Origin: Kitasatospora arboriphila
GTDB taxonomy: Bacteria > Actinomycetota > Actinomycetes > Mycobacteriales > Mycobacteriaceae
NCBI RefSeq assembly: GCF_000717275.1
Contig: NZ_JNYV01000009.1
Location: forward strand, 1 to 64,000
Length of the DNA stretch: 64,000 nt
Direction of reading: 5' to 3'
Position numbers and translations under genes: made by a program. This document shows positions 1 through 64,000 of the stretch, one piece after another (position 1 is the stretch's first letter; each line of letters begins with the position of its first letter). The notes under the pieces were generated by a model, which was not told where the DNA came from, did not search any database, and saw only the letters and a list, made by a program, of their open reading frames with translations.

Positions 1-267
1 GATCCTGGCCCCGGACACCGGTTCGAAGTCGTCCACGAAATGGCGGGCGAGTTCGAGCGCGTACTTCTCGATCGACTCGATGCCCTTTTCTTTGGCGTAC
101 GCGTACGCGGTCTGTTTCTGCGTGTCGGTGGGCAGCACCTTCCGCTGGTCACCGTCGGTGTAAGCCGCGGCGAAGTCGCCGCGAAGGGCGCTGCCGACGT
201 TGATGTCCTTGATCTCGTGCCTGGGGGTGTCGCGATAGATCCGCACCACCCGGTTCTCGGCTTTGAG
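1..267 (-). CDS. Probable uricase, 5' end disrupted, 3' end outside window
   Basis: Uricase (urate oxidase) converts urate to 5-hydroxyisourate, the step before the HIU hydrolase encoded just upstream. The frame reads KAENRVVRIYRDT, then HEIKDINVGSALRGDF and TDTQKQTAYAYAKEKG, all typical of the first third of bacterial uricases. The usual N-terminal segment ahead of KAENR is missing. No ATG or GTG lies close by; the nearest in-frame ATG is at 381, deep inside the HIU hydrolase gene and followed by non-homologous residues. The HIU hydrolase frame runs into this gene one frame off. Either a small deletion fused the two genes out of frame or the assembly has an error here. The family assignment is firm; whether the gene works is not. 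Confidence 0.75.
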
Positions 268-572
268 TAGGCGAACGGACTCAGCAACAGGGGTACGTGG
301 TGGTGCCTGGTGGTATCGGTGACGGAGAACGTGATCGCCACCTCCGGATAGAAGCCCTCGATGTGGTTGTCGGCGAACCATTTGCCGGTGTCGAAAAGCA
401 GCCGGTAGACGCCCTCGGTGAGCCCGCGGCCGGCGAGCGATCCGATACGGCCATCAGAATCGGTTGTGCTGGAGGCGAGTTCGGCGCCATCTGAATCGTA
501 GAGAATGACCGTGAGGCCGCTGGCCGGCTTGCCCGTGACCGCATCGAGGACGTGGGTGCTGAGGTCACTCAC
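264..572 (-). CDS. uraH: 5-hydroxyisourate hydrolase (transthyretin-like), C-terminus lost
   Basis: Hydrolyses 5-hydroxyisourate to OHCU in urate degradation. GTG start at 572 overlaps the OHCU decarboxylase stop as GTGA, which implies translational coupling. The product begins SDLSTHVLDAVTGKPASG and reaches HHHVPLLLSPFAYS, the conserved ends of the family, about 103 residues. Members normally finish a few residues later with the active-site tetrapeptide YRGS and a stop. Here the frame runs on without a stop to the window edge, out of frame over the uricase gene. I give the end of homology as the boundary. The enzyme is probably inactive as written, unless frameshifting or a base error is involved. 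Confidence 0.75.
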
Positions 573-1108
573 GACGCGGCATCCTCTCCTTCGTCGACGT
601 ATTTGATCGCCGGATCCAACATGAGTCGTAGCCGCCGACGATTGATCTTCGCCAATTCCATTCGCATGACCCGCCTTTCGGTTTCCGAATCATTGTTCAT
701 GCGTTCGTGCAGAATTGCCAGCAGCTCCGTGGCGGGTCGTCCATCGGCGAAGACCAGGTACACATGGCCGAACTTCTCCTCGTACTCGGCGTTGCACCGC
801 TTGAGCTCGGCCAGAACAGCATCGTCTGCGCCGGCGACCCCGGACTGCTCGCGGGCTGACGACGAGTTCGTCGGCCGGTCACCGATCCGGGGGTGGCCGT
901 CGAGCGCCTCTTCCAGGTCTGCCTCGGACAACTCGGCCAGGATCAGATCCGAGCGGTTGTAGAGGGCCTCCTCGTCCGGGAACGGCCGGCCCGCCGCCAC
1001 CCGGATCGCCCAGATACACGACGTGCAGCACTGGTAGAGGGCGTGGATCGCCTGTCGCTCGCGCAACTCGTTGAAACTCTCGAGTCCTCGCCAGTCAACT
1101 CGTCGCAC
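569..1108 (-). CDS. uraD: OHCU decarboxylase
   Basis: 2-oxo-4-hydroxy-4-carboxy-5-ureidoimidazoline decarboxylase, 179 aa, makes S-allantoin from the HIU hydrolase product. The signature HPRIG with its catalytic His is present (HPRIGDR), as are the N-terminal CCTSCIWAIRVAAGRPF helix and the conserved NAEYEEKFGHVYLVFADGR stretch. GTG start at 1108 has GGAG seven bases upstream. First gene of the visible urate operon (uraD-uraH-uricase), read leftwards, with a GTGA overlap to the next gene. Complete and apparently intact, unlike its two downstream neighbours. Confidence 0.93.
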   Translation of the reverse strand: MRRVDWRGLESFNELRERQAIHALYQCCTSCIWAIRVAAGRPFPDEEALYNRSDLILAELSEADLEEALDGHPRIGDRPTNSSSAREQSGVAGADDAVLAELKRCNAEYEEKFGHVYLVFADGRPATELLAILHERMNNDSETERRVMRMELAKINRRRLRLMLDPAIKYVDEGEDAAS

Positions 1109-1536
1109 GTCAGGCTCCGTTCTCTCCGATTTCTCGTGGTGCTGCTGCCTTCATCGCAGCGCCCGCTCTGGTTGTTGCGCACGTCAATGGTCGAAGTCTG
1201 TGCCTGTTCAGCCCCTCACGTCCTGAAAGCGGTTGAATCGGGCCGAAACGATCGGGGTGGCGTCGGATGATCCGGCCTCGGAGTCGGTGCTCATTCGGTG
1301 GTACCTCTGGTGAGATGGTCATGTGGGTCTCGTGGGCACCGCCATCCGACGGGGTGCCATCGCTTTCCATGAGGATCTCGCGAAGTCTGCTCGTCCGCTC
1401 GGCGAGCAGAACCGATATATCCATGGCCGTCAGGCCCGGAGGAGGTCGACCGTTGGAGCGCACGGCGGGCGAGACGGCCACCGAAGACGCCGGTGACACG
1501 GCAGCACCATGGGGTGTGGGCGCGGACCCAGACGGC
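1109..1536. other. 428-bp gap between divergent genes, no confident gene
   Basis: Separates leftward uraD from the rightward nucleotidyltransferase and should hold both promoters. A minus-strand open frame (1110-1538) and a short minus-strand frame starting MSTDSEAG near 1290 with an AGAGG-like site ahead of it exist, but neither resembles a protein I know. I see no convincing operator or RNA structure. Confidence 0.4.
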
Positions 1537-2097
1537 ATGCCAGAACATGGAACGGTGGTCGGGGTTTTGTTGGCCGCCGGCGCGGGTTCCAGGTACGGGA
1601 TGCCGAAAATACTTGCGCATCAAGGTGACTGGCTGCGTACCGGGGTGGATGCGCTCGGCGACGGCGGATGCGGACAGGTGCTCGTCACCATCGGTGCCGC
1701 TACCTCGGAGATGCCCAGGGGAGCGCGCGCCGTACTGGTGCCGGACTGGCGCAGGGGCTTGAGCGAGTCCGTACGCACTGCGCTTCTGGAAGCCGCTGAC
1801 GTGCCCGATCTCGTCGGAGTGGTTTTACATGTTGTTGACATTCCAGACGTGACGAGCGCGCAGGTGCGGCGACTTCTGAACGCGTGCGGTCCCCGACCCG
1901 ACCGGCTGGGCAGAGCCGGATTCGCGGGGTCTGCGGGCCATCCGGTCTACCTCGGGGCAGACCATCTCGATGGGGTCCTGGAGTCGTTGTCGGGGGACCG
2001 CGGAGCGGGACCCTATCTCGCTGCCCGGACCGACGTCATCGAGGTCGACTGCACCGACCTCGGCACCGGATTGGACCACGATCGTCCAGACGTCTGA
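1537..2097 (+). CDS. MobA-like nucleotidyltransferase (NTP_transf_3)
   Basis: 186 aa. It opens with HGTVVGVLLAAGAGSRYGMPK, the nucleotide-binding signature (LAAGxGxRxGxxK) of MobA/MocA-type molybdenum-cofactor nucleotidyltransferases, and has the DIPDV metal-site segment near residue 100. Such genes often sit beside purine-catabolic and xanthine dehydrogenase genes, where they may mature the Mo cofactor; that role is inferred from context. ATG at 1537 was chosen because homology starts there. The frame is open further upstream to 1267, but that part is low-complexity and not family-like. Intact length for the family. Confidence 0.7.
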   Translation: MPEHGTVVGVLLAAGAGSRYGMPKILAHQGDWLRTGVDALGDGGCGQVLVTIGAATSEMPRGARAVLVPDWRRGLSESVRTALLEAADVPDLVGVVLHVVDIPDVTSAQVRRLLNACGPRPDRLGRAGFAGSAGHPVYLGADHLDGVLESLSGDRGAGPYLAARTDVIEVDCTDLGTGLDHDRPDV

Positions 2098-2111
2098 AGC
2101 GCAACTGCGCC

Positions 2112-2183
2112 AAAATTCGCGCCACCTGCCTGCGTGCGCGCCGGTTGCAACCGGCGCGAATGCAAAGAGGTGGCGCGAATTTT
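2112..2183. repeat. Nested perfect inverted repeats between convergent genes
   Basis: A 16-bp arm (2112-2127, AAAATTCGCGCCACCT) is perfectly inverted at 2168-2183. Inside lies a 22-bp perfect palindrome (2137-2158) centred on GGTTGCAACC. The motif GGCGCGAAT occurs at 2153 and again at 2172, so the left arm could pair with either copy. It sits between two convergent genes, so a bidirectional terminator is the simplest reading. The A/T ends of the outer arms would give a U tract in both directions. Confidence 0.75.
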
Positions 2184-2204
2184 CTGCGGGTTCTGTGGAA
2201 CGGG

Positions 2205-2501
2205 TCAGTCGAAGGTGTAGCCCAGCGCGCCTCCACCAAAGCGCTGCACCACGATTCGTGCTGCCGCCAGCGGTTCGTCGAAGCCATCCCGGGCGAAGCC
2301 GGTCAATCGGGCTGCGTTACCGGTTCCCTGGGGCTCGATGGCGACCTCGGCGAGCATCTCACCGGTGGTCGGCTCACACACGGCCCAGGTGAAGCGGGTT
2401 TCCTCGTCCCAGCCGCGCTCGCAGGCGCGCACGTGATCGGGGTCGGTGATACCGGCCAGAGCCAGCGCCGGCCGATCCGACACCCGATCATCGTCACGCA
2501 A
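2205..2501 (-). CDS. GNAT-like N-acetyltransferase fragment, start unclear
   Basis: About 98 aa from a TTG codon at 2501. The reading resembles the N-terminal half of GNAT acetyltransferases found after accA3-type genes (ITDPDHVRACERGWDEETRFTWAVCEP). Family-like sequence continues upstream in frame (EAVEINAGAWYLRALRDDD) to about 2549, 3 nt past the accA3 stop, where the codons are GTC ATC and no ATG or GTG is available. Either translation starts at TTG 2501, or a non-standard start is used in coupling with accA3, or the start was mutated. The C-terminal half of a normal GNAT fold is not evident. The function is weakly supported. Confidence 0.45.
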   Translation of the reverse strand: MRDDDRVSDRPALALAGITDPDHVRACERGWDEETRFTWAVCEPTTGEMLAEVAIEPQGTGNAARLTGFARDGFDEPLAAARIVVQRFGGGALGYTFD

Positions 2502-2551
2502 CGCCCGCAGGTACCACGCGCCGGCGTTGATCTCGACAGCCTCGATGACGC

Positions 2552-4339
<1,788 letters not shown>

Positions 4340-4538
4340 TTGATCTCCTGTTGGGCGCTGGTCGATGCGCGTCGGTGACACTGTCTGGCGATTTCGATGT
4401 GTTGTTACGTGGGCATGCCTTCCCGCGGGATGTGGGGGACGGCACTAGATGGAGTCTAAGCACCCCGCCGAACAGGCACGACTGCTGGCCCACAGATCGC
4501 TCGTTCGGTCACCGATACCTACTCGCCGGTAACGTTTT

Positions 4539-6014
4539 TCAAGTCGCCGATTCGCGCTCGGGGTCGCCCGTTTGCGGCCCGTAGGTGCTGCGATTGCCGA
4601 CCTCTTTGAGAAAGTCTCCGAAGGCGCCGAGATAACGTCCGACCTGCCGATGGGTGCGGCCCTGTGCCGGGAAGCGCGACGAGATGCGGATGCCCGAAGC
4701 AGTGCGGTGCACCCAGATGTACACCTCTTCGTTCGAGTAGTTGTGGCTACGCAGCACCCTCGCCCGACCTGCGTCTGCCTCTGCGTGTCCGGGGGCGAAA
4801 CGCAGATCGATGAACGAGACGACGAATCTGGGGTCGGGGATGTCTGTGTCTCCCGTGTGTCCGAGGATCTCGCCGACCCGCAGGTAGGGCAGGTTGCCGG
4901 CTTTGCGGACGCGCCGCATCTCGTCCGTCGCCCGGGCGATGATCTGTCCGAAATCGGTGGCACCTGAGGTGTCGAGACGAAAGGGGACAGTGGCGACGAA
5001 CCAGCCGAGTGCCCCGAACCACTGTTGATCGGTGCGCGTGTGCCGGGGGATGACACACCGGAACACCGGGCCCCCGCCGAGTTCGGCGTAGACGATCGCC
5101 AGTGCCGCCATCACCCCGGACAGCAACGAGCCGCCCGCCGCTGAGCACACCGCGGTGAATCGGTTGGTCTGCTCGTCGTCGAGTAGATCCGCGGTGATCG
5201 AACCCTGGGGGATCAGATCGGTACCCGGCTGGGGTGACGGGGTCGGGGCCTCGACCGCCGTCCCGTCCTCGTCGGCGATGTCGAAGCGGGGCAGTTCCCC
5301 GCCCGAGTCGCGCAGGAAGTCGGCCCACACCGCAACGGCCTCGTGCTCGGCGCCTGCCGAGTCTGCCTCTCGCCGCTGATGGGCACTGAAGTCCACGTAC
5401 GACCCCACCGGCGGCAGGTCGGGCTCCACCTTCCGTCGGTGCGCGGTGTAGAGCGCCACGAGTTCGTACTGGCCCATGATCAGGGAGTAGCCATCCACCA
5501 GAGAGTGATCGGCCGCGAAGAGCAGCGTGAACGAGTCCTCGCGAGCAACGGTGGCAAAGATGTAGGCGGGCCACTGCAGCGGCGCGGTCGCTCGGTCGAA
5601 GGAACCTGCCAGTTGATCCAGCAGGGGGCCGGGTTCGCCGTACCAGCCCACCCGCCCCATCTTCAGCTTCACCGATCCGGGCGGGGTGGTCAGCCGGGCC
5701 AGGCGGTCCGCCCAGATGACAACGTGGCTGCGCAGCACCTCGTGCCTGTCGATCCAGGTCGACAGTGCCGCGCGGATGGCCGGTACCGACATCGGCTCGT
5801 CGAAATCGATCGCGAGCCCCAGCCACGATTCGCGACCGCCCTCACGTTTGGTACGCAGACGGTATTCGAACGCGGCGCGCAGATGTTGCTCGTGATTGTG
5901 CGACGTGGGCCGCGAATCAGCCGTCCACTGCGCAAATCCGCCCTCGGTGAAGGGCGACCACTCGACCAACCCGCCAGGTTCGACGGGCTGATCCATCATC
6001 TGGATGAACTTCAT
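4539..6014 (-). CDS. PapA-family acyltransferase 1 (condensation superfamily)
   Basis: 491 aa. Two-domain chloramphenicol-acetyltransferase-like fold of the polyketide-associated (Pap) acyltransferases, which in mycobacteria esterify trehalose or phthiocerol lipids. The catalytic HxxxDG motif is intact at H170-D174 (ADHSLVDGYS). The N-terminal LVEWSP and the SHNHEQHL stretch are typical of the PapA1/PapA3 subgroup, and the late FIDLRF segment matches the family. It lies between sufE and accA3 on the same strand, 12 bp after sufE and 199 bp before accA3, so it is probably read through from the sseA-sufE operon. It is separated from its three relatives by sseA and sufE. The lipid substrate is unknown. 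Confidence 0.88.
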   Translation of the reverse strand: MKFIQMMDQPVEPGGLVEWSPFTEGGFAQWTADSRPTSHNHEQHLRAAFEYRLRTKREGGRESWLGLAIDFDEPMSVPAIRAALSTWIDRHEVLRSHVVIWADRLARLTTPPGSVKLKMGRVGWYGEPGPLLDQLAGSFDRATAPLQWPAYIFATVAREDSFTLLFAADHSLVDGYSLIMGQYELVALYTAHRRKVEPDLPPVGSYVDFSAHQRREADSAGAEHEAVAVWADFLRDSGGELPRFDIADEDGTAVEAPTPSPQPGTDLIPQGSITADLLDDEQTNRFTAVCSAAGGSLLSGVMAALAIVYAELGGGPVFRCVIPRHTRTDQQWFGALGWFVATVPFRLDTSGATDFGQIIARATDEMRRVRKAGNLPYLRVGEILGHTGDTDIPDPRFVVSFIDLRFAPGHAEADAGRARVLRSHNYSNEEVYIWVHRTASGIRISSRFPAQGRTHRQVGRYLGAFGDFLKEVGNRSTYGPQTGDPERESAT

Positions 6015-6026
6015 GACAACGCGATC

Positions 6027-6455
6027 TCATCGTCCCGGCACCGGGCTCGAGGGGCCCAGATGTGCCTTGATCCGCGACAACATGGCCGACATCCCACGCA
6101 GTCGCAACGGGCTGATCGCCGATTCCAGCCCCAGCCGTGTGTAGAAGTCGCCTGGTACGGCGAGGATCTCGTCAGCACCGGCACCGTTGAGGCCCTGGTA
6201 CAGGATGGACGCGAAGCCACGTGTCGTCGGCGCCTGAGGCGGCGCGCTGAAGTACAACTGCACCGAATCGCGGTTGCTCGCGTCCACCGAGAGGAACAGC
6301 GGGGACTGACATTCGGGTACGGGCTCCATCGCCGCTTCGGCGAGATCGTCCGGCAGCTCGGGTAGTTCGTCGGAGAACTCGAGCAGCAGCTGGATCTTCT
6401 CGGAGTCGGTGAGCGCCGAGAAGTCCTCGGCGATCTCATCGAGGGCGGCCGTCAC
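6027..6455 (-). CDS. SufE-family sulfur acceptor protein
   Basis: 142 aa, the same size as the mycobacterial Rv3284 protein. SufE accepts persulfide sulfur from a cysteine desulfurase or rhodanese-like partner; the acceptor cysteine is in PECQSPLFL, with the helix [15 protein letters not shown] before it. GTG at 6455 overlaps the sseA stop as GTGA, which fixes both the start and the operon. The pairing with the thiosulfate sulfurtransferase gene is conserved in this order, while the papA gene that follows is not part of the ancestral set. Confidence 0.87.
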
Positions 6456-7357
6456 CTCTTGCCGCTTGTCGAGGGGGCGGTTCCGGGTTCGATTCCGGTC
6501 ACGATGGGAGCACGCACGGCGTTGCCCCATTCGGTCCAGGACCCGTCGTAGTTGCGTACCTTCTCGAACCCGAGCAGGTGGGTGAGCACAAACCAGGTGT
6601 GCGACGACCGCTCGCCGATCCGGCAGTAGACGATGGTGGGCTCATCAGATTTGAAGTCGGCGTACAACTCGTCGAGTTCGGCCTTCGGCTTGAACCGGCC
6701 GTCCGGGGCGGCTGCCTTGGCCCACGGGATGGAGACCGCGGTGGGGATGTGACCGCCACGCAGCGCACCCTCCTGGGGGTACTCGGGCATGTGCGTGCGC
6801 TCCCCGGAGTACTCCTGCGGCGAACGGACATCGATCAGTGGTTCGGTGCCAAGTGCTCCGCGCACCTCGTCGGCGAACGCACGGATCAGCGAGTCGTCTC
6901 GTTCGACGACCGGGTAGTCGGACTCCGGGTAGACCGGGACGTCGAGGGTGATGTCACGGTCCTCCGAGAACCAGGCGTCGCGGCCGCCGTCGAGCAGTCG
7001 TACGTCTTCGTGTCCGAACAGGGTGAAGACCCAGAGTGCATACGCGGCCCACCAGTTGCTCTTGTCGCCGTAGATCACCACGGTGTCGTCGCGGCGAATA
7101 CCCTTGCTGCGCATCAGTTCTGCGAACTGCTCGCCGGAGATGTAGTCGCGGGTCACCGGGTCGTTCAGGTGAAGGTGCCAGTCGACCTTCTGTGCGGTGG
7201 GGATGTGGCCGATGTCGAACAGCAGCACGTCCTCGTCCGATTCGATGATCTTGAGGCCGTTGGTTCCCAGGTGGGCGCTGAGCCATTCGGTGCTCACCAG
7301 ACGCTCTGGATGAACGTAGTCGGCGAAGCCGGGATTGTTGTCGATCTCAACGGTCAC
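6452..7357 (-). CDS. sseA: Thiosulfate sulfurtransferase (tandem rhodanese)
   Basis: 301 aa with two rhodanese domains. The first is non-catalytic ([12 protein letters not shown]). The second carries the active-site loop [11 protein letters not shown] with the persulfide-forming Cys. It transfers sulfane sulfur, probably to the SufE protein encoded next. GTG at 7357 has GGAG eight bases upstream, and the N-terminus then matches actinobacterial SseA. It lies 112 bp downstream of a papA gene on the same strand, so transcripts from the lipid block may enter it. Confidence 0.92.
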
Positions 7358-7469
7358 GTGCGGTGCTCCAAATCGGGCTGGACGATGCGTGCGGGTGTAC
7401 CCCCTGAGCGTAGTGCCGACGGCAACACCGACGCAGTGGACGGGGTCGGAGGACCTGATGGCGGACGCG

Positions 7470-8813
7470 TCACCACTCGGTGGCGAGCCTGCGCCCGAGT
7501 TCGTCGAGGAAGGAGCCGATGACGGATACAGCCGTTTCGGTGTCCGGGTAGCGGGTGCGCAGGGCCAGCCCCCGATCTGTGCGGGAGATCCAGAACTGGA
7601 CGTCGTCGGCGGTGGTGACGTTCGAGATGTGAGTCGCCCCGATCTCCTCGTGTGTGCCCGAGCCGGGCAGTCTCCGGTAGTCGACGTACGAGACCATGAA
7701 GATGTCGTCGCGACGGCGGTGGATACCGCCGATCGCCTCGAGCACCTGGGGCACCGGCACCTCACCCAACTTCACCGCCGCGCGTAACGCTGGCCCCGTG
7801 CGGGCGACGGTCTCATCGAAGTCCTCGGCCGCGACCACCTCGAGTGGTGCATTGGTGGTGAACCATCCGACCGCGTTCTGCCACGGCTCCGAGCGTCGGG
7901 TGTGTACGGGGAAGAGCATGGACATCTGTGGTCCGCCGCCGAGCCCGCGGACGGTCTGTGCCATCGCCGAGAGCACCCCGGCGAACGTGCTCGCCCCGGC
8001 GCTCCGACACCGGCTGTCGAAGCGGTCGGTGGCCTCGGGTCCGAGCAGATGACGTAGGTCGACTGCCTGCGGCGCTTTCTCACCCGGGAGCAGTCCGAGG
8101 TCGAGTGGAAACGACGGGGCGGTGTTCTTGTGCTCGTCGAAGAACGTCAGCCACGCCCGCATGCGGGGGTCGGACCGGCCGATGGGCGCCGCGTCGGATT
8201 CCGCGGCGCAGTAGTCGACGAAGTTGCCGGCCATCGGCATCTGGTCGGCGATGAAACCACCCGGTTCGGCCTTGGCCGCGTGGTAGAGCTGGTGCAGATC
8301 GCCCACGATGATCGACATCGAGTAGGCGTCCACGTGTGAGTGGTCGAATCCGCAGAACACCGTGGACCGGTCGGCACGATCGATGGCCGCCAACAGGTAG
8401 GCCGGAAAGCCGAACGGGTGGCAGGCATCGTTCAGTGAGTTCCACAGCAGGTCGCGGAGATCGGCCGACGACGTCGTCTCGATCCCGGCGCGCGCAACGA
8501 GGGTGATGTGCGACGCGTCGTGCAGTTCGCGTCCTATTCCGCCGTCGGTTCGGACGAACCCGCTGTGCAGGGTCCCGTGCCGTGCGATCAAGAGGCGGTA
8601 CGCCCGTTCGAGCGCTTTGGCGTCGATTCGGCCGTCCACATCGAAAGCTGCTGCCAGCCAAATGGTTCCGTCTTCCGCGCCGGCGAGATGAAAGGTCTGG
8701 TTGAACGAGGGTGGCACCGCCGAGGCGACCACGCGATCCGCGGAGCTGTCCACCGACCACCGCAGGAGGACACCGGGGTCGGGCGAGTAGCGGTCAATCG
8801 TGGTGACGTGCAA
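7470..8813 (-). CDS. PapA-family acyltransferase 2
   Basis: 447 aa from TTG 8813. Condensation-superfamily fold with H158-D162 ([10 protein letters not shown]), so the catalytic His and Asp are kept, but the Gly that usually follows Asp is Ala. [11 protein letters not shown] near the C-terminus and PVHTRRSE are Pap-family features. TTG was chosen because GAGGAG lies seven bases ahead and homology begins right after it; a GTG at 8855 in the same frame is the alternative. The gene overlaps the end of acyltransferase 3 by about 20 bp, implying coupled translation. Third of three consecutive leftward papA genes. Confidence 0.85.
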
Positions 8814-10251
8814 GCGCAAGCTCCTCGACAGGGGTACTCGCAACAGCGTAGTCACCTTCGCGTGCGACGGTGGCGATCACCTCCCAGAGGCGCTGCAGAT
8901 ATCGCTTGATCTCGAGCTGGGCCGTTGCTGTGTCGGGGGTCTGGAGTCCGAGGTAGAGCCGTCTGCGGTCGCGGTTGAACCACATCGACGCGTTCGAGGT
9001 GCGACCCTCGCCGGTGAATATGACGCCGCGATCGTGCGCGGGCCGGCCATCACCCGGAAATCGCCGAAAGTCGAGGTAGGACAGGAGGTTCGGCGTACCG
9101 GCGACATCGCGGGGATCGACTCCTGAACGCAACAGTGCGGTGATGACCACGGGCAGAGGCACAGATGAGAGACGTTTGGCCCGCACGTGGCCGGCGTGGG
9201 CCGCCGCGGTGACCTCGGTGAACGAACCAGCGGACGCCACGTCGAACGCAACCGGTGCGAAGTTGCAGAACCATCCCTGGGACAGCGCGAACTCCCTCGA
9301 CCTGGTGCCCAGCACGGCGATGGCGAAGTAGTCTGTGCGGCCGGTGAGTTCGAGTGCTGTTATCGCTGCGGCTGCGTATATGCCGCCCATCACGCCTGCG
9401 CCGGACTGTCTGCACACGCGTTCGAACCGATCGGCACCTGCGGCGTCGAGCAGGTCGAACTCGATCGGCCGCACCGGCGCGGTTTCTCCGGGCCCGAGCC
9501 CCAGGTCGAGCGGGAAACGCGGCATCGCGGCGCCGTGGGAGGTGAAGATGTCCACCCACTCTGCGACCTCGGGTGAGTCGTCGGTGAACCGTGCGGCGAC
9601 GTCGTTCTGCAGGCTCGCGTAGTCGAGAAAGCTTCCCGTGGCTGCGCTGACGTGCGGGGGCGGCGCGGTCCCGTTCTTCTCGGCTTCGTACAGTGCGGCG
9701 ATCTCGTCGAGCACGAGTGCCTGTGAGACACCGTCCGACAGGGCGTGGTCGCAGCCGTAATACATCGTGAAACCGCCCGGTCTGCTGATGGCTCCGAACG
9801 CGAAACCCGGCCAACTCGTGGAGATGGCCTCGGCGCCGAGTCTGGCGTGGATGTACCGCCGGAACTCGGTTTCGGTGGTGAGGTCGCCCACACTGTGCGC
9901 TTCGAACTCGACCGCGTCGGGCTCCACCAGCATGCGCGTGATCTGCGTGGTGTCGGTGCGAAACCAGGTCCTCAGTCCCTCGTGCCGAAGGGTGAGAGTG
10001 CGTAGGGCCCGACTGAGCGCCGCAAGGTCGATCGGACCGTCCACTTCGGTGGCTGCTCCCAGATATGCGTTGTGTTCGCCACCCGCGGCGGCGGTCGCGT
10101 GGCAACTGCGAAGGTGGTTCTCCTGCAAGAACGTGAGTGGGCCCGGCGCGGTCGGTGCGGCCAGGGCTCGCGCCGCCGAGGCGGAACTCGGGTGCCACTC
10201 CAGCAATGCGCCGGGGGCAGGCGTCCACCAATCCATCGCGGTGAGGATCAC
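8794..10251 (-). CDS. PapA-family acyltransferase 3
   Basis: 485 aa. HxxxDG is intact at H169-D173 (CDHALSDGVS). The N-terminus LLEWHP and the LQENHL block fit the trehalose-lipid Pap subgroup, and SYLDFRRFPGDGR is the C-terminal landmark. GTG at 10251 has AAGGAG seven bases upstream; an in-frame ATG five codons later is possible. It is 46 bp after acyltransferase 4 and overlaps acyltransferase 2, so the three form one operon. Sequence divergence between the copies suggests distinct acyl positions or substrates rather than recent duplication. Confidence 0.87.
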   Translation of the reverse strand: MILTAMDWWTPAPGALLEWHPSSASAARALAAPTAPGPLTFLQENHLRSCHATAAAGGEHNAYLGAATEVDGPIDLAALSRALRTLTLRHEGLRTWFRTDTTQITRMLVEPDAVEFEAHSVGDLTTETEFRRYIHARLGAEAISTSWPGFAFGAISRPGGFTMYYGCDHALSDGVSQALVLDEIAALYEAEKNGTAPPPHVSAATGSFLDYASLQNDVAARFTDDSPEVAEWVDIFTSHGAAMPRFPLDLGLGPGETAPVRPIEFDLLDAAGADRFERVCRQSGAGVMGGIYAAAAITALELTGRTDYFAIAVLGTRSREFALSQGWFCNFAPVAFDVASAGSFTEVTAAAHAGHVRAKRLSSVPLPVVITALLRSGVDPRDVAGTPNLLSYLDFRRFPGDGRPAHDRGVIFTGEGRTSNASMWFNRDRRRLYLGLQTPDTATAQLEIKRYLQRLWEVIATVAREGDYAVASTPVEELALARHHD

Positions 10252-10297
10252 GTCCTGGCTCCTTGTCTGAGAGGGAGGTGTGTTCGAGGGGACTCGA

Positions 10298-11785
10298 CTA
10301 CGCGGGGAACTTGTCCTCCGAGTACGTCAGCGAGAACGGGGCAGGCGTGGAGGCGTGGAACCGGGGTTCCTGGGTCAGCTCCGCCAACTGGTTGCCGAGA
10401 CCCGAGATGAAGGTCGCCACGTTCGTAGAAGCCACATCGGTGGCCGGGTAACGAGCCGAGATGTTCAGCCCCTCGGGCGTCCTGGAGATCCAGAGGTAGA
10501 CCTCGTCCCCGGAATAGGCCGCGCTGCGTAGCGTGTGCGCGCGCCACCGCACCCAATCGTGCGCGCCCGGAACGAATCGCACGTCGAGGTAGGACACCAC
10601 GAATCGCGCAACCGCCCGGTTCTCGAGCAACTCGGCCACCCGCGGGTACGGGTAGCGAGACAAGTCCTTGCGTTCGGCAATTGCCGCCGCGGCGGCGGAC
10701 ATGCAGTCGGCGAACGATTGTGCGCAGGCGACGTCGATCTCGACCGGAATGATGCCCACGTACCAGCCGACCGACTCGGCATACTGCGACTCGTGGCGGG
10801 TGTGCACCGGCATCGTGAAACGCAGGGTGTTCATGCCGGTGAGTTCGCGGGTCGTGGTCGCAAGTGCGGCAAGGACGGCCGATTGTAGTGTGAATCCGAG
10901 TCGTCTGCAGTGTGCGTTCACCACCGCGGCAGTCTCGTTCGACAGAAGCCATGACGACGTGCCCGCCTGTGGCCGGTCCGCGATGTCGCAGTCGGTGACG
11001 TGTGGTGCGCCTACGGCCTCGACGGGCAGCGGGAAGGCCGGGAACGCGCCGGTGCCGACGTCCAGGAAACGGTCCCATGCTCGTACCGCCACATGATCGG
11101 TGGTGAGGCATCCTCCGGCGAGCCGGTCGGTGACACTGAAGTCGATGTGGCTGCCGATCTGCGGCAACTGATGCTCTGCCCCGCGCAACTCGTACGCGTA
11201 CAAAAGCTGTATTTCATTGATGGACAACAACATCGAATAGGCGTCCATCACCGAATGGTCGGCCGCGAACACCAGGACGAACCCGTCTGGAGGCAGGGCG
11301 CCTTCGACCTCGGTGATGGAAGCCACGAGACAGTGTGGCCACCGCAGTGCCGAGATCCGCGAATCGAACAGGCCTGTGAGGTGGTCGTGGATTTTCGATG
11401 CGTCGATGGGCCCCGCCACACGTGGTCGCATGTCGAGAACGCATCCGGCATTGGTGAGCCTGGTCATCGAGACGGCACCCGTCGTGTCGACCCCGGCGGC
11501 CACCGTGGTCCGGAGGGCTTCGTGCCGGAGCATCCAGCTTCGCAGGGTGCGGGCGAGTACCCGTTCGTCGTAGCGCTCGTGAACTTCGAAAACGCCTCCC
11601 AGCCAAGATGATTCGGCAATCTCAAGCGTCTCGCAGGTCAACCCCCGGACCACGTGGTGTTCGTGGACATAGGTCAGCGGCCGATTGTCGACCGCCCAGC
11701 ACTCGCCGTCACCCTCGGTGCTCGGAGTCCATTCGGTCACCCGCCCGGACGGTAGGTGGTAATCAGCCAGTTCAGTGAATTCCAT
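10298..11785 (-). CDS. PapA-family acyltransferase 4
   Basis: 495 aa. H177-D181 (ADHSVMDAYS) keeps the catalytic His and Asp, with Ala in place of the usual Gly. The start region VTEWTPSTEGDGECWAVD closely parallels acyltransferase 1, and both have the LRSxxYSxxEVYxW block near the C-terminus, so copies 1 and 4 look like the closest pair. ATG at 11785 has no strong ribosome-binding site. First gene of the leftward papA operon; a 564-bp gap separates it from the divergent DrrA-like gene. Confidence 0.87.
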   Translation of the reverse strand: MEFTELADYHLPSGRVTEWTPSTEGDGECWAVDNRPLTYVHEHHVVRGLTCETLEIAESSWLGGVFEVHERYDERVLARTLRSWMLRHEALRTTVAAGVDTTGAVSMTRLTNAGCVLDMRPRVAGPIDASKIHDHLTGLFDSRISALRWPHCLVASITEVEGALPPDGFVLVFAADHSVMDAYSMLLSINEIQLLYAYELRGAEHQLPQIGSHIDFSVTDRLAGGCLTTDHVAVRAWDRFLDVGTGAFPAFPLPVEAVGAPHVTDCDIADRPQAGTSSWLLSNETAAVVNAHCRRLGFTLQSAVLAALATTTRELTGMNTLRFTMPVHTRHESQYAESVGWYVGIIPVEIDVACAQSFADCMSAAAAAIAERKDLSRYPYPRVAELLENRAVARFVVSYLDVRFVPGAHDWVRWRAHTLRSAAYSGDEVYLWISRTPEGLNISARYPATDVASTNVATFISGLGNQLAELTQEPRFHASTPAPFSLTYSEDKFPA

Positions 11786-12349
11786 GTTGCAGTATCCGAT
11801 TCGGGATGATCACGCACGACAGGGGAACCCGCGGGAAGTGGGGGGAGGTGGGCGACGCCGCACTGCGCCGGATGCGCGGGAGTATTCGCTGCGCTCCTCA
11901 ACACTAGGACCGGATATGGGTCTTTGCCTCGGCAAAAGGACGTGGTGTTCGTCACGCAGGCCCGAAGTTCCTGCCATTCGTTTTGCTGCCAGGTGTCGCT
12001 GGTGTGTCGTGCTTGTGAAATACACTGCTGGACAGGGGTTTATCGACGCCAGAGAATTCGACGATGATGCAAGCGCGCGCCACGGCAGCGGTTGCCACGC
12101 AGTGTTCGACAGGGCTATGTTCGACACAGGCGGGTACGCATCGCAGCCATACTCGTCCTTCAGGTCCAGCTGGGTGGTACGGCGGCTCGATGCTGCGCCG
12201 GAACGGATTTCGGGAACGGATGTTCCGCCGATCTGTTCGTCCGCACCGGTGACGCCGGACATCGGCTAAACAGGTTGTCTGTGAACGTGATCGTCGTGAT
12301 GCTTCAACAGTCGTGATGCACCAACAACTGTCAGATGAGGGAGATCGAT
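11786..12349. promoter_or_regulatory. 564-bp divergent control region of the lipid block
   Basis: Lies between papA copy 4 (leftward) and the DrrA-like gene (rightward). No open frame here looks like a known protein. Visible elements are: two GGAACGGAT copies (12200-12208 and 12213-12221), the second running into GTTCC to make an inverted repeat; two direct repeats TCGTGATGC at 12294 and 12311; and a TACACT box at 12021. These are plausible operator and promoter parts for both arms of the cluster. No regulator gene is adjacent. Confidence 0.5.
12200..12226. promoter_or_regulatory. Candidate operator: repeated GGAACGGAT with inverted GTTCC
   Basis: GGAACGGAT occurs twice 13 bp apart, and the second copy is followed directly by GTTCC, giving GGAAC-GGAT-GTTCC. 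It sits 124 bp upstream of the DrrA-like start. The arrangement suits a dimeric repressor or activator; the identity of the protein is not visible. Confidence 0.4.
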
Positions 12350-13348
12350 ATGGCAGTCGGTTCTGGTCTGGCCATCGAGGCAACCGGTCTGAAGAAGAGT
12401 TTCGGCGATTTCCATGCGGTCGACGGCGTCGATCTGGCGGTGCCGGCCGGGACGGTCTACGCAGTGCTGGGTCCGAACGGTGCGGGCAAGACCACCACCG
12501 TTCGGATGCTTGCGACCTTGCTGCGGCCAGATGAGGGGCGGGCGCAGGTGTTCGGATTCGACGTCGTCCGACAGGCCAACGCGGTCCGGTCGCTGATCGG
12601 GGTCACCGGACAATATGCGTCGGTGGACGAGGATCTGACCGCCGCGGAGAACCTGAACATCTTCTGTCGACTCCTGGGTTTGTCGAAGACCCAGTCCACA
12701 AACAAGACCGACGAGATGCTCGCCGAGTTCGGTCTCCAGGATGCTGCCGACCGTACGCTCAAACACTTCTCCGGCGGCATGCGACGGAGACTCGACCTGG
12801 CGGCAAGCCTCATCTCGAGGCCGCCGCTCATCTTCCTCGACGAACCGACCACCGGATTGGACCCCCGCACGCGGGCTCAGATGTGGTCGACTATTCGGGA
12901 ACTCGTCTCCGGAGGGTCCACCGTCTTGCTCACCACCCAATATCTCGAGGAGGCCGACCAGCTGGCCGACCGTATCGCGGTCATCGACAACGGTCGCCTC
13001 GTCGCCGATGGCACAGCCGACGACCTCAAAGCCGCGGTCGGCACCTCCACCTTGATGCTCCATCTGATCGATGCGGCAACGGCTTCGGACGCTGCTCGGA
13101 TCGCGGGCGCCATCACCCACTCGGAGGTGAGCATCGCCGGTGCGGCCGTGGCAGTGCCCGTCACCGACATGGAGCCTGTGCCCGAGGTGCTCTTCGCCCT
13201 GCGCGCGGCAGGGATCGGTGTGCGTGAGATGACCGTACAGCGGCCGAGCCTTGATGAGGTCTTTTTCGCGATCACCGGGAATCAACAGACAGAAGGCTCG
13301 GACCGCGGCCGACAAGCGATACCGGACCAGGGGAAGGACGCGGCCTGA
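12350..13348 (+). CDS. DrrA-like ABC exporter ATPase
   Basis: 332 aa. Walker A GPNGAGKTT, signature FSGGMRRRLDLA, Walker B LIFLDEPTTGLD and the DrrA-type C-terminal segment ending in SLDEVFFAITG. DrrA-type ATPases with an ABC-2 membrane partner export daunorubicin in Streptomyces and phthiocerol lipids in mycobacteria (DrrABC). ATG 12350 follows a GAGGGAGA site; the open frame continues a few codons upstream. Its stop overlaps the permease start (TGATG). Placed beside six acyltransferases and three glycosyltransferases, the likely cargo is the glycolipid they make; this is inference. Confidence 0.9.
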   Translation: MAVGSGLAIEATGLKKSFGDFHAVDGVDLAVPAGTVYAVLGPNGAGKTTTVRMLATLLRPDEGRAQVFGFDVVRQANAVRSLIGVTGQYASVDEDLTAAENLNIFCRLLGLSKTQSTNKTDEMLAEFGLQDAADRTLKHFSGGMRRRLDLAASLISRPPLIFLDEPTTGLDPRTRAQMWSTIRELVSGGSTVLLTTQYLEEADQLADRIAVIDNGRLVADGTADDLKAAVGTSTLMLHLIDAATASDAARIAGAITHSEVSIAGAAVAVPVTDMEPVPEVLFALRAAGIGVREMTVQRPSLDEVFFAITGNQQTEGSDRGRQAIPDQGKDAA

Positions 13349-14205
13349 TGGGGCTGGAGACATCCACTCGCGGCACGATCTGCGTCGAGGGATATGACCC
13401 GAAGGTCGCGGCACTGTTGGCCGATCGGGTGGTCGCCCACCATGTGTCGGTCTCCGAGTCGGTGTCCCAGGCACTGACGATGGCCCGTCGTGGTCTGCTC
13501 AAACTCAAACACAACCCACAGCAGTTGTTCGACGTCGTTGTGCTGCCGATCGTCCTGACGGTGCTCTTCTCCAGCATCTTCGGCGGTGCCATTGCCGGAG
13601 ACGTACCCGCCTACCTGCCGATCTTGATCCCAGGAGTGCTGGTGCAGGTCGCGGTGGCGGCATCGGTCACCACCGGCGTGCAATTACGGGAGGACCTCGA
13701 CAAAGGCGTCTTCGACCGCTTCAAATCCCTACCCATCGCCCGTATCTCACCACTGGCCGGATCACTGCTCGCGGATGTCGTGCGATATGTCATCGCCACC
13801 GGGGTGACCGTGCTCGTGGGGCTCGCAATGGGATACCGGCCGGGCAGCATCGCGGGACTGCTGGCCGGATGTGTGCTGGTGATCGTCGTCGCATTCGCAC
13901 TCAGTTGGATCTTTGCGCTGTTGGGGGTGTTGATGAACAAGGCGTCCACGGTTCAAGGGGTCTCGATGCTGGTGCTGATGCCGCTGACGTTTGTGTCCAA
14001 CGCTCTTGTGCCGGTGGATACCCTGCCCGGGTGGATGCGGGCGTTCGCGTCGGTCAATCCGGTCTCACACTTGGTCTCGGCAGTTCGTGAACTGGCGGTC
14101 GACGGGCACTTCGGCCCGGAGATCGCATGGTCGCTGGCCGGGGCATTCATCGTGTTGATGGTCTTCGCCCCGCTGACCCTGCGCGTCTACATGGTGAAAA
14201 CCTGA
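13348..14205 (+). CDS. DrrB/C-like ABC-2 permease
   Basis: 285 aa. About six membrane segments, with the ABC-2 landmark LREDLDKGVFDRFKSLPIAR between the second and third and LMPLTFVSNALVPVDTLPGWM in the C-terminal half. Partner of the preceding ATPase; the start overlaps its stop by one base. Only one permease gene is present, whereas mycobacterial Drr systems have two (DrrB and DrrC), so this one may form a homodimer. Ends 60 bp before the convergent GT2 gene. Confidence 0.9.
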   Translation: MGLETSTRGTICVEGYDPKVAALLADRVVAHHVSVSESVSQALTMARRGLLKLKHNPQQLFDVVVLPIVLTVLFSSIFGGAIAGDVPAYLPILIPGVLVQVAVAASVTTGVQLREDLDKGVFDRFKSLPIARISPLAGSLLADVVRYVIATGVTVLVGLAMGYRPGSIAGLLAGCVLVIVVAFALSWIFALLGVLMNKASTVQGVSMLVLMPLTFVSNALVPVDTLPGWMRAFASVNPVSHLVSAVRELAVDGHFGPEIAWSLAGAFIVLMVFAPLTLRVYMVKT

Positions 14206-14265
14206 GCGTCCGTGGGCGTTCAGGACGGTAATGGACCGCGGACGGCAAGGGGCCGCGGCTGCCGA

Positions 14266-15141
14266 TCACGGTGCGATTCGATCGGTGACCGGTCGTAGCA
14301 GATGCTTTGCGGCGAAGGTGTCCGACTCTTTGTCGTAGGTCCGGATGACCAGCAGTCGGCCGGCGTGGAGGAGGGTCACACAGGGCAGGTAGACCACCAC
14401 GGCCGCCGCGGCGAACCCATAACGCTTGTGTAGCAACAGGGTACGTGGCAGGTAGCTCATGTATCGGACAAAAGCCGGGATGCTCGACTCCATCCGTCGT
14501 GGTGAGACCCCGACGGTGATGTCGGGCAGGAAGGCGTTCCTGCCGCCGACCGCCTGCACACACAGCCCGGTGTCCACATCTTCGAAGACGTCTCGGCGCA
14601 TGCTCACCAGATCGCGTACCAGGTACCAGGTCTCGCGCCGGACCACCATGTTCGAGCCGTACAGAACGGGTACGTCTTTCACCGTATGTCGGCGTCGGCG
14701 ACGGCCGCGGAGTGGGTCGAAACGGTTCTTGAGGCGTTCGACAGCGTCACCGTACGGCAGTCCGTACGCCTCGCCCCGACCGCAGAGTGCTGCCCATCGC
14801 TGTTCGGTGTCGTGTTGCAGGAACTCCACGACGGTGCGTGCCCAGTGAGGCGGTGTGATCGTGTCCGAATCGATCCGCGCGATCGCGTCCCCGGTTGCTG
14901 TGTCCAGTCCGGTGTTTCGTGCGTACACCAGACCCTGCTGCGGTTCCGAGATCAGGGAGATCTCGGGGATCTGCTTCGCGTACGACAACACGATGTCGAC
15001 GGTCTTGTCGGTGGAGTTGTTGTCCACCACGATGATTTCGCGGATGAAGTCGAGCTGGCCGATCAGGCTGTCGAGGCATGGTCCGATCGCTTCCTCTTCG
15101 TTGTACGCCGGCACGACAACGGACAGGATCTTCGAGTTCAT
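14266..15141 (-). CDS. Family 2 glycosyltransferase
   Basis: 291 aa. GT-A fold: SVVVPAYNEEEAIGPC at the N-terminus, the metal-binding DSD in ARIDSDT, and the acceptor-side region ending DVFEDVDTGLC. A hydrophobic stretch near the C-terminus (AAAAVVVYLPCVTLLHAG) suggests membrane association. The start overlaps the preceding GT1 gene as ATGA (15138-15141), so the two are translated together. Donor and acceptor sugars cannot be told from sequence. It may build or extend the sugar part of the glycolipid with the two GT1 enzymes. Confidence 0.85.
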   Translation of the reverse strand: MNSKILSVVVPAYNEEEAIGPCLDSLIGQLDFIREIIVVDNNSTDKTVDIVLSYAKQIPEISLISEPQQGLVYARNTGLDTATGDAIARIDSDTITPPHWARTVVEFLQHDTEQRWAALCGRGEAYGLPYGDAVERLKNRFDPLRGRRRRRHTVKDVPVLYGSNMVVRRETWYLVRDLVSMRRDVFEDVDTGLCVQAVGGRNAFLPDITVGVSPRRMESSIPAFVRYMSYLPRTLLLHKRYGFAAAAVVVYLPCVTLLHAGRLLVIRTYDKESDTFAAKHLLRPVTDRIAP

Positions 15142-16415
15142 CTGGCTCCTCTGTTCGGCAGGCGCGGGGTGACGGTTTCCTCGACGATCGTGATCGCTGA
15201 AGCAACCGCGCACTCAGGCTTGATCATCGAGGTGGCCGTGGCTCGGGCAACTGCGCGGCGGCCCGGTTCGATGAGGACGCTGACCAAGGACGTCAGCTTG
15301 TCGGAGTCGATGCGGGAGATCGGCGTGGACACCCCGACACCCAACCGGGTGAGTTGTCGTCCCCACATGGGCTGGTCTGCCCCGAACCAGCAGATGCCGG
15401 TGGGCAATCCGGCGCGCAGAGAAGCCGCAGTCGAACCCGCTCCACCGTGATGGACCGCTGCAGTACACCGAGGAAGCACTGTCTTGTGATCGATGGTGGA
15501 CGTCACGAAGAAGCGGTCGTCGGCGGAGTCGATGGAGAGATGGCTGCCCCCGGTGACGAGCAGGACACGTAACCCCAGTCGTTCGGCGGTCGCGACGATC
15601 GCGTGCTCGATGATGCTGGGGTCCCCGATCTTCATGCTGCCGAAGCCGACATAGAGCGGCGCCGGGCCGGCATCGAGCCAGTCGACGAGAGAGCGATGTG
15701 TCAAGTCGCTCTGCAGTTTTGGCCAAGAAGGCAGGTACTCCAGGAAGCCCACAAGAGGACGACTCCGCCCCCATTCGTCGCCGAGGCCGGGGAACAGGAG
15801 CGGATCGTAGGCCTGCAGTTCAGGCACGCCCTGCCCGGTGATGCGCGATGCGGCCGGAGTGTTCGCGCGGCCGAGCCGCAGCTCGCGGCGCAGCTCGTTC
15901 TCGGTGGATGCGCTCGTGTGCCAGAGTATGCGCTCGAGGATCGTCCAGCTGTGCGCCGTGATCGAGGGCGGTAGCCAAGGGAGCGGGGAGACCACCGAGT
16001 TCTTGCGCATAGGGCAGTAGTGCACTGGCAGATACGGAATGCCTAAAGACTCGGCGACATTGAGGATGCGCTCCTGGCCCGCACTGCCGCCGATGATCAC
16101 ATCGGCACCCTGTCCCAGTGCGCGTAGATCATGCTGTAACCGACTTCCGCCGCGCAGCGTGATCTCGGACACGGCTCGAAGGCGTTTCACGGGATTTGAT
16201 GATTTGAGGTCTCTGGTCACGAGATCAGATCCGAGGAGTTCGTCGGTGTCGATACCGCATGGCTGGGTGGCGAGGCCGGAATCGGCCGCCCAAGAGACCA
16301 GATTGGGTGGAACGGCCAGGGTCACCTCGTGATCTCGGCGTGCGAGTACAGAACCCAGTGCCATCGCCGGCTGCACGTCACCCCGGCTGCCGTTGCAGGA
16401 CAGAACAATTTTCAT
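15138..16415 (-). CDS. GPL-type glycosyltransferase A (GT1/UGT-like)
   Basis: 425 aa. N-terminus MKIVLSCNGSRGDVQPAMAL and the C-terminal donor loop HHGGAGSTAASLRAGLP...DQPMWGRQL are those of MGT/Gtf enzymes that add rhamnose or 6-deoxytalose to mycobacterial glycopeptidolipids (Gtf1, Gtf2, RtfA). ATG 16415 has GAGGAGG nearby and matches the family start; the frame is open but not homologous further upstream. Divergent from glycosyltransferase B. The substrate here is unknown, because no lipopeptide or polyketide synthase gene is in the window. Confidence 0.88.
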   Translation of the reverse strand: MKIVLSCNGSRGDVQPAMALGSVLARRDHEVTLAVPPNLVSWAADSGLATQPCGIDTDELLGSDLVTRDLKSSNPVKRLRAVSEITLRGGSRLQHDLRALGQGADVIIGGSAGQERILNVAESLGIPYLPVHYCPMRKNSVVSPLPWLPPSITAHSWTILERILWHTSASTENELRRELRLGRANTPAASRITGQGVPELQAYDPLLFPGLGDEWGRSRPLVGFLEYLPSWPKLQSDLTHRSLVDWLDAGPAPLYVGFGSMKIGDPSIIEHAIVATAERLGLRVLLVTGGSHLSIDSADDRFFVTSTIDHKTVLPRCTAAVHHGGAGSTAASLRAGLPTGICWFGADQPMWGRQLTRLGVGVSTPISRIDSDKLTSLVSVLIEPGRRAVARATATSMIKPECAVASAITIVEETVTPRLPNRGAR

Positions 16416-16583
16416 GGTCCTCCTCGTCCGCACAGTATCGGGGGGCGGTGTGGGTTCGGCAAATCGTAAGAGCGAGGCAGACTTACCGTGCTCGGCAGAT
16501 GATGTGACGCCGGTCTTCTGACGCTGCGCAAGCGTTGCCGCTGCCCTACGATCGGTATGCATGCAACTGATGCGGAGTGGGAC
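16416..16583. promoter_or_regulatory. Divergent promoter between the two GT1 genes
   Basis: TACGAT boxes occur on both strands: 16547-16552 for the rightward gene and 16463-16468 (reverse) for the leftward gene. A second leftward box, TACTGT, lies at 16432-16437. The rightward TACGAT would place transcription start near 16558-16560, giving a short leader with GGAG at 16574 and the GTG at 16584. Confidence 0.45.
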
Positions 16584-17867
16584 GTGAAGCTACTGTTCGC
16601 GTTCAGTGGCACGCGCGGTGACATCCAGCCCGCGGCCGTGATCGGTGCCGAGTTGCAGCGTCGTGGTCATGTTGTCACTTTTGCTGCACCACCCAATCTG
16701 GTCGAGTTCGCTGCCGGGTTCGGGGTGGATGTTGTCCCGTTCGGTTACGACACCCGTGAGCACATGAAGTCCGAGCTGGTGCGCACTCGGGTGCGGTCGG
16801 GTGGACCGGTCGCACGACTCAAGGCATTCAACGAGTTACGTGATGTCGGTTGGGTGGAGATGATCGACACGATGATCGAGTTGAGTGAAGGGGCCGACGC
16901 GATCGTCACCGGGTTCACCACCGAACAAGTCGCTTTGCTGTTCGCCGAACACCATGGCATAGCACTCATTTCGTTGCACCACGCGCCGGTGCGGTCGAAC
17001 TCGTACTTCTCACCGTTTCCTGGAGCGCCGCTCTCCTTGGCGCCGCTGGTCAACCGGGTCAGCTGGAAGATGGTCGACGCCGCGCTCTGGGGCCTGACCC
17101 GCAAGCGGGAGAACCGAGAGCGTGCGCGTATGGGTATGGCGAGCGCGGGCAGCGACCTACCGAGTCGGATGACGAGGTACGGGGCACGAGAGATACAGGC
17201 GTACGACCCGCTGTTCTGTGCGGACCTCGCCGAGGAGTGGGGTTCCGCCCGGCCGATGGTGGGTTTTGTCGGTCTGGGGGACAGCGCCTGCGGATGGTCG
17301 GAAGATGCTGAGGGACTACGGGATTGGATTGCCGTTGGCACACCACCGATCTATTTCGGGTTCGGGAGCATGCCGGTGGAGGATCCCGGCGCATTGGTCA
17401 CGGCGATCGGACGGGCGTGCCGAGGCGTGGGTGAGCGCGCCGTGGTCAGTGCCGGGTGGAACGACTTCGACGTGAGCTCCGACGACACCGTGCGCATCGT
17501 CGGACAGGTCGACCACCGGACTGTGTTGCCCGCGTGTAGGGCGGTGGTCCACCACGGAGGAGCTGGGACCACATCGGCCGCGCTGCGTGCGGCGAAACCT
17601 GCTGTGGTCTGCTCGGTGGGTTCGGATCAGCCGTTCTGGGGAGCTCAACTCGAGCGTCTCGGAGTCGGTGTCTCGATGACGCTGTCGCAGTTGGATGCGC
17701 ACTCGCTCGAGGACCGGCTTCGTACGGTCCTCGATCCGGAGTACACCAGGCGCGCGAACGCAGTGGCCGCACAACTCATCTCGCCGGAGAAGGCAGCGGC
17801 GGCTGCCGCTGATCTGATCGAGGCATCGGTCGCCGACTGGTCGCCGGCCGTGGTGACGAGCCGATGA
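16584..17867 (+). CDS. GPL-type glycosyltransferase B (GT1/UGT-like)
   Basis: 427 aa. Same family as glycosyltransferase A: KLLFAFSGTRGDIQPAAVIG at the start and HHGGAGTTSAALRAAKP...DQPFWGAQL in the donor site. GTG 16584 is preferred because GGAG lies six bases upstream and homology starts with it; an in-frame ATG at 16557 would add nine residues. Its stop overlaps the next gene as ATGA. First gene of a rightward set of three with the two HxxxDG acyltransferases, so a sugar is probably added and then acylated. Confidence 0.88.
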   Translation: MKLLFAFSGTRGDIQPAAVIGAELQRRGHVVTFAAPPNLVEFAAGFGVDVVPFGYDTREHMKSELVRTRVRSGGPVARLKAFNELRDVGWVEMIDTMIELSEGADAIVTGFTTEQVALLFAEHHGIALISLHHAPVRSNSYFSPFPGAPLSLAPLVNRVSWKMVDAALWGLTRKRENRERARMGMASAGSDLPSRMTRYGAREIQAYDPLFCADLAEEWGSARPMVGFVGLGDSACGWSEDAEGLRDWIAVGTPPIYFGFGSMPVEDPGALVTAIGRACRGVGERAVVSAGWNDFDVSSDDTVRIVGQVDHRTVLPACRAVVHHGGAGTTSAALRAAKPAVVCSVGSDQPFWGAQLERLGVGVSMTLSQLDAHSLEDRLRTVLDPEYTRRANAVAAQLISPEKAAAAAADLIEASVADWSPAVVTSR

Positions 17868-19204
17868 CTCGTACGCGCCGGCTCGAGGCCGGGGACTTCA
17901 CGTACTGGTTTCTCCACCGGGAACTCGGTTGGTCCGTGGTGCTGCAGCTCGTCTGGACATTTGACCGGCCGCCGGGCCGGGAGGCTCTGACCGCGATCAA
18001 CAAGAACCTGGCAGCAAGCCCGCTGAACCGACTCGTGGCCGTCTCCGGGTTGCCCGGTGTCCGGCCGCGATGGGTGCGGGCGGATACGCACCCCGATCTG
18101 ATCATCGATCTCACGCCCATCGACTCGGATCTGGTGGGGGCTTGGGCGGACTCCGAACTCGAATCGGTGCCACTCGACCCGCTGACGGGGCCGCCGTGGC
18201 AGCTACGTGGGGTGTTCACCCAACAGGGCGGATTCGCTTTGTCGCTGACCGCTCTTCACCTTGTCACGGACGGACAGAACATGGTCGGTGCGGCTGTCGA
18301 CGCGTTCACTGACCGCAGGCCAGAACCGTTGTGCTCAGGGATATCTGCCGTCGGTCCGCCGCGGCAACTGATCGGCGACGGCGTGGACCTGCTGTCCGAC
18401 ATCGGTTCGGCCATCGGGGGAGTGGTGCGCGCAGCTGCGGCCGGCGGTGCGTCGATGTTCGACAAGCGCGGGGCGATCGACCGAACGCCGCGCCTGCCCA
18501 TGCACGAACGTGCGCCCCGTGCGCACGTCTCCTGGTCGACGGTGAGTGTCGACTCCGACGTGTGGACGAAAGTCGCTGCCGAGCACGGCGGTACGCCCAA
18601 CTCGCTGTTCATCGCCGTGATCTCCGGAGTGTTGCGTTCGAGCGGGTGTGCCCCACTCGGTGTCCCGATCAAGGTGGGCATTCCCGTCAGTCAGCGGACA
18701 GACGGCGACGACCGGGCGAACGCGACCGCGGGTGTGTCGGTGACACTCATCGACGAACCTGTTCGCGGTGGGACGTTGCGTCACATCCGGCGACAGTGCA
18801 AGGCCGCGTTCACCGCCCTGGGGGCCGGTCGTCGACCCGCCATGATCCATCTTCAGCCGCTGATGTGGTTGTTGCCCTCGTCGCTGATCATCAAGGCGGT
18901 GAGCAGTGGGGATGGGATGCCCGACGCGGTGGCCTCGAATCTCGGAGTGTTCACGCCAGAGCTCACCGAAGTGGGCGGGGTGGCGGCGTCAGGGGTTGCC
19001 TTCCGGGGGATCGCGCAGGGAGTGGACGCGGCACTGCCGTACCGTTTCGGCGACGGCGTGCAGTCGTGGCTACTCGAATATGGCGGAACCACAACCTTTT
19101 CCGTTGCGGCGTTCGACGAGATGCACATCGCCGACAGCGCAGAACTGGGCCGCTTTCTCGCAGAAGAACTTCGGGCGTGGGGCGTGCCGTTTCGGCTGTG
19201 GTGA
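17864..19204 (+). CDS. HxxxDG acyltransferase 5 (WS/DGAT or PapA5-like)
   Basis: 446 aa. Condensation-superfamily protein with H132-D136-G137 (LHLVTDGQ), shorter and clearly different from the four PapA genes. GVPIKVGIPVSQRTDGDDRANATAGVSV and SNLGVF resemble wax-ester-synthase/DGAT-like or PapA5-like enzymes, which transfer acyl groups from CoA or carrier protein. ATGA overlap with glycosyltransferase B and a close paralogue next. Both paralogues end in a Trp-rich tail (AWGVPFRLW here). The acyl acceptor is likely the product of the coupled glycosyltransferase; this is inference. Confidence 0.75.
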   Translation: MTRTRRLEAGDFTYWFLHRELGWSVVLQLVWTFDRPPGREALTAINKNLAASPLNRLVAVSGLPGVRPRWVRADTHPDLIIDLTPIDSDLVGAWADSELESVPLDPLTGPPWQLRGVFTQQGGFALSLTALHLVTDGQNMVGAAVDAFTDRRPEPLCSGISAVGPPRQLIGDGVDLLSDIGSAIGGVVRAAAAGGASMFDKRGAIDRTPRLPMHERAPRAHVSWSTVSVDSDVWTKVAAEHGGTPNSLFIAVISGVLRSSGCAPLGVPIKVGIPVSQRTDGDDRANATAGVSVTLIDEPVRGGTLRHIRRQCKAAFTALGAGRRPAMIHLQPLMWLLPSSLIIKAVSSGDGMPDAVASNLGVFTPELTEVGGVAASGVAFRGIAQGVDAALPYRFGDGVQSWLLEYGGTTTFSVAAFDEMHIADSAELGRFLAEELRAWGVPFRLW

Positions 19205-19241
19205 CAAAGCACATGTTCCAGGACAACGAGAGGGCGTGACA

Positions 19242-20597
19242 ATGACGACGACCGAACGCCTCGTCGGTGGGTTCGATCGGGTCACCGGACCCGACGAGTC
19301 CTATCATCTCGCCGAACGGCTCTTCGGGCTCAGCGCGCCGATCCAGTTCCTGTGGGTGTTCACCACTGACCCGGGCGACTCAGAGGTGCTGCGGCTGCGA
19401 GACCAGCTGTCGGCAGGCCCGCTCAACCGCAAAGTGCGCCGTGCAACAGTGCCGTTCGCACGTGACCGGTGGGTTCGGGTCGACGACGTCCCGGACGTGG
19501 CGATCGACGACAAGCCGATCGGTGACAACGACATCGCCTCCTGGTTGGACACGCGAGTGCGTGAGGGCGAACTCGCGCCCGCAGCGGGCCGGGGCTGGAG
19601 GTTGGACGCCGCGCGGACTCGGTCGGGCAAGCTGGTGCTGTCACTGCTGGTGTCGCACATGATCTCTGACGGCGAGGGGGTCTATGCGGCACTGGCTGCG
19701 GCCCAGGCGGGCACGTCGCAGAACCGGTTGCCCACGCGTGCGGAGACCGGGGGCCGCGGTGGCCGTCGAGCGGACGTGGTGGATGCCGCCGGCCAGCTGT
19801 TGGCTGCGGCCAGGGCGCTCAGAATTCTCGGCGGCGCATTGCGGAATCGGACAAAGACGCCGAGCCCGTCGCGGCGTGCAGCGCCGTCGACAGAGTTGTC
19901 ACCGGACGCGCCCGGTCCGGACACCACCCTGGTGATCCTCGATGTGGATCGTGAGCGGTGGGCAGGCACCGCACGAGAGCACGGAGGGACCACCAACAGC
20001 CTGTTCACGGCCGTGCTTGCCGGACTGGTCCAACGGACCGACATTCCGGTGGCCGACCAGCTCCGGGTGTGCATGGCGGTCAGCAAACGTGAATCCGGAG
20101 ACGAACGGGCCAACGCCTCGGGCGGCGTGTGGATTCGGATCGACGGGCCGGTCAGCCCCCAGCGAGGCCTGGCCGACATCCGGGCACTGAGCAAGCAGGC
20201 GTTCATCGACTACGCCGATGCCGACTCGGACACGATGGCCGACAACATGCAACCGGTGGTCCGGCTCCTGCCGGGACGGCTGATCGGAAAGTTGATGCAG
20301 TCGGTGCCCGGCCCCGACACCACCGTCTCGAATCTCGGGGTGGTGCCGCCCGGCGCCCTTCGGCTCGGTACCGAGACGGCGGAATCGTTCGGGATCCGCG
20401 CCATCGTCCGCGGTCGACCCATTGCCAACCGACGTGCTCAAGGTCCCGCAGTGGCGGCGTGGGCGGTGGAATACGGGGACAAGGTGACCATCACGGTGTT
20501 CGGTATCCACCCAGACCACTTCGGCGATGTCGGCACACTCCGGGCGCAGATCGGTGAGGAACTCAGCTCGTGGGGGCTTCCGTACACCTTCTGGTAG
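19242..20597 (+). CDS. HxxxDG acyltransferase 6, paralogue of acyltransferase 5
   Basis: 451 aa. H139-D143-G144 (SHMISDGEG). It shares with its upstream neighbour the middle VAVSKRESGDERANASGGVWI-type block, SNLGVVPPG and the ending SSWGLPYTFW, so the two arose by tandem duplication followed by strong divergence. ATG 19242 has GAGAGG about eight bases upstream. Last gene of the rightward arm, convergent with maf after 45 bp. It probably esterifies a second position of the same glycolipid or uses a different acyl donor. Confidence 0.75.
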   Translation: MTTTERLVGGFDRVTGPDESYHLAERLFGLSAPIQFLWVFTTDPGDSEVLRLRDQLSAGPLNRKVRRATVPFARDRWVRVDDVPDVAIDDKPIGDNDIASWLDTRVREGELAPAAGRGWRLDAARTRSGKLVLSLLVSHMISDGEGVYAALAAAQAGTSQNRLPTRAETGGRGGRRADVVDAAGQLLAAARALRILGGALRNRTKTPSPSRRAAPSTELSPDAPGPDTTLVILDVDRERWAGTAREHGGTTNSLFTAVLAGLVQRTDIPVADQLRVCMAVSKRESGDERANASGGVWIRIDGPVSPQRGLADIRALSKQAFIDYADADSDTMADNMQPVVRLLPGRLIGKLMQSVPGPDTTVSNLGVVPPGALRLGTETAESFGIRAIVRGRPIANRRAQGPAVAAWAVEYGDKVTITVFGIHPDHFGDVGTLRAQIGEELSSWGLPYTFW

Positions 20598-20642
20598 TGC
20601 TCGCGGGCCCTGAGCCCTATGCGCGCCGCACTGGTCGCAGCG

Positions 20643-21275
20643 TCACAGTGCCGACCACAAGTCGGTCACGCTGACCCCGAGTTGGTCGAGCAGGGTCCGG
20701 ACCAGCGGCAGACTGATGCCGATCACCGACGACGGGTCGCCGTCGACACCGTCGATGAACCAGCCCCCGAGCCCGTCGAGCGTGAATGCACCGGCGACCG
20801 CCAGTGGTTCGCCGGTGGCGACGTATGCGTCCACCTGCTCGTCGGTGGGTGAACCGAAACGAATCGTGGTGCCCGCGAACGCGACAGCCTCTGCGACCAC
20901 CGAGCCTCCGCGTACCCGGAGCACACAGTGGCCTGTCAACAGGTCGGCAACCGAGCCGCGCATCGAAAGCCATTGAGCGCGAGCCACATCGGGGGTGTGA
21001 GGTTTGCCGGACAGGATGCCGCGATGGTGCAGCATCGAATCACACCCGATGACAACCGAGTCTTCGATCGAGGCGACGCCTGGATGGGCGGCGACATCGT
21101 CCGCCTTGGCCTTCGCGAGGGTCGTGACGACGTCGGAGGGAGATGCGGTGTCGCCGAGTTGGGCGATCAGCGCATCTTCATCGACATCCGAGACCTCGAC
21201 CAGTGGATCGACACCGGCGGCCCGCAGGATCCGCAGGCGTGCGGGCGACGCCGATGCCAGGACCACCCGGGTCAT
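20643..21275 (-). CDS. maf: Maf-family nucleoside triphosphate pyrophosphatase
   Basis: 210 aa. Begins VVLASASPARLRILRAAGV, the Maf signature (SxSPRRxxxL), and keeps the catalytic-base region VIGCDSML and the conserved GxxFTLDGLGGWFIDGVDGDPSSVIGIS motif. Hydrolyses non-canonical or m5-type nucleotides as house-cleaning. It lies 24 bp after accE on the same strand, as in mycobacteria, but its usual next neighbour sseA is now 13 kb away because of the inserted lipid block. Confidence 0.93.
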   Translation of the reverse strand: MTRVVLASASPARLRILRAAGVDPLVEVSDVDEDALIAQLGDTASPSDVVTTLAKAKADDVAAHPGVASIEDSVVIGCDSMLHHRGILSGKPHTPDVARAQWLSMRGSVADLLTGHCVLRVRGGSVVAEAVAFAGTTIRFGSPTDEQVDAYVATGEPLAVAGAFTLDGLGGWFIDGVDGDPSSVIGISLPLVRTLLDQLGVSVTDLWSAL

Positions 21276-21299
21276 CGGCGCCGACCCGTGTGCATCGGC

Positions 21300-21563
21300 T
21301 CAGTAACCGAAGGCCAGGTTCGGAAAAGCGTTGGGGGCAAGACCGCCGGCGGCACGCAACCGGTCGGACGGGGTGCCCCACAGGTTGCGCGGCCCCGGGT
21401 CCTCTTCCACGCCCGAACCCCCTGCCGAGGCGAAAACACCGACGACCGCGGCGATCTCGGCATCCGATGGATTCCCCTTGACGATTCGCAGGAAAGGCCG
21501 AGCCGCAGCGGCATCACCGGTGCCGTCCGCAGCGTTCGTCTCTGGCGTGTTGTCTGCACTCAC
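21300..21563 (-). CDS. accE5: Acyl-CoA carboxylase epsilon subunit
   Basis: 87 aa. The C-terminal half ([23 protein letters not shown], then WGTPSDRLR) is the conserved AccE/PccE epsilon domain that stabilises the AccA3-AccD5 complex; the N-terminus is Ala/Asp-rich and variable. The ATG overlaps the accD5 stop by four bases. Found only in actinobacterial carboxylases. Confidence 0.9.
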
Positions 21564-23194
21564 AGCGGAATGTTCCCGTGCTTCTTCGGTGGCATGTTGA
21601 CGAGTTTGCGCTCGAGGAGTTTGAGCGCCGTGGCGATCTGACCGCGGGTGTGCGACGGCGGGATGACCGCGTCGACATAGCCGCGTTCAGCTGCCACGTA
21701 CGGGTTCACCAGGGTGTCCTCGTACTCCTGCTGCAGCTGCAAGCGCAGCGCATCCACGTCTTCTCCGTTGGCTGCAGCTTCTTTGAGCTTGCCGCGGTAG
21801 ACGAATCCGACCGCGCCCGAGGCTCCCATGACCGCGATCTGGGCCGTCGGCCACGCCAGGTTCACATCGGCGCCCATGTGCTTGGAGCCCATCACGTCGT
21901 ATGCGCCGCCGTAGGCCTTACGGGTGATGACGGTGATCTTGCCGACCGTTGCCTCGCCGTACGCGTAGAGCAATTTCGCGCCGCGACGGATGATTCCGTT
22001 GTATTCCTGGTCGGTGCCCGGGAGGAATCCCGGGACGTCCACCAGGGTGATGATCGGCACGTTGAAGGCGTCGCAGGTGCGGACGAAGCGCGCGGCCTTC
22101 TCCGAGGCGTCGATGTCGAGGCAGCCGGCGAACTGGGTCGGCTGATTCGCGACGATGCCGACGCTGCGGCCGTCCACGCGACCGAAGCCGACGATGATGT
22201 TCGCCGCGCGGCCGGCCTGCACCTCGAGGAACTCGTCGTCATCGAGGATGCGGCGGATGACCTCATGCATGTCGTACGGCTGGTTCGGGGAGTCGGGGAT
22301 GAGGGTGTCGAGTTCGAGATCCTCATCGGTGAGGGTGTCCTCGATCGATCCCGCGGCCGGCTGTGCCACGGGGAAGCGCGGCGCCTCGGCCCGGTTGTTG
22401 CTCGGCAGGTAGCTGAGCAATTCCTTCACGTAGTCGAGCGCGTCCTCTTCGTCGCTGGCCACGTAATGCGCGACACCGGACTTTGCCATGTGGGTGTGCG
22501 CGCCACCGAGGTCTTCCATCGTGACGTCTTCACCGGTGACCGTCTTGATGACATCGGGTCCGGTGACGAACATCTGGCTGGTGCCGTCGACCATCACCAC
22601 GAAGTCGGTGAGGGCGGGTGAGTAGACGTGGCCACCGGCCGCGGCACCCATGATGAGGGAGATCTGCGGGATGACACCCGAGGCCCGGACGTTGCGGTGG
22701 AAGATCTCGCCGTAGAGACCCAGGGAGACAACACCTTCCTGGATGCGGGCACCGGCACCTTCGTTGATGCCGACGAGCGGACGGCCGGTCTTGATCGCCA
22801 GGTCCATCACCTTGACGATCTTCTCGCCGTAGACCTCGCCGAGGCTGCCGCCGAAGACGGTGACGTCCTGGCTGAAAACGCAGACCTCACGTCCGTCGAT
22901 GGTTCCGTAACCGGTCACCACACCGTCTCCGAGTGGACGTCGCTCGGCGAGTCCGAAGTTGGTGCTGCGGTGACGCGCGAGGGCGTCGAGCTCGACAAAC
23001 GAACCTTCGTCGAGCAGATGGGTGATGCGCTCGCGAGCGGTCAGCTTTCCCTTGGCATGGGTCTTCTCGACCGCCGCCTCTCCGACTGGATGCTTCGCTT
23101 CGGCGAGACGATTGTGCAGGTCGATGAGCTTTCCTGCAGTCGTGTGGATATCCGGCGTCGATGGCACGTCCTGGGGGGCACTCGTCATGGCCAT
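21560..23194 (-). CDS. accD5: Propionyl/acyl-CoA carboxylase beta subunit
   Basis: 544 aa. Carboxyltransferase with both crotonase-fold oxyanion segments: [18 protein letters not shown] in the N-domain and [12 protein letters not shown] late in the C-domain. Works with AccA3 and the epsilon subunit to make methylmalonyl-CoA (and malonyl-CoA), the extender for methyl-branched lipids of the kind PapA enzymes often handle. ATG 23194 follows a GGAT site; a GTG four codons upstream is the alternative. First gene of accD5-accE5-maf, divergent from birA. Confidence 0.95.
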
Positions 23195-23320
23195 GATGCT
23201 ATCCACACCCGTTTTCGCTGGTGTGAGCGGGCTAACCTGAGGCTTCTCTCACGTTTGGTTCGGTACCGAGCGACACACGTACTTCCCTCTGTTCCGTGGC
23301 GAATCGCGTCGCTCGCGCTC

Positions 23321-23326
23321 TACGCT
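23321..23326 (+). promoter_or_regulatory. -10 box TACGCT of birA (leaderless)
   Basis: TACGCT ends 8 nt before the birA ATG, so the transcript would begin at or next to the start codon. No Shine-Dalgarno site precedes the ATG. Confidence 0.5.
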
Positions 23327-23334
23327 CAGACCTC

Positions 23335-24168
23335 ATGACCGACGAGCGAGCGCCCCTTGACCACGAGGCCCTTCGACAAGCGGTGACCGGCACCCGATGG
23401 CGGTCGGTTCGCGTGGTCGAGGAGACCGGGTCCACGAACGCGGATCTGGTGAGTCTTGCCGGGTCCACCGATTGCGCTGGATCCGTGCTCATCGCCGAGC
23501 ACCAGACCGCGGGGCGTGGCAGACATTCCCGGCAGTGGGAGAGTCCGCCCAGAGGGCAGGTGGCGTTGTCCGTCGCCGCGCCGGCGAACACGTCGGACCA
23601 ACCTCAGGCGCTCGGATGGTTGCCGCTCCTCACGGGTCTTGCGGTGGTCGAGGGTATCGCCGAGACCACGAACCTCAGTCCCAGGCTCAAATGGCCCAAT
23701 GACGTGTTGCTGTTCGGTGACGACACCGCCACCGACGACGGTTACGGCGGACGCAAGGTCGCCGGGATCCTTGCCGAGCTGACCCATGGACCCAGCGGGC
23801 CCGTGGTGGTGATCGGACTCGGGATCAACGTGAGCCTCACCGAGGCGGAACTGCCCGTCCCGACCGCCATCTCACTGGACCTGGCGGGAGCCTCCGTCGA
23901 CCGGACCCAGCTTGCCGGCGCTGTTCTGCGAGCGCTGTCACGACGACTGGACCAGTGGCCGGGCGATCTCGGCGCGGTGGCCGACGACTACCGGGATGCC
24001 TGCGCGACCCTCGGACATCGAGTGCGGGTGCAGATGCCCGCGGGGGAAGAGATCGAGGGGCTGGCGACAGCAATCGACAGCATCGGCCGAGTGGTCGTCG
24101 AGGTGGCTTCTGGTCAGAACGTGCCGGTCGCGGCCGGCGACGTCACCCACCTGAGAGTCACCGACTGA
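23335..24168 (+). CDS. birA: Biotin-[acetyl-CoA-carboxylase] ligase
   Basis: 277 aa. GSTN near the N-terminus, the biotinyl-AMP loop GRGRHSRQWESP and KWPNDVLL are the BirA catalytic motifs; the small C-terminal SH3-like domain follows. There is no N-terminal DNA-binding domain, so it is a ligase only. It biotinylates AccA3, and its position opposite accD5 is conserved. ATG 23335 agrees with the family start and with the leaderless promoter before it. Confidence 0.95.
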   Translation: MTDERAPLDHEALRQAVTGTRWRSVRVVEETGSTNADLVSLAGSTDCAGSVLIAEHQTAGRGRHSRQWESPPRGQVALSVAAPANTSDQPQALGWLPLLTGLAVVEGIAETTNLSPRLKWPNDVLLFGDDTATDDGYGGRKVAGILAELTHGPSGPVVVIGLGINVSLTEAELPVPTAISLDLAGASVDRTQLAGAVLRALSRRLDQWPGDLGAVADDYRDACATLGHRVRVQMPAGEEIEGLATAIDSIGRVVVEVASGQNVPVAAGDVTHLRVTD

Positions 24169-24237
24169 ACGGACCAACCGGGTCGGCGGACCAACTGGGT
24201 CGACGCCGGACTGTCGCCCCACCGCAGGCCGTGGCCG

Positions 24238-24840
24238 TCAGCGACGTTCGTAGCTCTTGGTCCCCATCGCCGGGATCAGCAGGAGGATCGGGATACCGAT
24301 CACCGCGTGCATGATCGCGGTCGAGATCCCGGTCGTCCAATCCCGCGACAGCAGCAGTGGGATCAGGATGGCGGCCAGGATCAGGAGCCCGACGATCCAG
24401 GAGAAGAACTGACTCGGCGATGGTGTGGTGAGCTGCAGGACGTACCAGAGCGCTCCGGCGAACAGGGCGCACAGGAACGCGACGATGGCGAACCAGTACT
24501 CGTCGTTCGCCATCGGATTCCACACGCCGAGCTTTCCGGTCTCGTTCACGCGCTCGATGATCAGCCGGATGATCCACGCGACGAGCCAGGCGGCCAGGCC
24601 GGTCACGATGGCGGTGGCGAGGACTCCGCCGATGAACATCGTGGGGTTGACCTGCGGCCGGTTGGTGGCGGGGCGCCGTCGCGGCGGCGTGGCCGGTGGT
24701 GGCGCAGCGGCGTAGTACGGGTCCGGAGGCGGAGCCCCCTGGTCGTACGCCTGGCTGTAAGCCTGTGATTCGGGTTCGTAGCCACGGTCGAACCGGGCTG
24801 TTCGCGGCTTGTTCGGGTCGTACGGGTCATTCGGGTACAT
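24238..24840 (-). CDS. Four-segment membrane protein with Pro/Tyr-rich N-terminus
   Basis: 200 aa. The first 75 residues are rich in Pro, Tyr, Asp and Gln (PDPYYAAAPPPATPPRRRP) and should be cytosolic and disordered. Four hydrophobic segments follow, beginning at MFIGGVLATAIVTGLAAW. It resembles the DUF6069-type proteins of actinobacteria, with low certainty; no function is known. ATG 24840 is the first codon of the conserved region. Convergent with birA (70 bp) and divergent from the PH-domain gene. Confidence 0.75.
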   Translation of the reverse strand: MYPNDPYDPNKPRTARFDRGYEPESQAYSQAYDQGAPPPDPYYAAAPPPATPPRRRPATNRPQVNPTMFIGGVLATAIVTGLAAWLVAWIIRLIIERVNETGKLGVWNPMANDEYWFAIVAFLCALFAGALWYVLQLTTPSPSQFFSWIVGLLILAAILIPLLLSRDWTTGISTAIMHAVIGIPILLLIPAMGTKSYERR

Positions 24841-25053
24841 CGTGCACCTCCCTGCGCGCGAGTTTACCGACCAGCGCTGCTGCGGCCTGAGAACGATCAG
24901 ATGTCCACCGTAGCGCCCCCGGGGCCGTCTGCGTCCCCACCGACGGGCTGTCACGGCGCTGCCTGTGGTTCGGACAGGCCCGATTCTGGTTTGATTACGG
25001 CACCGACCGGGCGAGTCGCCGTTCGCCACGGTCATCAACGGGAGGATTTGTCG

Positions 25054-25572
25054 ATGGGGTATCCGGAGAACATCCTTGCGCAGGGCGAACGTGTGGTTGT
25101 GCATCACCATCCGCACTGGAAATGCCTGCTGGCCCCCGCGCTCATCTTTGTTGTCGGGACCGCCGCCGCAGGTGTGGCGGGGGGCTACCTGTCGAGTGCC
25201 GACCTCGACTCCACGGCCAAGCTGATCCTGGGCATCGTCATCGCCGCGTTGTGGCTCGTCATCGTCCTCTGGTTCTTCGTGCGACCACTGATCAGTTGGC
25301 GCACCACCCACTTCGTCCTCACCGATCGGCGGGTGACCTACCGCAACGGCATCATCACCCGTTCGGGTATCGACATCCCGGTCCAGCGCATCAACTCGGT
25401 GGAGTTCCGGCACGGACTCATCGACCGGATGCTCCGAACGGGCACCCTCATCATCGAGTCGGCGTCCGAAGACCCCCTCGAATTCAGCGACATCCCGAAC
25501 GTTGAACGCGTGCACTCACTGCTTTATCACGAGGTGTTCGATGCCCCGGACGGCAACAGCTTCCGGCGTTGA
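25054..25572 (+). CDS. Membrane protein with bacterial PH domain
   Basis: 172 aa, similar to Rv3278c in the same position in M. tuberculosis. Begins with MGYPENILAQGERVVVHHHPHW, then two membrane segments (about residues 28-70), then a bPH2/YdbS-type domain (HFVLTDRRVTYRNGIITRSGIDIPVQRINSVEF). ATG 25054 has GGAGG ten bases upstream. The role is unknown; bPH domains probably scaffold membrane proteins. Confidence 0.85.
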   Translation: MGYPENILAQGERVVVHHHPHWKCLLAPALIFVVGTAAAGVAGGYLSSADLDSTAKLILGIVIAALWLVIVLWFFVRPLISWRTTHFVLTDRRVTYRNGIITRSGIDIPVQRINSVEFRHGLIDRMLRTGTLIIESASEDPLEFSDIPNVERVHSLLYHEVFDAPDGNSFRR

Positions 25573-25657
25573 CCCCCGGCGGCCGCGAACTGGTCGCGAA
25601 AAGGCCTGTGGCCGCGCGGGAATCCGATCGAATCCGGGTATCTGTGCCGCATGCGCC

Positions 25658-25663
25658 TAAATT
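25658..25663 (+). promoter_or_regulatory. -10 box TAAATT of the OmpR-type system (leaderless)
   Basis: TAAATT is followed by 6 nt and then the GTG start of the response regulator, with no ribosome-binding site. Confidence 0.5.
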
Positions 25664-25669
25664 GGTCTG

Positions 25670-26347
25670 GTGACCGAAGTTCTGCTCGCCGAAGACGATG
25701 ACGCGATCGCCGCTCCGCTGGCCCGCGCCCTGAGCCGTGAAGGGTACGGCTGCGAGGTCGTCACCACCGGCACCGCTGCGCTGGAGCAGGCCAGGAGCGG
25801 CCGGTTCGAACTGCTGGTCCTCGATCTGGGACTGCCCGAGATGGACGGCCTCGAGGTCTGCCGCCGTATCCGGGCGGTTCGGCCCAATCTGGCCGTGCTC
25901 ATGCTGACCGCTCGGACCGACGAGGTCGACTTCGTCGTCGGCCTCGACGCCGGGGCCGACGACTACGTGGGCAAGCCGTTCCGCCTTGCCGAACTGCTGG
26001 CCCGGGTTCGCGCGCTGCTGCGCCGCAAGCAGAGCGTAGATGTGGTCATCGAAGCCGGCGACATCCACCTCGACGCGCGGGGGCGGCGTGTGCTGGTCGG
26101 CGGCCAGGACACCACGCTCGCCAACCGGGAGTTCGACCTGCTGCGGTATCTGATGGAGCGGGGCGGGGAAGTGGTCAGCCGCGAGGAGATCCTGACCGAG
26201 GTCTGGGGTACCCCGGATCTGCTGTCGTCCAAGACGCTCGACATGCACATCTCCTGGCTGCGCCGCAAGATCGGCGACGACCAGCCCGGACGGAAGAAGC
26301 GCATCGTCACCGTTCGCGGTGTCGGCTTCCGGTTCGACCCCGACTAG
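25670..26347 (+). CDS. OmpR-family response regulator
   Basis: 225 aa. Receiver domain with acidic pocket (AEDDD), phospho-acceptor D52 (LVLDLGLPEMDG) and conserved Lys in VGKPF; C-terminal winged helix (TLANREFDLLRYLMERGG, LDMHISWLRRKIG). GTG 25670 fits the leaderless promoter. The stop is directly followed by the kinase ATG. Target genes are unknown; the pair is not part of the ancestral accD5-birA-purK neighbourhood as I recall it. Confidence 0.93.
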   Translation: MTEVLLAEDDDAIAAPLARALSREGYGCEVVTTGTAALEQARSGRFELLVLDLGLPEMDGLEVCRRIRAVRPNLAVLMLTARTDEVDFVVGLDAGADDYVGKPFRLAELLARVRALLRRKQSVDVVIEAGDIHLDARGRRVLVGGQDTTLANREFDLLRYLMERGGEVVSREEILTEVWGTPDLLSSKTLDMHISWLRRKIGDDQPGRKKRIVTVRGVGFRFDPD

Positions 26348-27664
26348 ATGCGCCGCCGAATTCTTCGGTCGATGATGGCCATGGTGATGGGCATCGGCCT
26401 GCTCCTGGGCGTGCCGTTGATGTTCACCGCCTGGTGGTGGGTTGACGACACCGCACATCAAGACCTCGACGACCGCCTCAAACGGGTATCCACCGAACTG
26501 CTCAGTCAAGAAGGACCCGACGGGTCGATCAGCGGCACCGTCGACCGGGACAAGTTCCGGTTGCTCGTACCCGAGAACGGCCGGTTGGAGATCTACTTCC
26601 CGATCAGCGGGCCCCAGGGCATGGAGCGCGGGCGGCTCGAGGTGGGGTCCCCGATCGACGAGGAAGCGGTCACCGAATCGCTCACCCTCGGCGAAGCCGG
26701 GTCGCTCACCCTCTCTGTGCCGCACGCTCAGGTGCGTAGCCGGCAGTGGGGAGCTGTGGGTGTGGTCTCCGTGGTGGTGGTGACCTCCGTGATCCTCGGT
26801 CTGGTGGTGGCCGCGGTGACAGCCGGCCGCCTCGCCGACCCGCTCGAGGACGTTGCCGCACGCGCCGCCCGGATGGCCAAGGGTGACTTCGGTACCGAAG
26901 GCCGGCACTACGACATCGAGGAACTCGATCGGGTGTCCTCTGCGCTCGATGCCGCCAACCGGGAGATCACCATCCGACTCGAACGCGAGGGACGGATCGT
27001 CGGAGAGGTCTCCCATCAGCTGCGCAGCAGGCTGACCGCGATCCGGTTGCGGCTCGACGAACTCTCGATCCATCCCGATCCCGATGTGGTGACCGAGGCC
27101 GAGGCAGGTTTGGCGCAGGTGGAACGGCTGACCAGCGAACTCGATGAGTTGATCACCGCCGCCAGGGGTGAACAGGTCGCCATGCTCGATCCCGTCTCCG
27201 TGCCCGAGCAGGTCGCTCAGGTGGTCGCCGACTACGAGTCGGCGTTCGAGGTGCAGGGCCGTCATCTGCGGGCCGGAGGGGTGGGGCAGTGCGCGGCCCG
27301 GGTCACACCCACCCGGCTGCGGGAGGCGTTGAGCGTGCTCGTCGACAACGCACTGCACCACGGGGCCGGGGATTGCTCGGTGGACACGCGGGAGTTGCCC
27401 GGTAGCCGCATGATCCGGGTGTCGGTGTCCGACGAGGGTCAGGGGATCAGCGACAAGAGTGCGCCCCACGTGTTCCAGCGTGGCTACTCCGAAGGTGGGT
27501 CGAGCGGGGTGGGTCTGCCGCTTGCCCGCGCACTGATCGAAGCCGACGGCGGCCGGCTTGATCTGCTGCAGCGACGTCCGGCGACCTTTGCGATCGTGGT
27601 TCCACGACACGACACAGATGATCCGAACCGATCCAGGAGGACCGGCAACAGCGAACCCCGCTGA
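26348..27664 (+). CDS. HAMP-containing sensor histidine kinase
   Basis: 438 aa. Two membrane segments (about 12-32 and 140-160) frame a 100-residue extracellular sensor rich in charged residues; HAMP linker (GRLADPLEDVAARAARMAKGDFG), H-box GEVSHQLRSRLTAIRLRLDEL, N-box LVDNALHHG and G-box SGVGLPLARALIEADGG. Phosphorylates the regulator encoded immediately upstream (no gap). Signal unknown. Confidence 0.93.
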   Translation: MRRRILRSMMAMVMGIGLLLGVPLMFTAWWWVDDTAHQDLDDRLKRVSTELLSQEGPDGSISGTVDRDKFRLLVPENGRLEIYFPISGPQGMERGRLEVGSPIDEEAVTESLTLGEAGSLTLSVPHAQVRSRQWGAVGVVSVVVVTSVILGLVVAAVTAGRLADPLEDVAARAARMAKGDFGTEGRHYDIEELDRVSSALDAANREITIRLEREGRIVGEVSHQLRSRLTAIRLRLDELSIHPDPDVVTEAEAGLAQVERLTSELDELITAARGEQVAMLDPVSVPEQVAQVVADYESAFEVQGRHLRAGGVGQCAARVTPTRLREALSVLVDNALHHGAGDCSVDTRELPGSRMIRVSVSDEGQGISDKSAPHVFQRGYSEGGSSGVGLPLARALIEADGGRLDLLQRRPATFAIVVPRHDTDDPNRSRRTGNSEPR

Positions 27665-27680
27665 AGTACCGCGGCGCTGG

Positions 27681-28295
27681 TCAGTTGTGACCGAGCTCCT
27701 CGTCGGCGAGTTCGTCCCGTGTCCGTCCGTCCTGTGTCCGTCCGTCTTTTCGCGGTGCGAGACCCCCGCGATCGTCGTCCGGACGCAGTACCGACGCGTC
27801 GACCGCGGCCGCGAGATCGGATTCGGGGAACGCGAAACGCCGCAGAGCCCAGAAGCGGAACGCCATCTGGAGCAAATTGCCGATGATGTAACCGAGGATG
27901 AAGTCGATGATCACCAGCTTGGTGACGTCAACCGAACTGCGGATGTCGAACAGGTTGTTCGCCACGAACAACGGCGCGGCCTGGAGAACCACCCCGACCC
28001 CGCTGATCGCAAAGAAGAGGAACGCCTCGTGGTGGGTTTCGCGGCCGCCGCGGTTCTTGAACGCCCACTCGCGGTTGAGGATGTAGCTGACGATGGTCGC
28101 GAGCACACCGGAGATGACCTTGGCGATGACGGGTTTGGTCTCGAGGATCGTCAGGCTCAGCGAGTAGAAGATCGCCATGTCCAGGATCATCATCGAGCCA
28201 CCGATGATGGCGAACTTGATGAGCTCATGGTGACGCATTACCAGCGCTCTGAGCGGCGCAGGCATACGGGCCATGAGCCCATCGGTGAGTGACAC
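27681..28295 (-). CDS. GtrA-family membrane protein
   Basis: 204 aa from GTG 28295. Four membrane segments, with IKFAIIGGSMMILDMAIFYSL and ILNREWAFKNR as GtrA landmarks. GtrA-like proteins help flip polyprenyl-linked sugars or modify cell-wall glycans; the counterpart in mycobacteria is Rv3277. The C-terminal tail is charged (DDDRGGLAPRKDGRTQDGR). GTG 28295 lies 8 nt after a TAGACT box, so it may be leaderless; ATG 28274 in the same frame is possible. Divergent from purK. Confidence 0.8.
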   Translation of the reverse strand: MSLTDGLMARMPAPLRALVMRHHELIKFAIIGGSMMILDMAIFYSLSLTILETKPVIAKVISGVLATIVSYILNREWAFKNRGGRETHHEAFLFFAISGVGVVLQAAPLFVANNLFDIRSSVDVTKLVIIDFILGYIIGNLLQMAFRFWALRRFAFPESDLAAAVDASVLRPDDDRGGLAPRKDGRTQDGRTRDELADEELGHN

Positions 28296-28303
28296 AAGGA
28301 TGG

Positions 28304-28309
28304 AGTCTA
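28304..28309 (-). promoter_or_regulatory. -10 box TAGACT of gtrA (leaderless candidate)
   Basis: On the minus strand TAGACT precedes GTG 28295 by 8 nt; no Shine-Dalgarno site is seen. Confidence 0.4.
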
Positions 28310-28399
28310 CGAAACAAGTTCGTCCAGAAACCAATCCCGGCACGTCCCGGCGCCTCCCGTGTCGTCCGATCGACGCCTCCCGTGACACGATGGATAGCC

Positions 28400-29731
28400 G
28401 TGACGAGTGATCCGACCCCTGCCTCGACGGCACCCGTGCCCGCTGTTCCCACTGCCCCCGATTCAGCAGTCCCACCTGCACCGGCGTCGCCGGGGGCCAG
28501 CCGCGGCGCAGCTGCTCCGGGGATGCCCGTGGTCACCATGATCGGTGGCGGTCAGCTGGCGCGCATGACCCATCAGGCCGCCATCGCACTGGGGCAGCGT
28601 CTGCGTGTCCTGGCGGCGTCCGCCGACGAGCCGGCCGCCCAGGTCAGCCCCGATGTGGTGTTCGGCAGCCACAACAGCATCGACGACCTCCGCGCTGCGG
28701 CGCGTGGCAGCCACGCGCTGACCTTCGACCACGAGCACGTGCCGATCGAGCACCTCGAAGTGCTGGTCGGTGAGGGCGTCAGTGTGCTTCCTCCGCCGAG
28801 CGCGCTGATCTATGCCCAGGACAAGCTCGCCATGCGGCGGCGCCTCGCCGACTTCGGGGCGCCCATTCCCGCGTACGCCGAACTGCCCCAGGACAACACC
28901 CGGGAGGCACTCATCGAGTTCGGTGAGCAACATCACTGGCAGGTGGTCCTCAAGACCATCCGCGGCGGCTATGACGGGCGCGGGGTGTGGCTGGTCGACA
29001 GTCGCGAGGAGGCCCTCGAGGCGCTTGCGTCGGCACCAGCGGGTTCGTCCCTGATGGTCGAGCAGAGGATCGCGCTGCGACGAGAGCTGTCAGCGATGGT
29101 GGGACGCTCGCCGTTCGGCCAGGGCGCTGTCTGGCCGGTGGTGGAAACGGTTCAACGCAAGGGACAGTGTGCAGTGGTGATCGCACCCGCACCGAACCTC
29201 TCGGACGAGACGGCAACCGCGGCGCAGCGGCTCGCGTTGGCGCTCGCCGACGAGCTGGGTGTGGTCGGGGTGATGGCGGTCGAGCTGTTCGAGACCACCG
29301 ATGGCTCGCTGCTGGTGAACGAGCTGGCGATGCGGCCGCACAACAGCGGGCACTGGTCGATGGACGGCAGTGTCACCGGCCAGTTCGAACAGCACCTGCG
29401 TGCTGTCCTCGACTACCCGTTGGGCGACACCGGAACGCGGGCCCCGGTCACCGTGATGGCCAACATCCTCGGTGCGGCGCAGGCTCCGGCCATGTCGATG
29501 GACGAACGGCTGCACCATCTGTTTGCACGCATCCCGCAGGCGAAGGTGCATCTGTACGGCAAGGGGGAACGTCCCGACCGCAAGATCGGGCACGTGAACG
29601 TGCTCGGATCGGCGTCAGGCAACGTGGACGATCCCGAACACGTGGCGCACGTGCGGGAGATCGCGGAGCGGGCGGCACACTGGATGTCGCACGCGGAGTG
29701 GACCGACGGATGGGATGTGCACGGTGAGTGA
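28400..29731 (+). CDS. purK: N5-carboxyaminoimidazole ribonucleotide synthase
   Basis: 443 aa. ATP-grasp enzyme of purine synthesis that carboxylates AIR with bicarbonate. [13 protein letters not shown] starts the N-terminal domain; [13 protein letters not shown] and [17 protein letters not shown] are the ATP-grasp and AIR-site motifs. A Pro/Ala-rich 40-residue extension precedes the fold, with GTG 28400 as start. Overlaps purE by a few codons, as expected for consecutive steps. Confidence 0.94.
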
Positions 29732-30266
29732 GAACGGCGATTCGGACGGTTCGGACAGCCGGCCGCAGGGGCCGCGGGTCGGCCTGATCATGGGCAGCGA
29801 CTCGGACTGGCCGACGATGGAGGCCGCGGCGGAGGCCCTCGCGGAGTTCGGGGTCAGATTCGAAGTGGGTGTCGTCTCCGCGCACCGAACTCCTCAGCGC
29901 ATGCTCGACTACGCGAAAGAGGCTGCCGGGCGCGGACTCTCGGTCATCATCGCGGGTGCAGGGGGAGCGGCCCATCTACCGGGCATGGTGGCCTCGGCCA
30001 CGCCACTGCCCGTGATCGGTGTTCCGGTGCCGCTCAAGTACCTCGACGGCATGGATTCGCTTCTGTCGATCGTGCAGATGCCCGCCGGTGTGCCGGTGGC
30101 AACTGTGTCGGTGGGTGGTGCACGTAATGCTGGTCTGCTGGCGGTGCGCATCCTCGCGGCGGCCGACCCGGCACTGCGTGCGCAGATGGAACGGTTCCAA
30201 TCCGACTTGTCAGACATGGTCCTGGCGAAAGATCAGGCCTTGCAGCAAAAACTACTCGGAGGCTAG
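29724..30266 (+). CDS. purE: N5-CAIR mutase
   Basis: 180 aa. Class I Pur[26 protein letters not shown] with the catalytic His, and [15 protein letters not shown]. Moves the carboxylate of N5-CAIR to make CAIR. GTG 29724 overlaps the end of purK by 8 bp; an ATG at 29715 in the same frame is an alternative. Ends four bases before the stop of the convergent hydrolase gene. Confidence 0.94.
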
Positions 30267-31096
30267 CTGTCGGCGTCGACCAGCAGTTTGCGCCGGAAGA
30301 GGTCGAGTACCTCGTCGAGAGCGGCTCTGGTGGGCTGGCCTGGTTCGTCGATGAGGTGCTCGGTGAGCGGCGAGTGCGGTGGCATCGGAGACGGGCCCGC
30401 GGCGTCGTCGTCTATCTCGATGGCCACGAAGGCGTCGCCCAATTCTCTGCGCAGGTAGTCGAACCGGGCAGCGGGGGATAGCTTGTCTTTCCGGAACCGG
30501 ACCCCCATCACTTCCAGACCTGCGGCGCACCGCCCTTTGACAACCGCGAGGTCGTCGGGCGAGATGTCGATGTTCGCCGCGCTGACCGGCCGAAACGGCA
30601 TCGAGGGCTGCGCGAGGACGGGGGCCAGGAGTCGATCGTCCGCGGCCATCGCGAGGGCGAATCCGCCGGTGAAACACATCCCGATGGCGCCGACACCCGG
30701 GCCACCGCACCGCTTGTGCTCGTCGGCGGCCAGTGCCCGCAACCAGGTCACCACAGGTGACGACTTTCCCGTGGCGAGGACGGTGAACTCGCGGCTGATG
30801 CAGGTGGGGACCAGAACCGATGTCAGGACCCCGACGGATTTGAGGTACCCCAGGTTGTCCGGCATGGGGTCGAGGCCGTCGACTCCGAACAGGCTGGGGA
30901 CCACAGCGGTGCACCCGATGTCGGACACCTTACGAGCGAAGTTCAGCACCTTCGGCGTGATTCCGGGCATCTCGGCGATGACAACCACAGCCGGCCCCTC
31001 GCCCCGCCGGTAGATCGTGCGCGTCTTGCCGGAATGGGTGAACTCGGCGCGGTCGAAGTCGGCGAGTTCTGCTTCGGGCGACTGCTTGGGGGTCAT
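30263..31096 (-). CDS. Dienelactone hydrolase family protein
   Basis: 277 aa. Alpha/beta hydrolase with the DLH nucleophile elbow [11 protein letters not shown], Cys141 replacing the usual Ser, preceded by [18 protein letters not shown] enzymes open lactone rings, but members of this branch have unknown substrates. ATG 31096 has GAGGAAG six bases upstream. Its last bases overlap the end of purE on the opposite strand. Confidence 0.82.
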
Positions 31097-31175
31097 GGCT
31101 TCCTCACTGGCACGGCGGGTGCGACTCATCGTCAGGCTAGCGTCTGCCGCGGTCGGGCACGGCCCTGTTCTTTTC

Positions 31176-31193
31176 AGTTACCCGCCAGTAACT
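31176..31193. promoter_or_regulatory. Palindromic operator AGTTAC-N6-GTAACT at fadE25 promoter
   Basis: Perfect 6-bp inverted arms around CCGCCA. The right arm lies exactly 17 nt before a TAGGAT -10 box (31211-31216), so it occupies the -35 position, and a bound repressor would block RNA polymerase. The shape is typical of TetR-family fatty-acid regulators; which one is not known. Confidence 0.55.
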
Positions 31194-31210
31194 CTGGGGC
31201 GCGCAAGTAT

Positions 31211-31216
31211 TAGGAT
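31211..31216 (+). promoter_or_regulatory. -10 box TAGGAT of fadE25
   Basis: TAGGAT within TATTAGGAT, 45 nt before the start codon; a GGAG ribosome-binding site lies at 31251, so this gene has a leader. Confidence 0.5.
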
Positions 31217-31261
31217 CGACGGGAAGAACCGAGTTTTCTGGCGGATACGAGGAGTGTTCTG

Positions 31262-32422
31262 ATGGCCGGCAACCCTGATTTTGATCTGTTCAAGCTCGGT
31301 GAAGAGCATGACGAGTTGCGTGCGGCGATCCGCGCTCTGTCGGAGAAGGAGATCGAGCCCCACGCTGCTGATGTCGATGAGAACTCCCGGTTCCCGGAGG
31401 AGGCGTTGGCGGCGTTGACGGCGTCGGGTTTCAACGCGATCCATGTGCCTGAGGAGTACGAGGGTCAGGGTGGTGATTCGGTGGCGGCGTGCATTGTGAT
31501 CGAGGAGGTCGCGCGGGTCGATGCGTCGGCGTCGTTGATCCCGGCGGTCAACAAGTTGGGCACGATGGGTCTGATCTTGAAGGGTTCTGAGGAGCTCAAG
31601 CGGCAGGTGTTGCCGTCGATCGCGTCGGGTGAGGCGATGGCCTCGTATGCGTTGTCGGAGCGGGAGGCGGGGTCGGATGCGGCGGCGATGAAGACCCGGG
31701 CGCGGGAAGAGGGTGACAATTGGGTCCTCAACGGGTCGAAGTGCTGGATCACCAATGGTGGTAAGTCCACGTGGTACACGGTGATGGCGGTGACTGATCC
31801 GGACAAGGGTGCCAACGGTATTTCCTCGTTCATGGTCCACAAGGATGATCCCGGCTTCACCGTGGGTCCGTTGGAGAAAAAGCTCGGTATCAAGGGTTCG
31901 CCGACGGCGGAGTTGTATTTCGAGGACTGCACCATTCCGGGTGATCGGATCATCGGTGCGCCGGGGACGGGTTTCAAGACGGCGTTGGAGACGTTGGATC
32001 ACACGCGTCCGACGATTGGTGCGCAGGCGTTGGGTATTGCGCAGGGCGCTTTGGATCAGACGATCGCGTATGTCAAGGAGCGTAAGCAGTTCGGGAAGTC
32101 GATCAGTTCGTTTCAGGGTGTGGAGTTCATGCTCGCGGATATGGCGATGAAGATCGAGGCTGCTCGGTTGATGGTGTACACCTCGGCTGCTCGTGCTGAG
32201 CGTGGGGAGAAGAACTTGGGGTTCATTTCTGCGGCGTCGAAGTGTTTTGCCTCGGATGTGGCGATGCAGGTGACCACTGATGCGGTGCAGTTGTTCGGTG
32301 GGTACGGATATACCCGGGACTTCCCGGTGGAGCGGATGATGCGTGATGCCAAGATCACCCAGATCTATGAGGGCACCAACCAGATCCAGCGTGTGGTGAT
32401 GTCACGCGCACTACTGCGCTGA
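31262..32422 (+). CDS. fadE25: Acyl-CoA dehydrogenase
   Basis: 386 aa. FAD-dependent enzyme for the first step of beta-oxidation or branched-chain acyl-CoA breakdown. YALSEREAGSDAAAMKTRA and WITNGGKSTWYTV are FAD-site signatures; RDAKITQIYEGTNQIQRVVMSR near the C-terminus contains the catalytic-base region. Its position after purE is conserved with fadE25 of mycobacteria. Codon use differs from its neighbours: many GGT, GAT, TTG and TCG codons in a window otherwise dominated by third-position C. A palindromic operator overlaps its promoter. Confidence 0.92.
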   Translation: MAGNPDFDLFKLGEEHDELRAAIRALSEKEIEPHAADVDENSRFPEEALAALTASGFNAIHVPEEYEGQGGDSVAACIVIEEVARVDASASLIPAVNKLGTMGLILKGSEELKRQVLPSIASGEAMASYALSEREAGSDAAAMKTRAREEGDNWVLNGSKCWITNGGKSTWYTVMAVTDPDKGANGISSFMVHKDDPGFTVGPLEKKLGIKGSPTAELYFEDCTIPGDRIIGAPGTGFKTALETLDHTRPTIGAQALGIAQGALDQTIAYVKERKQFGKSISSFQGVEFMLADMAMKIEAARLMVYTSAARAERGEKNLGFISAASKCFASDVAMQVTTDAVQLFGGYGYTRDFPVERMMRDAKITQIYEGTNQIQRVVMSRALLR

Positions 32423-32474
32423 CCCACGTCAGAAATCCTCCCGCGGTCTGATGCCTGGGCACCCGTCCGGGCGC

Positions 32475-32480
32475 TAGATT
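32475..32480 (+). promoter_or_regulatory. -10 box TAGATT of the NarL-type system (leaderless)
   Basis: TAGATT, then 7 nt, then the kinase ATG at 32488; no ribosome-binding site. Confidence 0.5.
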
Positions 32481-32487
32481 GACGAAC

Positions 32488-33705
32488 ATGGACTTCCAGC
32501 GGATCTTGCAGCGCTGGAACCGCTTCGCCGAACCGCGTCGGCTGCTGCTCGACTCGCTGCTGGCCGCGGCACTGGCGTTGCTCAGCGTCGTTCCCGAACT
32601 GTGGGAACACATGGGGACACCACTCGTGTGGCGTATCGCGGTCGGCACGATTGTCTGTGTCGCCGTCGCGTTCCGCCGGACCCGCCCCGACGTCTCCGGT
32701 CTGGTCATCGCCGCCGCGGCCTTTGCGCATCTGGCGGTCGACGAGAGACTCAGTCCAGCGGTGATGGTGGCTGCGGTGATCGGGATCTATTCGATGGCCG
32801 CATACGGTTCGACACGAGGCACTCAAGCCGCATTGGCCCTCGGCCTCGTCGGCTGCGTGGTGTCGTCGGGACGCCTGTATTCCGCAGCCGACGACACGGC
32901 CGCGTACGAGTTCACGGCGCCCGGGGCGGTGAGCCTGGGTGTCATCGCCGTGGGCATCTGGGCCACCGGAATGTTGCGGCGCACGCGACTTCGGGAAGTG
33001 CAGGGACTACGTGAGCGGGCCCGTCTGCTGGAACTCGAACGGGCACAGGAAGCCGAGATCGCCGCCATCGGGGAGCGCACCCGAATCGCGCGCGAGATGC
33101 ACGACATCATCGCCCACACGCTCACGGTGGTCATCGCTCAGGCGGATGGCGGCCGGTATGCGGCGCAGCAGGATCCAGCGCAGGCCGTCAAGGCGCTGGC
33201 CACCATTGCCGACAACGGGCGTCAGGCCCTTGCCGACATGCGGTCGCTGCTGGGGGTGCTGCGTGACGACGGTCCACGCGAGATACGGGCGGTGCCAGGC
33301 ATCGCCGACATCCCCGAACTCACCGAGTCCGTGCGGGCCGGGGGTTTGCCGGTTCGGCTGGACTCTTTTGGTTCCGCTCGCGACGTGTCGGTGGGATGCG
33401 GACTGACCGCCTATCGAATCGTGCAGGAATCGCTCACCAACATCCTCAAACACGCGGGGCTCGGAGCCTCCGCGGAAGTCGGGCTGCATTGGCAGAGCGA
33501 TGAATTGACGATCATCGTCACCGATGACGGTCGAGGCGTTGCCCCTACCATCGGTGGTGGCGAGCTGCGTCCGGCCGGCGGAAAGGGGTTGCTGGGCATG
33601 CGCGAACGCGCCGAACTCCACGGTGGAACGCTGGAGGCCGGCCCCCGTGACGACGGACCCGGATACCGTATTCGCGCGTCGCTGCCCACCGGGGAGGTTC
33701 GATGA
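32488..33705 (+). CDS. NarL-type sensor histidine kinase
   Basis: 405 aa. About four to five membrane segments in the first 165 residues with short loops, no extracellular domain, then a HisKA_3 dimerisation region (TRIAREMHDIIAHTLTVVIAQADGG) and an HATPase domain (DDGRGVAPT, GGKGLLGMRERAELHGG). Its stop overlaps the regulator ATG. The lack of a sensor domain and the ABC genes downstream suggest it senses the membrane or the transporter itself, as in antibiotic-stress systems. Confidence 0.92.
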   Translation: MDFQRILQRWNRFAEPRRLLLDSLLAAALALLSVVPELWEHMGTPLVWRIAVGTIVCVAVAFRRTRPDVSGLVIAAAAFAHLAVDERLSPAVMVAAVIGIYSMAAYGSTRGTQAALALGLVGCVVSSGRLYSAADDTAAYEFTAPGAVSLGVIAVGIWATGMLRRTRLREVQGLRERARLLELERAQEAEIAAIGERTRIAREMHDIIAHTLTVVIAQADGGRYAAQQDPAQAVKALATIADNGRQALADMRSLLGVLRDDGPREIRAVPGIADIPELTESVRAGGLPVRLDSFGSARDVSVGCGLTAYRIVQESLTNILKHAGLGASAEVGLHWQSDELTIIVTDDGRGVAPTIGGGELRPAGGKGLLGMRERAELHGGTLEAGPRDDGPGYRIRASLPTGEVR

Positions 33706-34433
33706 CCGAGGTGATCCGAGTGGCACTCGTAGACGACCAGGCGCTGGTACGTGCGGGTTTCGGCATGGTCATCGATTCGCAGGCCGACATGACCGTGGTG
33801 CTCGAGGCATCCGACGGTGCCGCAGCCCTGGAGGCTCTGCGCCGAACTCCTGCCGACGTAGTGCTCATGGATGTCCAGATGCCCGGCGTCGACGGCATCG
33901 CGGCCACCAGGCAACTGCTCGCCGAGCAGGAAACGGGTGGGACCGGGCCGGAGAGCGTCCCGAAAGTCCTGGTACTGACGACGTTCGACACCGACGAATA
34001 CCTGCTGGCCGCGATCTCCGCTGGTGCCAGCGGTTTCCTGCTGAAGGACGCGCAACCGGAAGACCTCCTGGCCGCGATCAGAACGGTGCATGCCGGTGAC
34101 GCGGTGATCGCGCCGCGGTCCACCCGACGTCTGCTGACCCACGTGGCTGGCACCGCTGCGATGCCGACGCCCTCCGCACCTGTCGGTCACGCCGTGGTGC
34201 CCGACCTCGTCGATCCGCTGACCCCCCGGGAGACAGAGGTGTTGCGGGCCATCGCTGTCGGGATGACCAATGGCGAGATCGCCGCGGACTTTCATCTGTC
34301 CCTCGCCACGGTCAAGACGCATGTCGGCCGGGTGCTCACCAAGACAGGGTCACGCGACCGTGTGCAGGTGGTGTTGTTCGCCTTCCGTACCGGGATGATC
34401 GGGATCGACGACATCCTGACCCTTCACCGGTAG
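33702..34433 (+). CDS. NarL/FixJ-family response regulator
   Basis: 243 aa. Receiver with DDQ pocket and D57 (VVLMDVQMPGVDG), conserved Lys in FLLKDAQPEDL, and a LuxR-type helix-turn-helix (LTPRETEVLRAIAVGMTNGEIAADFHLS). ATGA overlap with the kinase. Probably activates the ABC pair 168 bp downstream; this is inferred from adjacency. Confidence 0.93.
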   Translation: MTEVIRVALVDDQALVRAGFGMVIDSQADMTVVLEASDGAAALEALRRTPADVVLMDVQMPGVDGIAATRQLLAEQETGGTGPESVPKVLVLTTFDTDEYLLAAISAGASGFLLKDAQPEDLLAAIRTVHAGDAVIAPRSTRRLLTHVAGTAAMPTPSAPVGHAVVPDLVDPLTPRETEVLRAIAVGMTNGEIAADFHLSLATVKTHVGRVLTKTGSRDRVQVVLFAFRTGMIGIDDILTLHR

Positions 34434-34600
34434 CTTCCATTTCCTCGTCCTGGGGGACCACTTGCGGCTACGGGTGGTCATCCCGTGGGCTGACCGGACG
34501 ATCTGCAGATGTCCGCCCGCACGTCGATGTGTCGACCTCCTGATCCGAAATAGGTTTGTGCCACAACGCAAGTCGGCGTGTGACACGAGAGGTGGGGTCA

Positions 34601-35359
34601 ATGTCAGATCCATACGCGGCAAGGACCATTGCATTACAGAAGACATACGGGCACGGCGACGCGGCGGTTCACGCGCTGCGTGATGTGAGCGTGGACATCC
34701 CCGTCGGCAAGTTCACGGCCATCATGGGGCCGTCAGGGTCCGGCAAGTCGACGCTGATGCACTGTCTTGCAGGACTGGATACCGCAACGGCCGGAACGGT
34801 GTTGATCGGGGACACCGATCTGTCGCGATGCAACGATTCTGAGCGGACCCGGTTGCGGCGGCGAGAGCTGGGTTTTGTCTTCCAATCGTTCAATCTGTTG
34901 CCGGTGCTGACCGCACGGGCCAACATCCTGCTCCCGCTCACCCTGGATCGGCGATCTCCCGACGATCTGTGGTTCGACGAACTGGTGGCGGTTCTGGGAA
35001 TCGGGGATCGTCTGGACCACAAGCCGGGGGAATTGTCCGGCGGGCAGCAGCAACGCGTCGCGATCGCCCGGGCATTGCTGGGCAGGCCGCGACTCGTCCT
35101 CGCCGACGAGCCGACCGGCAACCTAGACAGCAGGTCGGGCGCGCAGGTGCTGTCGCTGCTGCAGAGCAGCAGCCGCCGCATCGGCCAGACCATCGTGATG
35201 GTGACCCACGACCCTGTTGCCGCGAGCTATTGCGACCAGGTGCTGGTGATGGCCGACGGACGGATGGTGGACCGAATCCTCGCGCCCACAGCAGATTCCG
35301 TGCTGGCAGCGATGCGTGGTCACGGCTCCGATCAGGTCTCTGCGGGTGACCCACGATGA
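34601..35359 (+). CDS. MacB/LolD-type ABC ATPase
   Basis: 252 aa. Walker [10 protein letters not shown], signature [15 protein letters not shown], Walker [14 protein letters not shown]. Class of ATPases that power MacB/FtsX-type mechanotransmission rather than pore transport. ATG 34601 has GAGGTGG upstream. Overlaps the permease start (35356) by four bases. Confidence 0.93.
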
Positions 35360-37809
35360 GGGGGATCGCGCTGGCCCAATTGCGGGCACACAAGGGACGC
35401 TATGTGGCGTCGGTCCTGGCAGTGGCCATTGGTGTGGCATTCGTCGCCGCGACACCCACACTGACCGCGACGTCCACCGAATCGGTGCGCGCGTCGGTGG
35501 CAGCACAGTTCTCGACAACCGACGCGGCGGTATCGGTGCCGTCCGAGTTCGCGGATCAGACGGGAGAGCAACTCGCGAATGTTCCCGGCGTACAAGCGGT
35601 TGCGGTCGACCGTAACCGCTTGGTCACCGTGACCAGTGGCGCGAAAACCTACTCGCAGGTGGAGCTGACCGCGTTGGCACGCGACGAGCAGTTGCGATGG
35701 CAGAAACTGACGGTTGGCGGGTTCCCGCAGGGCGACCGTCAAGCGTTGGCATACGCAGGCTCGAACTTCGCGGTCGGACAACGGCTTTTCGTGCGCCCGG
35801 ACGTCGACACCGCCACCGACCGGACCGCTGTGGAGATCACCGTGGTGGGTCTGGTGGAGCGTGGTGACGCCACGTCAGGCGTACCGCAGTTGTTCGCGCC
35901 CGGCGCCGCCGTGTCTGCGGTGGACTCCGGGCGGAGCGATGATCGAGATGATGTGGTGATCAGGCTCGCGTTCGCGGGGGACACCGACCGGGCGTCGGTC
36001 ATGGCAGCGGTGGCCGACGTGGCCTCGACCGTCCCAGGGGCCGAGGCCATGTCGGGTGAGGCTGCCGCCGACCGGGTGGTCCAGCAGTTCACCGGAGGGT
36101 CGGTGATCCTGGCTTCGGTGCTGCTCGTGTTCGCCGCGATCACCGCCATGGTGTCGTGTCTGGTGATCGCCAACACCTTTGCCGTACTGATCACCTCACG
36201 AACCCGGGAACTGGCGCTGCTGCGGTGCATCGGGGCAGACGCATCCCAGGTGAGGTCCGGTGTTCGGATGGAGGCGTTGGTCCTCGGTGTCGTGGCCTCG
36301 GCGGCAGGTGTGATCCTCGGGATCGGAGGTGTCGCGCTGGCCACCTGGGTGACCCGGATGACCGGTGCCGAGTTGCCGCTGACCCACCTGGCGATCCCGT
36401 TCACCGCCGTGCTCGTGCCCGTCGCACTCGGCGTGGTGATGACACTGCTCGCGGCCACCGTCCCGGCGCGGCTGGCGACAAGGGTCTCGCCGCTGGCGGC
36501 CTTCACCACTGTCGCTTCGTCGGAGCCGCGAGGTCGTAACATCTTCCGGATCACTGCCGCCACGGTTCTGGTCCTCCTCGGTGCCATTGTGATGATCTGG
36601 GGGATCGGACAGAAATCAGTGCCCGCAGCAGCATTGGGCGGAGGTGCGACGTTCCTCGCGATCATGCTGTCCGGTGTGGTTCTCGTGCCGCCGATCGTCC
36701 GGGCAGCGGGATCGGCTGCCGCCCTGTTGTTCCGGCGCACCGCCGCGGGACCGGTCGCCGAACTGACGGGCGCAAACGCCGGGCGGGCTCCACGGCGCAC
36801 GGCCGCAACGGCATCGGCCCTCATCATCGGCATCACCCTGACGACGATGATGGTGGTGGGCGCGCAGGTGGTGCGGTCGAGCGTGAGCACGTTGATCTCC
36901 GACATGCACCCGGTCGATCTGATCGTGTCGTCCGGTTCGCCGCTGCCGGCTCCACTGGTCGAGTCGATCCGGACCACCGAGGGCGTGGCCGCGGCAGTTC
37001 CGTTGACCCGTACGAAGTTCGATGTGAACGGGGTCGCACTGAACATCGCCGCCGTGGACAGCTCGTCCTTACCTGCGGTGATGAGGTCGGGAAGTGCCCC
37101 CACCGCGGATGAGATCGCGCTGGCACCTGAAGATCAAGCGCTCGCGGGCGTGCAGGACGGTGAGCGGGTGACAGTTCTGGCCGGAGGGATCACGAAAACG
37201 ATGACAGTGGTCGAAGGCGAAGCCGGTTCCTTTGCGGATCGCGCATCGGTGGGCGGGGCGCCGGTTCCGACCGGGATGGCCGTGCGTCTGTCCTCCTTCG
37301 GGACGGACAGCATGGACACGGTCAACTCCCTCCGCGATCTCGTGGCCGCATCTGCACCGGACGCAACCTTCTCCGGTGGCGTCGAGACCCAGCAGCAGCT
37401 CGACGACATCCTCACGCTGGTTCTGCGGATCGTCTTGGCGCTGCTCGGCGTTGCGGTCGTCGTCGCACTCATCGGCGTGGGAAACACCATGGCGCTGTCG
37501 GTGATCGACCGCCGACGTGAGAATGCGCTGTTGCGGGTGATCGGCCTGAGCAGCCGGGGGGTGCGTGCGATGCTCCTGGGCGAGGCCACGATCATCGCTG
37601 CGGTGGCTTCGGTCGCGGGAGTGGCTCTCGGTACCACCTACGGGGTGGCCGGCGCGGCCGCGATCGTAGGCGCTGACCGCGTGTCCATACCCGATCTTCC
37701 GTGGGTCGAGATGGTGGTGATCGTGGTGGTCGGTGGACTGGCTGGGCTGCTCAGCGCAGCTTTGCCTGCCAGGCGCGCATTGCGCGCCGATCCCGCAGCC
37801 GCGCTGTAG
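35356..37809 (+). CDS. MacB/FtsX-type ABC permease, duplicated
   Basis: 817 aa. Two repeats of the FtsX layout: a membrane segment (about 18-36), a 200-residue extracytoplasmic domain, then a three-segment bundle (about 250-390), followed by a second large soluble domain (about 500-690) and a last three-segment bundle. VISPLAAF-like (VSPLAAFTTV) and ALRADPAAAL end the two FtsX domains. Partner of the preceding ATPase. Such long permeases handle cell-envelope lipids or peptides in actinobacteria; the substrate is unknown. Confidence 0.92.
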   Translation: MRGIALAQLRAHKGRYVASVLAVAIGVAFVAATPTLTATSTESVRASVAAQFSTTDAAVSVPSEFADQTGEQLANVPGVQAVAVDRNRLVTVTSGAKTYSQVELTALARDEQLRWQKLTVGGFPQGDRQALAYAGSNFAVGQRLFVRPDVDTATDRTAVEITVVGLVERGDATSGVPQLFAPGAAVSAVDSGRSDDRDDVVIRLAFAGDTDRASVMAAVADVASTVPGAEAMSGEAAADRVVQQFTGGSVILASVLLVFAAITAMVSCLVIANTFAVLITSRTRELALLRCIGADASQVRSGVRMEALVLGVVASAAGVILGIGGVALATWVTRMTGAELPLTHLAIPFTAVLVPVALGVVMTLLAATVPARLATRVSPLAAFTTVASSEPRGRNIFRITAATVLVLLGAIVMIWGIGQKSVPAAALGGGATFLAIMLSGVVLVPPIVRAAGSAAALLFRRTAAGPVAELTGANAGRAPRRTAATASALIIGITLTTMMVVGAQVVRSSVSTLISDMHPVDLIVSSGSPLPAPLVESIRTTEGVAAAVPLTRTKFDVNGVALNIAAVDSSSLPAVMRSGSAPTADEIALAPEDQALAGVQDGERVTVLAGGITKTMTVVEGEAGSFADRASVGGAPVPTGMAVRLSSFGTDSMDTVNSLRDLVAASAPDATFSGGVETQQQLDDILTLVLRIVLALLGVAVVVALIGVGNTMALSVIDRRRENALLRVIGLSSRGVRAMLLGEATIIAAVASVAGVALGTTYGVAGAAAIVGADRVSIPDLPWVEMVVIVVVGGLAGLLSAALPARRALRADPAAAL

Positions 37810-37836
37810 GACACGGCCCGGGCAGGCCGGGTGGGC

Positions 37837-37865
37837 TTGACAAGAAATAGAACGCGTGTTCGAAT
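37837..37865 (+). promoter_or_regulatory. Promoter with LexA (SOS) box
   Basis: TTGACA at 37837-37842, a 17-nt spacer and TCGAAT at 37860-37865; the ATG follows 6 nt later (leaderless). The spacer and -10 contain TAGAACGCGTGTTCGA (37848-37863), one mismatch from the mycobacterial SOS consensus TCGAAC-N3-TGTTCGA. LexA bound here would cover the promoter. Confidence 0.8.
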
Positions 37866-37871
37866 CTGGGC

Positions 37872-38912
37872 ATGCGGTGGGAAGGGCAGTTGCTGGACGC
37901 CGGAGACGAGAAAGAGGCGAGCGATCCGTCTCCGGCGCTGCCCGGCCTGAGTCGCGCCGGGCTGGTCCGGTCGGTGCGCACCCCCGACTTCGACGGGGTC
38001 ACGTTCCACGAGGTGCTGTGCAAGAGCGCGCTGAACAAGGTTCCGGAGAGTTCGCAGGTACCGTTTCGCTGGACCATCAACCCCACCAGGGGCTGCCTCC
38101 ATCAATGTGTCTACTGTTTCGCGCGAACCACCCACGAATACCTCGATCTCGATGCCGGCCGGGACTTCGACACCCAGATAGTGGTCAAGGTGAATGTCGC
38201 GGCAGTGCTGCGAAAAGAGTTGATGCGCAAGAGTTGGAAGCGTGAGCCCGTGGCTCTGGGAACCAACACCGACCCCTACCACCGGGCTGAGGGCAGGTAC
38301 CGGCTGATGCCCGGCATCATTCGCGCGCTCGCCGATTCGGGTACGCCGATGTCGATCCTCACCAAGGGCACGCTGCTGCGTCGCGATCTCAAACTCCTTG
38401 CGGCAGCGGCCAAATCGGTGCCGGTGTCGGTGGGCGTCTCCCTGGCGCTGCTCGACGAGACCCTGTGCAAACAGGTCGAACCCGGCACGCCGTCGGCCCG
38501 TGCACGCCTCGATCTGATCGAGGCTGTCCGTGAGGCCGGGCTGGACTGCCACGTGATGGCCTCACCCATCCTGCCCATGCTCAGCGATTCGCGCGCAGAC
38601 CTCGACAACCTGTTCGCACACCTGGCACAGGTGGGTGCAACGTCGGTCACCGCGTTTCCACTACACCTACGCGGATCCACCCGTGGCTGGTACATGTCGT
38701 GGCTCGCCGAGCACCATCCTGCCCTGGTCGGCAAGTACCGCCGGCTCTACGGTCACGGCGCCTACGTGGCCCCGGAATACCGAACGTGGTTGCGCGACAG
38801 GGTTGATCCGATGCTCGAGCACCACGGTCTCAGCGGCGACCGGCAGCCCGGACTGCGCGAGGCGGTGCGCGAGGCTGCGGCCGTCGAGACCCCGCAGCCA
38901 ACGCTGTTCTGA
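37872..38912 (+). CDS. Radical SAM protein (Rv2578c-like, SplB-related)
   Basis: 346 aa. The 4Fe-4S cluster motif is C75-x3-C79-x2-C82 (CLHQCVYC) within TINPTRGC, followed by GTNTDPYHRAEGRY, close to the spore-photoproduct-lyase branch. I recall the mycobacterial counterpart Rv2578c as a member of the LexA regulon. The LexA box in the promoter supports a role in DNA damage, but the substrate is unknown. ATG 37872 fits a leaderless start. Confidence 0.88.
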   Translation: MRWEGQLLDAGDEKEASDPSPALPGLSRAGLVRSVRTPDFDGVTFHEVLCKSALNKVPESSQVPFRWTINPTRGCLHQCVYCFARTTHEYLDLDAGRDFDTQIVVKVNVAAVLRKELMRKSWKREPVALGTNTDPYHRAEGRYRLMPGIIRALADSGTPMSILTKGTLLRRDLKLLAAAAKSVPVSVGVSLALLDETLCKQVEPGTPSARARLDLIEAVREAGLDCHVMASPILPMLSDSRADLDNLFAHLAQVGATSVTAFPLHLRGSTRGWYMSWLAEHHPALVGKYRRLYGHGAYVAPEYRTWLRDRVDPMLEHHGLSGDRQPGLREAVREAAAVETPQPTLF

Positions 38913-38958
38913 ACGAAATCGGTCCCGGAGGTTCCGCGGAGCCGGGGTCGGACTCGGC

Positions 38959-39675
38959 TCACGACAACGTCGCGGTGACCTTCTCGCTGCTTGCTCGGGC
39001 GGCCATTTTCTCCAGGTCCGGATTGGCAACCTGCACAAGGGAACCGCCGGCCACCAGGGTGGCGAGCAGGTTGACCACGAGGTTGTCGGCGCTGTCCCAG
39101 TGCCGGCTCGACATGATGCGCGAGCCGGCGACGATGCCGGCCTCGGCGGCGAAGATGGTCGCTTCGGTGATCACGTCGTCGACCGTGCGGTCGTCGAGAG
39201 CGAGATCACCGGGTCCACCGGGCCGGAACTGGTCCCCGTGCACGCGCACCGAGGCCGAGTAGTCGGTGAGCCCGATCGGCAGGTCACGCAACGGCATACC
39301 GAACGGATCGAGTGAGACGACGGCGATCTCCGGCGCACCTTCTACCCGCTCGAGCGACGCCATCGAGCAGAACGCAAGTGCCGCATCGTCGGAGTAGCCC
39401 ACCCGTACGTGCAGACCGGCCCACCAGGCGCCGAGTAGAACCGCGGCGCTTTGCCAGTGCGCGGGCAGGTCGACCGCCACCACATCACCCGGCATCAGCC
39501 CGAACTCGTCGCGCACGAGGTTGGCCGTCTTGGCTGCCCAGTTCGCCGCGGTGATGGCGGAGAGTTCGGTGCGCTCGCCGGTCGCGTCGTCGTAGTAGGT
39601 GATCAGAGGCTGCGAGCCGTCGCTGGACAACGCCGGGTTCAGCGCGGCATCGGTGAGAGTGGTCAATTCACGCAC
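38959..39675 (-). CDS. TIGR03089 family protein (partial AMP-ligase fold)
   Basis: 238 aa. Resembles only the N-terminal part of AMP-forming acyl-CoA ligases (LITYYDDATGERTELSA, then GDVVAVDLPAHWQSAAVLLGAWWAG), without the ATP-binding P-loop or C-terminal lid. This short form is typical of the TIGR03089 family and is not a truncation unique to this genome. Function unknown. GTG 39675 overlaps the end of the LytR-CpsA-Psr gene, so the two are co-translated. Confidence 0.83.
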   Translation of the reverse strand: MRELTTLTDAALNPALSSDGSQPLITYYDDATGERTELSAITAANWAAKTANLVRDEFGLMPGDVVAVDLPAHWQSAAVLLGAWWAGLHVRVGYSDDAALAFCSMASLERVEGAPEIAVVSLDPFGMPLRDLPIGLTDYSASVRVHGDQFRPGGPGDLALDDRTVDDVITEATIFAAEAGIVAGSRIMSSRHWDSADNLVVNLLATLVAGGSLVQVANPDLEKMAARASSEKVTATLS

Positions 39676-41504
39676 TCCGGTCCGGTGCCGCCGGCGGTGA
39701 TCGCCGGAGCCGGTGCGGGCGTTGTCGCCTCGGTGCTCTGGCTGTCCTGTTGACCGTCGTCGACGATCGAGCCCGGACCGCTGTAGGTGTCGGTGAGAAT
39801 CACCCGAACCGTGTTCGGTGCCAATGTCTTGTCCTCTTTCACGGGTAGTCCGCCGAGTTGGCCTGCAACGGCTTTCGCCCCGGCGTCGTCGGTCGCAGCG
39901 GCAAGCACGGTGCTGTCGGTGGACGGGTTGGTGGCGTTGCCGGTCTCGCCGGTCCGGAACCCCTTGGATGCGACGATCTTCGACACATTGGTGGCCAGAC
40001 CGTCGACGCTGCCCGAGTTGATCACGTCCACCGTGTACTGGCTCGGCACGAACTTCTTCTCGCCCGTACCGTTCTTCTCTCCGAGCAACCCATCGGTGAA
40101 TGCCTTGACGGCCGCCGGGTCCACCTCGACCACGCTCTGGGTGCCGTCGTCGCTCCAGCCTTGCTCGGTGACCACCGGGATCGTCGCGAACTGCACACGT
40201 CCGCCGGACAGATCCTTGAGCTGCTCCACGAACTTGATGATGTCCCAGTCCTGGTCGATCACCACCGAACGTGACACCGCGTTCTCGAGATCGCCGAGTT
40301 TGCCGGGGTTGGACAAAGTGCCTGCCGACAGCACCTTCTGGGCCAACGACGCCATGAAGACCTGCTGCCGCACGATGCGGTCGAGGTCGCCGCGGGGCAG
40401 ATCGTGGCGTTGCCGAACAAAACTCAGTGCCTCTGGTCCATCGAGTGTCTGGCGGCCGGCGGGGAAGTCCGCGCCGGAAAACGGTTCGGAGACCGGCGCC
40501 TTGAGGCACACGTCCACACCGCCCACCGCGTCGGTGAGCAGGACGAAGCCGAGCAGCCCCACCTCGGCATAGTGGTCGACCTCCACACCCGTCAGGTCGG
40601 CAACCGTGGTGATGAGTGCGTCGCGTCCCGCCTGGACGGACTTCTTGTCGGCCTGCTCGAGATCCATCCCGTCGTTGACCAGGGCCTCGCGCCGGGCTTC
40701 TTTGGATGAGCCGTACGCCGAGTTGATCTTGGTCTTCCCGATGCCGGGCACCTCGACGTATGAGTCGCGGGGGATCGACATGGCCGTTGCGGAGGACCCG
40801 TCGTTCGGGATGCGGATCAACAAGATGGTGTCGGTGTTGGTCGCCACCTCGTCAGCGGAGTGCAGCTGGGCCAGTTCTTTGTCCGACAGCGGGTTGCCCT
40901 GGGCATCGGTTCGCGAGTCGGTGCCGACCATGAGGATGTCGACGGCTCCGTCCTTACCGCTGCCCAGGCTCAGGCCACCCAGCTTGGTGATGCTGTTCTC
41001 CAGGTCGGTCATCTGGTTCCACGCATATCCGGTGGCGATCAGCACCAACACCGAGACGCCCGCCGCGATGATGCGCGTCAACGGTCGCCCAGAGTGTGCC
41101 GGAGTGGGGGAGGCCGGCGCCGGTTCACGCGGCGGTCGCCCGCCCGCGTCGGTGCGGGACCTCGGTGTCCGACCCGGTTGATCTCGGCGCTCTGACCGTG
41201 CGGCCCGTGTACTCGACGGGGAGGCGCCGTCTCCGCGCCTGGGGCGGGGCGCGTCGGGGGGCAGGGGATCACGCGGCACCCGTCGGCGTGAGGTCTCATC
41301 GGCTCGAGGTCTACGGGGAACGTCCGACTCGGTGCCGCGGGGACGTCGCCGTCCGCCGGTGGGACCCTCACCTGGAAGGGGCCGCTGATGACGGCCGCCG
41401 GTGGAGTTGGGGCGTCGCCCGCCTGACGGTCGATCCGAAGATGGACGGTCCACGGCGGTGAGCGCTCCTAACGGGTAGTGGACGGATGGCATCGGATGGA
41501 GCAC
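39663..41504 (-). CDS. LytR-CpsA-Psr family ligase with LytR_C domain
   Basis: 613 aa. N-terminal 140 residues are very rich in Arg, Pro and Ser (cytosolic), then one membrane segment (IIAAGVSVLVLIATGYAW), the LCP catalytic domain (ILMVGTDSRTD, SIPRDSYVEVPG, KINSAYG, SFVRQRHDLPRGDLDRIVRQQ) and a C-terminal LytR_C domain. LCP enzymes attach arabinogalactan to peptidoglycan in these bacteria. Its position next to rmlD-wbbL, which make the linker rhamnose and attach it, fits this role. GTG 41504 has a weak GGTGA site; ATG 41492 is possible. Confidence 0.92.
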   Translation of the reverse strand: MLHPMPSVHYPLGALTAVDRPSSDRPSGGRRPNSTGGRHQRPLPGEGPTGGRRRPRGTESDVPRRPRADETSRRRVPRDPLPPDAPRPRRGDGASPSSTRAARSERRDQPGRTPRSRTDAGGRPPREPAPASPTPAHSGRPLTRIIAAGVSVLVLIATGYAWNQMTDLENSITKLGGLSLGSGKDGAVDILMVGTDSRTDAQGNPLSDKELAQLHSADEVATNTDTILLIRIPNDGSSATAMSIPRDSYVEVPGIGKTKINSAYGSSKEARREALVNDGMDLEQADKKSVQAGRDALITTVADLTGVEVDHYAEVGLLGFVLLTDAVGGVDVCLKAPVSEPFSGADFPAGRQTLDGPEALSFVRQRHDLPRGDLDRIVRQQVFMASLAQKVLSAGTLSNPGKLGDLENAVSRSVVIDQDWDIIKFVEQLKDLSGGRVQFATIPVVTEQGWSDDGTQSVVEVDPAAVKAFTDGLLGEKNGTGEKKFVPSQYTVDVINSGSVDGLATNVSKIVASKGFRTGETGNATNPSTDSTVLAAATDDAGAKAVAGQLGGLPVKEDKTLAPNTVRVILTDTYSGPGSIVDDGQQDSQSTEATTPAPAPAITAGGTGPECVN

Positions 41505-41676
41505 GCCGCATCACCGGGAGAGTGCACCTGTTGAAGTATTGGCAATGTTACGTGCGAATCCGCCTCCGCTCTGGGATGCCGGAAGCGGCGTGTACCGGAC
41601 CGTCGTGACGCGCAGCGGGTGTGAATCTCGCCGTGCGAATGGCAGAGCACCTACGCAACCGGACATGATGGACCCC

Positions 41677-42555
41677 ATGGGTACAGGTGTGCGCTCTGTC
41701 ATCGTGACCGGCGCCGGGGGGCAGTTGGGCAAACAGTTGAGTACGCGCGCCGAGGGCGCGGTACGTGCGTTGACGTCGGCGGATCTGGACATCACCGACG
41801 AGGAGTCGGTGCAGTCGGTACTCGGCGACATCGGCCCGGGGGACGTGGTGATCAACTGCGCGGCCTACACCGCTGTCGATGCCGCCGAAGACGACCGGGA
41901 GACCGCGATGGCGGTCAACGGCCAGGGACCCGGCCACATCGCCCGACTCACCGCCCGTACGGGCGCGCACCTCGTCCACATCTCGACCGACTACGTCTTC
42001 ACGGGGGTTGCGTCGGGCCCGCTCGAACCGGACGACCCCACCGGCCCGGCCTCGGTCTACGGCATCAGCAAACTCGCGGGCGAGAAGGCGGTGCGGTCCG
42101 CGGATGCCGGCGCCACGATTGTTCGCACCGCATGGGTGTACACCGGCATGCCCGACTCGTCGGACTTCGTCAGCACGATGCGCCGACTGGAATCGCAGCG
42201 CGACACCGTCTCGGTGGTCACCGATCAGGTCGGTTCCCCGACGTATTCCGCCGATCTGGCCGACGGGCTGCTCGAGCTGTCCGAACAGGTGGTCCATGGC
42301 GACTCGGGGGCCCGGGGAGCGACCCTGCACGCATCGAACGCCGGCAGCTGTAGCTGGTTCGATCTGGCGCAGGCCGTCTTCGCGGAGATCGGCGCCGAGC
42401 CGGCCCGGGTCCTGCCCACCACCTCGGCCGATTTTCCTCGGCCCGCACCCCGCCCCGCGTATTCGGTGTTGTCGGGACGGGCGTGGCAGGAAGCCGGTCT
42501 CACCCCGCTTCGAGAGTGGCGCTCGGCGTTGTCTGCGGCGCTACACGTCCGGTGA
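41677..42555 (+). CDS. rmlD: dTDP-4-dehydrorhamnose reductase
   Basis: 292 aa. Rossmann motif VTGAGGQLG, STDYVF and the catalytic YGISK. Last step of dTDP-L-rhamnose synthesis; rhamnose is needed for the arabinogalactan linker and perhaps for the GPL-type glycosyltransferases at 15-18 kb. ATG 41677 agrees with homology; ATG 41665 in frame is possible. Followed by wbbL. Confidence 0.93.
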   Translation: MGTGVRSVIVTGAGGQLGKQLSTRAEGAVRALTSADLDITDEESVQSVLGDIGPGDVVINCAAYTAVDAAEDDRETAMAVNGQGPGHIARLTARTGAHLVHISTDYVFTGVASGPLEPDDPTGPASVYGISKLAGEKAVRSADAGATIVRTAWVYTGMPDSSDFVSTMRRLESQRDTVSVVTDQVGSPTYSADLADGLLELSEQVVHGDSGARGATLHASNAGSCSWFDLAQAVFAEIGAEPARVLPTTSADFPRPAPRPAYSVLSGRAWQEAGLTPLREWRSALSAALHVR

Positions 42556-42608
42556 GCTCGGACGACGGACTGTCCCACGGGGTGCCCGGCGACCCAGTGG
42601 TCTCCGGT

Positions 42609-42614
42609 TACGCT
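42609..42614 (+). promoter_or_regulatory. -10 box TACGCT of wbbL (leaderless)
   Basis: TACGCT, 6 nt, then GTG 42621. Confidence 0.45.
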
Positions 42615-42620
42615 GAGCCG

Positions 42621-43538
42621 GTGACGACTGAGCCGGTTCCCGAGCGATTCGCAGTGGTGACGGTGACGTACTCGTCAGGCGAGTATCTGTCCCGTTTCAT
42701 CCAGACGCTCGAACACGCATCGACCACCCTTCCGACGGTGATCCTCGCCGACAACGGTTCCGATGACGGCGCCCCTGAGGCGGCGGCGGAGAAGTACGAC
42801 CACGTGTTGCTGCTGCACACGGGCGGAAACATCGGCTACGGCGGCGCGGTCAACCGTGCGGTGGCCGAGATCGACCCCTCCATCGAGTTCGTGGTGGTTG
42901 CCAATCCCGATGTCGAATGGGGTCCCGGTTCCATCGATCAACTCCTCGAGGCAGCAGAGCGATGGCCGCAGGCCGGGGCACTGGGACCGCTGATCCACGA
43001 GCCCGACGGCAGCATCTATCCGTCGGCCCGCCGGGTGCCCGACATCGTGTCGGGGACAGGGCACGCTGTCCTCGGAACGGTCTGGAAGTCCAACCCGTGG
43101 ACTGCCGCCTACCGGCAGGCTGATGAGGACATTTCCGAACGGCCGGTCGGGTGGCTGTCCGGGTCATGTCTGCTGCTCCGTCGTCGCGCGTTCGATGCCA
43201 TCGACGGATTCGACTCGCGCTACTTCATGTACATGGAGGACGTGGACCTCGGCGATCGGCTCGGCCGCGCCGGCTGGCTCAATGTCTACGTGCCAGACGC
43301 GGAGGTCCTGCATGCCAAGGGGCATGCCGCCGGCCGCAATCCCGAGCTGATGCTCCCCGCGCACCACCGCAGTGCCTACCGATTCCAGGCCGACCGTCAC
43401 CCGCATTGGTGGCAAGCACCTCTGCGGCTCGCACTGCGCGCCGGTCTCGGCGCGCGCTCGGCGGTTGTCGTGGCTGCGGCCAAACGAGCTCAACGACGTG
43501 AGAAGTCCCCAACCGGATCGGCGAAAGGTACTCCGTGA
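42621..43538 (+). CDS. wbbL: Rhamnosyltransferase (GT2), WbbL
   Basis: 305 aa. GT-A fold with VVTVTYSSGEYLSRFIQTL, the NxD-type donor site (VVANPDVEWG) and the EDVDLGDRLGRAG acceptor/base motif. WbbL adds rhamnose to decaprenyl-PP-GlcNAc, making the linker unit of arabinogalactan; essential in mycobacteria. GTG 42621 is chosen from the leaderless -10 box and from family length; the frame is open further upstream. Stop overlaps manB as GTGA. Confidence 0.92.
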   Translation: MTTEPVPERFAVVTVTYSSGEYLSRFIQTLEHASTTLPTVILADNGSDDGAPEAAAEKYDHVLLLHTGGNIGYGGAVNRAVAEIDPSIEFVVVANPDVEWGPGSIDQLLEAAERWPQAGALGPLIHEPDGSIYPSARRVPDIVSGTGHAVLGTVWKSNPWTAAYRQADEDISERPVGWLSGSCLLLRRRAFDAIDGFDSRYFMYMEDVDLGDRLGRAGWLNVYVPDAEVLHAKGHAAGRNPELMLPAHHRSAYRFQADRHPHWWQAPLRLALRAGLGARSAVVVAAAKRAQRREKSPTGSAKGTP

Positions 43539-44653
43539 CCACCATCGACACCGCTCAGACGACCAACGACGACCCGGCGCGGCACAGCGACGTCCAGGCG
43601 GTGATCTTGGTGGGCGGCAAGGGAACCCGCTTGCGACCACTCACCCTGTCTGCCCCCAAGCCGATGCTCCCGACCGCGGGACTGCCGTTCCTCACCCACC
43701 TCCTCGCGCGGATCAGCGCGGCGGGGATCACCAAGATCGTGCTCGGCACATCGTTCAAATCCCAGGTGTTCGAACAGTATTTCGGTGACGGATCGAAGAT
43801 GGGGTTGTCCATCACGTACGTCCACGAGTCCGAGCCCCTCGGTACCGGCGGCGGCATCCGGAACGTGCTGTCCGAGCTGACCGCGGAGAACATCCTCGTG
43901 TTCAACGGAGATGTGTTGTGCGGCACCGACGTCCGAGCGGTTCTCGACACCCACCAGACCTCCGGGGCGGAGGTGACCCTGCATCTGGTCCGGGTGGGCG
44001 ACCCACGTGCCTTCGGGTGTGTGCCGACCGACGACACCGGCCGGGTGACCGCCTTCCTCGAGAAGACCCAGGATCCCCCGACGGACCAGATCAACGCGGG
44101 CTGCTACGTCTTCAAGCGGTCGGTCATCGAGTCCATCCCGGACGATCGGCCGGTATCGGTGGAGCGCGAGGTGTTTCCACAACTCCTCGCCGACGACCAT
44201 CATGTCCAGGGCCACGTCGACTCCGGTTACTGGCGCGACATGGGAACTCCCGAGGACTTCGTGCGTGGCTCGGCCGACCTCGTCCGCGGGATCGCGCCTT
44301 CGCCGGCACTCACCGGTCCGCGCGGCGAATCGTTGGTGCACGAAGGCGCCGGCGTGGGGCCGGGTGCACTTCTGATCGGCGGCACAGTGGTCGGGCGCGG
44401 TGCGGAGATCGGCGCGGGCGCCCGTCTCGACGGCGCCGTGATCTTCGACGGAGCCGTCGTGGAGGCCGGCGCGGTGATCGAACGCAGCATCATCGGCTTC
44501 GGCGCGCGCATCGGACCCCGAGCCCTCGTCCGCGACGGTGTGATCGGTGACGGCGCCGACATCGGAGCGCGCTGTGAGTTGCTCCGTGGCGCGCGTGTGT
44601 GGCCTGGTGTGACCATCCCCGACGGTGGCCTGAGGTTCTCGACCGATGTCTGA
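43535..44653 (+). CDS. manB: Mannose-1-phosphate guanylyltransferase-like
   Basis: 372 aa. Sugar nucleotidyltransferase (AVILVGGKGTRLRPLTLSAPKPMLP) with a C-terminal left-handed beta-helix of hexapeptide repeats (about residues 265-360). The counterpart in M. tuberculosis, Rv3264c, follows wbbL in the same order and makes GDP-mannose for lipoarabinomannan and PIMs. GTG 43535 overlaps the wbbL stop. Exact nucleotide specificity is not proven by sequence. Confidence 0.88.
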   Translation: MTTIDTAQTTNDDPARHSDVQAVILVGGKGTRLRPLTLSAPKPMLPTAGLPFLTHLLARISAAGITKIVLGTSFKSQVFEQYFGDGSKMGLSITYVHESEPLGTGGGIRNVLSELTAENILVFNGDVLCGTDVRAVLDTHQTSGAEVTLHLVRVGDPRAFGCVPTDDTGRVTAFLEKTQDPPTDQINAGCYVFKRSVIESIPDDRPVSVEREVFPQLLADDHHVQGHVDSGYWRDMGTPEDFVRGSADLVRGIAPSPALTGPRGESLVHEGAGVGPGALLIGGTVVGRGAEIGAGARLDGAVIFDGAVVEAGAVIERSIIGFGARIGPRALVRDGVIGDGADIGARCELLRGARVWPGVTIPDGGLRFSTDV

Positions 44654-45434
44654 GACGTCTCCCAGCTTCAAACGCTTTGTCGCCATAGGAGATTCGTTCG
44701 CCGAGGGCGTGGGAGACGTCGAACCCCGTTGCCCGAACGGGGTGCGCGGCTGGGCCGATCGGGTCGCGGAGGTGATGGCCAGGGAGGACCCCGAGTTCCG
44801 GTACGCGAATCTGGCGATCCGCGGACGGCTGCTGCCCGCGGTACTCGGTGAACAACTCGAGCCCGCCCTGGCGATGAAACCGGACCTGGCGACCATCTGC
44901 GCAGGGGCCAACGATCTGCTTCGTCCCAGCGTCGACATCGACGCGTTGATCGAGTCGTACGACGCGGCGGTCGGCCGGCTCCAGGACGCAGGCGCGACCG
45001 TGATCGCTTTCACCGCGTACGACACCGGCGGGAAATCCGTCTTCGGCGCACTGCGCGGCCGGTTCGCCGTCTACAACGAGTTGCTGCGCGAGGTCGTGGA
45101 GGAGCGCAACCTCGTGCTCGTCGACTTCTGGCGGATGCGGATCTTCCGCGAGCGTCGCATGTGGGAGTTCGACCGGATGCACATGTCGTCGGCCGGCCAC
45201 GTCTACATGGCGATCGAGGTGCTGCGGGCGCTGGGCATCGAACACGATCTGGTTCCGGTGGATTTCGGTCCGGCACAATTGGTTTCGCCGACCCAGCGGC
45301 GCCGCGAGGGTCGTCAGTGGACAGTCGAGTACGCGATCCCATGGGTCGGTCGTCGACTCCGTGGGGTCTCCACCGGCGACACCATCGCACCGAAGTATCC
45401 CGAGTTGACCGCGATGGCGCCCAGCGCCGACTGA
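44646..45434 (+). CDS. SGNH/GDSL-type hydrolase
   Basis: 262 aa. SGNH blocks: GDSFAEGVGD (Ser nucleophile), NLAIRGR, GANDLL and the final DRMHMSSAGHVYMA with the catalytic Asp-His. No signal peptide, so probably cytosolic. Substrate unknown; may deacylate a lipid or glycan. Overlaps the end of manB by 8 bp. It is the last gene of the first syntenic block. Confidence 0.85.
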   Translation: MSETSPSFKRFVAIGDSFAEGVGDVEPRCPNGVRGWADRVAEVMAREDPEFRYANLAIRGRLLPAVLGEQLEPALAMKPDLATICAGANDLLRPSVDIDALIESYDAAVGRLQDAGATVIAFTAYDTGGKSVFGALRGRFAVYNELLREVVEERNLVLVDFWRMRIFRERRMWEFDRMHMSSAGHVYMAIEVLRALGIEHDLVPVDFGPAQLVSPTQRRREGRQWTVEYAIPWVGRRLRGVSTGDTIAPKYPELTAMAPSAD

Positions 45435-45474
45435 CTCGGCCTCACGCGAACCCTCGGCAGGTGGGTCAGTCCGC

Positions 45475-46182
45475 TCAGCCGAGGTCCGTGCGTGCCTTGG
45501 CCGCTGCGAGCAGGCCCCGGCCGAGCGGGATCACCACCGGGAGCAGTGAGTCGTCGTCGGCGATCAGCAAGGCGCCTTCACGCGCGGCCTGGGCCGCGGG
45601 GTCGGTGCTGGCAGGATCTGTGACCGTGCCGTCGGCCGACGCGTTGTGCACGATGAGAATCCCTCCTCCCCGCAGCAGACGCAGGCCCTCGGCGACATAG
45701 CGGGGTTGATCGGTCACCGCGCCGTCGACGAACACCAGGTCGTAGCTCGCGTCGGCGAGGCGGGGGAGCACCTCGGCTGCCCGACCGTTGATCAACCGGG
45801 TCCGCGACGGACTGATCCCGGCGGTGGTGAAGGCAAGTCTCGCTGCCCGGTGGTACTCGGCCTCGGCGTCGATGGTGGTCAGGACGCCATCGGTCCGCAT
45901 GCCGTTGAGCAACCACAGCCCGCTGATACCTGCGCCGGTACCCACCTCGACAACCGCTTTCGCGTCGACCAATCGCGCTAGCAGCGACAGGGTTGCTCCG
46001 ACTGCGGGGGTGATCGCCGGCGCACCCAACTCGTCGGAACGCTCACGGGCGAGGCGCAGTGCCTCGTCTTCGACGATCGCGGCTTCGGCGTAGCGGCTCA
46101 GCACGGCCGGGTCGATGGCGGGACCGGACGCCCCGGACGGGGCGGTCGCATCTGGATCGGCGGGGGAGCTGTGGTCGGACAC
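45475..46182 (-). CDS. SAM-dependent O-methyltransferase
   Basis: 235 aa. Class I methyltransferase with [27 protein letters not shown] and a [12 protein letters not shown] strand, of the catechol-type family; counterpart of Rv1220c, which is likewise divergent from sigE. GTG 46182 lies 7 nt after TAACCT, so the transcript is probably leaderless. Acceptor unknown. Confidence 0.87.
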
Positions 46183-46189
46183 AGGGTCG

Positions 46190-46195
46190 AGGTTA
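46190..46195 (-). promoter_or_regulatory. -10 box TAACCT of the methyltransferase (leaderless)
   Basis: Minus-strand TAACCT, 7 nt, GTG 46182. Confidence 0.45.
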
Positions 46196-46265
46196 GCTCC
46201 GGGGTCATCGATAGGGTCGCAGGCGCGCTGAGCAGCGATTCTGCCGCAGCGAGGGCCGCCACACT

Positions 46266-46281
46266 CTCAGGTAACACTCAG
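46266..46281 (+). promoter_or_regulatory. Tandem CTCAG repeats upstream of sigE
   Basis: CTCAG at 46266-46270 and again at 46277-46281, one helical turn apart, the spacing used by OmpR-family regulators. In M. tuberculosis, sigE is controlled by MprA from tandem sites; I cannot confirm that these match that consensus. Confidence 0.45.
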
Positions 46282-46324
46282 CCCGTTCATAGTGCCCACA
46301 CACCCCCGTCGGACAAGGTCATAG

Positions 46325-46351
46325 GGGAACAACGAGGCAGGCTTTGATGTT
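46325..46351 (+). promoter_or_regulatory. ECF-type promoter of sigE (GGGAAC-N18-GTT)
   Basis: GGGAAC at 46325-46330, 18 nt, GTT at 46349-46351, which matches the -35/-10 pattern of SigE/SigH-type sigma factors and suggests autoregulation. The -10 element covers the first possible ATG (46347), so transcripts from here can only use the later starts at 46365 or 46404. Confidence 0.55.
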
Positions 46352-47120
46352 GACCGAACTGGGTATGAATACTTCAGCGAATCAGCTAAAAGGGTGCGAA
46401 CCAATGACCGTCCAGCGACGGTCCGCGGAGAAAGTGGAGCTGGCCGTGGCTGATGTCAACCGAGACGCCGAGAACACCGGGACCGACGCTGTTGTGGGCG
46501 AGTTGGATCTCGCCCGGGAAGACGCGGTCGATGCGGTGGTGCCCGGGTCCGGGACGGCACGGTTCGATGCAACCGGTGACACGGCTCTGATGCCCGCGTG
46601 GGACGACCTGGTTCGTGAACATGCCGACCGCGTGTACCGCCTCGCCTACCGGCTTTCCGGTAATCAGCACGACGCCGAAGACCTCACCCAGGAGACATTC
46701 ATCCGGGTGTTCCGATCGCTGTCCAGTTACCGGGCCGGGACGTTCGAGGGCTGGCTGCACCGCATCACCACCAACCTGTTCCTGGATATGGTGCGTCGCC
46801 GCAACAAGATCCGCATGGAGGCATTGCCCGAGGACTACGAGCGCGTGCCGGGCAACGACCCCAATCCCGAGCAGATCTTCCACGACGCGAACCTCGACCC
46901 CGACCTCCAGACGGCCCTCGATTCGTTGGCCCCGGAGTTCCGTGCAGCGGTGGTCCTCTGCGACATCGAAGGATTGTCGTACGAGGAGATCGCCACGACG
47001 CTCGGAGTCAAACTCGGAACTGTCCGTAGCCGGATCCACCGAGGTCGCCAAGCCATCCGAGACAACCTCGCGGCCAGCGGCCACCACTCCGGTCGATCGG
47101 TCCTCGCTCACGATTTCTGA
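46347..47120 (+). CDS. sigE: ECF sigma factor SigE
   Basis: 257 aa from ATG 46347, the same length as M. tuberculosis SigE. Sigma-70 regions 2 ([32 protein letters not shown]) and 4 ([26 protein letters not shown]) are nearly the mycobacterial sequence; the N-terminal 60 residues are variable. Controls envelope stress with RseA and HtrA downstream. Other in-frame starts: ATG 46365, and ATG 46404 with AAAGGG ahead. An ECF-type promoter overlapping 46347 means that isoforms may be made from different promoters. Confidence 0.95.
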
Positions 47121-47150
47121 GCGCCGTCGCCGGACATCGGGCGCGTTGAA

Positions 47151-47177
47151 GGGAACTCCGCCGCCGCGCTGACCGTT
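47151..47177 (+). promoter_or_regulatory. ECF-type promoter upstream of rseA (GGGAAC-N18-GTT)
   Basis: GGGAAC 47151-47156, 18-nt spacer, GTT 47175-47177, the same arrangement as before sigE and 31 bp after the sigE stop. It would allow SigE or a related factor to drive rseA and possibly htrA. Confidence 0.5.
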
Positions 47178-47233
47178 CTTCTTCCAGGAAATCCGTCCGT
47201 TTCGATGGGTTTCGTGCGGCGTGGAATGGCCGC

Positions 47234-47267
47234 AGTCCGTACAGTCGAGTCCGTAGAGTCGAGTCCG
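47234..47267 (+). repeat. Short direct repeats AGTCGAGTCCG in rseA leader
   Basis: AGTCGAGTCCG at 47243-47253 and 47257-47267 (14-nt period), with a further AGTCCG at 47234. Lies between the ECF-type promoter and the rseA start. Confidence 0.5.
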
Positions 47268-47306
47268 GGCAGCATCGAGTAGACGGCAGCGGAAGGGGCG
47301 ATCGTG

Positions 47307-47804
47307 ATGAGCGACCACACACCCGACGACCCCGCCGACGAGACGGTCGACGAGCGAGACGAGTCAAGGGGCATGCGCAATCGGCGCCGCGTCCTGGGGT
47401 GGTTACCGACCTCGGCGATGGTCACCACCAACAAGAACTATCGGGCGCCCGGCACGCAGGGTGGGCGCAAGTTTCTGTCGACCGAACACCTCGCGACCGA
47501 GGCTGTCGCTGCTTACGTCGACGGTGAATTGCGGATGAACGCCTACATGCGAGCGTCTCAGCATCTCGAGATGTGTGCTCAGTGCCGTGCCGAGGTCGAG
47601 GCGCAGAGCGCCGCACGGTCGGCGCTCCGGCGCTCGGGCGAGATCCCGATGCCCGCGCGCCTGCTCGGCGAACTCAATCAGATCCCGACCCGGGAGATCG
47701 ACCTCCGCGCGGCAGGTGATGCCGGTACGCAGGCCAAGGCTGATTCCCACCTCGACGCACCCGGATTCCCCGTTCATCGCGGTCAGCGGCGACGCGATCG
47801 TTAG
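47307..47804 (+). CDS. rseA: Anti-sigma factor RseA (zinc-associated)
   Basis: 165 aa. The anti-sigma helix set carries HLEMCAQC (H86, C90, C93), the ZAS motif that binds zinc and SigE. A 60-residue basic N-terminal part precedes it. Unlike many anti-sigma factors it has no membrane segment, as in mycobacterial RseA, which is released by PknB phosphorylation and ClpC1P2; that mechanism is from M. tuberculosis. ATG 47307 has GGAAGGGG upstream. Confidence 0.9.
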   Translation: MSDHTPDDPADETVDERDESRGMRNRRRVLGWLPTSAMVTTNKNYRAPGTQGGRKFLSTEHLATEAVAAYVDGELRMNAYMRASQHLEMCAQCRAEVEAQSAARSALRRSGEIPMPARLLGELNQIPTREIDLRAAGDAGTQAKADSHLDAPGFPVHRGQRRRDR

Positions 47805-47922
47805 CGACTGTGCCAGGTAGCCTCGGTGAGGATCTCACCGGCGCCGCCGGAGTGGTCCTCCAGCGATCAGCCGCAAGCGAGGGGTTCGAGTTTTTCATGA
47901 CACCGGTGACACGGGCGGGCCG

Positions 47923-49446
47923 ATGACCGAGACCGACAAGCACGGCTCCACGCCATCATCGAATCCCTACACGGCTCCGCCTGCCGCCGGCACAGTCGGT
48001 CAGGCACCTCGACTCGCGCCCCGGCCCAACGATCATCCTCCTGTTCCCGAGCGAACAGCCGCTGTCTTCGGTAGGCCCGAAGGGGTCACAGGGGCCTTCG
48101 CTGCCCCGGAGTACGCCCGGAGTCGTCCCCAGCAGCCTGTGGTTGCCAACCCCGACCCGGTGTTGCGCGAGGCCTTCTCTCGGCCCGAGGGTGCCGGCAC
48201 CCTGCAACGCGACCCGGATTCCCGCTTCGGGGAATCAGAGGAACCCGAGTCCACACCCGACCCCTGGCGGGACCCGGACGCCCCGGCGCAACTGAGTTCG
48301 CCTGCTGTGGACACCCCACCGCCTGCCGAACCCACGGTGCCCGGACGCAAACTCGGGGTCCGCGAAGTGCTCTTCGACCGCAAGGTCAGCTGGCGGGCGC
48401 TGTCCGTGCTCGCCGTGATCGCGCTGGTGGTCGGTGTGATCGGTGGTGTGGTCGGCCGGGTCACCGCGGAGGTCACCGAACCCCTTCACTCCAATACAGT
48501 CAGCCTCTCGGGCAGCGATGACGACAACGAAGACGAACCACGTAGTCAGGTCGCCCGTGTCGCCGAAGCAGTCGAAAAAGCGGTGGTGATGGTTGATGTC
48601 CGCTTGCCGAACGGCGGGGGAACCGGATCAGGCGTGGTGATCGACAAGGCCGGCTACATCGTCACGAACAACCACGTGATCTCCATGGCGGCGAACGACC
48701 GCAGCGCGAAGCTCGAGGTGGTCTTCTCCGACCGCACCCGCGTCCCCGCCCGCATCGTGGGACGCGACATCCGCACCGACCTCGCCGTGCTCAAGGTCGA
48801 CGGGGTCGACAACTTGACTGTTGCCACACTAGGCGACTCGGACAAACTTCAGATCGGCGAAGAGGTGGTGGCGTTCGGCGCGCCGCTGGGACTCGATCGC
48901 ACGGTCACCAGCGGGATCATCAGTGCCACCAACCGGGCGGTACCCCTGCGGCCCGACGAGACGTCCGACACCGACGCGGTCATCGATGCCATCCAGACCG
49001 ATGCCGCGATCAACCCGGGTAACTCGGGCGGGCCCTTGGTCGATGACCAGGGCCGGGTGATTGGCATCAACACTGCTGGTCTGGCCCCGGGCGGCGGATC
49101 GATCGGCCTGGGCTTCGCCATTCCGGTCAACGAGTTCCTCCCCGTCGCGCAGTCCCTGATCAAGGACGGCCGAGTGGTGCACGCGCAGATCGGTGTCAAC
49201 GCCAGTTCGGTTCGTAATGACAGGGTGCTCGGAGCGCAGGTGCGCAACGTCGTGGAGGCATCACCTGCCGCGGCGGCCGGTATCCGCGAGGGCGACGTCA
49301 TCACCAAGTTCGGCGATCGTGTCATCGAGGATGCCGATGAGCTGACCGTGGCCGTCCGTACGTCGGAGATCGGCACACCGGTGCCGTTCCAGTACTGGCG
49401 CGACGGACGTACCTTCGACGGCACCATCACACCCGCCGCGGACTAG
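47923..49446 (+). CDS. htrA: HtrA/DegP-like membrane serine protease
   Basis: 507 aa. A 155-residue Pro-rich cytosolic N-terminus, one membrane segment (about 159-177), a trypsin-like domain with H251 (NNHVI), D286 (RTDLAVL) and S368 (GNSGGPL), and a C-terminal PDZ domain (VVEASPAAAAGIREGDVI). Degrades or refolds damaged envelope proteins in the SigE response. ATG 47923. Gene order sigE-rseA-htrA-tatB is that of M. tuberculosis. Confidence 0.95.
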   Translation: MTETDKHGSTPSSNPYTAPPAAGTVGQAPRLAPRPNDHPPVPERTAAVFGRPEGVTGAFAAPEYARSRPQQPVVANPDPVLREAFSRPEGAGTLQRDPDSRFGESEEPESTPDPWRDPDAPAQLSSPAVDTPPPAEPTVPGRKLGVREVLFDRKVSWRALSVLAVIALVVGVIGGVVGRVTAEVTEPLHSNTVSLSGSDDDNEDEPRSQVARVAEAVEKAVVMVDVRLPNGGGTGSGVVIDKAGYIVTNNHVISMAANDRSAKLEVVFSDRTRVPARIVGRDIRTDLAVLKVDGVDNLTVATLGDSDKLQIGEEVVAFGAPLGLDRTVTSGIISATNRAVPLRPDETSDTDAVIDAIQTDAAINPGNSGGPLVDDQGRVIGINTAGLAPGGGSIGLGFAIPVNEFLPVAQSLIKDGRVVHAQIGVNASSVRNDRVLGAQVRNVVEASPAAAAGIREGDVITKFGDRVIEDADELTVAVRTSEIGTPVPFQYWRDGRTFDGTITPAAD

Positions 49447-49520
49447 ACCCGGCTGCGCTGCTGCCGACCGCCCACAGCGACTTGGCAGCCCGTTCGATTC
49501 GACAGAGCCGCCGAGGCCAG

Positions 49521-49526
49521 TAACCT
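49521..49526 (+). promoter_or_regulatory. -10 box TAACCT of tatB (leaderless)
   Basis: TAACCT, 6 nt, GTG 49533. Confidence 0.5.
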
Positions 49527-49532
49527 GGAACG

Positions 49533-50024
49533 GTGTTCAGCAGTGTTGGTTGGGGTGAGATCGCGATCTTGATGATCGCCGGCTTGGTGATCCTCGGGCC
49601 CGAGCGTCTTCCGGGTGCGGTGACCTGGGCGATGAAGTCGGTGCGTCAGGTTCGTGACTACGCCACCGGGGCCACCGCGCAGCTCAAGGAAGACCTCGGC
49701 CCCGAGTTCGATGATCTGCGCAAACCGCTGTCCGACCTGAACGAGCTGCGCGGTATGACCCCCCGATCGGTGATCACCAAGCATCTCCTCGACGGCGATG
49801 ATTCCTTCTTCACAGGGAAGTTCGATTCCGGCGACGCCAAGATCAAACCGGTCTCCCAGCCTCTGCCGACCACAGACGAGAACTCTCAGGTGATCTCGCT
49901 GAACAAGGCAGATAGCGAGCCGTCGAAGCCCGAGGCTCTGGGCGCAGGCACCTCCACGACGTCACCCGGTGCCAACACGGCCGCCCCGGCGCCCTCAGGC
50001 ATCGAGCGCTGGGACGCCACCTGA
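49533..50024 (+). CDS. tatB: Sec-independent translocase protein TatB
   Basis: 163 aa. N-terminal membrane helix with the Tat hinge ([24 protein letters not shown]), an amphipathic helix, and a Ser/Pro-rich tail. Part of the twin-arginine receptor complex with TatC, which is not in the window. GTG 49533 fits the leaderless promoter. Convergent with the ABC permease gene after 16 bp. Confidence 0.93.
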
Positions 50025-50040
50025 GTCAGCTCGTTCCCGG

Positions 50041-50865
50041 TCAGGTGCGCAGGCGCCGGTACGACCGCGCCGACAGAGCGATGAACACCGCACTGATCAG
50101 CAGTGGCCAACCCACAGCGAGCGGGATGGCCCACTCGGTCAACGGCCCCTCGGTGAGTCCTGTCGGATTCCCGCACAGGTCGCGAACGGCGGTTGCGGTG
50201 GCAGAGATGGGATTCCACGCCGCGATCGCTCCCAGCCAGCCCGGCATCGTCTCTGCGGACACCACCGCGGTCGACAAGAACCCCACCGGCCAGACCAGGA
50301 CCTGAACGGCAGACGTCGCAGCGCTGCCGTGAAAGGTGAGGCCGAGGAAGATGCCCACCCACAGCAGTGCGAAACGCAGGAGCAACAGCAATGCGATGGC
50401 GGCAAGGGCAGACCCGACTCCGGCACCGATTGTCCACCCGATGAGCAGACCTCCGACGACCAGGACGGCAAGCTCGACGACCGAGTTGATCATGTCGCCG
50501 CCGACGCGCCCGAGTGAGACCGCAGAACTGCTGATCGGCATCGATCGGAACCTGTCCGTGATCCCTTTCCGGGCATCCGCGGACATGGCCGAGGTGGTGG
50601 ACTCGACACCGAACATCATTGTCATGGTCAGCATGCCGGGCAGCAGGAAGTCGATGTAGTCACCGCGGTCGGACCCCCCGGTGCCCGGGATCTCGATTGC
50701 GCCGCCGAACAGAAACCCGAAGATCAGCAAGAGCATGACGGAGAACATCAGGCCGAAGACCGGGGTCCACGGGTCTTTGACCCAGTGGGCGAGGTTTCGT
50801 CGGGTGATGACCCAGGCGTGCGTGAACAGTGCCGGCGTGGTGGCGATGGGCTGCGTCGATGTCAT
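50041..50865 (-). CDS. DrrB-like ABC-2 permease (second system)
   Basis: 274 aa. Six membrane segments, with DARKGITDRFRSMPISSSAV as the ABC-2 landmark and GFLSTAVVSAETMPGWL in the second half. Partner of the ATPase immediately upstream (ATGA overlap). Counterpart of Rv1217c, linked in mycobacteria to drug export. Distinct from the DrrAB pair of the lipid block. Confidence 0.9.
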   Translation of the reverse strand: MTSTQPIATTPALFTHAWVITRRNLAHWVKDPWTPVFGLMFSVMLLLIFGFLFGGAIEIPGTGGSDRGDYIDFLLPGMLTMTMMFGVESTTSAMSADARKGITDRFRSMPISSSAVSLGRVGGDMINSVVELAVLVVGGLLIGWTIGAGVGSALAAIALLLLLRFALLWVGIFLGLTFHGSAATSAVQVLVWPVGFLSTAVVSAETMPGWLGAIAAWNPISATATAVRDLCGNPTGLTEGPLTEWAIPLAVGWPLLISAVFIALSARSYRRLRT

Positions 50866-51890
50866 TTGTCACCTCCGGTGAGATTCGTTGCTTTCGTGGG
50901 TCTTTGGGGTGGTTCCGTAGCGCTGTGGTGTCCCTCTTCGGTTCCGGTGCCGGTGCCGGTGAGATGCAGGAACACCTCGTCGAGTGTGGGTCGGCGCAGT
51001 GTCAGGTCGATGGGTGTGATGTTCGCGGCCTCGAGCGCATGCACCACCGTGGCCAAACCGATGACCGCGGAGTCGATCTCGAACGTCGCCGAGTGGGTGT
51101 GCGCGTCGACCGAGGTTGCGGGGCTTCCGACGGCGTCGGCCAGGCCAGAGGTGAGCTGGTCGAGCGAGTCGTCGGCGGTCACGGTCACGGTCACCCGGTC
51201 GCCGCCGATGCGGCGCTTGAGTTCGTCAGGAGAGCCTTCGGCGATCACACGCCCGTGATTCATCACCGAGATACGGGCGGCCAATTGGTCGGCCTCGTCG
51301 AGATACTGAGTGGTGAGCAGCACCGTGGTTCCTGCTGCGGCGACCTCACGGACGGTGCGCCACACGTCATTTCGTCCGCGAGGGTCCAGGCCGGTGGTCG
51401 GTTCGTCGAGAAACAGGACGGCAGGCGTCAGCACCAGTCCTGCCGCGATGTCGAGGCGTCGCCGCATCCCGCCGGAGTAGCTGGAGACCGACCGTCCTGC
51501 GGCATCGGTCAGGCCGAAGCCGTCGAGCAACTCGTCGGCCCGCGCGCCCGCCCTGTTCTTGGTGAGCCCGAAGAGGCGGCCGAACATCACCAGGTTCTGG
51601 CGTCCGGTGAGCAGTTCGTCGACGGCCGCGTTCTGCCCGACCAGGCCGATCGCGTGTCTGACCGATCGGGCCCCGCCGCCGACGTCGTGGCCGGCCACCG
51701 TGGCGACTCCGGCGTCCAGGTCGATGAGGGTGGCCAGGGCCCGCACGGCCGTGCTCTTGCCGGCCCCGTTGGGACCGAGCAGGCCGTGGATGGTGCCGGC
51801 CTCCACGGTGAGGTCGAAGCCGTCGAGGGCGCGGGTGTCGCCATAGCGCTTGTGGAGGCCGATCGCTGAAATCGAGGGAGGTGACGTCAT
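50862..51890 (-). CDS. DrrA-like ABC ATPase (second system)
   Basis: 342 aa. Walker A GPNGAGKST, signature YSGGMRRRLDIAAGL, Walker B VLFLDEPTTGLD, and SLDEVF-like end (TLDEVFLHLTG). ATG 51890, with GAGGGAGG upstream. Divergent from the TetR gene, whose product probably represses this operon from the inverted repeat between them. Counterpart of Rv1218c. Confidence 0.92.
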   Translation of the reverse strand: MTSPPSISAIGLHKRYGDTRALDGFDLTVEAGTIHGLLGPNGAGKSTAVRALATLIDLDAGVATVAGHDVGGGARSVRHAIGLVGQNAAVDELLTGRQNLVMFGRLFGLTKNRAGARADELLDGFGLTDAAGRSVSSYSGGMRRRLDIAAGLVLTPAVLFLDEPTTGLDPRGRNDVWRTVREVAAAGTTVLLTTQYLDEADQLAARISVMNHGRVIAEGSPDELKRRIGGDRVTVTVTADDSLDQLTSGLADAVGSPATSVDAHTHSATFEIDSAVIGLATVVHALEAANITPIDLTLRRPTLDEVFLHLTGTGTGTEEGHHSATEPPQRPTKATNLTGGDK

Positions 51891-51902
51891 CGGATCCTTA
51901 CT

Positions 51903-51917
51903 TCGTATGCTGTACGA
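51903..51917. promoter_or_regulatory. Inverted repeat TCGTA-N5-TACGA, likely TetR operator
   Basis: Perfect 5-bp arms around TGCTG in the 76-bp gap between the ABC operon and the divergent TetR gene. A related TGTACGG-like element lies inverted near 51939, so two sites are possible. Confidence 0.55.
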
Positions 51918-51954
51918 GGTTGAGTGCGAAAGTTCACCGTACACCACACGGGGA

Positions 51955-51960
51955 TAGTGT
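51955..51960 (+). promoter_or_regulatory. -10 box TAGTGT of the TetR gene (leaderless)
   Basis: TAGTGT, 6 nt, ATG 51967. Confidence 0.5.
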
Positions 51961-51966
51961 GGGCGG

Positions 51967-52728
51967 ATGGAAGACGCAGCCGAACAACCACCGAACGTCG
52001 ACCGGACCCTGACTCTGCTGTGGCGGTCGAAGGTGGGGGAGCCGCAGGGGACGCGCGGCCCTCGGCAAAGGGTCAGTGTCGACGAGGTGGTCGCCGCCGG
52101 GATCGCGACCGCGGACGAGGAAGGGTTGGCCGCGTTCTCCATGCGCAAGGTGGCCGAACGCCTCGGCCTCGGCGTGATGTCGGTGTACACGTACGTGCCG
52201 GGCAAGTCCGAGCTCATCGGGCTGATGGTGGACGAGGTGGCCGGGGAGGTCGAGTATCTACCGCACCGGGGTGACCTGCGCGAACGGATGACCGTGATCG
52301 CACGGCAGCTATGGGACGAGTATCACCGGCACCCGTGGTTGCTGCACGTGCAGAAGAGCCGCCCCTGGATCGGACCCCACGCATCGGCGCGGTACGAATG
52401 GCAGCTCGCGGCCATCGAAGGGATCGGTCTGGACGACCTGGAGATGGATGCGACGCTCGCGGTCATCGCAGGCTTCACCGAGAGCGCTGCCCGCTCGTCG
52501 ATCGAAGCTGCCCGGGCGCGTACCGAGTCCGGGATGTCAGACGAACGGTGGTGGGAGATCAACGCGCCCGTGCTCGCCCGATTGATGGACGGAGACGACT
52601 ACCCGGTGTCCGGCCGGGTCGGTACGGCAGTGGGCGCGGAATACCAGTCCATCGGTAGCCCGGAGCGGTCGTTCGAGTTCGGGCTCGCCCGGATCATCGA
52701 CGGCGTCGAGGCGTTGCTGGACCGCTGA
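51967..52728 (+). CDS. TetR-family repressor
   Basis: 253 aa. Helix-turn-helix at about residues 38-82 (SMRKVAERLGLGVMSVYTYVPGKSEL), preceded by a 35-residue tail, then a TetR_C ligand domain. Counterpart of Rv1219c. Likely represses the divergent DrrAB-like operon and itself. Transcript probably leaderless. Confidence 0.9.
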   Translation: MEDAAEQPPNVDRTLTLLWRSKVGEPQGTRGPRQRVSVDEVVAAGIATADEEGLAAFSMRKVAERLGLGVMSVYTYVPGKSELIGLMVDEVAGEVEYLPHRGDLRERMTVIARQLWDEYHRHPWLLHVQKSRPWIGPHASARYEWQLAAIEGIGLDDLEMDATLAVIAGFTESAARSSIEAARARTESGMSDERWWEINAPVLARLMDGDDYPVSGRVGTAVGAEYQSIGSPERSFEFGLARIIDGVEALLDR

Positions 52729-52744
52729 ACCCCGCGGTGAGTGC

Positions 52745-53890
52745 TCAGTTGCGCCGAGTGGTGTCGATCCCGAGGTTCATCCCGGCCAGTCCCCGCTTGC
52801 GGATGGCCAGGCGATCGGCCACTTGACGTAGTGCTGCGCCGGCAGCGGAATCAGGCGACGAGAGGACCAACGGGACTCCCGCGTCTCCGCCCTCGCGCAG
52901 AGCCGGGTCGAGCGGGATCTGGCCGAGGAGGGGTACCTCCGCGCCGACGGCGATGGTCAGACGCTCGGACACCCGGGCTCCACCGCCGGAACCGAAGGGC
53001 TCGATCCGGCTACCGTCGGGGAGTTCCATCCACGACATGTTCTCCACGACACCCATGATCTTCTGGCGGGTCTGCAATGCGATGGCGCCGGCGCGTTCGG
53101 CCACCTCGGCTGCTGCCTGCTGCGGGGTGGTGACCACCAGGATCTCGGCGCCGGGGATGAGCTGCGCCACCGAGATGGCCACATCGCCGGTGCCGGGCGG
53201 CAGGTCGAGGAGCAGGATGTCCAGATCGCCCCAGAAGACGTCGGCGAGGAACTGTTGCAGAGCACGGTGCAACATCGGTCCGCGCCAGACGACGGGGGTG
53301 TTGCCACTGGTGAACTGGGCGATCGAGATGAATTTCACGCCATGACTCATCGGCGGCATGATCATCTTCTCGACCTGGGTGGGTTTTGCGTCGTTGCCGA
53401 GCATCCGTGGCACCGAATGGCCGTAGATGTCAGCGTCGAGCACGCCCACCTTGAGGCCCCGATCAGCAAGGGCGGCAGCAAGATTCACCGTGACGCTGGA
53501 CTTGCCGACACCACCCTTGCCCGAGGCGACCGCGTAGACCCGGGTGAGTGAGCTCGGCTGGGCGAAGGGGATGACGGGTTCGGCGCGATCACCGCGCAAA
53601 CTCTTGCGGAGTTCGGTGCGTTGCTCGTCGTTCATCACATCGAGCTCCACCGACACCGATCCGACCCCCGGCACGTCGGCCGCCGCCGCGGTGACCCGTT
53701 CGGTGATCTCGGTGCGCAGCGGGCAACCCGAGGTGGTGAGGTAGATACCGATACCCACACTGGAGTCGTCGGCGACGGTGATGGATTTGACCATGCCGAG
53801 TTCGGTGATCGGTTTACCGATCTCGGGGTCGTTCACCTTGGCCAGCGCGGCGCGAATCGATGATTCGGTCGGCAACGTTGCTTGTGTCAT
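52745..53890 (-). CDS. mrp: Mrp/ApbC-type P-loop ATPase (Fe-S carrier family)
   Basis: 381 aa. N-terminal MIP18/DUF59 domain (about 1-95) and a deviant Walker A ASGKGGVGKSS, then DADIYGHS and DLPPGTGD. Mrp/ApbC proteins carry and transfer iron-sulfur clusters in other bacteria. The CxxC that bridges the cluster between monomers is absent; the only cysteine is in TSGCPLR of the DUF59 domain. TAAACT 8 nt before the ATG points to a leaderless transcript. Confidence 0.93.
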   Translation of the reverse strand: MTQATLPTESSIRAALAKVNDPEIGKPITELGMVKSITVADDSSVGIGIYLTTSGCPLRTEITERVTAAAADVPGVGSVSVELDVMNDEQRTELRKSLRGDRAEPVIPFAQPSSLTRVYAVASGKGGVGKSSVTVNLAAALADRGLKVGVLDADIYGHSVPRMLGNDAKPTQVEKMIMPPMSHGVKFISIAQFTSGNTPVVWRGPMLHRALQQFLADVFWGDLDILLLDLPPGTGDVAISVAQLIPGAEILVVTTPQQAAAEVAERAGAIALQTRQKIMGVVENMSWMELPDGSRIEPFGSGGGARVSERLTIAVGAEVPLLGQIPLDPALREGGDAGVPLVLSSPDSAAGAALRQVADRLAIRKRGLAGMNLGIDTTRRN

Positions 53891-53898
53891 CGGCCCCG

Positions 53899-53904
53899 AG
53901 TTTA
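53899..53904 (-). promoter_or_regulatory. -10 box TAAACT of mrp (leaderless)
   Basis: Minus-strand TAAACT, 8 nt, ATG 53890. Confidence 0.5.
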
Positions 53905-53956
53905 CGCGCGCATCAACCCCCCGCCCCCACGGGCTGCCACTGCGAGCGCGGGCGTG

Positions 53957-55093
53957 CTATCGCGCCGGCGGCGGTGGTGGCGGGAGCGTGGGCAGCACGA
54001 TCGACGGCAGGCAGATGATCGGGCAGGGTGTGGGCGTGGTGGCGGAGGGTTTGGACGACGACGGGCTCTCACTCGGCGGAGCACTGCTGCTCGGCGAACT
54101 GGACGACGACGTGCTCGGTGGGGTCGACGAACCCGACGTCGGCGCGGGCAGGGGACCGGTGTCGGTGGGGGTGACGCCCGTTGCGTAACCGGCCGCCCAC
54201 GCCAGCACGTTGGCCGCGTACTCGGCGGAGTGGTTGTAGCGCATGACTGCGCTGACCTTGGTCTTCTCGGCCATGATGTCGGTGACTCCGGCACAGAGAT
54301 AACGGCCTGCCGAGTAGGTGGCGTCGAAGATGTTGTTCGGGTCGGACTTGCCGTCACCGTTTGCGTCGCTGCCCCACGAGGCCCAGGTGGAGGGGATGAA
54401 CTGCATGGGTCCCATGGCCCGGTCGTGGCCGGCGTCGCCGTCGAGACGTCCTCCGTCGGAGTCGACGATCACCTCGTTACCGGCGAGGGTGCCGTTCAAG
54501 ATGGGTCCTGCGATCGGCGTCAACGTGGTTCCCGAGCTGTCGACATTGCCGTTACCGGCATGCCCCGACTCGATACGGCCGATGCCTGCGAGCAGGAACC
54601 AAGGCAGTTTGCACTGGGGCGACTCGGCGCCGACCCGCTGTTCGGCCAGCTTGTAGGCCTGCAAGACGATGCCGGGGATACCCAGGGGTCCGTCGGGAAG
54701 TGCTGCCGCCCTCATCCGGGGGACGGCCAACGGATCCGGCATCGCGGGAAGCGCCGGACTGACCGCCGGGGGACGGAACTCGAGTTCTGGCCGGGCCGGG
54801 ATGGGAAGGATCTCCGGGGCGGCCGCCGCGACCGTCTGATCCGCCGATACGACGGTGAGGGCGGGCGCGGGTCCGATGTGCGCGCTCGAGCTGACCGCGG
54901 CCATCAATCCCACTCCGATGACAGCACACCCGGTGAGCAGCTGAACGCGTCCCCACCGGACAGAGGAGAGGTCGAAAACATGCTTCGACGGCTCTGTTCC
55001 TTGGTTCCCGCCCTTGCCCGAACGACCCCAGCGCACTTTCGGCACTCCTGTTGACTCCCCGACCCCGAACATCACGAACTGATTGTGACCCAC
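53957..55093 (-). CDS. Secreted lytic transglycosylase
   Basis: 378 aa. One membrane/signal segment (about 52-72), an MltB-type lysozyme-like domain with catalytic Glu in IGRIESGHAGNGNVD, the DRAMGPMQFIPSTWASWG block and ATYSAGRYLC, then a Ser/Pro-rich tail (SSSSSPSSSAPP) ending in poly-Pro. Cleaves peptidoglycan glycan strands. Counterpart of Rv1230c. GTG 55093 or ATG 55072 may be the start. Confidence 0.88.
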   Translation of the reverse strand: MGHNQFVMFGVGESTGVPKVRWGRSGKGGNQGTEPSKHVFDLSSVRWGRVQLLTGCAVIGVGLMAAVSSSAHIGPAPALTVVSADQTVAAAAPEILPIPARPELEFRPPAVSPALPAMPDPLAVPRMRAAALPDGPLGIPGIVLQAYKLAEQRVGAESPQCKLPWFLLAGIGRIESGHAGNGNVDSSGTTLTPIAGPILNGTLAGNEVIVDSDGGRLDGDAGHDRAMGPMQFIPSTWASWGSDANGDGKSDPNNIFDATYSAGRYLCAGVTDIMAEKTKVSAVMRYNHSAEYAANVLAWAAGYATGVTPTDTGPLPAPTSGSSTPPSTSSSSSPSSSAPPSESPSSSKPSATTPTPCPIICLPSIVLPTLPPPPPPAR

Positions 55094-55231
55094 GATACAT
55101 ATTCGTTATCGATGCTCGCGGGCGAACCATACTTATTGACCGGATCGGCGCGCAGTCGCCGGCGGGCTCGGTGGGGTCGGGAGGGGTCGGGAGGGTCACC
55201 GTCAGGAGTGGACCCGTCGAGGGAAAGGGGG

Positions 55232-55840
55232 TCAGCTCCCGTCTTCGCGCTTCTTGTCTCCGCGTTTGCGGTCGTCACCCTTCTTGGGCTCGTCACGTTT
55301 GCGTTGGTCGCCGAGGATCCGCTCGGTGAGTTCGGTCAGCAGGTCGTCGAGCTCGCGGCGCAGGTAGTCGCGGGAGACGGTGTCGCCGACGGCCAGGCGT
55401 ACCGCGGCCAGCTCCCGCGCCAGGAACTCGGTGTCCGCCTTCGTCTGTTCGGCCCGCATCCGGTCCTCTTCGAGTGAGACCTTGTCCCGGTTCTCCTGCC
55501 GATTCTGGGCCAGCAGGATCAGCGGCGCGGCGTAGGCCGCCTGGGTCGAGAACGCCAGGTTGAGCAGGATGAACGGGTAGGGATCCCACTGCAGGCTGAT
55601 CACGGCGAGGTTGAGGAAGATCCACACGATCACCAGGGCGGTCTGGATGGCGAGGTACCGGCCGGTGCCGAGGAAGCGGGCGATGCGTTCGCTGTAGACG
55701 CCGACAAGATCGCTGTCGAGGTTCAGTTTCGGCATCCACCGGCGGGTTTCGGTGGGCGTGTCGAGACGGCGGGCCGACCGCGACGATTGGCGCTCGGCCC
55801 GGCCGGACGCAGCGCGGTCGCGGTCCATGGGCCCCGTCAT
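55232..55840 (-). CDS. DUF1003 membrane protein
   Basis: 202 aa. Two close membrane segments (about residues 65-110; LVIVWIFLNLAVISLQWDPYPFILLNLAFST), the DUF1003 core, then a coiled region and a very basic Lys/Arg/Asp tail. Counterpart of Rv1231c. Function unknown. ATG 55840 overlaps the stop of the MgtE-like gene, so it is coupled to that gene. Confidence 0.88.
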   Translation of the reverse strand: MTGPMDRDRAASGRAERQSSRSARRLDTPTETRRWMPKLNLDSDLVGVYSERIARFLGTGRYLAIQTALVIVWIFLNLAVISLQWDPYPFILLNLAFSTQAAYAAPLILLAQNRQENRDKVSLEEDRMRAEQTKADTEFLARELAAVRLAVGDTVSRDYLRRELDDLLTELTERILGDQRKRDEPKKGDDRKRGDKKREDGS

Positions 55841-57132
55841 CGTGGCCCCTCCGTGGTCAGCTCGTCCTCACCCTCGGTTTCCCGCCAATCCTCGGGCAGG
55901 AGGTGGTCGAGGAGGTCGTCGACGGTCACCGCGCCAAGCAGATGGCCGTCGTCGTCGATGACCGGACCGCACACGAGGTTGTAGGTGGCGAAATACCGGG
56001 TCACCTTCTCGAGGGAATCCTCAGAGCCCAGATGGGGCAACCTGTCGTCGATGATGCCGCCGACGAGGTTGGCCGGCGGTTCGCGAAGCAGGGCCTGGAT
56101 GTGCACGCAGCCGAGGTACTTTCCTGTCGGGGTGGCGGTTGGTGGTCGCACCACGAAGGTGAGCGAGGCCGACGCCGGGGTGAGGTCTGGATTGCGCGCC
56201 CGGGCCAGGGCTTCGGCGATGGTGGTCGAGGCGGTGACCACCAACGGCTCGGTGGTCATCAGGCCGCCGGCGGTGTCGGGTGAATGCAACATGAGGCGAC
56301 GAACCGGCTCGGATTCCTGGGGATCCATCAACTGCAACAGCGCCTCGGCCTCGGAATCGGGGAGTTCACCGAGCAGGTCGGCGGCGTCGTCGGGGTCCAT
56401 CGCCTCGAGTACGTCTGCGGCCCGTTCGACCTCCATGTGCCCGAGCAGGTCCGTCTGGTCGTCGGTGGGCAACTCCTGCACCACGTCGGCCAGCCGTTCG
56501 TCGTCGAAGGCCGACGCGATCTCCTGGCGACGTTTCGACGGGAGTTCCCGGAGTGCGTGGGCGACGTCTGCAGCCCGCATGCCGTCGAACTGCGACAGGA
56601 TCTGGGTGACGCCCTGACCCGGCAGCGACAGCGCGCTCTGGGTGAGTCCGAGTACGTGATTCCATTCCACGACATGGGTTTCCCCGCGTCGACCGAGCCG
56701 CGACCGCGCACCGCGAACCGCGACCCGGGAGATCACCCAGTCGCGGGTGCGGCGACGTTCGATCGCCAGATCGACCACCGTGAGGTCGTGACCACGAAGG
56801 TGCTCGAGGTCCGGATCATCCACTTGCACACGCGATTCCACGATCTGGCCGAGGACCAGTGCCTCGCCGGGACGCAGGATGAGGCGCCGCAGACTGACCG
56901 TTCCGGTGTTGAGCGTCACAGATGTGGGCTCGATTGCCGTGACGCGCAACATCGGAACGAAGATGCGCCGACGGGTGGTCAGTTCCACCGCCAAGCCCAG
57001 AACCCGGGGTTGGCCGGTTCCGAATCGGATCGACACCACCACATCTCGGACACGGCCGATGGATTCACCATCGGGGCCGAGTACCGCCAGACCGGCCAGC
57101 CTGGCCACGAACGCCTTGCTCACCGCTGCCAT
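55837..57132 (-). CDS. MgtE N-domain/CBS protein lacking membrane segments
   Basis: 431 aa. An N-terminal PRC-barrel-like part (LGPDGESIGRVRDVVV), the MgtE intracellular N domain (superhelical repeats, about 190-290) and two CBS domains (about 295-420). These are the cytosolic magnesium-sensing parts of MgtE; the five-helix channel is missing and the gene ends at the CBS pair, as in Rv1232c. It cannot carry Mg2+ by itself. It may sense Mg2+ or nucleotides for its coupled DUF1003 partner. Confidence 0.87.
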   Translation of the reverse strand: MAAVSKAFVARLAGLAVLGPDGESIGRVRDVVVSIRFGTGQPRVLGLAVELTTRRRIFVPMLRVTAIEPTSVTLNTGTVSLRRLILRPGEALVLGQIVESRVQVDDPDLEHLRGHDLTVVDLAIERRRTRDWVISRVAVRGARSRLGRRGETHVVEWNHVLGLTQSALSLPGQGVTQILSQFDGMRAADVAHALRELPSKRRQEIASAFDDERLADVVQELPTDDQTDLLGHMEVERAADVLEAMDPDDAADLLGELPDSEAEALLQLMDPQESEPVRRLMLHSPDTAGGLMTTEPLVVTASTTIAEALARARNPDLTPASASLTFVVRPPTATPTGKYLGCVHIQALLREPPANLVGGIIDDRLPHLGSEDSLEKVTRYFATYNLVCGPVIDDDGHLLGAVTVDDLLDHLLPEDWRETEGEDELTTEGPR

Positions 57133-57181
57133 GGCTGTAAGGGTAGTGGTCGCGAGCCCCGGTCGACGACAAAGGAGTCCC

Positions 57182-58138
57182 ATGCCAGCTGATGACACCG
57201 CGATCCGACGGTCGGTGCTGGCCGTACCCGCCAGCAGTCCGAAGATGCTGACCAAGGCGCGGGGGCTGCCGGCAGACGAGGTCTTCCTCGACCTGGAGGA
57301 CGCAGTGGCCCCCTCGGTGAAAGAGGCCGCACGGGCCTCGGTCATCGCGGCGCTGGGCGCGGCGGACTGGTCCGGGCAACAGCGGGTGGTCCGGGTCAAC
57401 GACTGGACCACACCGTGGACCGTCGACGACGTGGTCACCGTGGTCAAGGGCGCCGGCGCTCACCTCGACTCCATCCTGCTGCCGAAGGTCACCTCGGCTG
57501 CGCAGGTCACCGCACTCGACCTGATGCTGGGTCAACTCGAGTCGGGCTGTGGTCTGCCGGTGGGGAAGATCGGGATCCAGGCCCAGATCGAGAACGCCGC
57601 GGGACTGACATGCATCAACGAGATCGCTTCGGCCAGTCCGCGGTTGCGCTCGTTGGTCCTGGGACCCGCCGACATGATGGCCAGCCTCGGCATGCGGTCG
57701 CTGGCCGTCGGTGAACAGCCCCAGGGGTACCTGAAAGGCGATGCGCATCACCACGTGTTGATGACGATCCTCGTCGCCGCACGAACTCACGGTCTGCAAG
57801 CGATCGACGGTCCCTACCTGAAAATCGATGACGCAGCGGGTTTTAGGACAGTCGCCGAGTCCTCGGGGGCGCTCGGTTACGACGGCAAGTGGGTGGTGCA
57901 CCCGAGCCAGATCGATGTGGCAAACGAGGTGTTCCGCCCGCGGCAGGCCGACTACGACGACGCCGAGGAATTGCTCGACGCATATGCACACGCGGCTACC
58001 GCCGAAGGTGGCGAACGCGGCGCCGTCCGGTTCCGCGGTGAGATGATCGATGAGGCGAGCAGGAAGATGGCCGAGGTGATTGCCGGCAAGGGCCGCGCTG
58101 CGGGCATGTCCCGTTCACCGTCGCCAGTGGACGTCTGA
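57182..58138 (+). CDS. CitE-like HpcH/HpaI aldolase/lyase
   Basis: 318 aa. TIM-barrel of the citrate-lyase beta-like family: SVLAVPASSPKMLTKA, EVFLDLEDAVAP, KVTSAAQV, QIENAAGL with the Mg-binding Glu, and GKWVVHPSQIDVANEVF. Stand-alone CitE-like proteins cleave acyl-CoA thioesters such as malyl- or citramalyl-CoA. No citD or citF is near, so citrate lyase itself is unlikely. ATG 57182 has AAGGAG five bases upstream. Confidence 0.9.
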   Translation: MPADDTAIRRSVLAVPASSPKMLTKARGLPADEVFLDLEDAVAPSVKEAARASVIAALGAADWSGQQRVVRVNDWTTPWTVDDVVTVVKGAGAHLDSILLPKVTSAAQVTALDLMLGQLESGCGLPVGKIGIQAQIENAAGLTCINEIASASPRLRSLVLGPADMMASLGMRSLAVGEQPQGYLKGDAHHHVLMTILVAARTHGLQAIDGPYLKIDDAAGFRTVAESSGALGYDGKWVVHPSQIDVANEVFRPRQADYDDAEELLDAYAHAATAEGGERGAVRFRGEMIDEASRKMAEVIAGKGRAAGMSRSPSPVDV

Positions 58139-58178
58139 CGACCGAATCGAATCGAGCGTTCGAACAAGGAGTGAAGAC

Positions 58179-58664
58179 ATGAGCAATCCGATGAAACCCG
58201 CGCCGGGGCCCGGCCTGCCCACGCCGCCCAAGGGCTGGCCGATCGGGTCGTACACCACCTATGCCGAGGCGCAGCGTGCCGTCGACTACCTCTCGGACGA
58301 GAACTTCGCCGTGCAGGACGTCACCATCGTGGGTGTGGACCTGATGCAGGTCGAGCGCGTTCTCGGCCGGTTGACATGGGGCAAGGTGATCGGCGGAGGT
58401 GTGGTGTCCGGCGCCTGGCTGGGGCTGTTCTTCGGACTGCTCGTCGGCATCGTGGTGGACACCAATCCGTTGGTGCCGCTGCTCTTCGGGCTCGTCGGCG
58501 GCATCGTCTTCGGCGTGGTGTCCACCTCTATTCCCTATGCGGCCACGCGCGGACAGCGTGACTTCTCCTCGACGATGCAGCTGGTCGCCGGACGGTACGA
58601 CGTGTTGTGCGATCCGCGCAGTGCCGAACGCGCCCGCGACATGTTGAGTCGCCTGCAGCCGTAG
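58179..58664 (+). CDS. General stress protein 17M-like membrane protein
   Basis: 161 aa, counterpart of Rv1234. The first half is the GSP17M-like domain (SYTTYAEAQRAVDYLSDENF, VTIVGVDL), then two glycine-rich membrane segments (VSGAWLGLFFGLLVGIVV and the next) and a short tail. Function unknown; stress-related by family. AAGGAG nine bases before ATG 58179. Confidence 0.87.
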   Translation: MSNPMKPAPGPGLPTPPKGWPIGSYTTYAEAQRAVDYLSDENFAVQDVTIVGVDLMQVERVLGRLTWGKVIGGGVVSGAWLGLFFGLLVGIVVDTNPLVPLLFGLVGGIVFGVVSTSIPYAATRGQRDFSSTMQLVAGRYDVLCDPRSAERARDMLSRLQP

Positions 58665-58742
58665 CTGCCCCGCCCGGCGCAGGTCAGGGCCTTTCAGCAG
58701 TCAACGATTTGGTCTCGAGTTGGCACGATCATGCCGATTGTG

Positions 58743-58770
58743 TTGCGTGTCACTATTTAACGCCTATAAC
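58743..58770 (+). promoter_or_regulatory. Candidate promoter of lpqY-sugABC
   Basis: TTGCGT (58743-58748), 16-nt spacer, TATAAC (58765-58770) in a locally A/T-rich stretch, about 70 nt before the lpqY start. ACGTACGT just downstream is a short palindrome that might be part of an operator. Confidence 0.4.
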
Positions 58771-58840
58771 GTACGTCGCAGGCAATCAATGGTGTGCGCC
58801 GAGATCTCTGCGCGCACCGGCGACTCATCGAGGAGGCTGC

Positions 58841-60343
58841 GTGCAGTGCAACGGTGATCCACCCGCGGTGGACGACAAATCCGCAAGAGCCAAGACAATC
58901 GGTGGTCCCAAGAAGGTCGCCGCCTGGAAGAAGCTCGGAATATCTTGTGCTGCAGTGGCTGTGGCGCTGCCGGTGCTCAGCGCATGCAGTTCGGGTTCCA
59001 CCCCGGGCACGCTCAACGTGTATGCACCCGCCGATGGTGCATCGTTCATCAAGCAGGCCGCCGAGACCTGCGCGGCGAATTCCAAAGGCGAGTACAAGAT
59101 CAACACGTTCGCGCTGCCCAAGGCAGCCGACGATCAGCGTCTGCAATTGGCACGACGGCTCGCGGGCAACGACCACGGCCTCGACCTGATGGGCATGGAC
59201 GTGGTGTGGACCGCCGAGTTCGCCGACGCGGGCTGGATCGAGCCGGTTCCTGACGAGTTGGCCGCACGCATCAAGGCCGACACCCTCGGTGGGCCATACG
59301 AAACCGCTGTCTGGAAGACCGACGACGACGAGGCCAAGCGCCTCTACGCCATTCCCACCTGGACCAACACCCAGCTCCTCTGGTACCGACCCGATGTGCT
59401 GCAGCAGTTCCTCAACAAGGACACGCCGCCGGTCACGTGGGACGAGATGCTGGCGGACAACGAGATCATCCGCAAGGCCGGTGGACCGAGCTACATCATG
59501 GTCCAGGGCAAGCAATACGAGGGTTTGATGGTCTGGTTCAACTCGGTGCTCTCCAGTGCCGGGGGCCAGGTCGTCGACCCGAATGATCCGAACAAGCAGA
59601 CGCTCAACGACACCCCGGAACATCGCGCGGCCACGGTGAAGGCACTGCAGACCCTGAAGGCGGTCGCGACCGCGCCCGGTGCCGACCCGTCCATCACCAA
59701 CAGCGATGAGTCCTCGGCCCGCCTGGGCATGGAATCGGGTAAGGCGACCTTCGAGGTCAACTGGCCGTTCGTGTTTCCCTCGATGCGGTCCAACGCCGGA
59801 GCCGGTGATGTGGTGTTCCTGCCCGAGGTGAAGCAGGAGTTCGGCCCCTTGTTCGCCGATCCCGACAACCCGCCGCCGGACAACGAACTCGCACCTGTGA
59901 ACGACGTGGTGCGCACCAAGTTCGACTTCGCCAGGTACCCGGGTGTCCTTCCGGAGGTTCCCTCCAAGGTGACACTCGGCGGCGTGAACATCGCGGTCGC
60001 CGACACCTCGGAGCAGAAGGATCTCGCGTTCAAGGCTGCCGAGTGCATGACCAACGAGGAGTCGCAGAAGCTGTACTCCATCAGTGGTGGTACCCCGCCC
60101 ACGTTGGCGGCGATCTACGACGACCCGGACTTCCAGGCCGCGTACCCGATGGGGCAACAGATCAAGACGCAGCTCGAGAGCGAGAACGCTGCGTTGCGTC
60201 CGGCATCGCCCGTCTATCAAGCAATCTCGACGTTGCTGGTGGCCAAGCTCAGCCCGGTCGGCGCCTGGGATCCGGAGACCCTGGTCGACCAGCTCGCCGA
60301 TCAGGTCGACAAAGCCATCAAGGGTGAGGGGCTGATCCCATGA
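58841..60343 (+). CDS. lpqY: Trehalose-binding lipoprotein LpqY
   Basis: 500 aa. Lipobox LSAC with the lipidated Cys at 49, preceded by a 48-residue leader longer than usual, and an extracellular-binding family 1 domain. With SugABC it takes back trehalose released when mycolates are transferred from TMM, so it belongs to mycolic-acid bacteria. GTG 58841 has GAGGAGG seven bases upstream. The stop overlaps sugA (ATGA). Confidence 0.93.
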   Translation: MQCNGDPPAVDDKSARAKTIGGPKKVAAWKKLGISCAAVAVALPVLSACSSGSTPGTLNVYAPADGASFIKQAAETCAANSKGEYKINTFALPKAADDQRLQLARRLAGNDHGLDLMGMDVVWTAEFADAGWIEPVPDELAARIKADTLGGPYETAVWKTDDDEAKRLYAIPTWTNTQLLWYRPDVLQQFLNKDTPPVTWDEMLADNEIIRKAGGPSYIMVQGKQYEGLMVWFNSVLSSAGGQVVDPNDPNKQTLNDTPEHRAATVKALQTLKAVATAPGADPSITNSDESSARLGMESGKATFEVNWPFVFPSMRSNAGAGDVVFLPEVKQEFGPLFADPDNPPPDNELAPVNDVVRTKFDFARYPGVLPEVPSKVTLGGVNIAVADTSEQKDLAFKAAECMTNEESQKLYSISGGTPPTLAAIYDDPDFQAAYPMGQQIKTQLESENAALRPASPVYQAISTLLVAKLSPVGAWDPETLVDQLADQVDKAIKGEGLIP

Positions 60344-61281
60344 CCGCGACCATAGAGACGCAGAACGCGCCGCAGAGCACCGGTAAGAAGAAGCCGGCGC
60401 TGAGCGAGGGAAAGCGCGCCGAACGCCGGCTGGGGTTGCTGCTGATCGCACCCGCCGTGGTCCTGATGATCCTGGTGACCGGGTACCCGATCGTGTACGC
60501 CTTCTGGCTGAGTCTGCAGAAGGCAAGCCTGTCGGCACCCGGGCAGGACGAGTTCGTCGGGTTCTCGAACTACGCGACCGTGCTGAGCGACAGTTACTGG
60601 TGGACGGCCTTCAGCGTCACGATGGGTATCACCGTGGTCTCGGTGGTGATCGAGCTGGTGCTGGGCATGGCCATCGCGCTGGTGATGCACCGAACCCTGT
60701 TCGGCAAGGGGGCGATTCGCACCCTGGTGCTGATCCCTTACGGCATCGTCACCGTGGTCGCCGCGTTCTCGTGGTACTACGCGTGGACGCCGGACACCGG
60801 CTACCTGGCCAACCTGCTGCCCGACGGCACAGCGCCTTTGACAGAGCAGTGGCCCTCGTTGGCGGTGATCGTGTTGGCCGAGGTCTGGAAGACCACGCCG
60901 TTCATGGCGCTGCTCCTCCTGGCCGGCCTGGCGCTGGTGCCCGACGACCTGCTCAAGGCCGCACAGATGGACGGCGCCGGAGCGTGGACACGCCTGACGA
61001 AGATCATCCTGCCGCTGATGAAGCCGGCGATCCTCGTCGCGCTCCTGTTCCGCACCCTGGACGCGTTCCGGGTGTTCGACAACATCTACATCCTCACCCG
61101 AGGTAGCAACAACACCTATTCGGTGTCGATGTTGGGCTACGACAACCTCTTCAAGGCATTCAACCTAGGAGTTGGATCAGCGATCAGTGTGCTCATCTTC
61201 CTGTGCGTGGCGATCATCGCCTTCGTCTTCATCAAGCTGTTCGGTGCTTCGGCACCCGGCTCCGACGCAGAAGGACGGTGA
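60340..61281 (+). CDS. sugA: Trehalose ABC permease SugA
   Basis: 313 aa. Six membrane segments after a charged 30-residue N-terminus. The EAA loop that meets SugC is DLLKAAQMDGAGAWTRLTKI. MalF-type permease of the LpqY-SugABC trehalose recycler. Starts in the last codons of lpqY and is followed by sugB after 7 bp. Confidence 0.93.
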   Translation: MTATIETQNAPQSTGKKKPALSEGKRAERRLGLLLIAPAVVLMILVTGYPIVYAFWLSLQKASLSAPGQDEFVGFSNYATVLSDSYWWTAFSVTMGITVVSVVIELVLGMAIALVMHRTLFGKGAIRTLVLIPYGIVTVVAAFSWYYAWTPDTGYLANLLPDGTAPLTEQWPSLAVIVLAEVWKTTPFMALLLLAGLALVPDDLLKAAQMDGAGAWTRLTKIILPLMKPAILVALLFRTLDAFRVFDNIYILTRGSNNTYSVSMLGYDNLFKAFNLGVGSAISVLIFLCVAIIAFVFIKLFGASAPGSDAEGR

Positions 61282-61288
61282 CTGAGCC

Positions 61289-62119
61289 ATGAACACTGTG
61301 ATGGGCCGACGCGTCGGCTGGACCGTCATCAACCTGCTGGTTGTCCTCTACGCACTGATCCCGGTGCTGTGGATCATCAGCTTGTCGTTCAAGCCACCCG
61401 GCTCGGTCAAGGACGGCAAGTTCATCCCGACTTCCTGGACCTGGGAGAACTACACCAGCATCTTCGACACCAGTGCGTTCACCTCGGCGCTGATCAACTC
61501 GATCGGAATCGGGCTGATCACCACGGTGATCGCGGTGACCCTGGGCACGATGGCCGCCTACGCTGTTGCGCGGCTTGACTTCCCGGGCAAGAAGGCGTTG
61601 ATCGGCGCAGCCCTGCTGATCGCCATGTTCCCGCAGATCTCGCTGGTGACGCCGTTGTTCAACATCGAGCGGCGTCTCGGGCTCTTCGACACCTGGGCCG
61701 GCCTGATCATCCCGTACATCACCTTCGCGCTGCCGCTGGCGATATACACGTTGTCCGCGTTCTTCCGTGAGATCCCTTGGGAGCTCGAGAAGGCCGCGAA
61801 GATGGACGGCGCCACCCCGGCTCAGGCCTTCCGCAAGGTGATCGCGCCACTGGCCGCACCGGGCATCGTGACCGCTGCCATCCTCGTGTTCATCTTCGCC
61901 TGGAACGACCTGTTGCTGGCGATCTCGCTGACATCGACGGAGCGTTCGATCACCGCCCCGGTGGCGATTGCGAACTTCACCGGCAGCAGCCAGTTCGAAG
62001 AACCCACGGGATCCATCGCGGCTGCGGCCGTGGTCATCACGATCCCGATCATCATCTTTGTCCTCTTGTTCCAACGTCGTATCGTTGCCGGTTTGACCTC
62101 CGGCGCCGTGAAGGGATAG
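61289..62119 (+). CDS. sugB: Trehalose ABC permease SugB
   Basis: 276 aa. MalG-type permease with six membrane segments and EAA loop [23 protein letters not shown] 61289; 3 bp separate its stop from sugC. Confidence 0.93.
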
Positions 62120-62122
62120 CCA

Positions 62123-63295
62123 ATGGCCGAAATCGTGCTGGACAAGGTGAGCAAGAAGTACCCGGACGGTTCTGTGGCCGTCAACGACGTCGACATCACC
62201 ATCGCCGACGGCGAGTTCATCATCTTGGTGGGCCCGTCGGGTTGTGGAAAGTCCACCACCCTCAACATGATCGCCGGTCTGGAGGACATCTCCTCCGGTG
62301 AACTCCGCATCGCCGGCGAACGGGTCAACGAGAAGGCACCGAAGGACCGCGACATCGCGATGGTGTTCCAGTCCTACGCGCTGTATCCGCACATGACGGT
62401 GCGTGACAACATCGCGTTCCCGCTGACCCTGGCGAAGATGCCCAAGGCCGAGATCGCGCAGAAGGTCGACGAGGCAGCACGCATCCTCGACCTCGGGCAG
62501 TACCTCGACCGCAAGCCGGCCAACCTCTCCGGTGGTCAACGGCAGCGGGTGGCCATGGGCCGCGCGATCGTGCGCTCTCCCAAGGCGTTCCTGATGGACG
62601 AGCCGCTGTCGAACCTCGATGCGAAGCTGCGTGTGCAGACCCGTACCGAGATCGCCCAGCTGCAGCAGCGTCTCGGCACCACCACGGTCTACGTCACCCA
62701 CGACCAGACCGAGGCCATGACCCTCGGCGACCGGGTTGTGGTCCTGCGCGCCGGCCTGGTACAGCAGATCGGTTCTCCACAGGAGCTCTACAACCGGCCG
62801 TCGAACCTGTTCGTCGCCGGATTCATCGGCTCGCCGGCCATGAACTTCCTGCCAGGGCGCCTCACCCAGAACGGCATCGAGACCGCGATCGGTGAGGTGG
62901 CGGTCAGCGATATGCGGCGAGTGGTGGAGAACGCCAAACATGCTCGCAGCAATGGTGAGGTGCTCATCGGCATCCGGCCGGAACACTTCGAAGATGCTCG
63001 TCTGGTGGACCCGCTGGCGCGGTCCAAGGGAGCCACCTTCACCGTGCAGATCAGCGTGCTCGAGTCGATGGGCTCGGACAATTACGCGCACTTCACCGTC
63101 GAGGGCGGCCAGTCGTCCGCCAAGGCGCTGGCGGACATCGCGGTGGATGCCGGCGCGCAGATGGGTAGCGGTCAACTGATCGCCCGCCTGTCACCGGAGT
63201 CCACCATCGGGAAGGGGCAGCAGGCCGAGCTCTTCTACGACACCTCCAAGGTGTCGGTGTTCGACCAGGCGAGCGGTCACAACCTCAGCCTGTAG
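62123..63295 (+). CDS. sugC: Trehalose ABC ATPase SugC
   Basis: 390 aa. Walker A GPSGCGKST, signature LSGGQRQRVAMGRAI, Walker B AFLMDEPLSNLDAKL, and a C-terminal MalK/UgpC-type regulatory OB domain (about 245-370). Powers SugAB. A perfect hairpin terminator follows 17 bp after the stop. Confidence 0.95.
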   Translation: MAEIVLDKVSKKYPDGSVAVNDVDITIADGEFIILVGPSGCGKSTTLNMIAGLEDISSGELRIAGERVNEKAPKDRDIAMVFQSYALYPHMTVRDNIAFPLTLAKMPKAEIAQKVDEAARILDLGQYLDRKPANLSGGQRQRVAMGRAIVRSPKAFLMDEPLSNLDAKLRVQTRTEIAQLQQRLGTTTVYVTHDQTEAMTLGDRVVVLRAGLVQQIGSPQELYNRPSNLFVAGFIGSPAMNFLPGRLTQNGIETAIGEVAVSDMRRVVENAKHARSNGEVLIGIRPEHFEDARLVDPLARSKGATFTVQISVLESMGSDNYAHFTVEGGQSSAKALADIAVDAGAQMGSGQLIARLSPESTIGKGQQAELFYDTSKVSVFDQASGHNLSL

Positions 63296-63312
63296 TAAAC
63301 CGATCGGCAACC

Positions 63313-63340
63313 GAACCCGGCGGGTCAACCCGCCGGGTTC
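63313..63340. terminator. Perfect 13-bp hairpin, bidirectional terminator
   Basis: GAACCCGGCGGGT, two-base gap (CA), then its exact complement. Lies between sugC and the convergent ParB-like gene. No long T-run follows, as is common in high-GC actinobacteria. Confidence 0.8.
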
Positions 63341-63382
63341 GCTGCGCTGTAGGCGTGCTCGCAGGTGCCGTGAGCCGTACGG

Positions 63383-64000
63383 TCAGGTCGACTTACGCCT
63401 TCGACGAGAATGCTCACGCAGCTCATCGATGATCGCTTCGTCCCAGATGTGCTTGCGTACCAAGCGGTATCGTTCCGAGGCCAGCCACAGATAGAGCTCG
63501 GCGTCGCTCGTCACCTCGGGGAGTATCTCGGCGCGCCGAGCCATCCGCACCACAGGCAGGAACTCCTCGCCGAACCACCGACGGGCGACCTCCACCCGGC
63601 TCAGAAACGTGCCGGTCTCCTGGCTGAGCCGAAACCCCCACGCCTCCACGTTCTCGGCGCACTCGGCGTAGTCGAAGGGGTCCTCGAACGAAATGGCTTC
63701 GCGTTGCTTGCCTTCCAGCGGGACCCGGGACAAGAACAGACGCCGATGGTCTTTGAGGACAAGATCGGATCGAGCGGTGATGCCCTCGGGGGAGATGCGA
63801 GTGTGGATCACGGTCACGTACGCGTCGATGGTCGTGAGATGTCGTGAGATCGCGATCGAGACCCGGTGGTGCCCGTCGATGACGAAGTGCATGTCGCCGA
63901 TGCGGTAGAGCTGCACCGGCGGCACGGATTCACCGCGCCGCTGGGCGGTGGCAAGGCGCTGCCAGCGTTCGCGTACGCGGGCCGACGTGGGCCGGAAGTA
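63383..64000 (-). CDS. ParB N-domain-like protein, 5' end outside window
   Basis: At least 206 codons, open to the window edge. RIGDMHFVIDGHHRVSIAISR is the ParB/Srx-like nuclease-fold motif, preceded by PTSARVRERWQRLATAQRRGE. Proteins of this type occur in many actinobacteria outside the chromosome-partition locus, without the DNA-binding half of ParB. Function unknown. The stop is at 63383 and the tail is Arg-rich. Confidence 0.75.
   Translation of the reverse strand, partial: YFRPTSARVRERWQRLATAQRRGESVPPVQLYRIGDMHFVIDGHHRVSIAISRHLTTIDAYVTVIHTRISPEGITARSDLVLKDHRRLFLSRVPLEGKQREAISFEDPFDYAECAENVEAWGFRLSQETGTFLSRVEVARRWFGEEFLPVVRMARRAEILPEVTSDAELYLWLASERYRLVRKHIWDEAIIDELREHSRRRRKST

What the first reader, a model, noticed from the sequence alone, without database searches (positions are those of the whole stretch)
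4539..20597. Undescribed acyl-glycolipid cluster inserted into the accD5-accA3 carboxylase locus
Seen: four PapA-type acyltransferases, two other HxxxDG acyltransferases, two GPL-type GT1 enzymes, one GT2 and a DrrAB-like exporter, all between genes that are adjacent in M. tuberculosis (maf, sseA, sufE, accA3). Known: PapA enzymes acylate trehalose and phthiocerol lipids, Gtf enzymes glycosylate glycopeptidolipids, and DrrABC exports phthiocerol lipids; acyl-CoA carboxylase supplies malonyl and methylmalonyl units. Inference: a multi-acylated, at least di- or tri-glycosylated lipid, made without any polyketide synthase or NRPS in the window, so the acyl chains would come from fatty-acid synthase or a distant locus.
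Basis: partly seen in the sequence, partly recalled or inferred. Interest (0 to 1): 0.85.

Follow-up and report, generated by a model that had tools for sequence, protein, structure and literature searches.

The report
Gene cluster for sugar-based surfactant lipids
The genome of a Williamsia bacterium carries six intact acyltransferase genes, three sugar-transferase genes and an exporter gene pair beside acyl-CoA carboxylase genes, a set that likely builds a multi-acylated, trehalose-based oligosaccharide surfactant and would supply the missing genes for such lipids, known from chemistry since 1989.

Summary
In detail: window 4539-20597 has four PapA genes, two further HxxxDG acyltransferases, two GT1, one GT2 and DrrAB, interleaved with sufE and sseA between accA3 and maf-accD5. 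The genome is Williamsia. The module is under purifying selection, recurs in Gordonia, Nocardia and Rhodococcoides, and was deleted in a sister strain that keeps a 79-base scar. It is less undescribed than thought: four papA genes listed as candidates for succinoyl trehalolipids of Rhodococcus sp. I2R (PMC8396431) show the same three-gap-one layout and nearly the spacing of related loci, and all four PapA here match PapA2 best. Best reading: acylated trehalose-core oligosaccharide lipids made without a polyketide synthase. Rhodococcoides genomes hold a one-GT or a three-GT type, none of 37 both; the published products nearest to each are a trisaccharide and a pentasaccharide, so glycosyltransferase number may set sugar number, which predicts a pentasaccharide here. 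Against: R. fascians-type strains may break the rule, ester counts do not fit throughout, Tsukamurella lacks the cluster, and no Williamsia chemistry was found.

The parts
2552..4381 (-). accA3-like biotin carboxylase/BCCP subunit (flank)
   Evidence: Pfam Biotin_carb_N/C, CPSase_L_D2, Biotin_lipoyl
4539..6014 (-). papA_a, PapA-type acyltransferase between accA3 and sufE
   Evidence: Condensation 77.0 bits; PapA2 6aef 2.7e-25; DHSLVDG; 19 of 19 H and D
6027..6452 (-). sufE-like gene (flank)
   Evidence: conserved neighbour in related loci; name from the finding, not tested by profile
6452..7330 (-). sseA, rhodanese-type sulfurtransferase (flank)
   Evidence: Pfam Rhodanese, 2 stretches; conserved part 6455-7330
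7470..8855 (-). papA_b, PapA-type acyltransferase
   Evidence: Condensation 50.7 bits; PapA2 1.6e-33; DHSHVDA, 43 of 43 H and D, one clade
8794..10251 (-). papA_c, PapA-type acyltransferase
   Evidence: Condensation 63.1 bits; PapA2 1.2e-42, residues 3-459; 40 of 40 H and D, one clade
10298..11785 (-). papA_d, PapA-type acyltransferase
   Evidence: Condensation 74.3 bits; PapA2 2e-20; DHSVMDA; 45 of 45 H and D
12335..13348 (+). drrA-like ABC exporter ATPase
   Evidence: TIGR01188 357.5 bits, cut-off 312.45
13348..14205 (+). drrB-like ABC-2 membrane subunit, the only one
   Evidence: Pfam ABC2_membrane 2e-27; DrrB/DrrC models below cut-off
14266..15213 (-). GT2 glycosyltransferase
   Evidence: Pfam Glycos_transf_2 1.1e-31
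15138..16562 (-). GT1a, GT1-family glycosyltransferase; true start probably near 16415
   Evidence: Pfam EryCIII-like_C, Glyco_transf_28; homology starts at about residue 49
16557..17867 (+). GT1b, GT1-family glycosyltransferase
   Evidence: Pfam EryCIII-like_C; PDB GtfA 2.4e-30
17864..19204 (+). AT5, acyltransferase of condensation/WS-DGAT fold (model), LHLVTDG
   Evidence: AlphaFold and Foldseek; 44 of 44 H and D
19242..20597 (+). AT6, AT5 paralogue, SHMISDG; start estimated
   Evidence: 34% to AT5; 43 of 43 H and D
20643..21275 (-). maf (flank)
   Evidence: Pfam Maf
21300..21563 (-). accE-like small ORF (flank)
   Evidence: 87-aa ORF between maf and accD5; name by eye
21560..23206 (-). accD5-like carboxyltransferase subunit (flank)
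   Evidence: Pfam Carboxyl_trans 1e-206

Best explanation
The locus likely makes and exports a trehalose-based oligosaccharide lipid that carries several short or medium acyl chains: the GT1 and GT2 enzymes are predicted to add up to three sugars to trehalose, and the four PapA and two AT5/AT6 enzymes are predicted to esterify it. Shown here: the genes, their conservation, their catalytic residues, the PapA2 relationship, and the layout and spacing match to the papA genes proposed for I2R succinoyl trehalolipids. Inferred: trehalose is the core (an otsA gene is elsewhere in the genome). GT1 enzymes invert (family knowledge, recalled) and would give beta-linked sugars, as on the known trisaccharide. 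Each PapA lineage would acylate its own position from acyl-CoA of general metabolism, one perhaps with succinate, while AT5/AT6 would acylate the added sugars or the hydroxyls of 3-hydroxyacyl chains. DrrAB would export the product. The number of cluster glycosyltransferases would set the number of sugars beyond trehalose: one gives a trisaccharide, three give a pentasaccharide, the prediction for this window.
For: All four PapA have PapA2 (trehalose-2-sulfate acyltransferase, 6aef) as best solved relative, 2e-20 to 1.2e-42; PapA5 (solved, recalled) is in none of the four lists. I2R papA stop-to-stop distances computed from Table 5 of PMC8396431 are 1448/1407/2995; one-GT loci L076 and L077 give 1450/1398/2991 and 1446/1399/2975, R. 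corynebacterioides L069 gives 1460/1355/3958. [quoted passage not shown] Nine of nine one-GT genomes searched have one GT1 at 1e-45 and no GT2 orthologue (best 35-40%); six of six large-type genomes have two GT1 and a 59-65% GT2. The types exclude each other: 24 and 7 of 37 Rhodococcoides genomes, none with both. R. corynebacterioides, named through P0096/P0097 at 100%, is the three-GT type; Table 3 of the review PMC4365757 lists a pentasaccharide succinic octaester for Nocardia corynebacteroides SM1 and a trisaccharide succinic tetraester for a Rhodococcus sp. and R. fascians. The trisaccharide's third sugar is beta-glucose.
Against: No product is known to me from Williamsia, and the I2R authors did no genetics on these genes in the passages read. 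The I2R genome was not seen; its locus is inferred from a table. R. fascians-type strains seem to include a large type: AT5 P0059 and GT2 P0220 both bear the name Rhodococcus sp. 1R11 and the contig length 435460, P0059 resembles R. fascians P0060 by eye, and the R. fascians strain said to make the trisaccharide was not available. Six acyltransferases fit six ester bonds of the trisaccharide by my count but not the octaester of the pentasaccharide. R. corynebacterioides and the four one-GT loci seen lack drrAB in the cluster. Tsukamurella, reported to make tri/tetrasaccharide lipids, has a GT2 relative without the PapA module in 4 of 5 loci; the fifth has papA_a and an AT6 relative near by. 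Five of seven Gordonia loci have a fourth GT, with no matching lipid known to me. Equating N. corynebacteroides with R. corynebacterioides is recalled; one search found no such name.
Confidence: 0.6

Rival explanations
1. The same enzymes build a multi-acylated glycolipid on a core other than trehalose, such as a glycosylated glycerol, hydroxy acid or another disaccharide.
For: No trehalose-specific gene was recognised in the cluster; GT1b's best solved relatives glycosylate antibiotic aglycones (functions recalled).
Against: All four PapA match PapA2 best; the I2R candidates that fit this locus go with disaccharide units its authors presume to be trehalose.
Confidence: 0.2
2. It is a mycobacterial-type lipooligosaccharide or acyltrehalose locus whose polyketide synthase is elsewhere in the genome.
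For: PapA2 relatives and glycosyltransferases; the genome has ketoacyl-synthase genes on other contigs.
Against: No ketoacyl-synthase match on contig C9 and no AMP-binding match inside the window. Unmatched ORFs of the sister loci were mostly not profiled, so their lack of a PKS was not tested.
Confidence: 0.12
3. The cluster tailors or exports an antibiotic-like small molecule, with DrrAB as self-resistance pump.
For: NCBIfam names the ATPase drrA, and the nearest model of both GT1 is the rifamycin-inactivating Rgt, far below its cut-off.
Against: Six acyltransferases and no scaffold gene recognised in the cluster; drrAB is absent from some related clusters.
Confidence: 0.05

Closest known systems
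Succinoyl trehalolipids of Rhodococcus sp. I2R (PMC8396431; abstract, passages and tables seen)
   Same: Three papA, a gap of the size of sseA-sufE, then a fourth papA, with nearly the spacing of one-GT relatives of this locus
   Different: The authors listed only the papA genes as candidates; I2R fits the one-GT type, this window has GT2 and two GT1 plus drrAB
Pentasaccharide succinic octaester of Nocardia corynebacteroides SM1 and trisaccharide succinic tetraester of R. fascians (Table 3 of review PMC4365757, passages seen)
   Same: R. corynebacterioides genomes carry the three-GT type of this cluster
   Different: Listed there as chemistry; producer strains' genomes not seen here; an octaester exceeds six acyltransferases
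M. tuberculosis PapA2 and sulfolipid/acyltrehalose pathways (PDB 6aef; pathway recalled)
   Same: PapA2 is the best solved relative of all four PapA
   Different: No ketoacyl synthase and no AMP-binding gene in the window; glycosyltransferases added; DrrAB-type exporter
TlsA, acyltransferase for succinoyl trehalose lipid in Rhodococcus sp. SD-74 (Inaba 2013, seen only as cited in PMC8396431)
   Same: Said there to add acyl groups to trehalose; the four I2R papA are reported as its closest homologues in I2R, about 30% similar
   Different: Sequence not compared here; the paper is not held
papA3 beside a glycosyltransferase in an NRPS cluster of Rhodococcus oxybenzonivorans SK11 (PMC13206832, passages seen)
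   Same: A papA-glycosyltransferase pair read by its authors as trehalose-ester-like
   Different: One papA in an NRPS cluster; not compared by sequence here

Membership tests
PapA acyltransferases, trehalose-acylating branch | Condensation-type domain | tested here: met
   Four of four over the Pfam cut-off
PapA acyltransferases, trehalose-acylating branch | HxxxDG catalytic motif | tested here: met
   H and D in 147 of 147; the last residue is A in 41 of 43 papA_b and 40 of 45 papA_d sequences
PapA acyltransferases, trehalose-acylating branch | Activity on trehalose or its sulfate | not testable with these tools
   Only sequence similarity to PapA2
Mycobacterial acyltrehalose / LOS loci | Polyketide synthase and fatty-acyl AMP ligase in the cluster (recalled) | tested here: not met
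   none in the window
Mycobacterial acyltrehalose / LOS loci | MmpL exporter (recalled) | not tested
   No MmpL among the ORFs profiled, but not every ORF of the window was profiled
Glycopeptidolipid locus | Non-ribosomal peptide synthetase (recalled) | tested here: not met
   Only the four PapA match Condensation on contig C9
DrrABC phthiocerol exporter | DrrA ATPase | tested here: met
   TIGR01188 over cut-off
DrrABC phthiocerol exporter | Two membrane subunits, DrrB and DrrC (recalled) | tested here: not met
   One ABC-2 gene; DrrB and DrrC models below cut-off
Succinoyl (oligo)trehalolipid loci | Three papA, a gap of sseA-sufE size, then a fourth papA, as in Rhodococcus sp. I2R | tested here: met
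   Window 1504/1324/2931, I2R 1448/1407/2995; L076 and L077 lie within 20 bases of I2R. Which I2R papA is which is inferred
Succinoyl (oligo)trehalolipid loci | Production of a succinylated trehalose lipid | not testable with these tools
   Needs mass spectrometry
Wax ester synthase / DGAT (for AT5) | Score over the family cut-off | tested here: not met
   25.8 bits against 309.95; the fold is shared

The most novel reading that the evidence does not exclude
This is the missing biosynthetic locus of the actinobacterial oligosaccharide trehalolipids, a modular assembly line in which the number of cluster glycosyltransferases fixes the oligosaccharide length and each PapA lineage fixes one acyl position, and Williamsia makes a so far unseen pentasaccharide member.
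Probability: 0.4. Interest if true: 0.75.

Novelty: new variant of a known kind. Interest (0 to 1): 0.6.

Why it matters
Oligosaccharide trehalolipids are known as biosurfactants, but the I2R paper calls the genetic basis of succinoyl trehalolipids still poorly understood. A complete, conserved gene set with natural one-GT, three-GT and deleted versions would turn an old chemical literature into a testable gene-to-structure map and give a PKS-free route to complex cell-envelope glycolipids.

Tried and rejected
Naming the R. fascians cluster type: (37 genomes) held no close relative of P0060 (best 51%), so the type of the reported trisaccharide producer stays open. Tsukamurella as a second test of the sugar-number rule: no PapA module beside the GT2 in 4 of 5 loci, so it neither supports the rule nor shares the cluster. 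Weak AT5 relatives: of the 12 loci, ten were weak matches; 3 of these ten (L105, L108, L111) have PapA and GT neighbours, 7 do not (3 of the 7 have a drrA- or drrB-like neighbour). The other two were G308 (L110, full module) and a weaker copy in the window's own genome (L109, no module). So the AT5 count of 89 of 301 overstates the cluster. One enzyme per ester bond: fits six bonds of the trisaccharide by my count, fails for the octaester. One search cut some ORFs at the wrong place and built a tree on them; both were redone. The odd spacings of L044 and L053 look like the same artefact.
Full report
What is there. The window is the first 64000 bases of contig C9 of a 5.75-Mb genome. Its nearest named relatives are two Williamsia muralis genomes with 93-94% identity in AT5. 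From low to high coordinates the locus reads accA3, papA_a, sufE, sseA, papA_b, papA_c, papA_d (all minus), drrA, drrB (plus), GT2, GT1a (minus), GT1b, AT5, AT6 (plus), maf, an accE-like ORF, accD5 (minus). AT5 and AT6 have no Pfam match, but the AT5 model (36-sequence alignment, pLDDT 92.2, pTM 0.92) finds AzeD, wax ester synthase 6chj and many NRPS condensation domains.

More than chance. Against two W. muralis loci, dN/dS is 0.03-0.30 in the cluster genes; the neighbours give accA3 0.01-0.02, sseA 0.03-0.04, maf 0.14-0.28. In 147 PapA and 87 AT5/AT6 sequences from 39 loci and the window, the catalytic His and Asp never vary; 9 sequences cut by locus ends were left out. papA_b (43 of 43) and papA_c (40 of 40) each form one clade, papA_d 40 of 45, papA_a 14 of 19. 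The ten that fall outside are the papA next to accA3 in Rhodococcoides, which my labels split between a and d. AT6 gives 39 of 43 in one clade; AT5 is not separated cleanly (12 of 44). So at least three PapA lineages are shared across genera and look dedicated to separate jobs (inference; transfer of the module between genera is not excluded).

Distribution. AT5 was sought in 301 genomes of the family: 89 match at 1e-35, but of ten weak matches checked only 3 lie in such a cluster. Searches fetched 40 loci from 38 genomes, all chosen by AT5; 38 of the 40 have PapA beside AT5/AT6 relatives and 33 of those 38 have GT2; L072 and L074 have neither. Genera recognised by named proteins with equal contig length or 100% identity are Williamsia, Gordonia, Nocardia, Rhodococcoides, Antrihabitans and Millisia.

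Place and history. In the window's genus group the module sits between sseA and maf; in the large-type Rhodococcoides loci between maf and accD5; in the three Nocardia loci, six of seven Gordonia loci, W. sterculiae and two others elsewhere in the genome. A papA beside accA3 is also kept in Williamsia and Gordonia genomes without the module there. Of nine genomes of the genus group, seven have an AT5 of 59% identity or more and two do not. The sister strain G008 (99% in sseA) lacks window 8883-19552 and 19632-20592 but keeps 79 bases of AT6 at 86% identity, so the module was lost there, leaving papA_a and papA_b. In G001 the aligned sequence runs from the window's 8856 to 20652 with papA_a and papA_b kept; whether this is loss was not decided. 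Neither has a GT2 orthologue or a GT1 match at 1e-45 elsewhere.

Link to known chemistry. PMC8396431 (abstract, passages and tables seen; [quoted passage not shown] I2R, nearest by 16S to R. yunnanensis among named species. Its Table 5 lists papA3, papA1, papA3 and, after a 1507-base gap, papA3, all plus, on contig 9. I computed their stop-to-stop distances as 1448, 1407 and 2995. L076 gives 1450, 1398, 2991 and L077 1446, 1399, 2975, with sseA and sufE in the gap. The two R. corynebacterioides loci, with maf as well, give 3958 and 4006 for the last distance. So the I2R candidates very likely are this locus in its one-GT form. The AT of named R. yunnanense (P0110) is 68% and 66% identical to those of L076 and L077.

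Sugar number. In 37 Rhodococcoides genomes a P0135-type AT is found in 24 and a P0060-type AT in 7, never both, and in 6 neither. Of the 24, nine were searched further: nine of nine have one GT1 at 1e-45 and no GT2 orthologue. Of the 7, six were searched: six of six have two GT1 and one GT2. Gene order of the one-GT type was inspected in four, L075-L078. Two R. corynebacterioides genomes belong to the three-GT kind. The review PMC4365757 (passages) lists a pentasaccharide succinic octaester from Nocardia corynebacteroides SM1 and a trisaccharide succinic tetraester from a Rhodococcus sp. and R. fascians. Trehalose plus one and trehalose plus three fit these structures. The identity of N. corynebacteroides with R. 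corynebacterioides is recalled (one search found no such name). By the same count the window would make a pentasaccharide, some g18 Williamsia loci (two GTs in the stretch seen) a tetrasaccharide, and five of seven Gordonia loci a hexasaccharide; none of these has been checked.

Against. P0059 (AT5) and P0220 (GT2) both bear the name Rhodococcus sp. 1R11 and contig length 435460, and P0059 is close to R. fascians P0060 by eye, so some R. fascians-type strains probably hold the large type, while another protein named R. fascians (P0135) is of the one-GT type. The reported trisaccharide strain was not examined. Six acyltransferases do not explain eight esters. Tsukamurella has no matching cluster in 4 of 5 loci. 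The exporter is missing from the R. corynebacterioides and one-GT clusters seen. No call bears on expression or on the actual acyl chains.

What is new. Ten literature searches in an open-access library listed no paper whose title, abstract start or passages read describe this full cluster or its glycosyltransferases. Several listings were cut (for example 20 of 353 and 12 of 481), passages were read in three papers only (PMC8396431, PMC4365757, PMC13206832), and subscription papers are mostly not held, so this is not proof. PMC13206832 reports one papA3 near a glycosyltransferase in an NRPS cluster. The product class is known; the gene set, its types and the sugar-number proposal are the new part.

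Noticed in passing
window 58607-63295 +: Genes that look like the trehalose importer LpqY-SugABC: 58607-60343 matches LpqY structure 7ape at 1.3e-138, 62123-63295 is an ABC ATPase; the two genes between were not profiled.
   Followed up: partly
L079, L055, L061, L062, L082: A second, paralogous module (drrAB, AT5-like, PapA, and in four of these five loci a GT1) lies beside or in place of the first in some Williamsia-type genomes, with a PF00756 esterase in the three copies tested (L079, L061, L082).
   Followed up: partly
L080:11446-11524: Natural deletion of the module in G008 with a 79-base AT6 scar; papA_a and papA_b kept.
   Followed up: yes
L077:15124-15570: A Flavodoxin_1 gene next to the one-GT cluster in Rhodococcoides.
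   Followed up: no
window 7470-8855 and 10298-11785 (papA_b, papA_d): The last residue of HxxxDG is Ala in 41 of 43 papA_b and 40 of 45 papA_d sequences, which may mark a shared substrate type.
   Followed up: no
window 50041-52217 -: Another DrrA-like ABC ATPase (50862-52217) with an adjoining ORF that was not profiled.
   Followed up: no
G000:C3:78789-80099: A third GT1 relative of GT1a (39%) outside the window.
   Followed up: no
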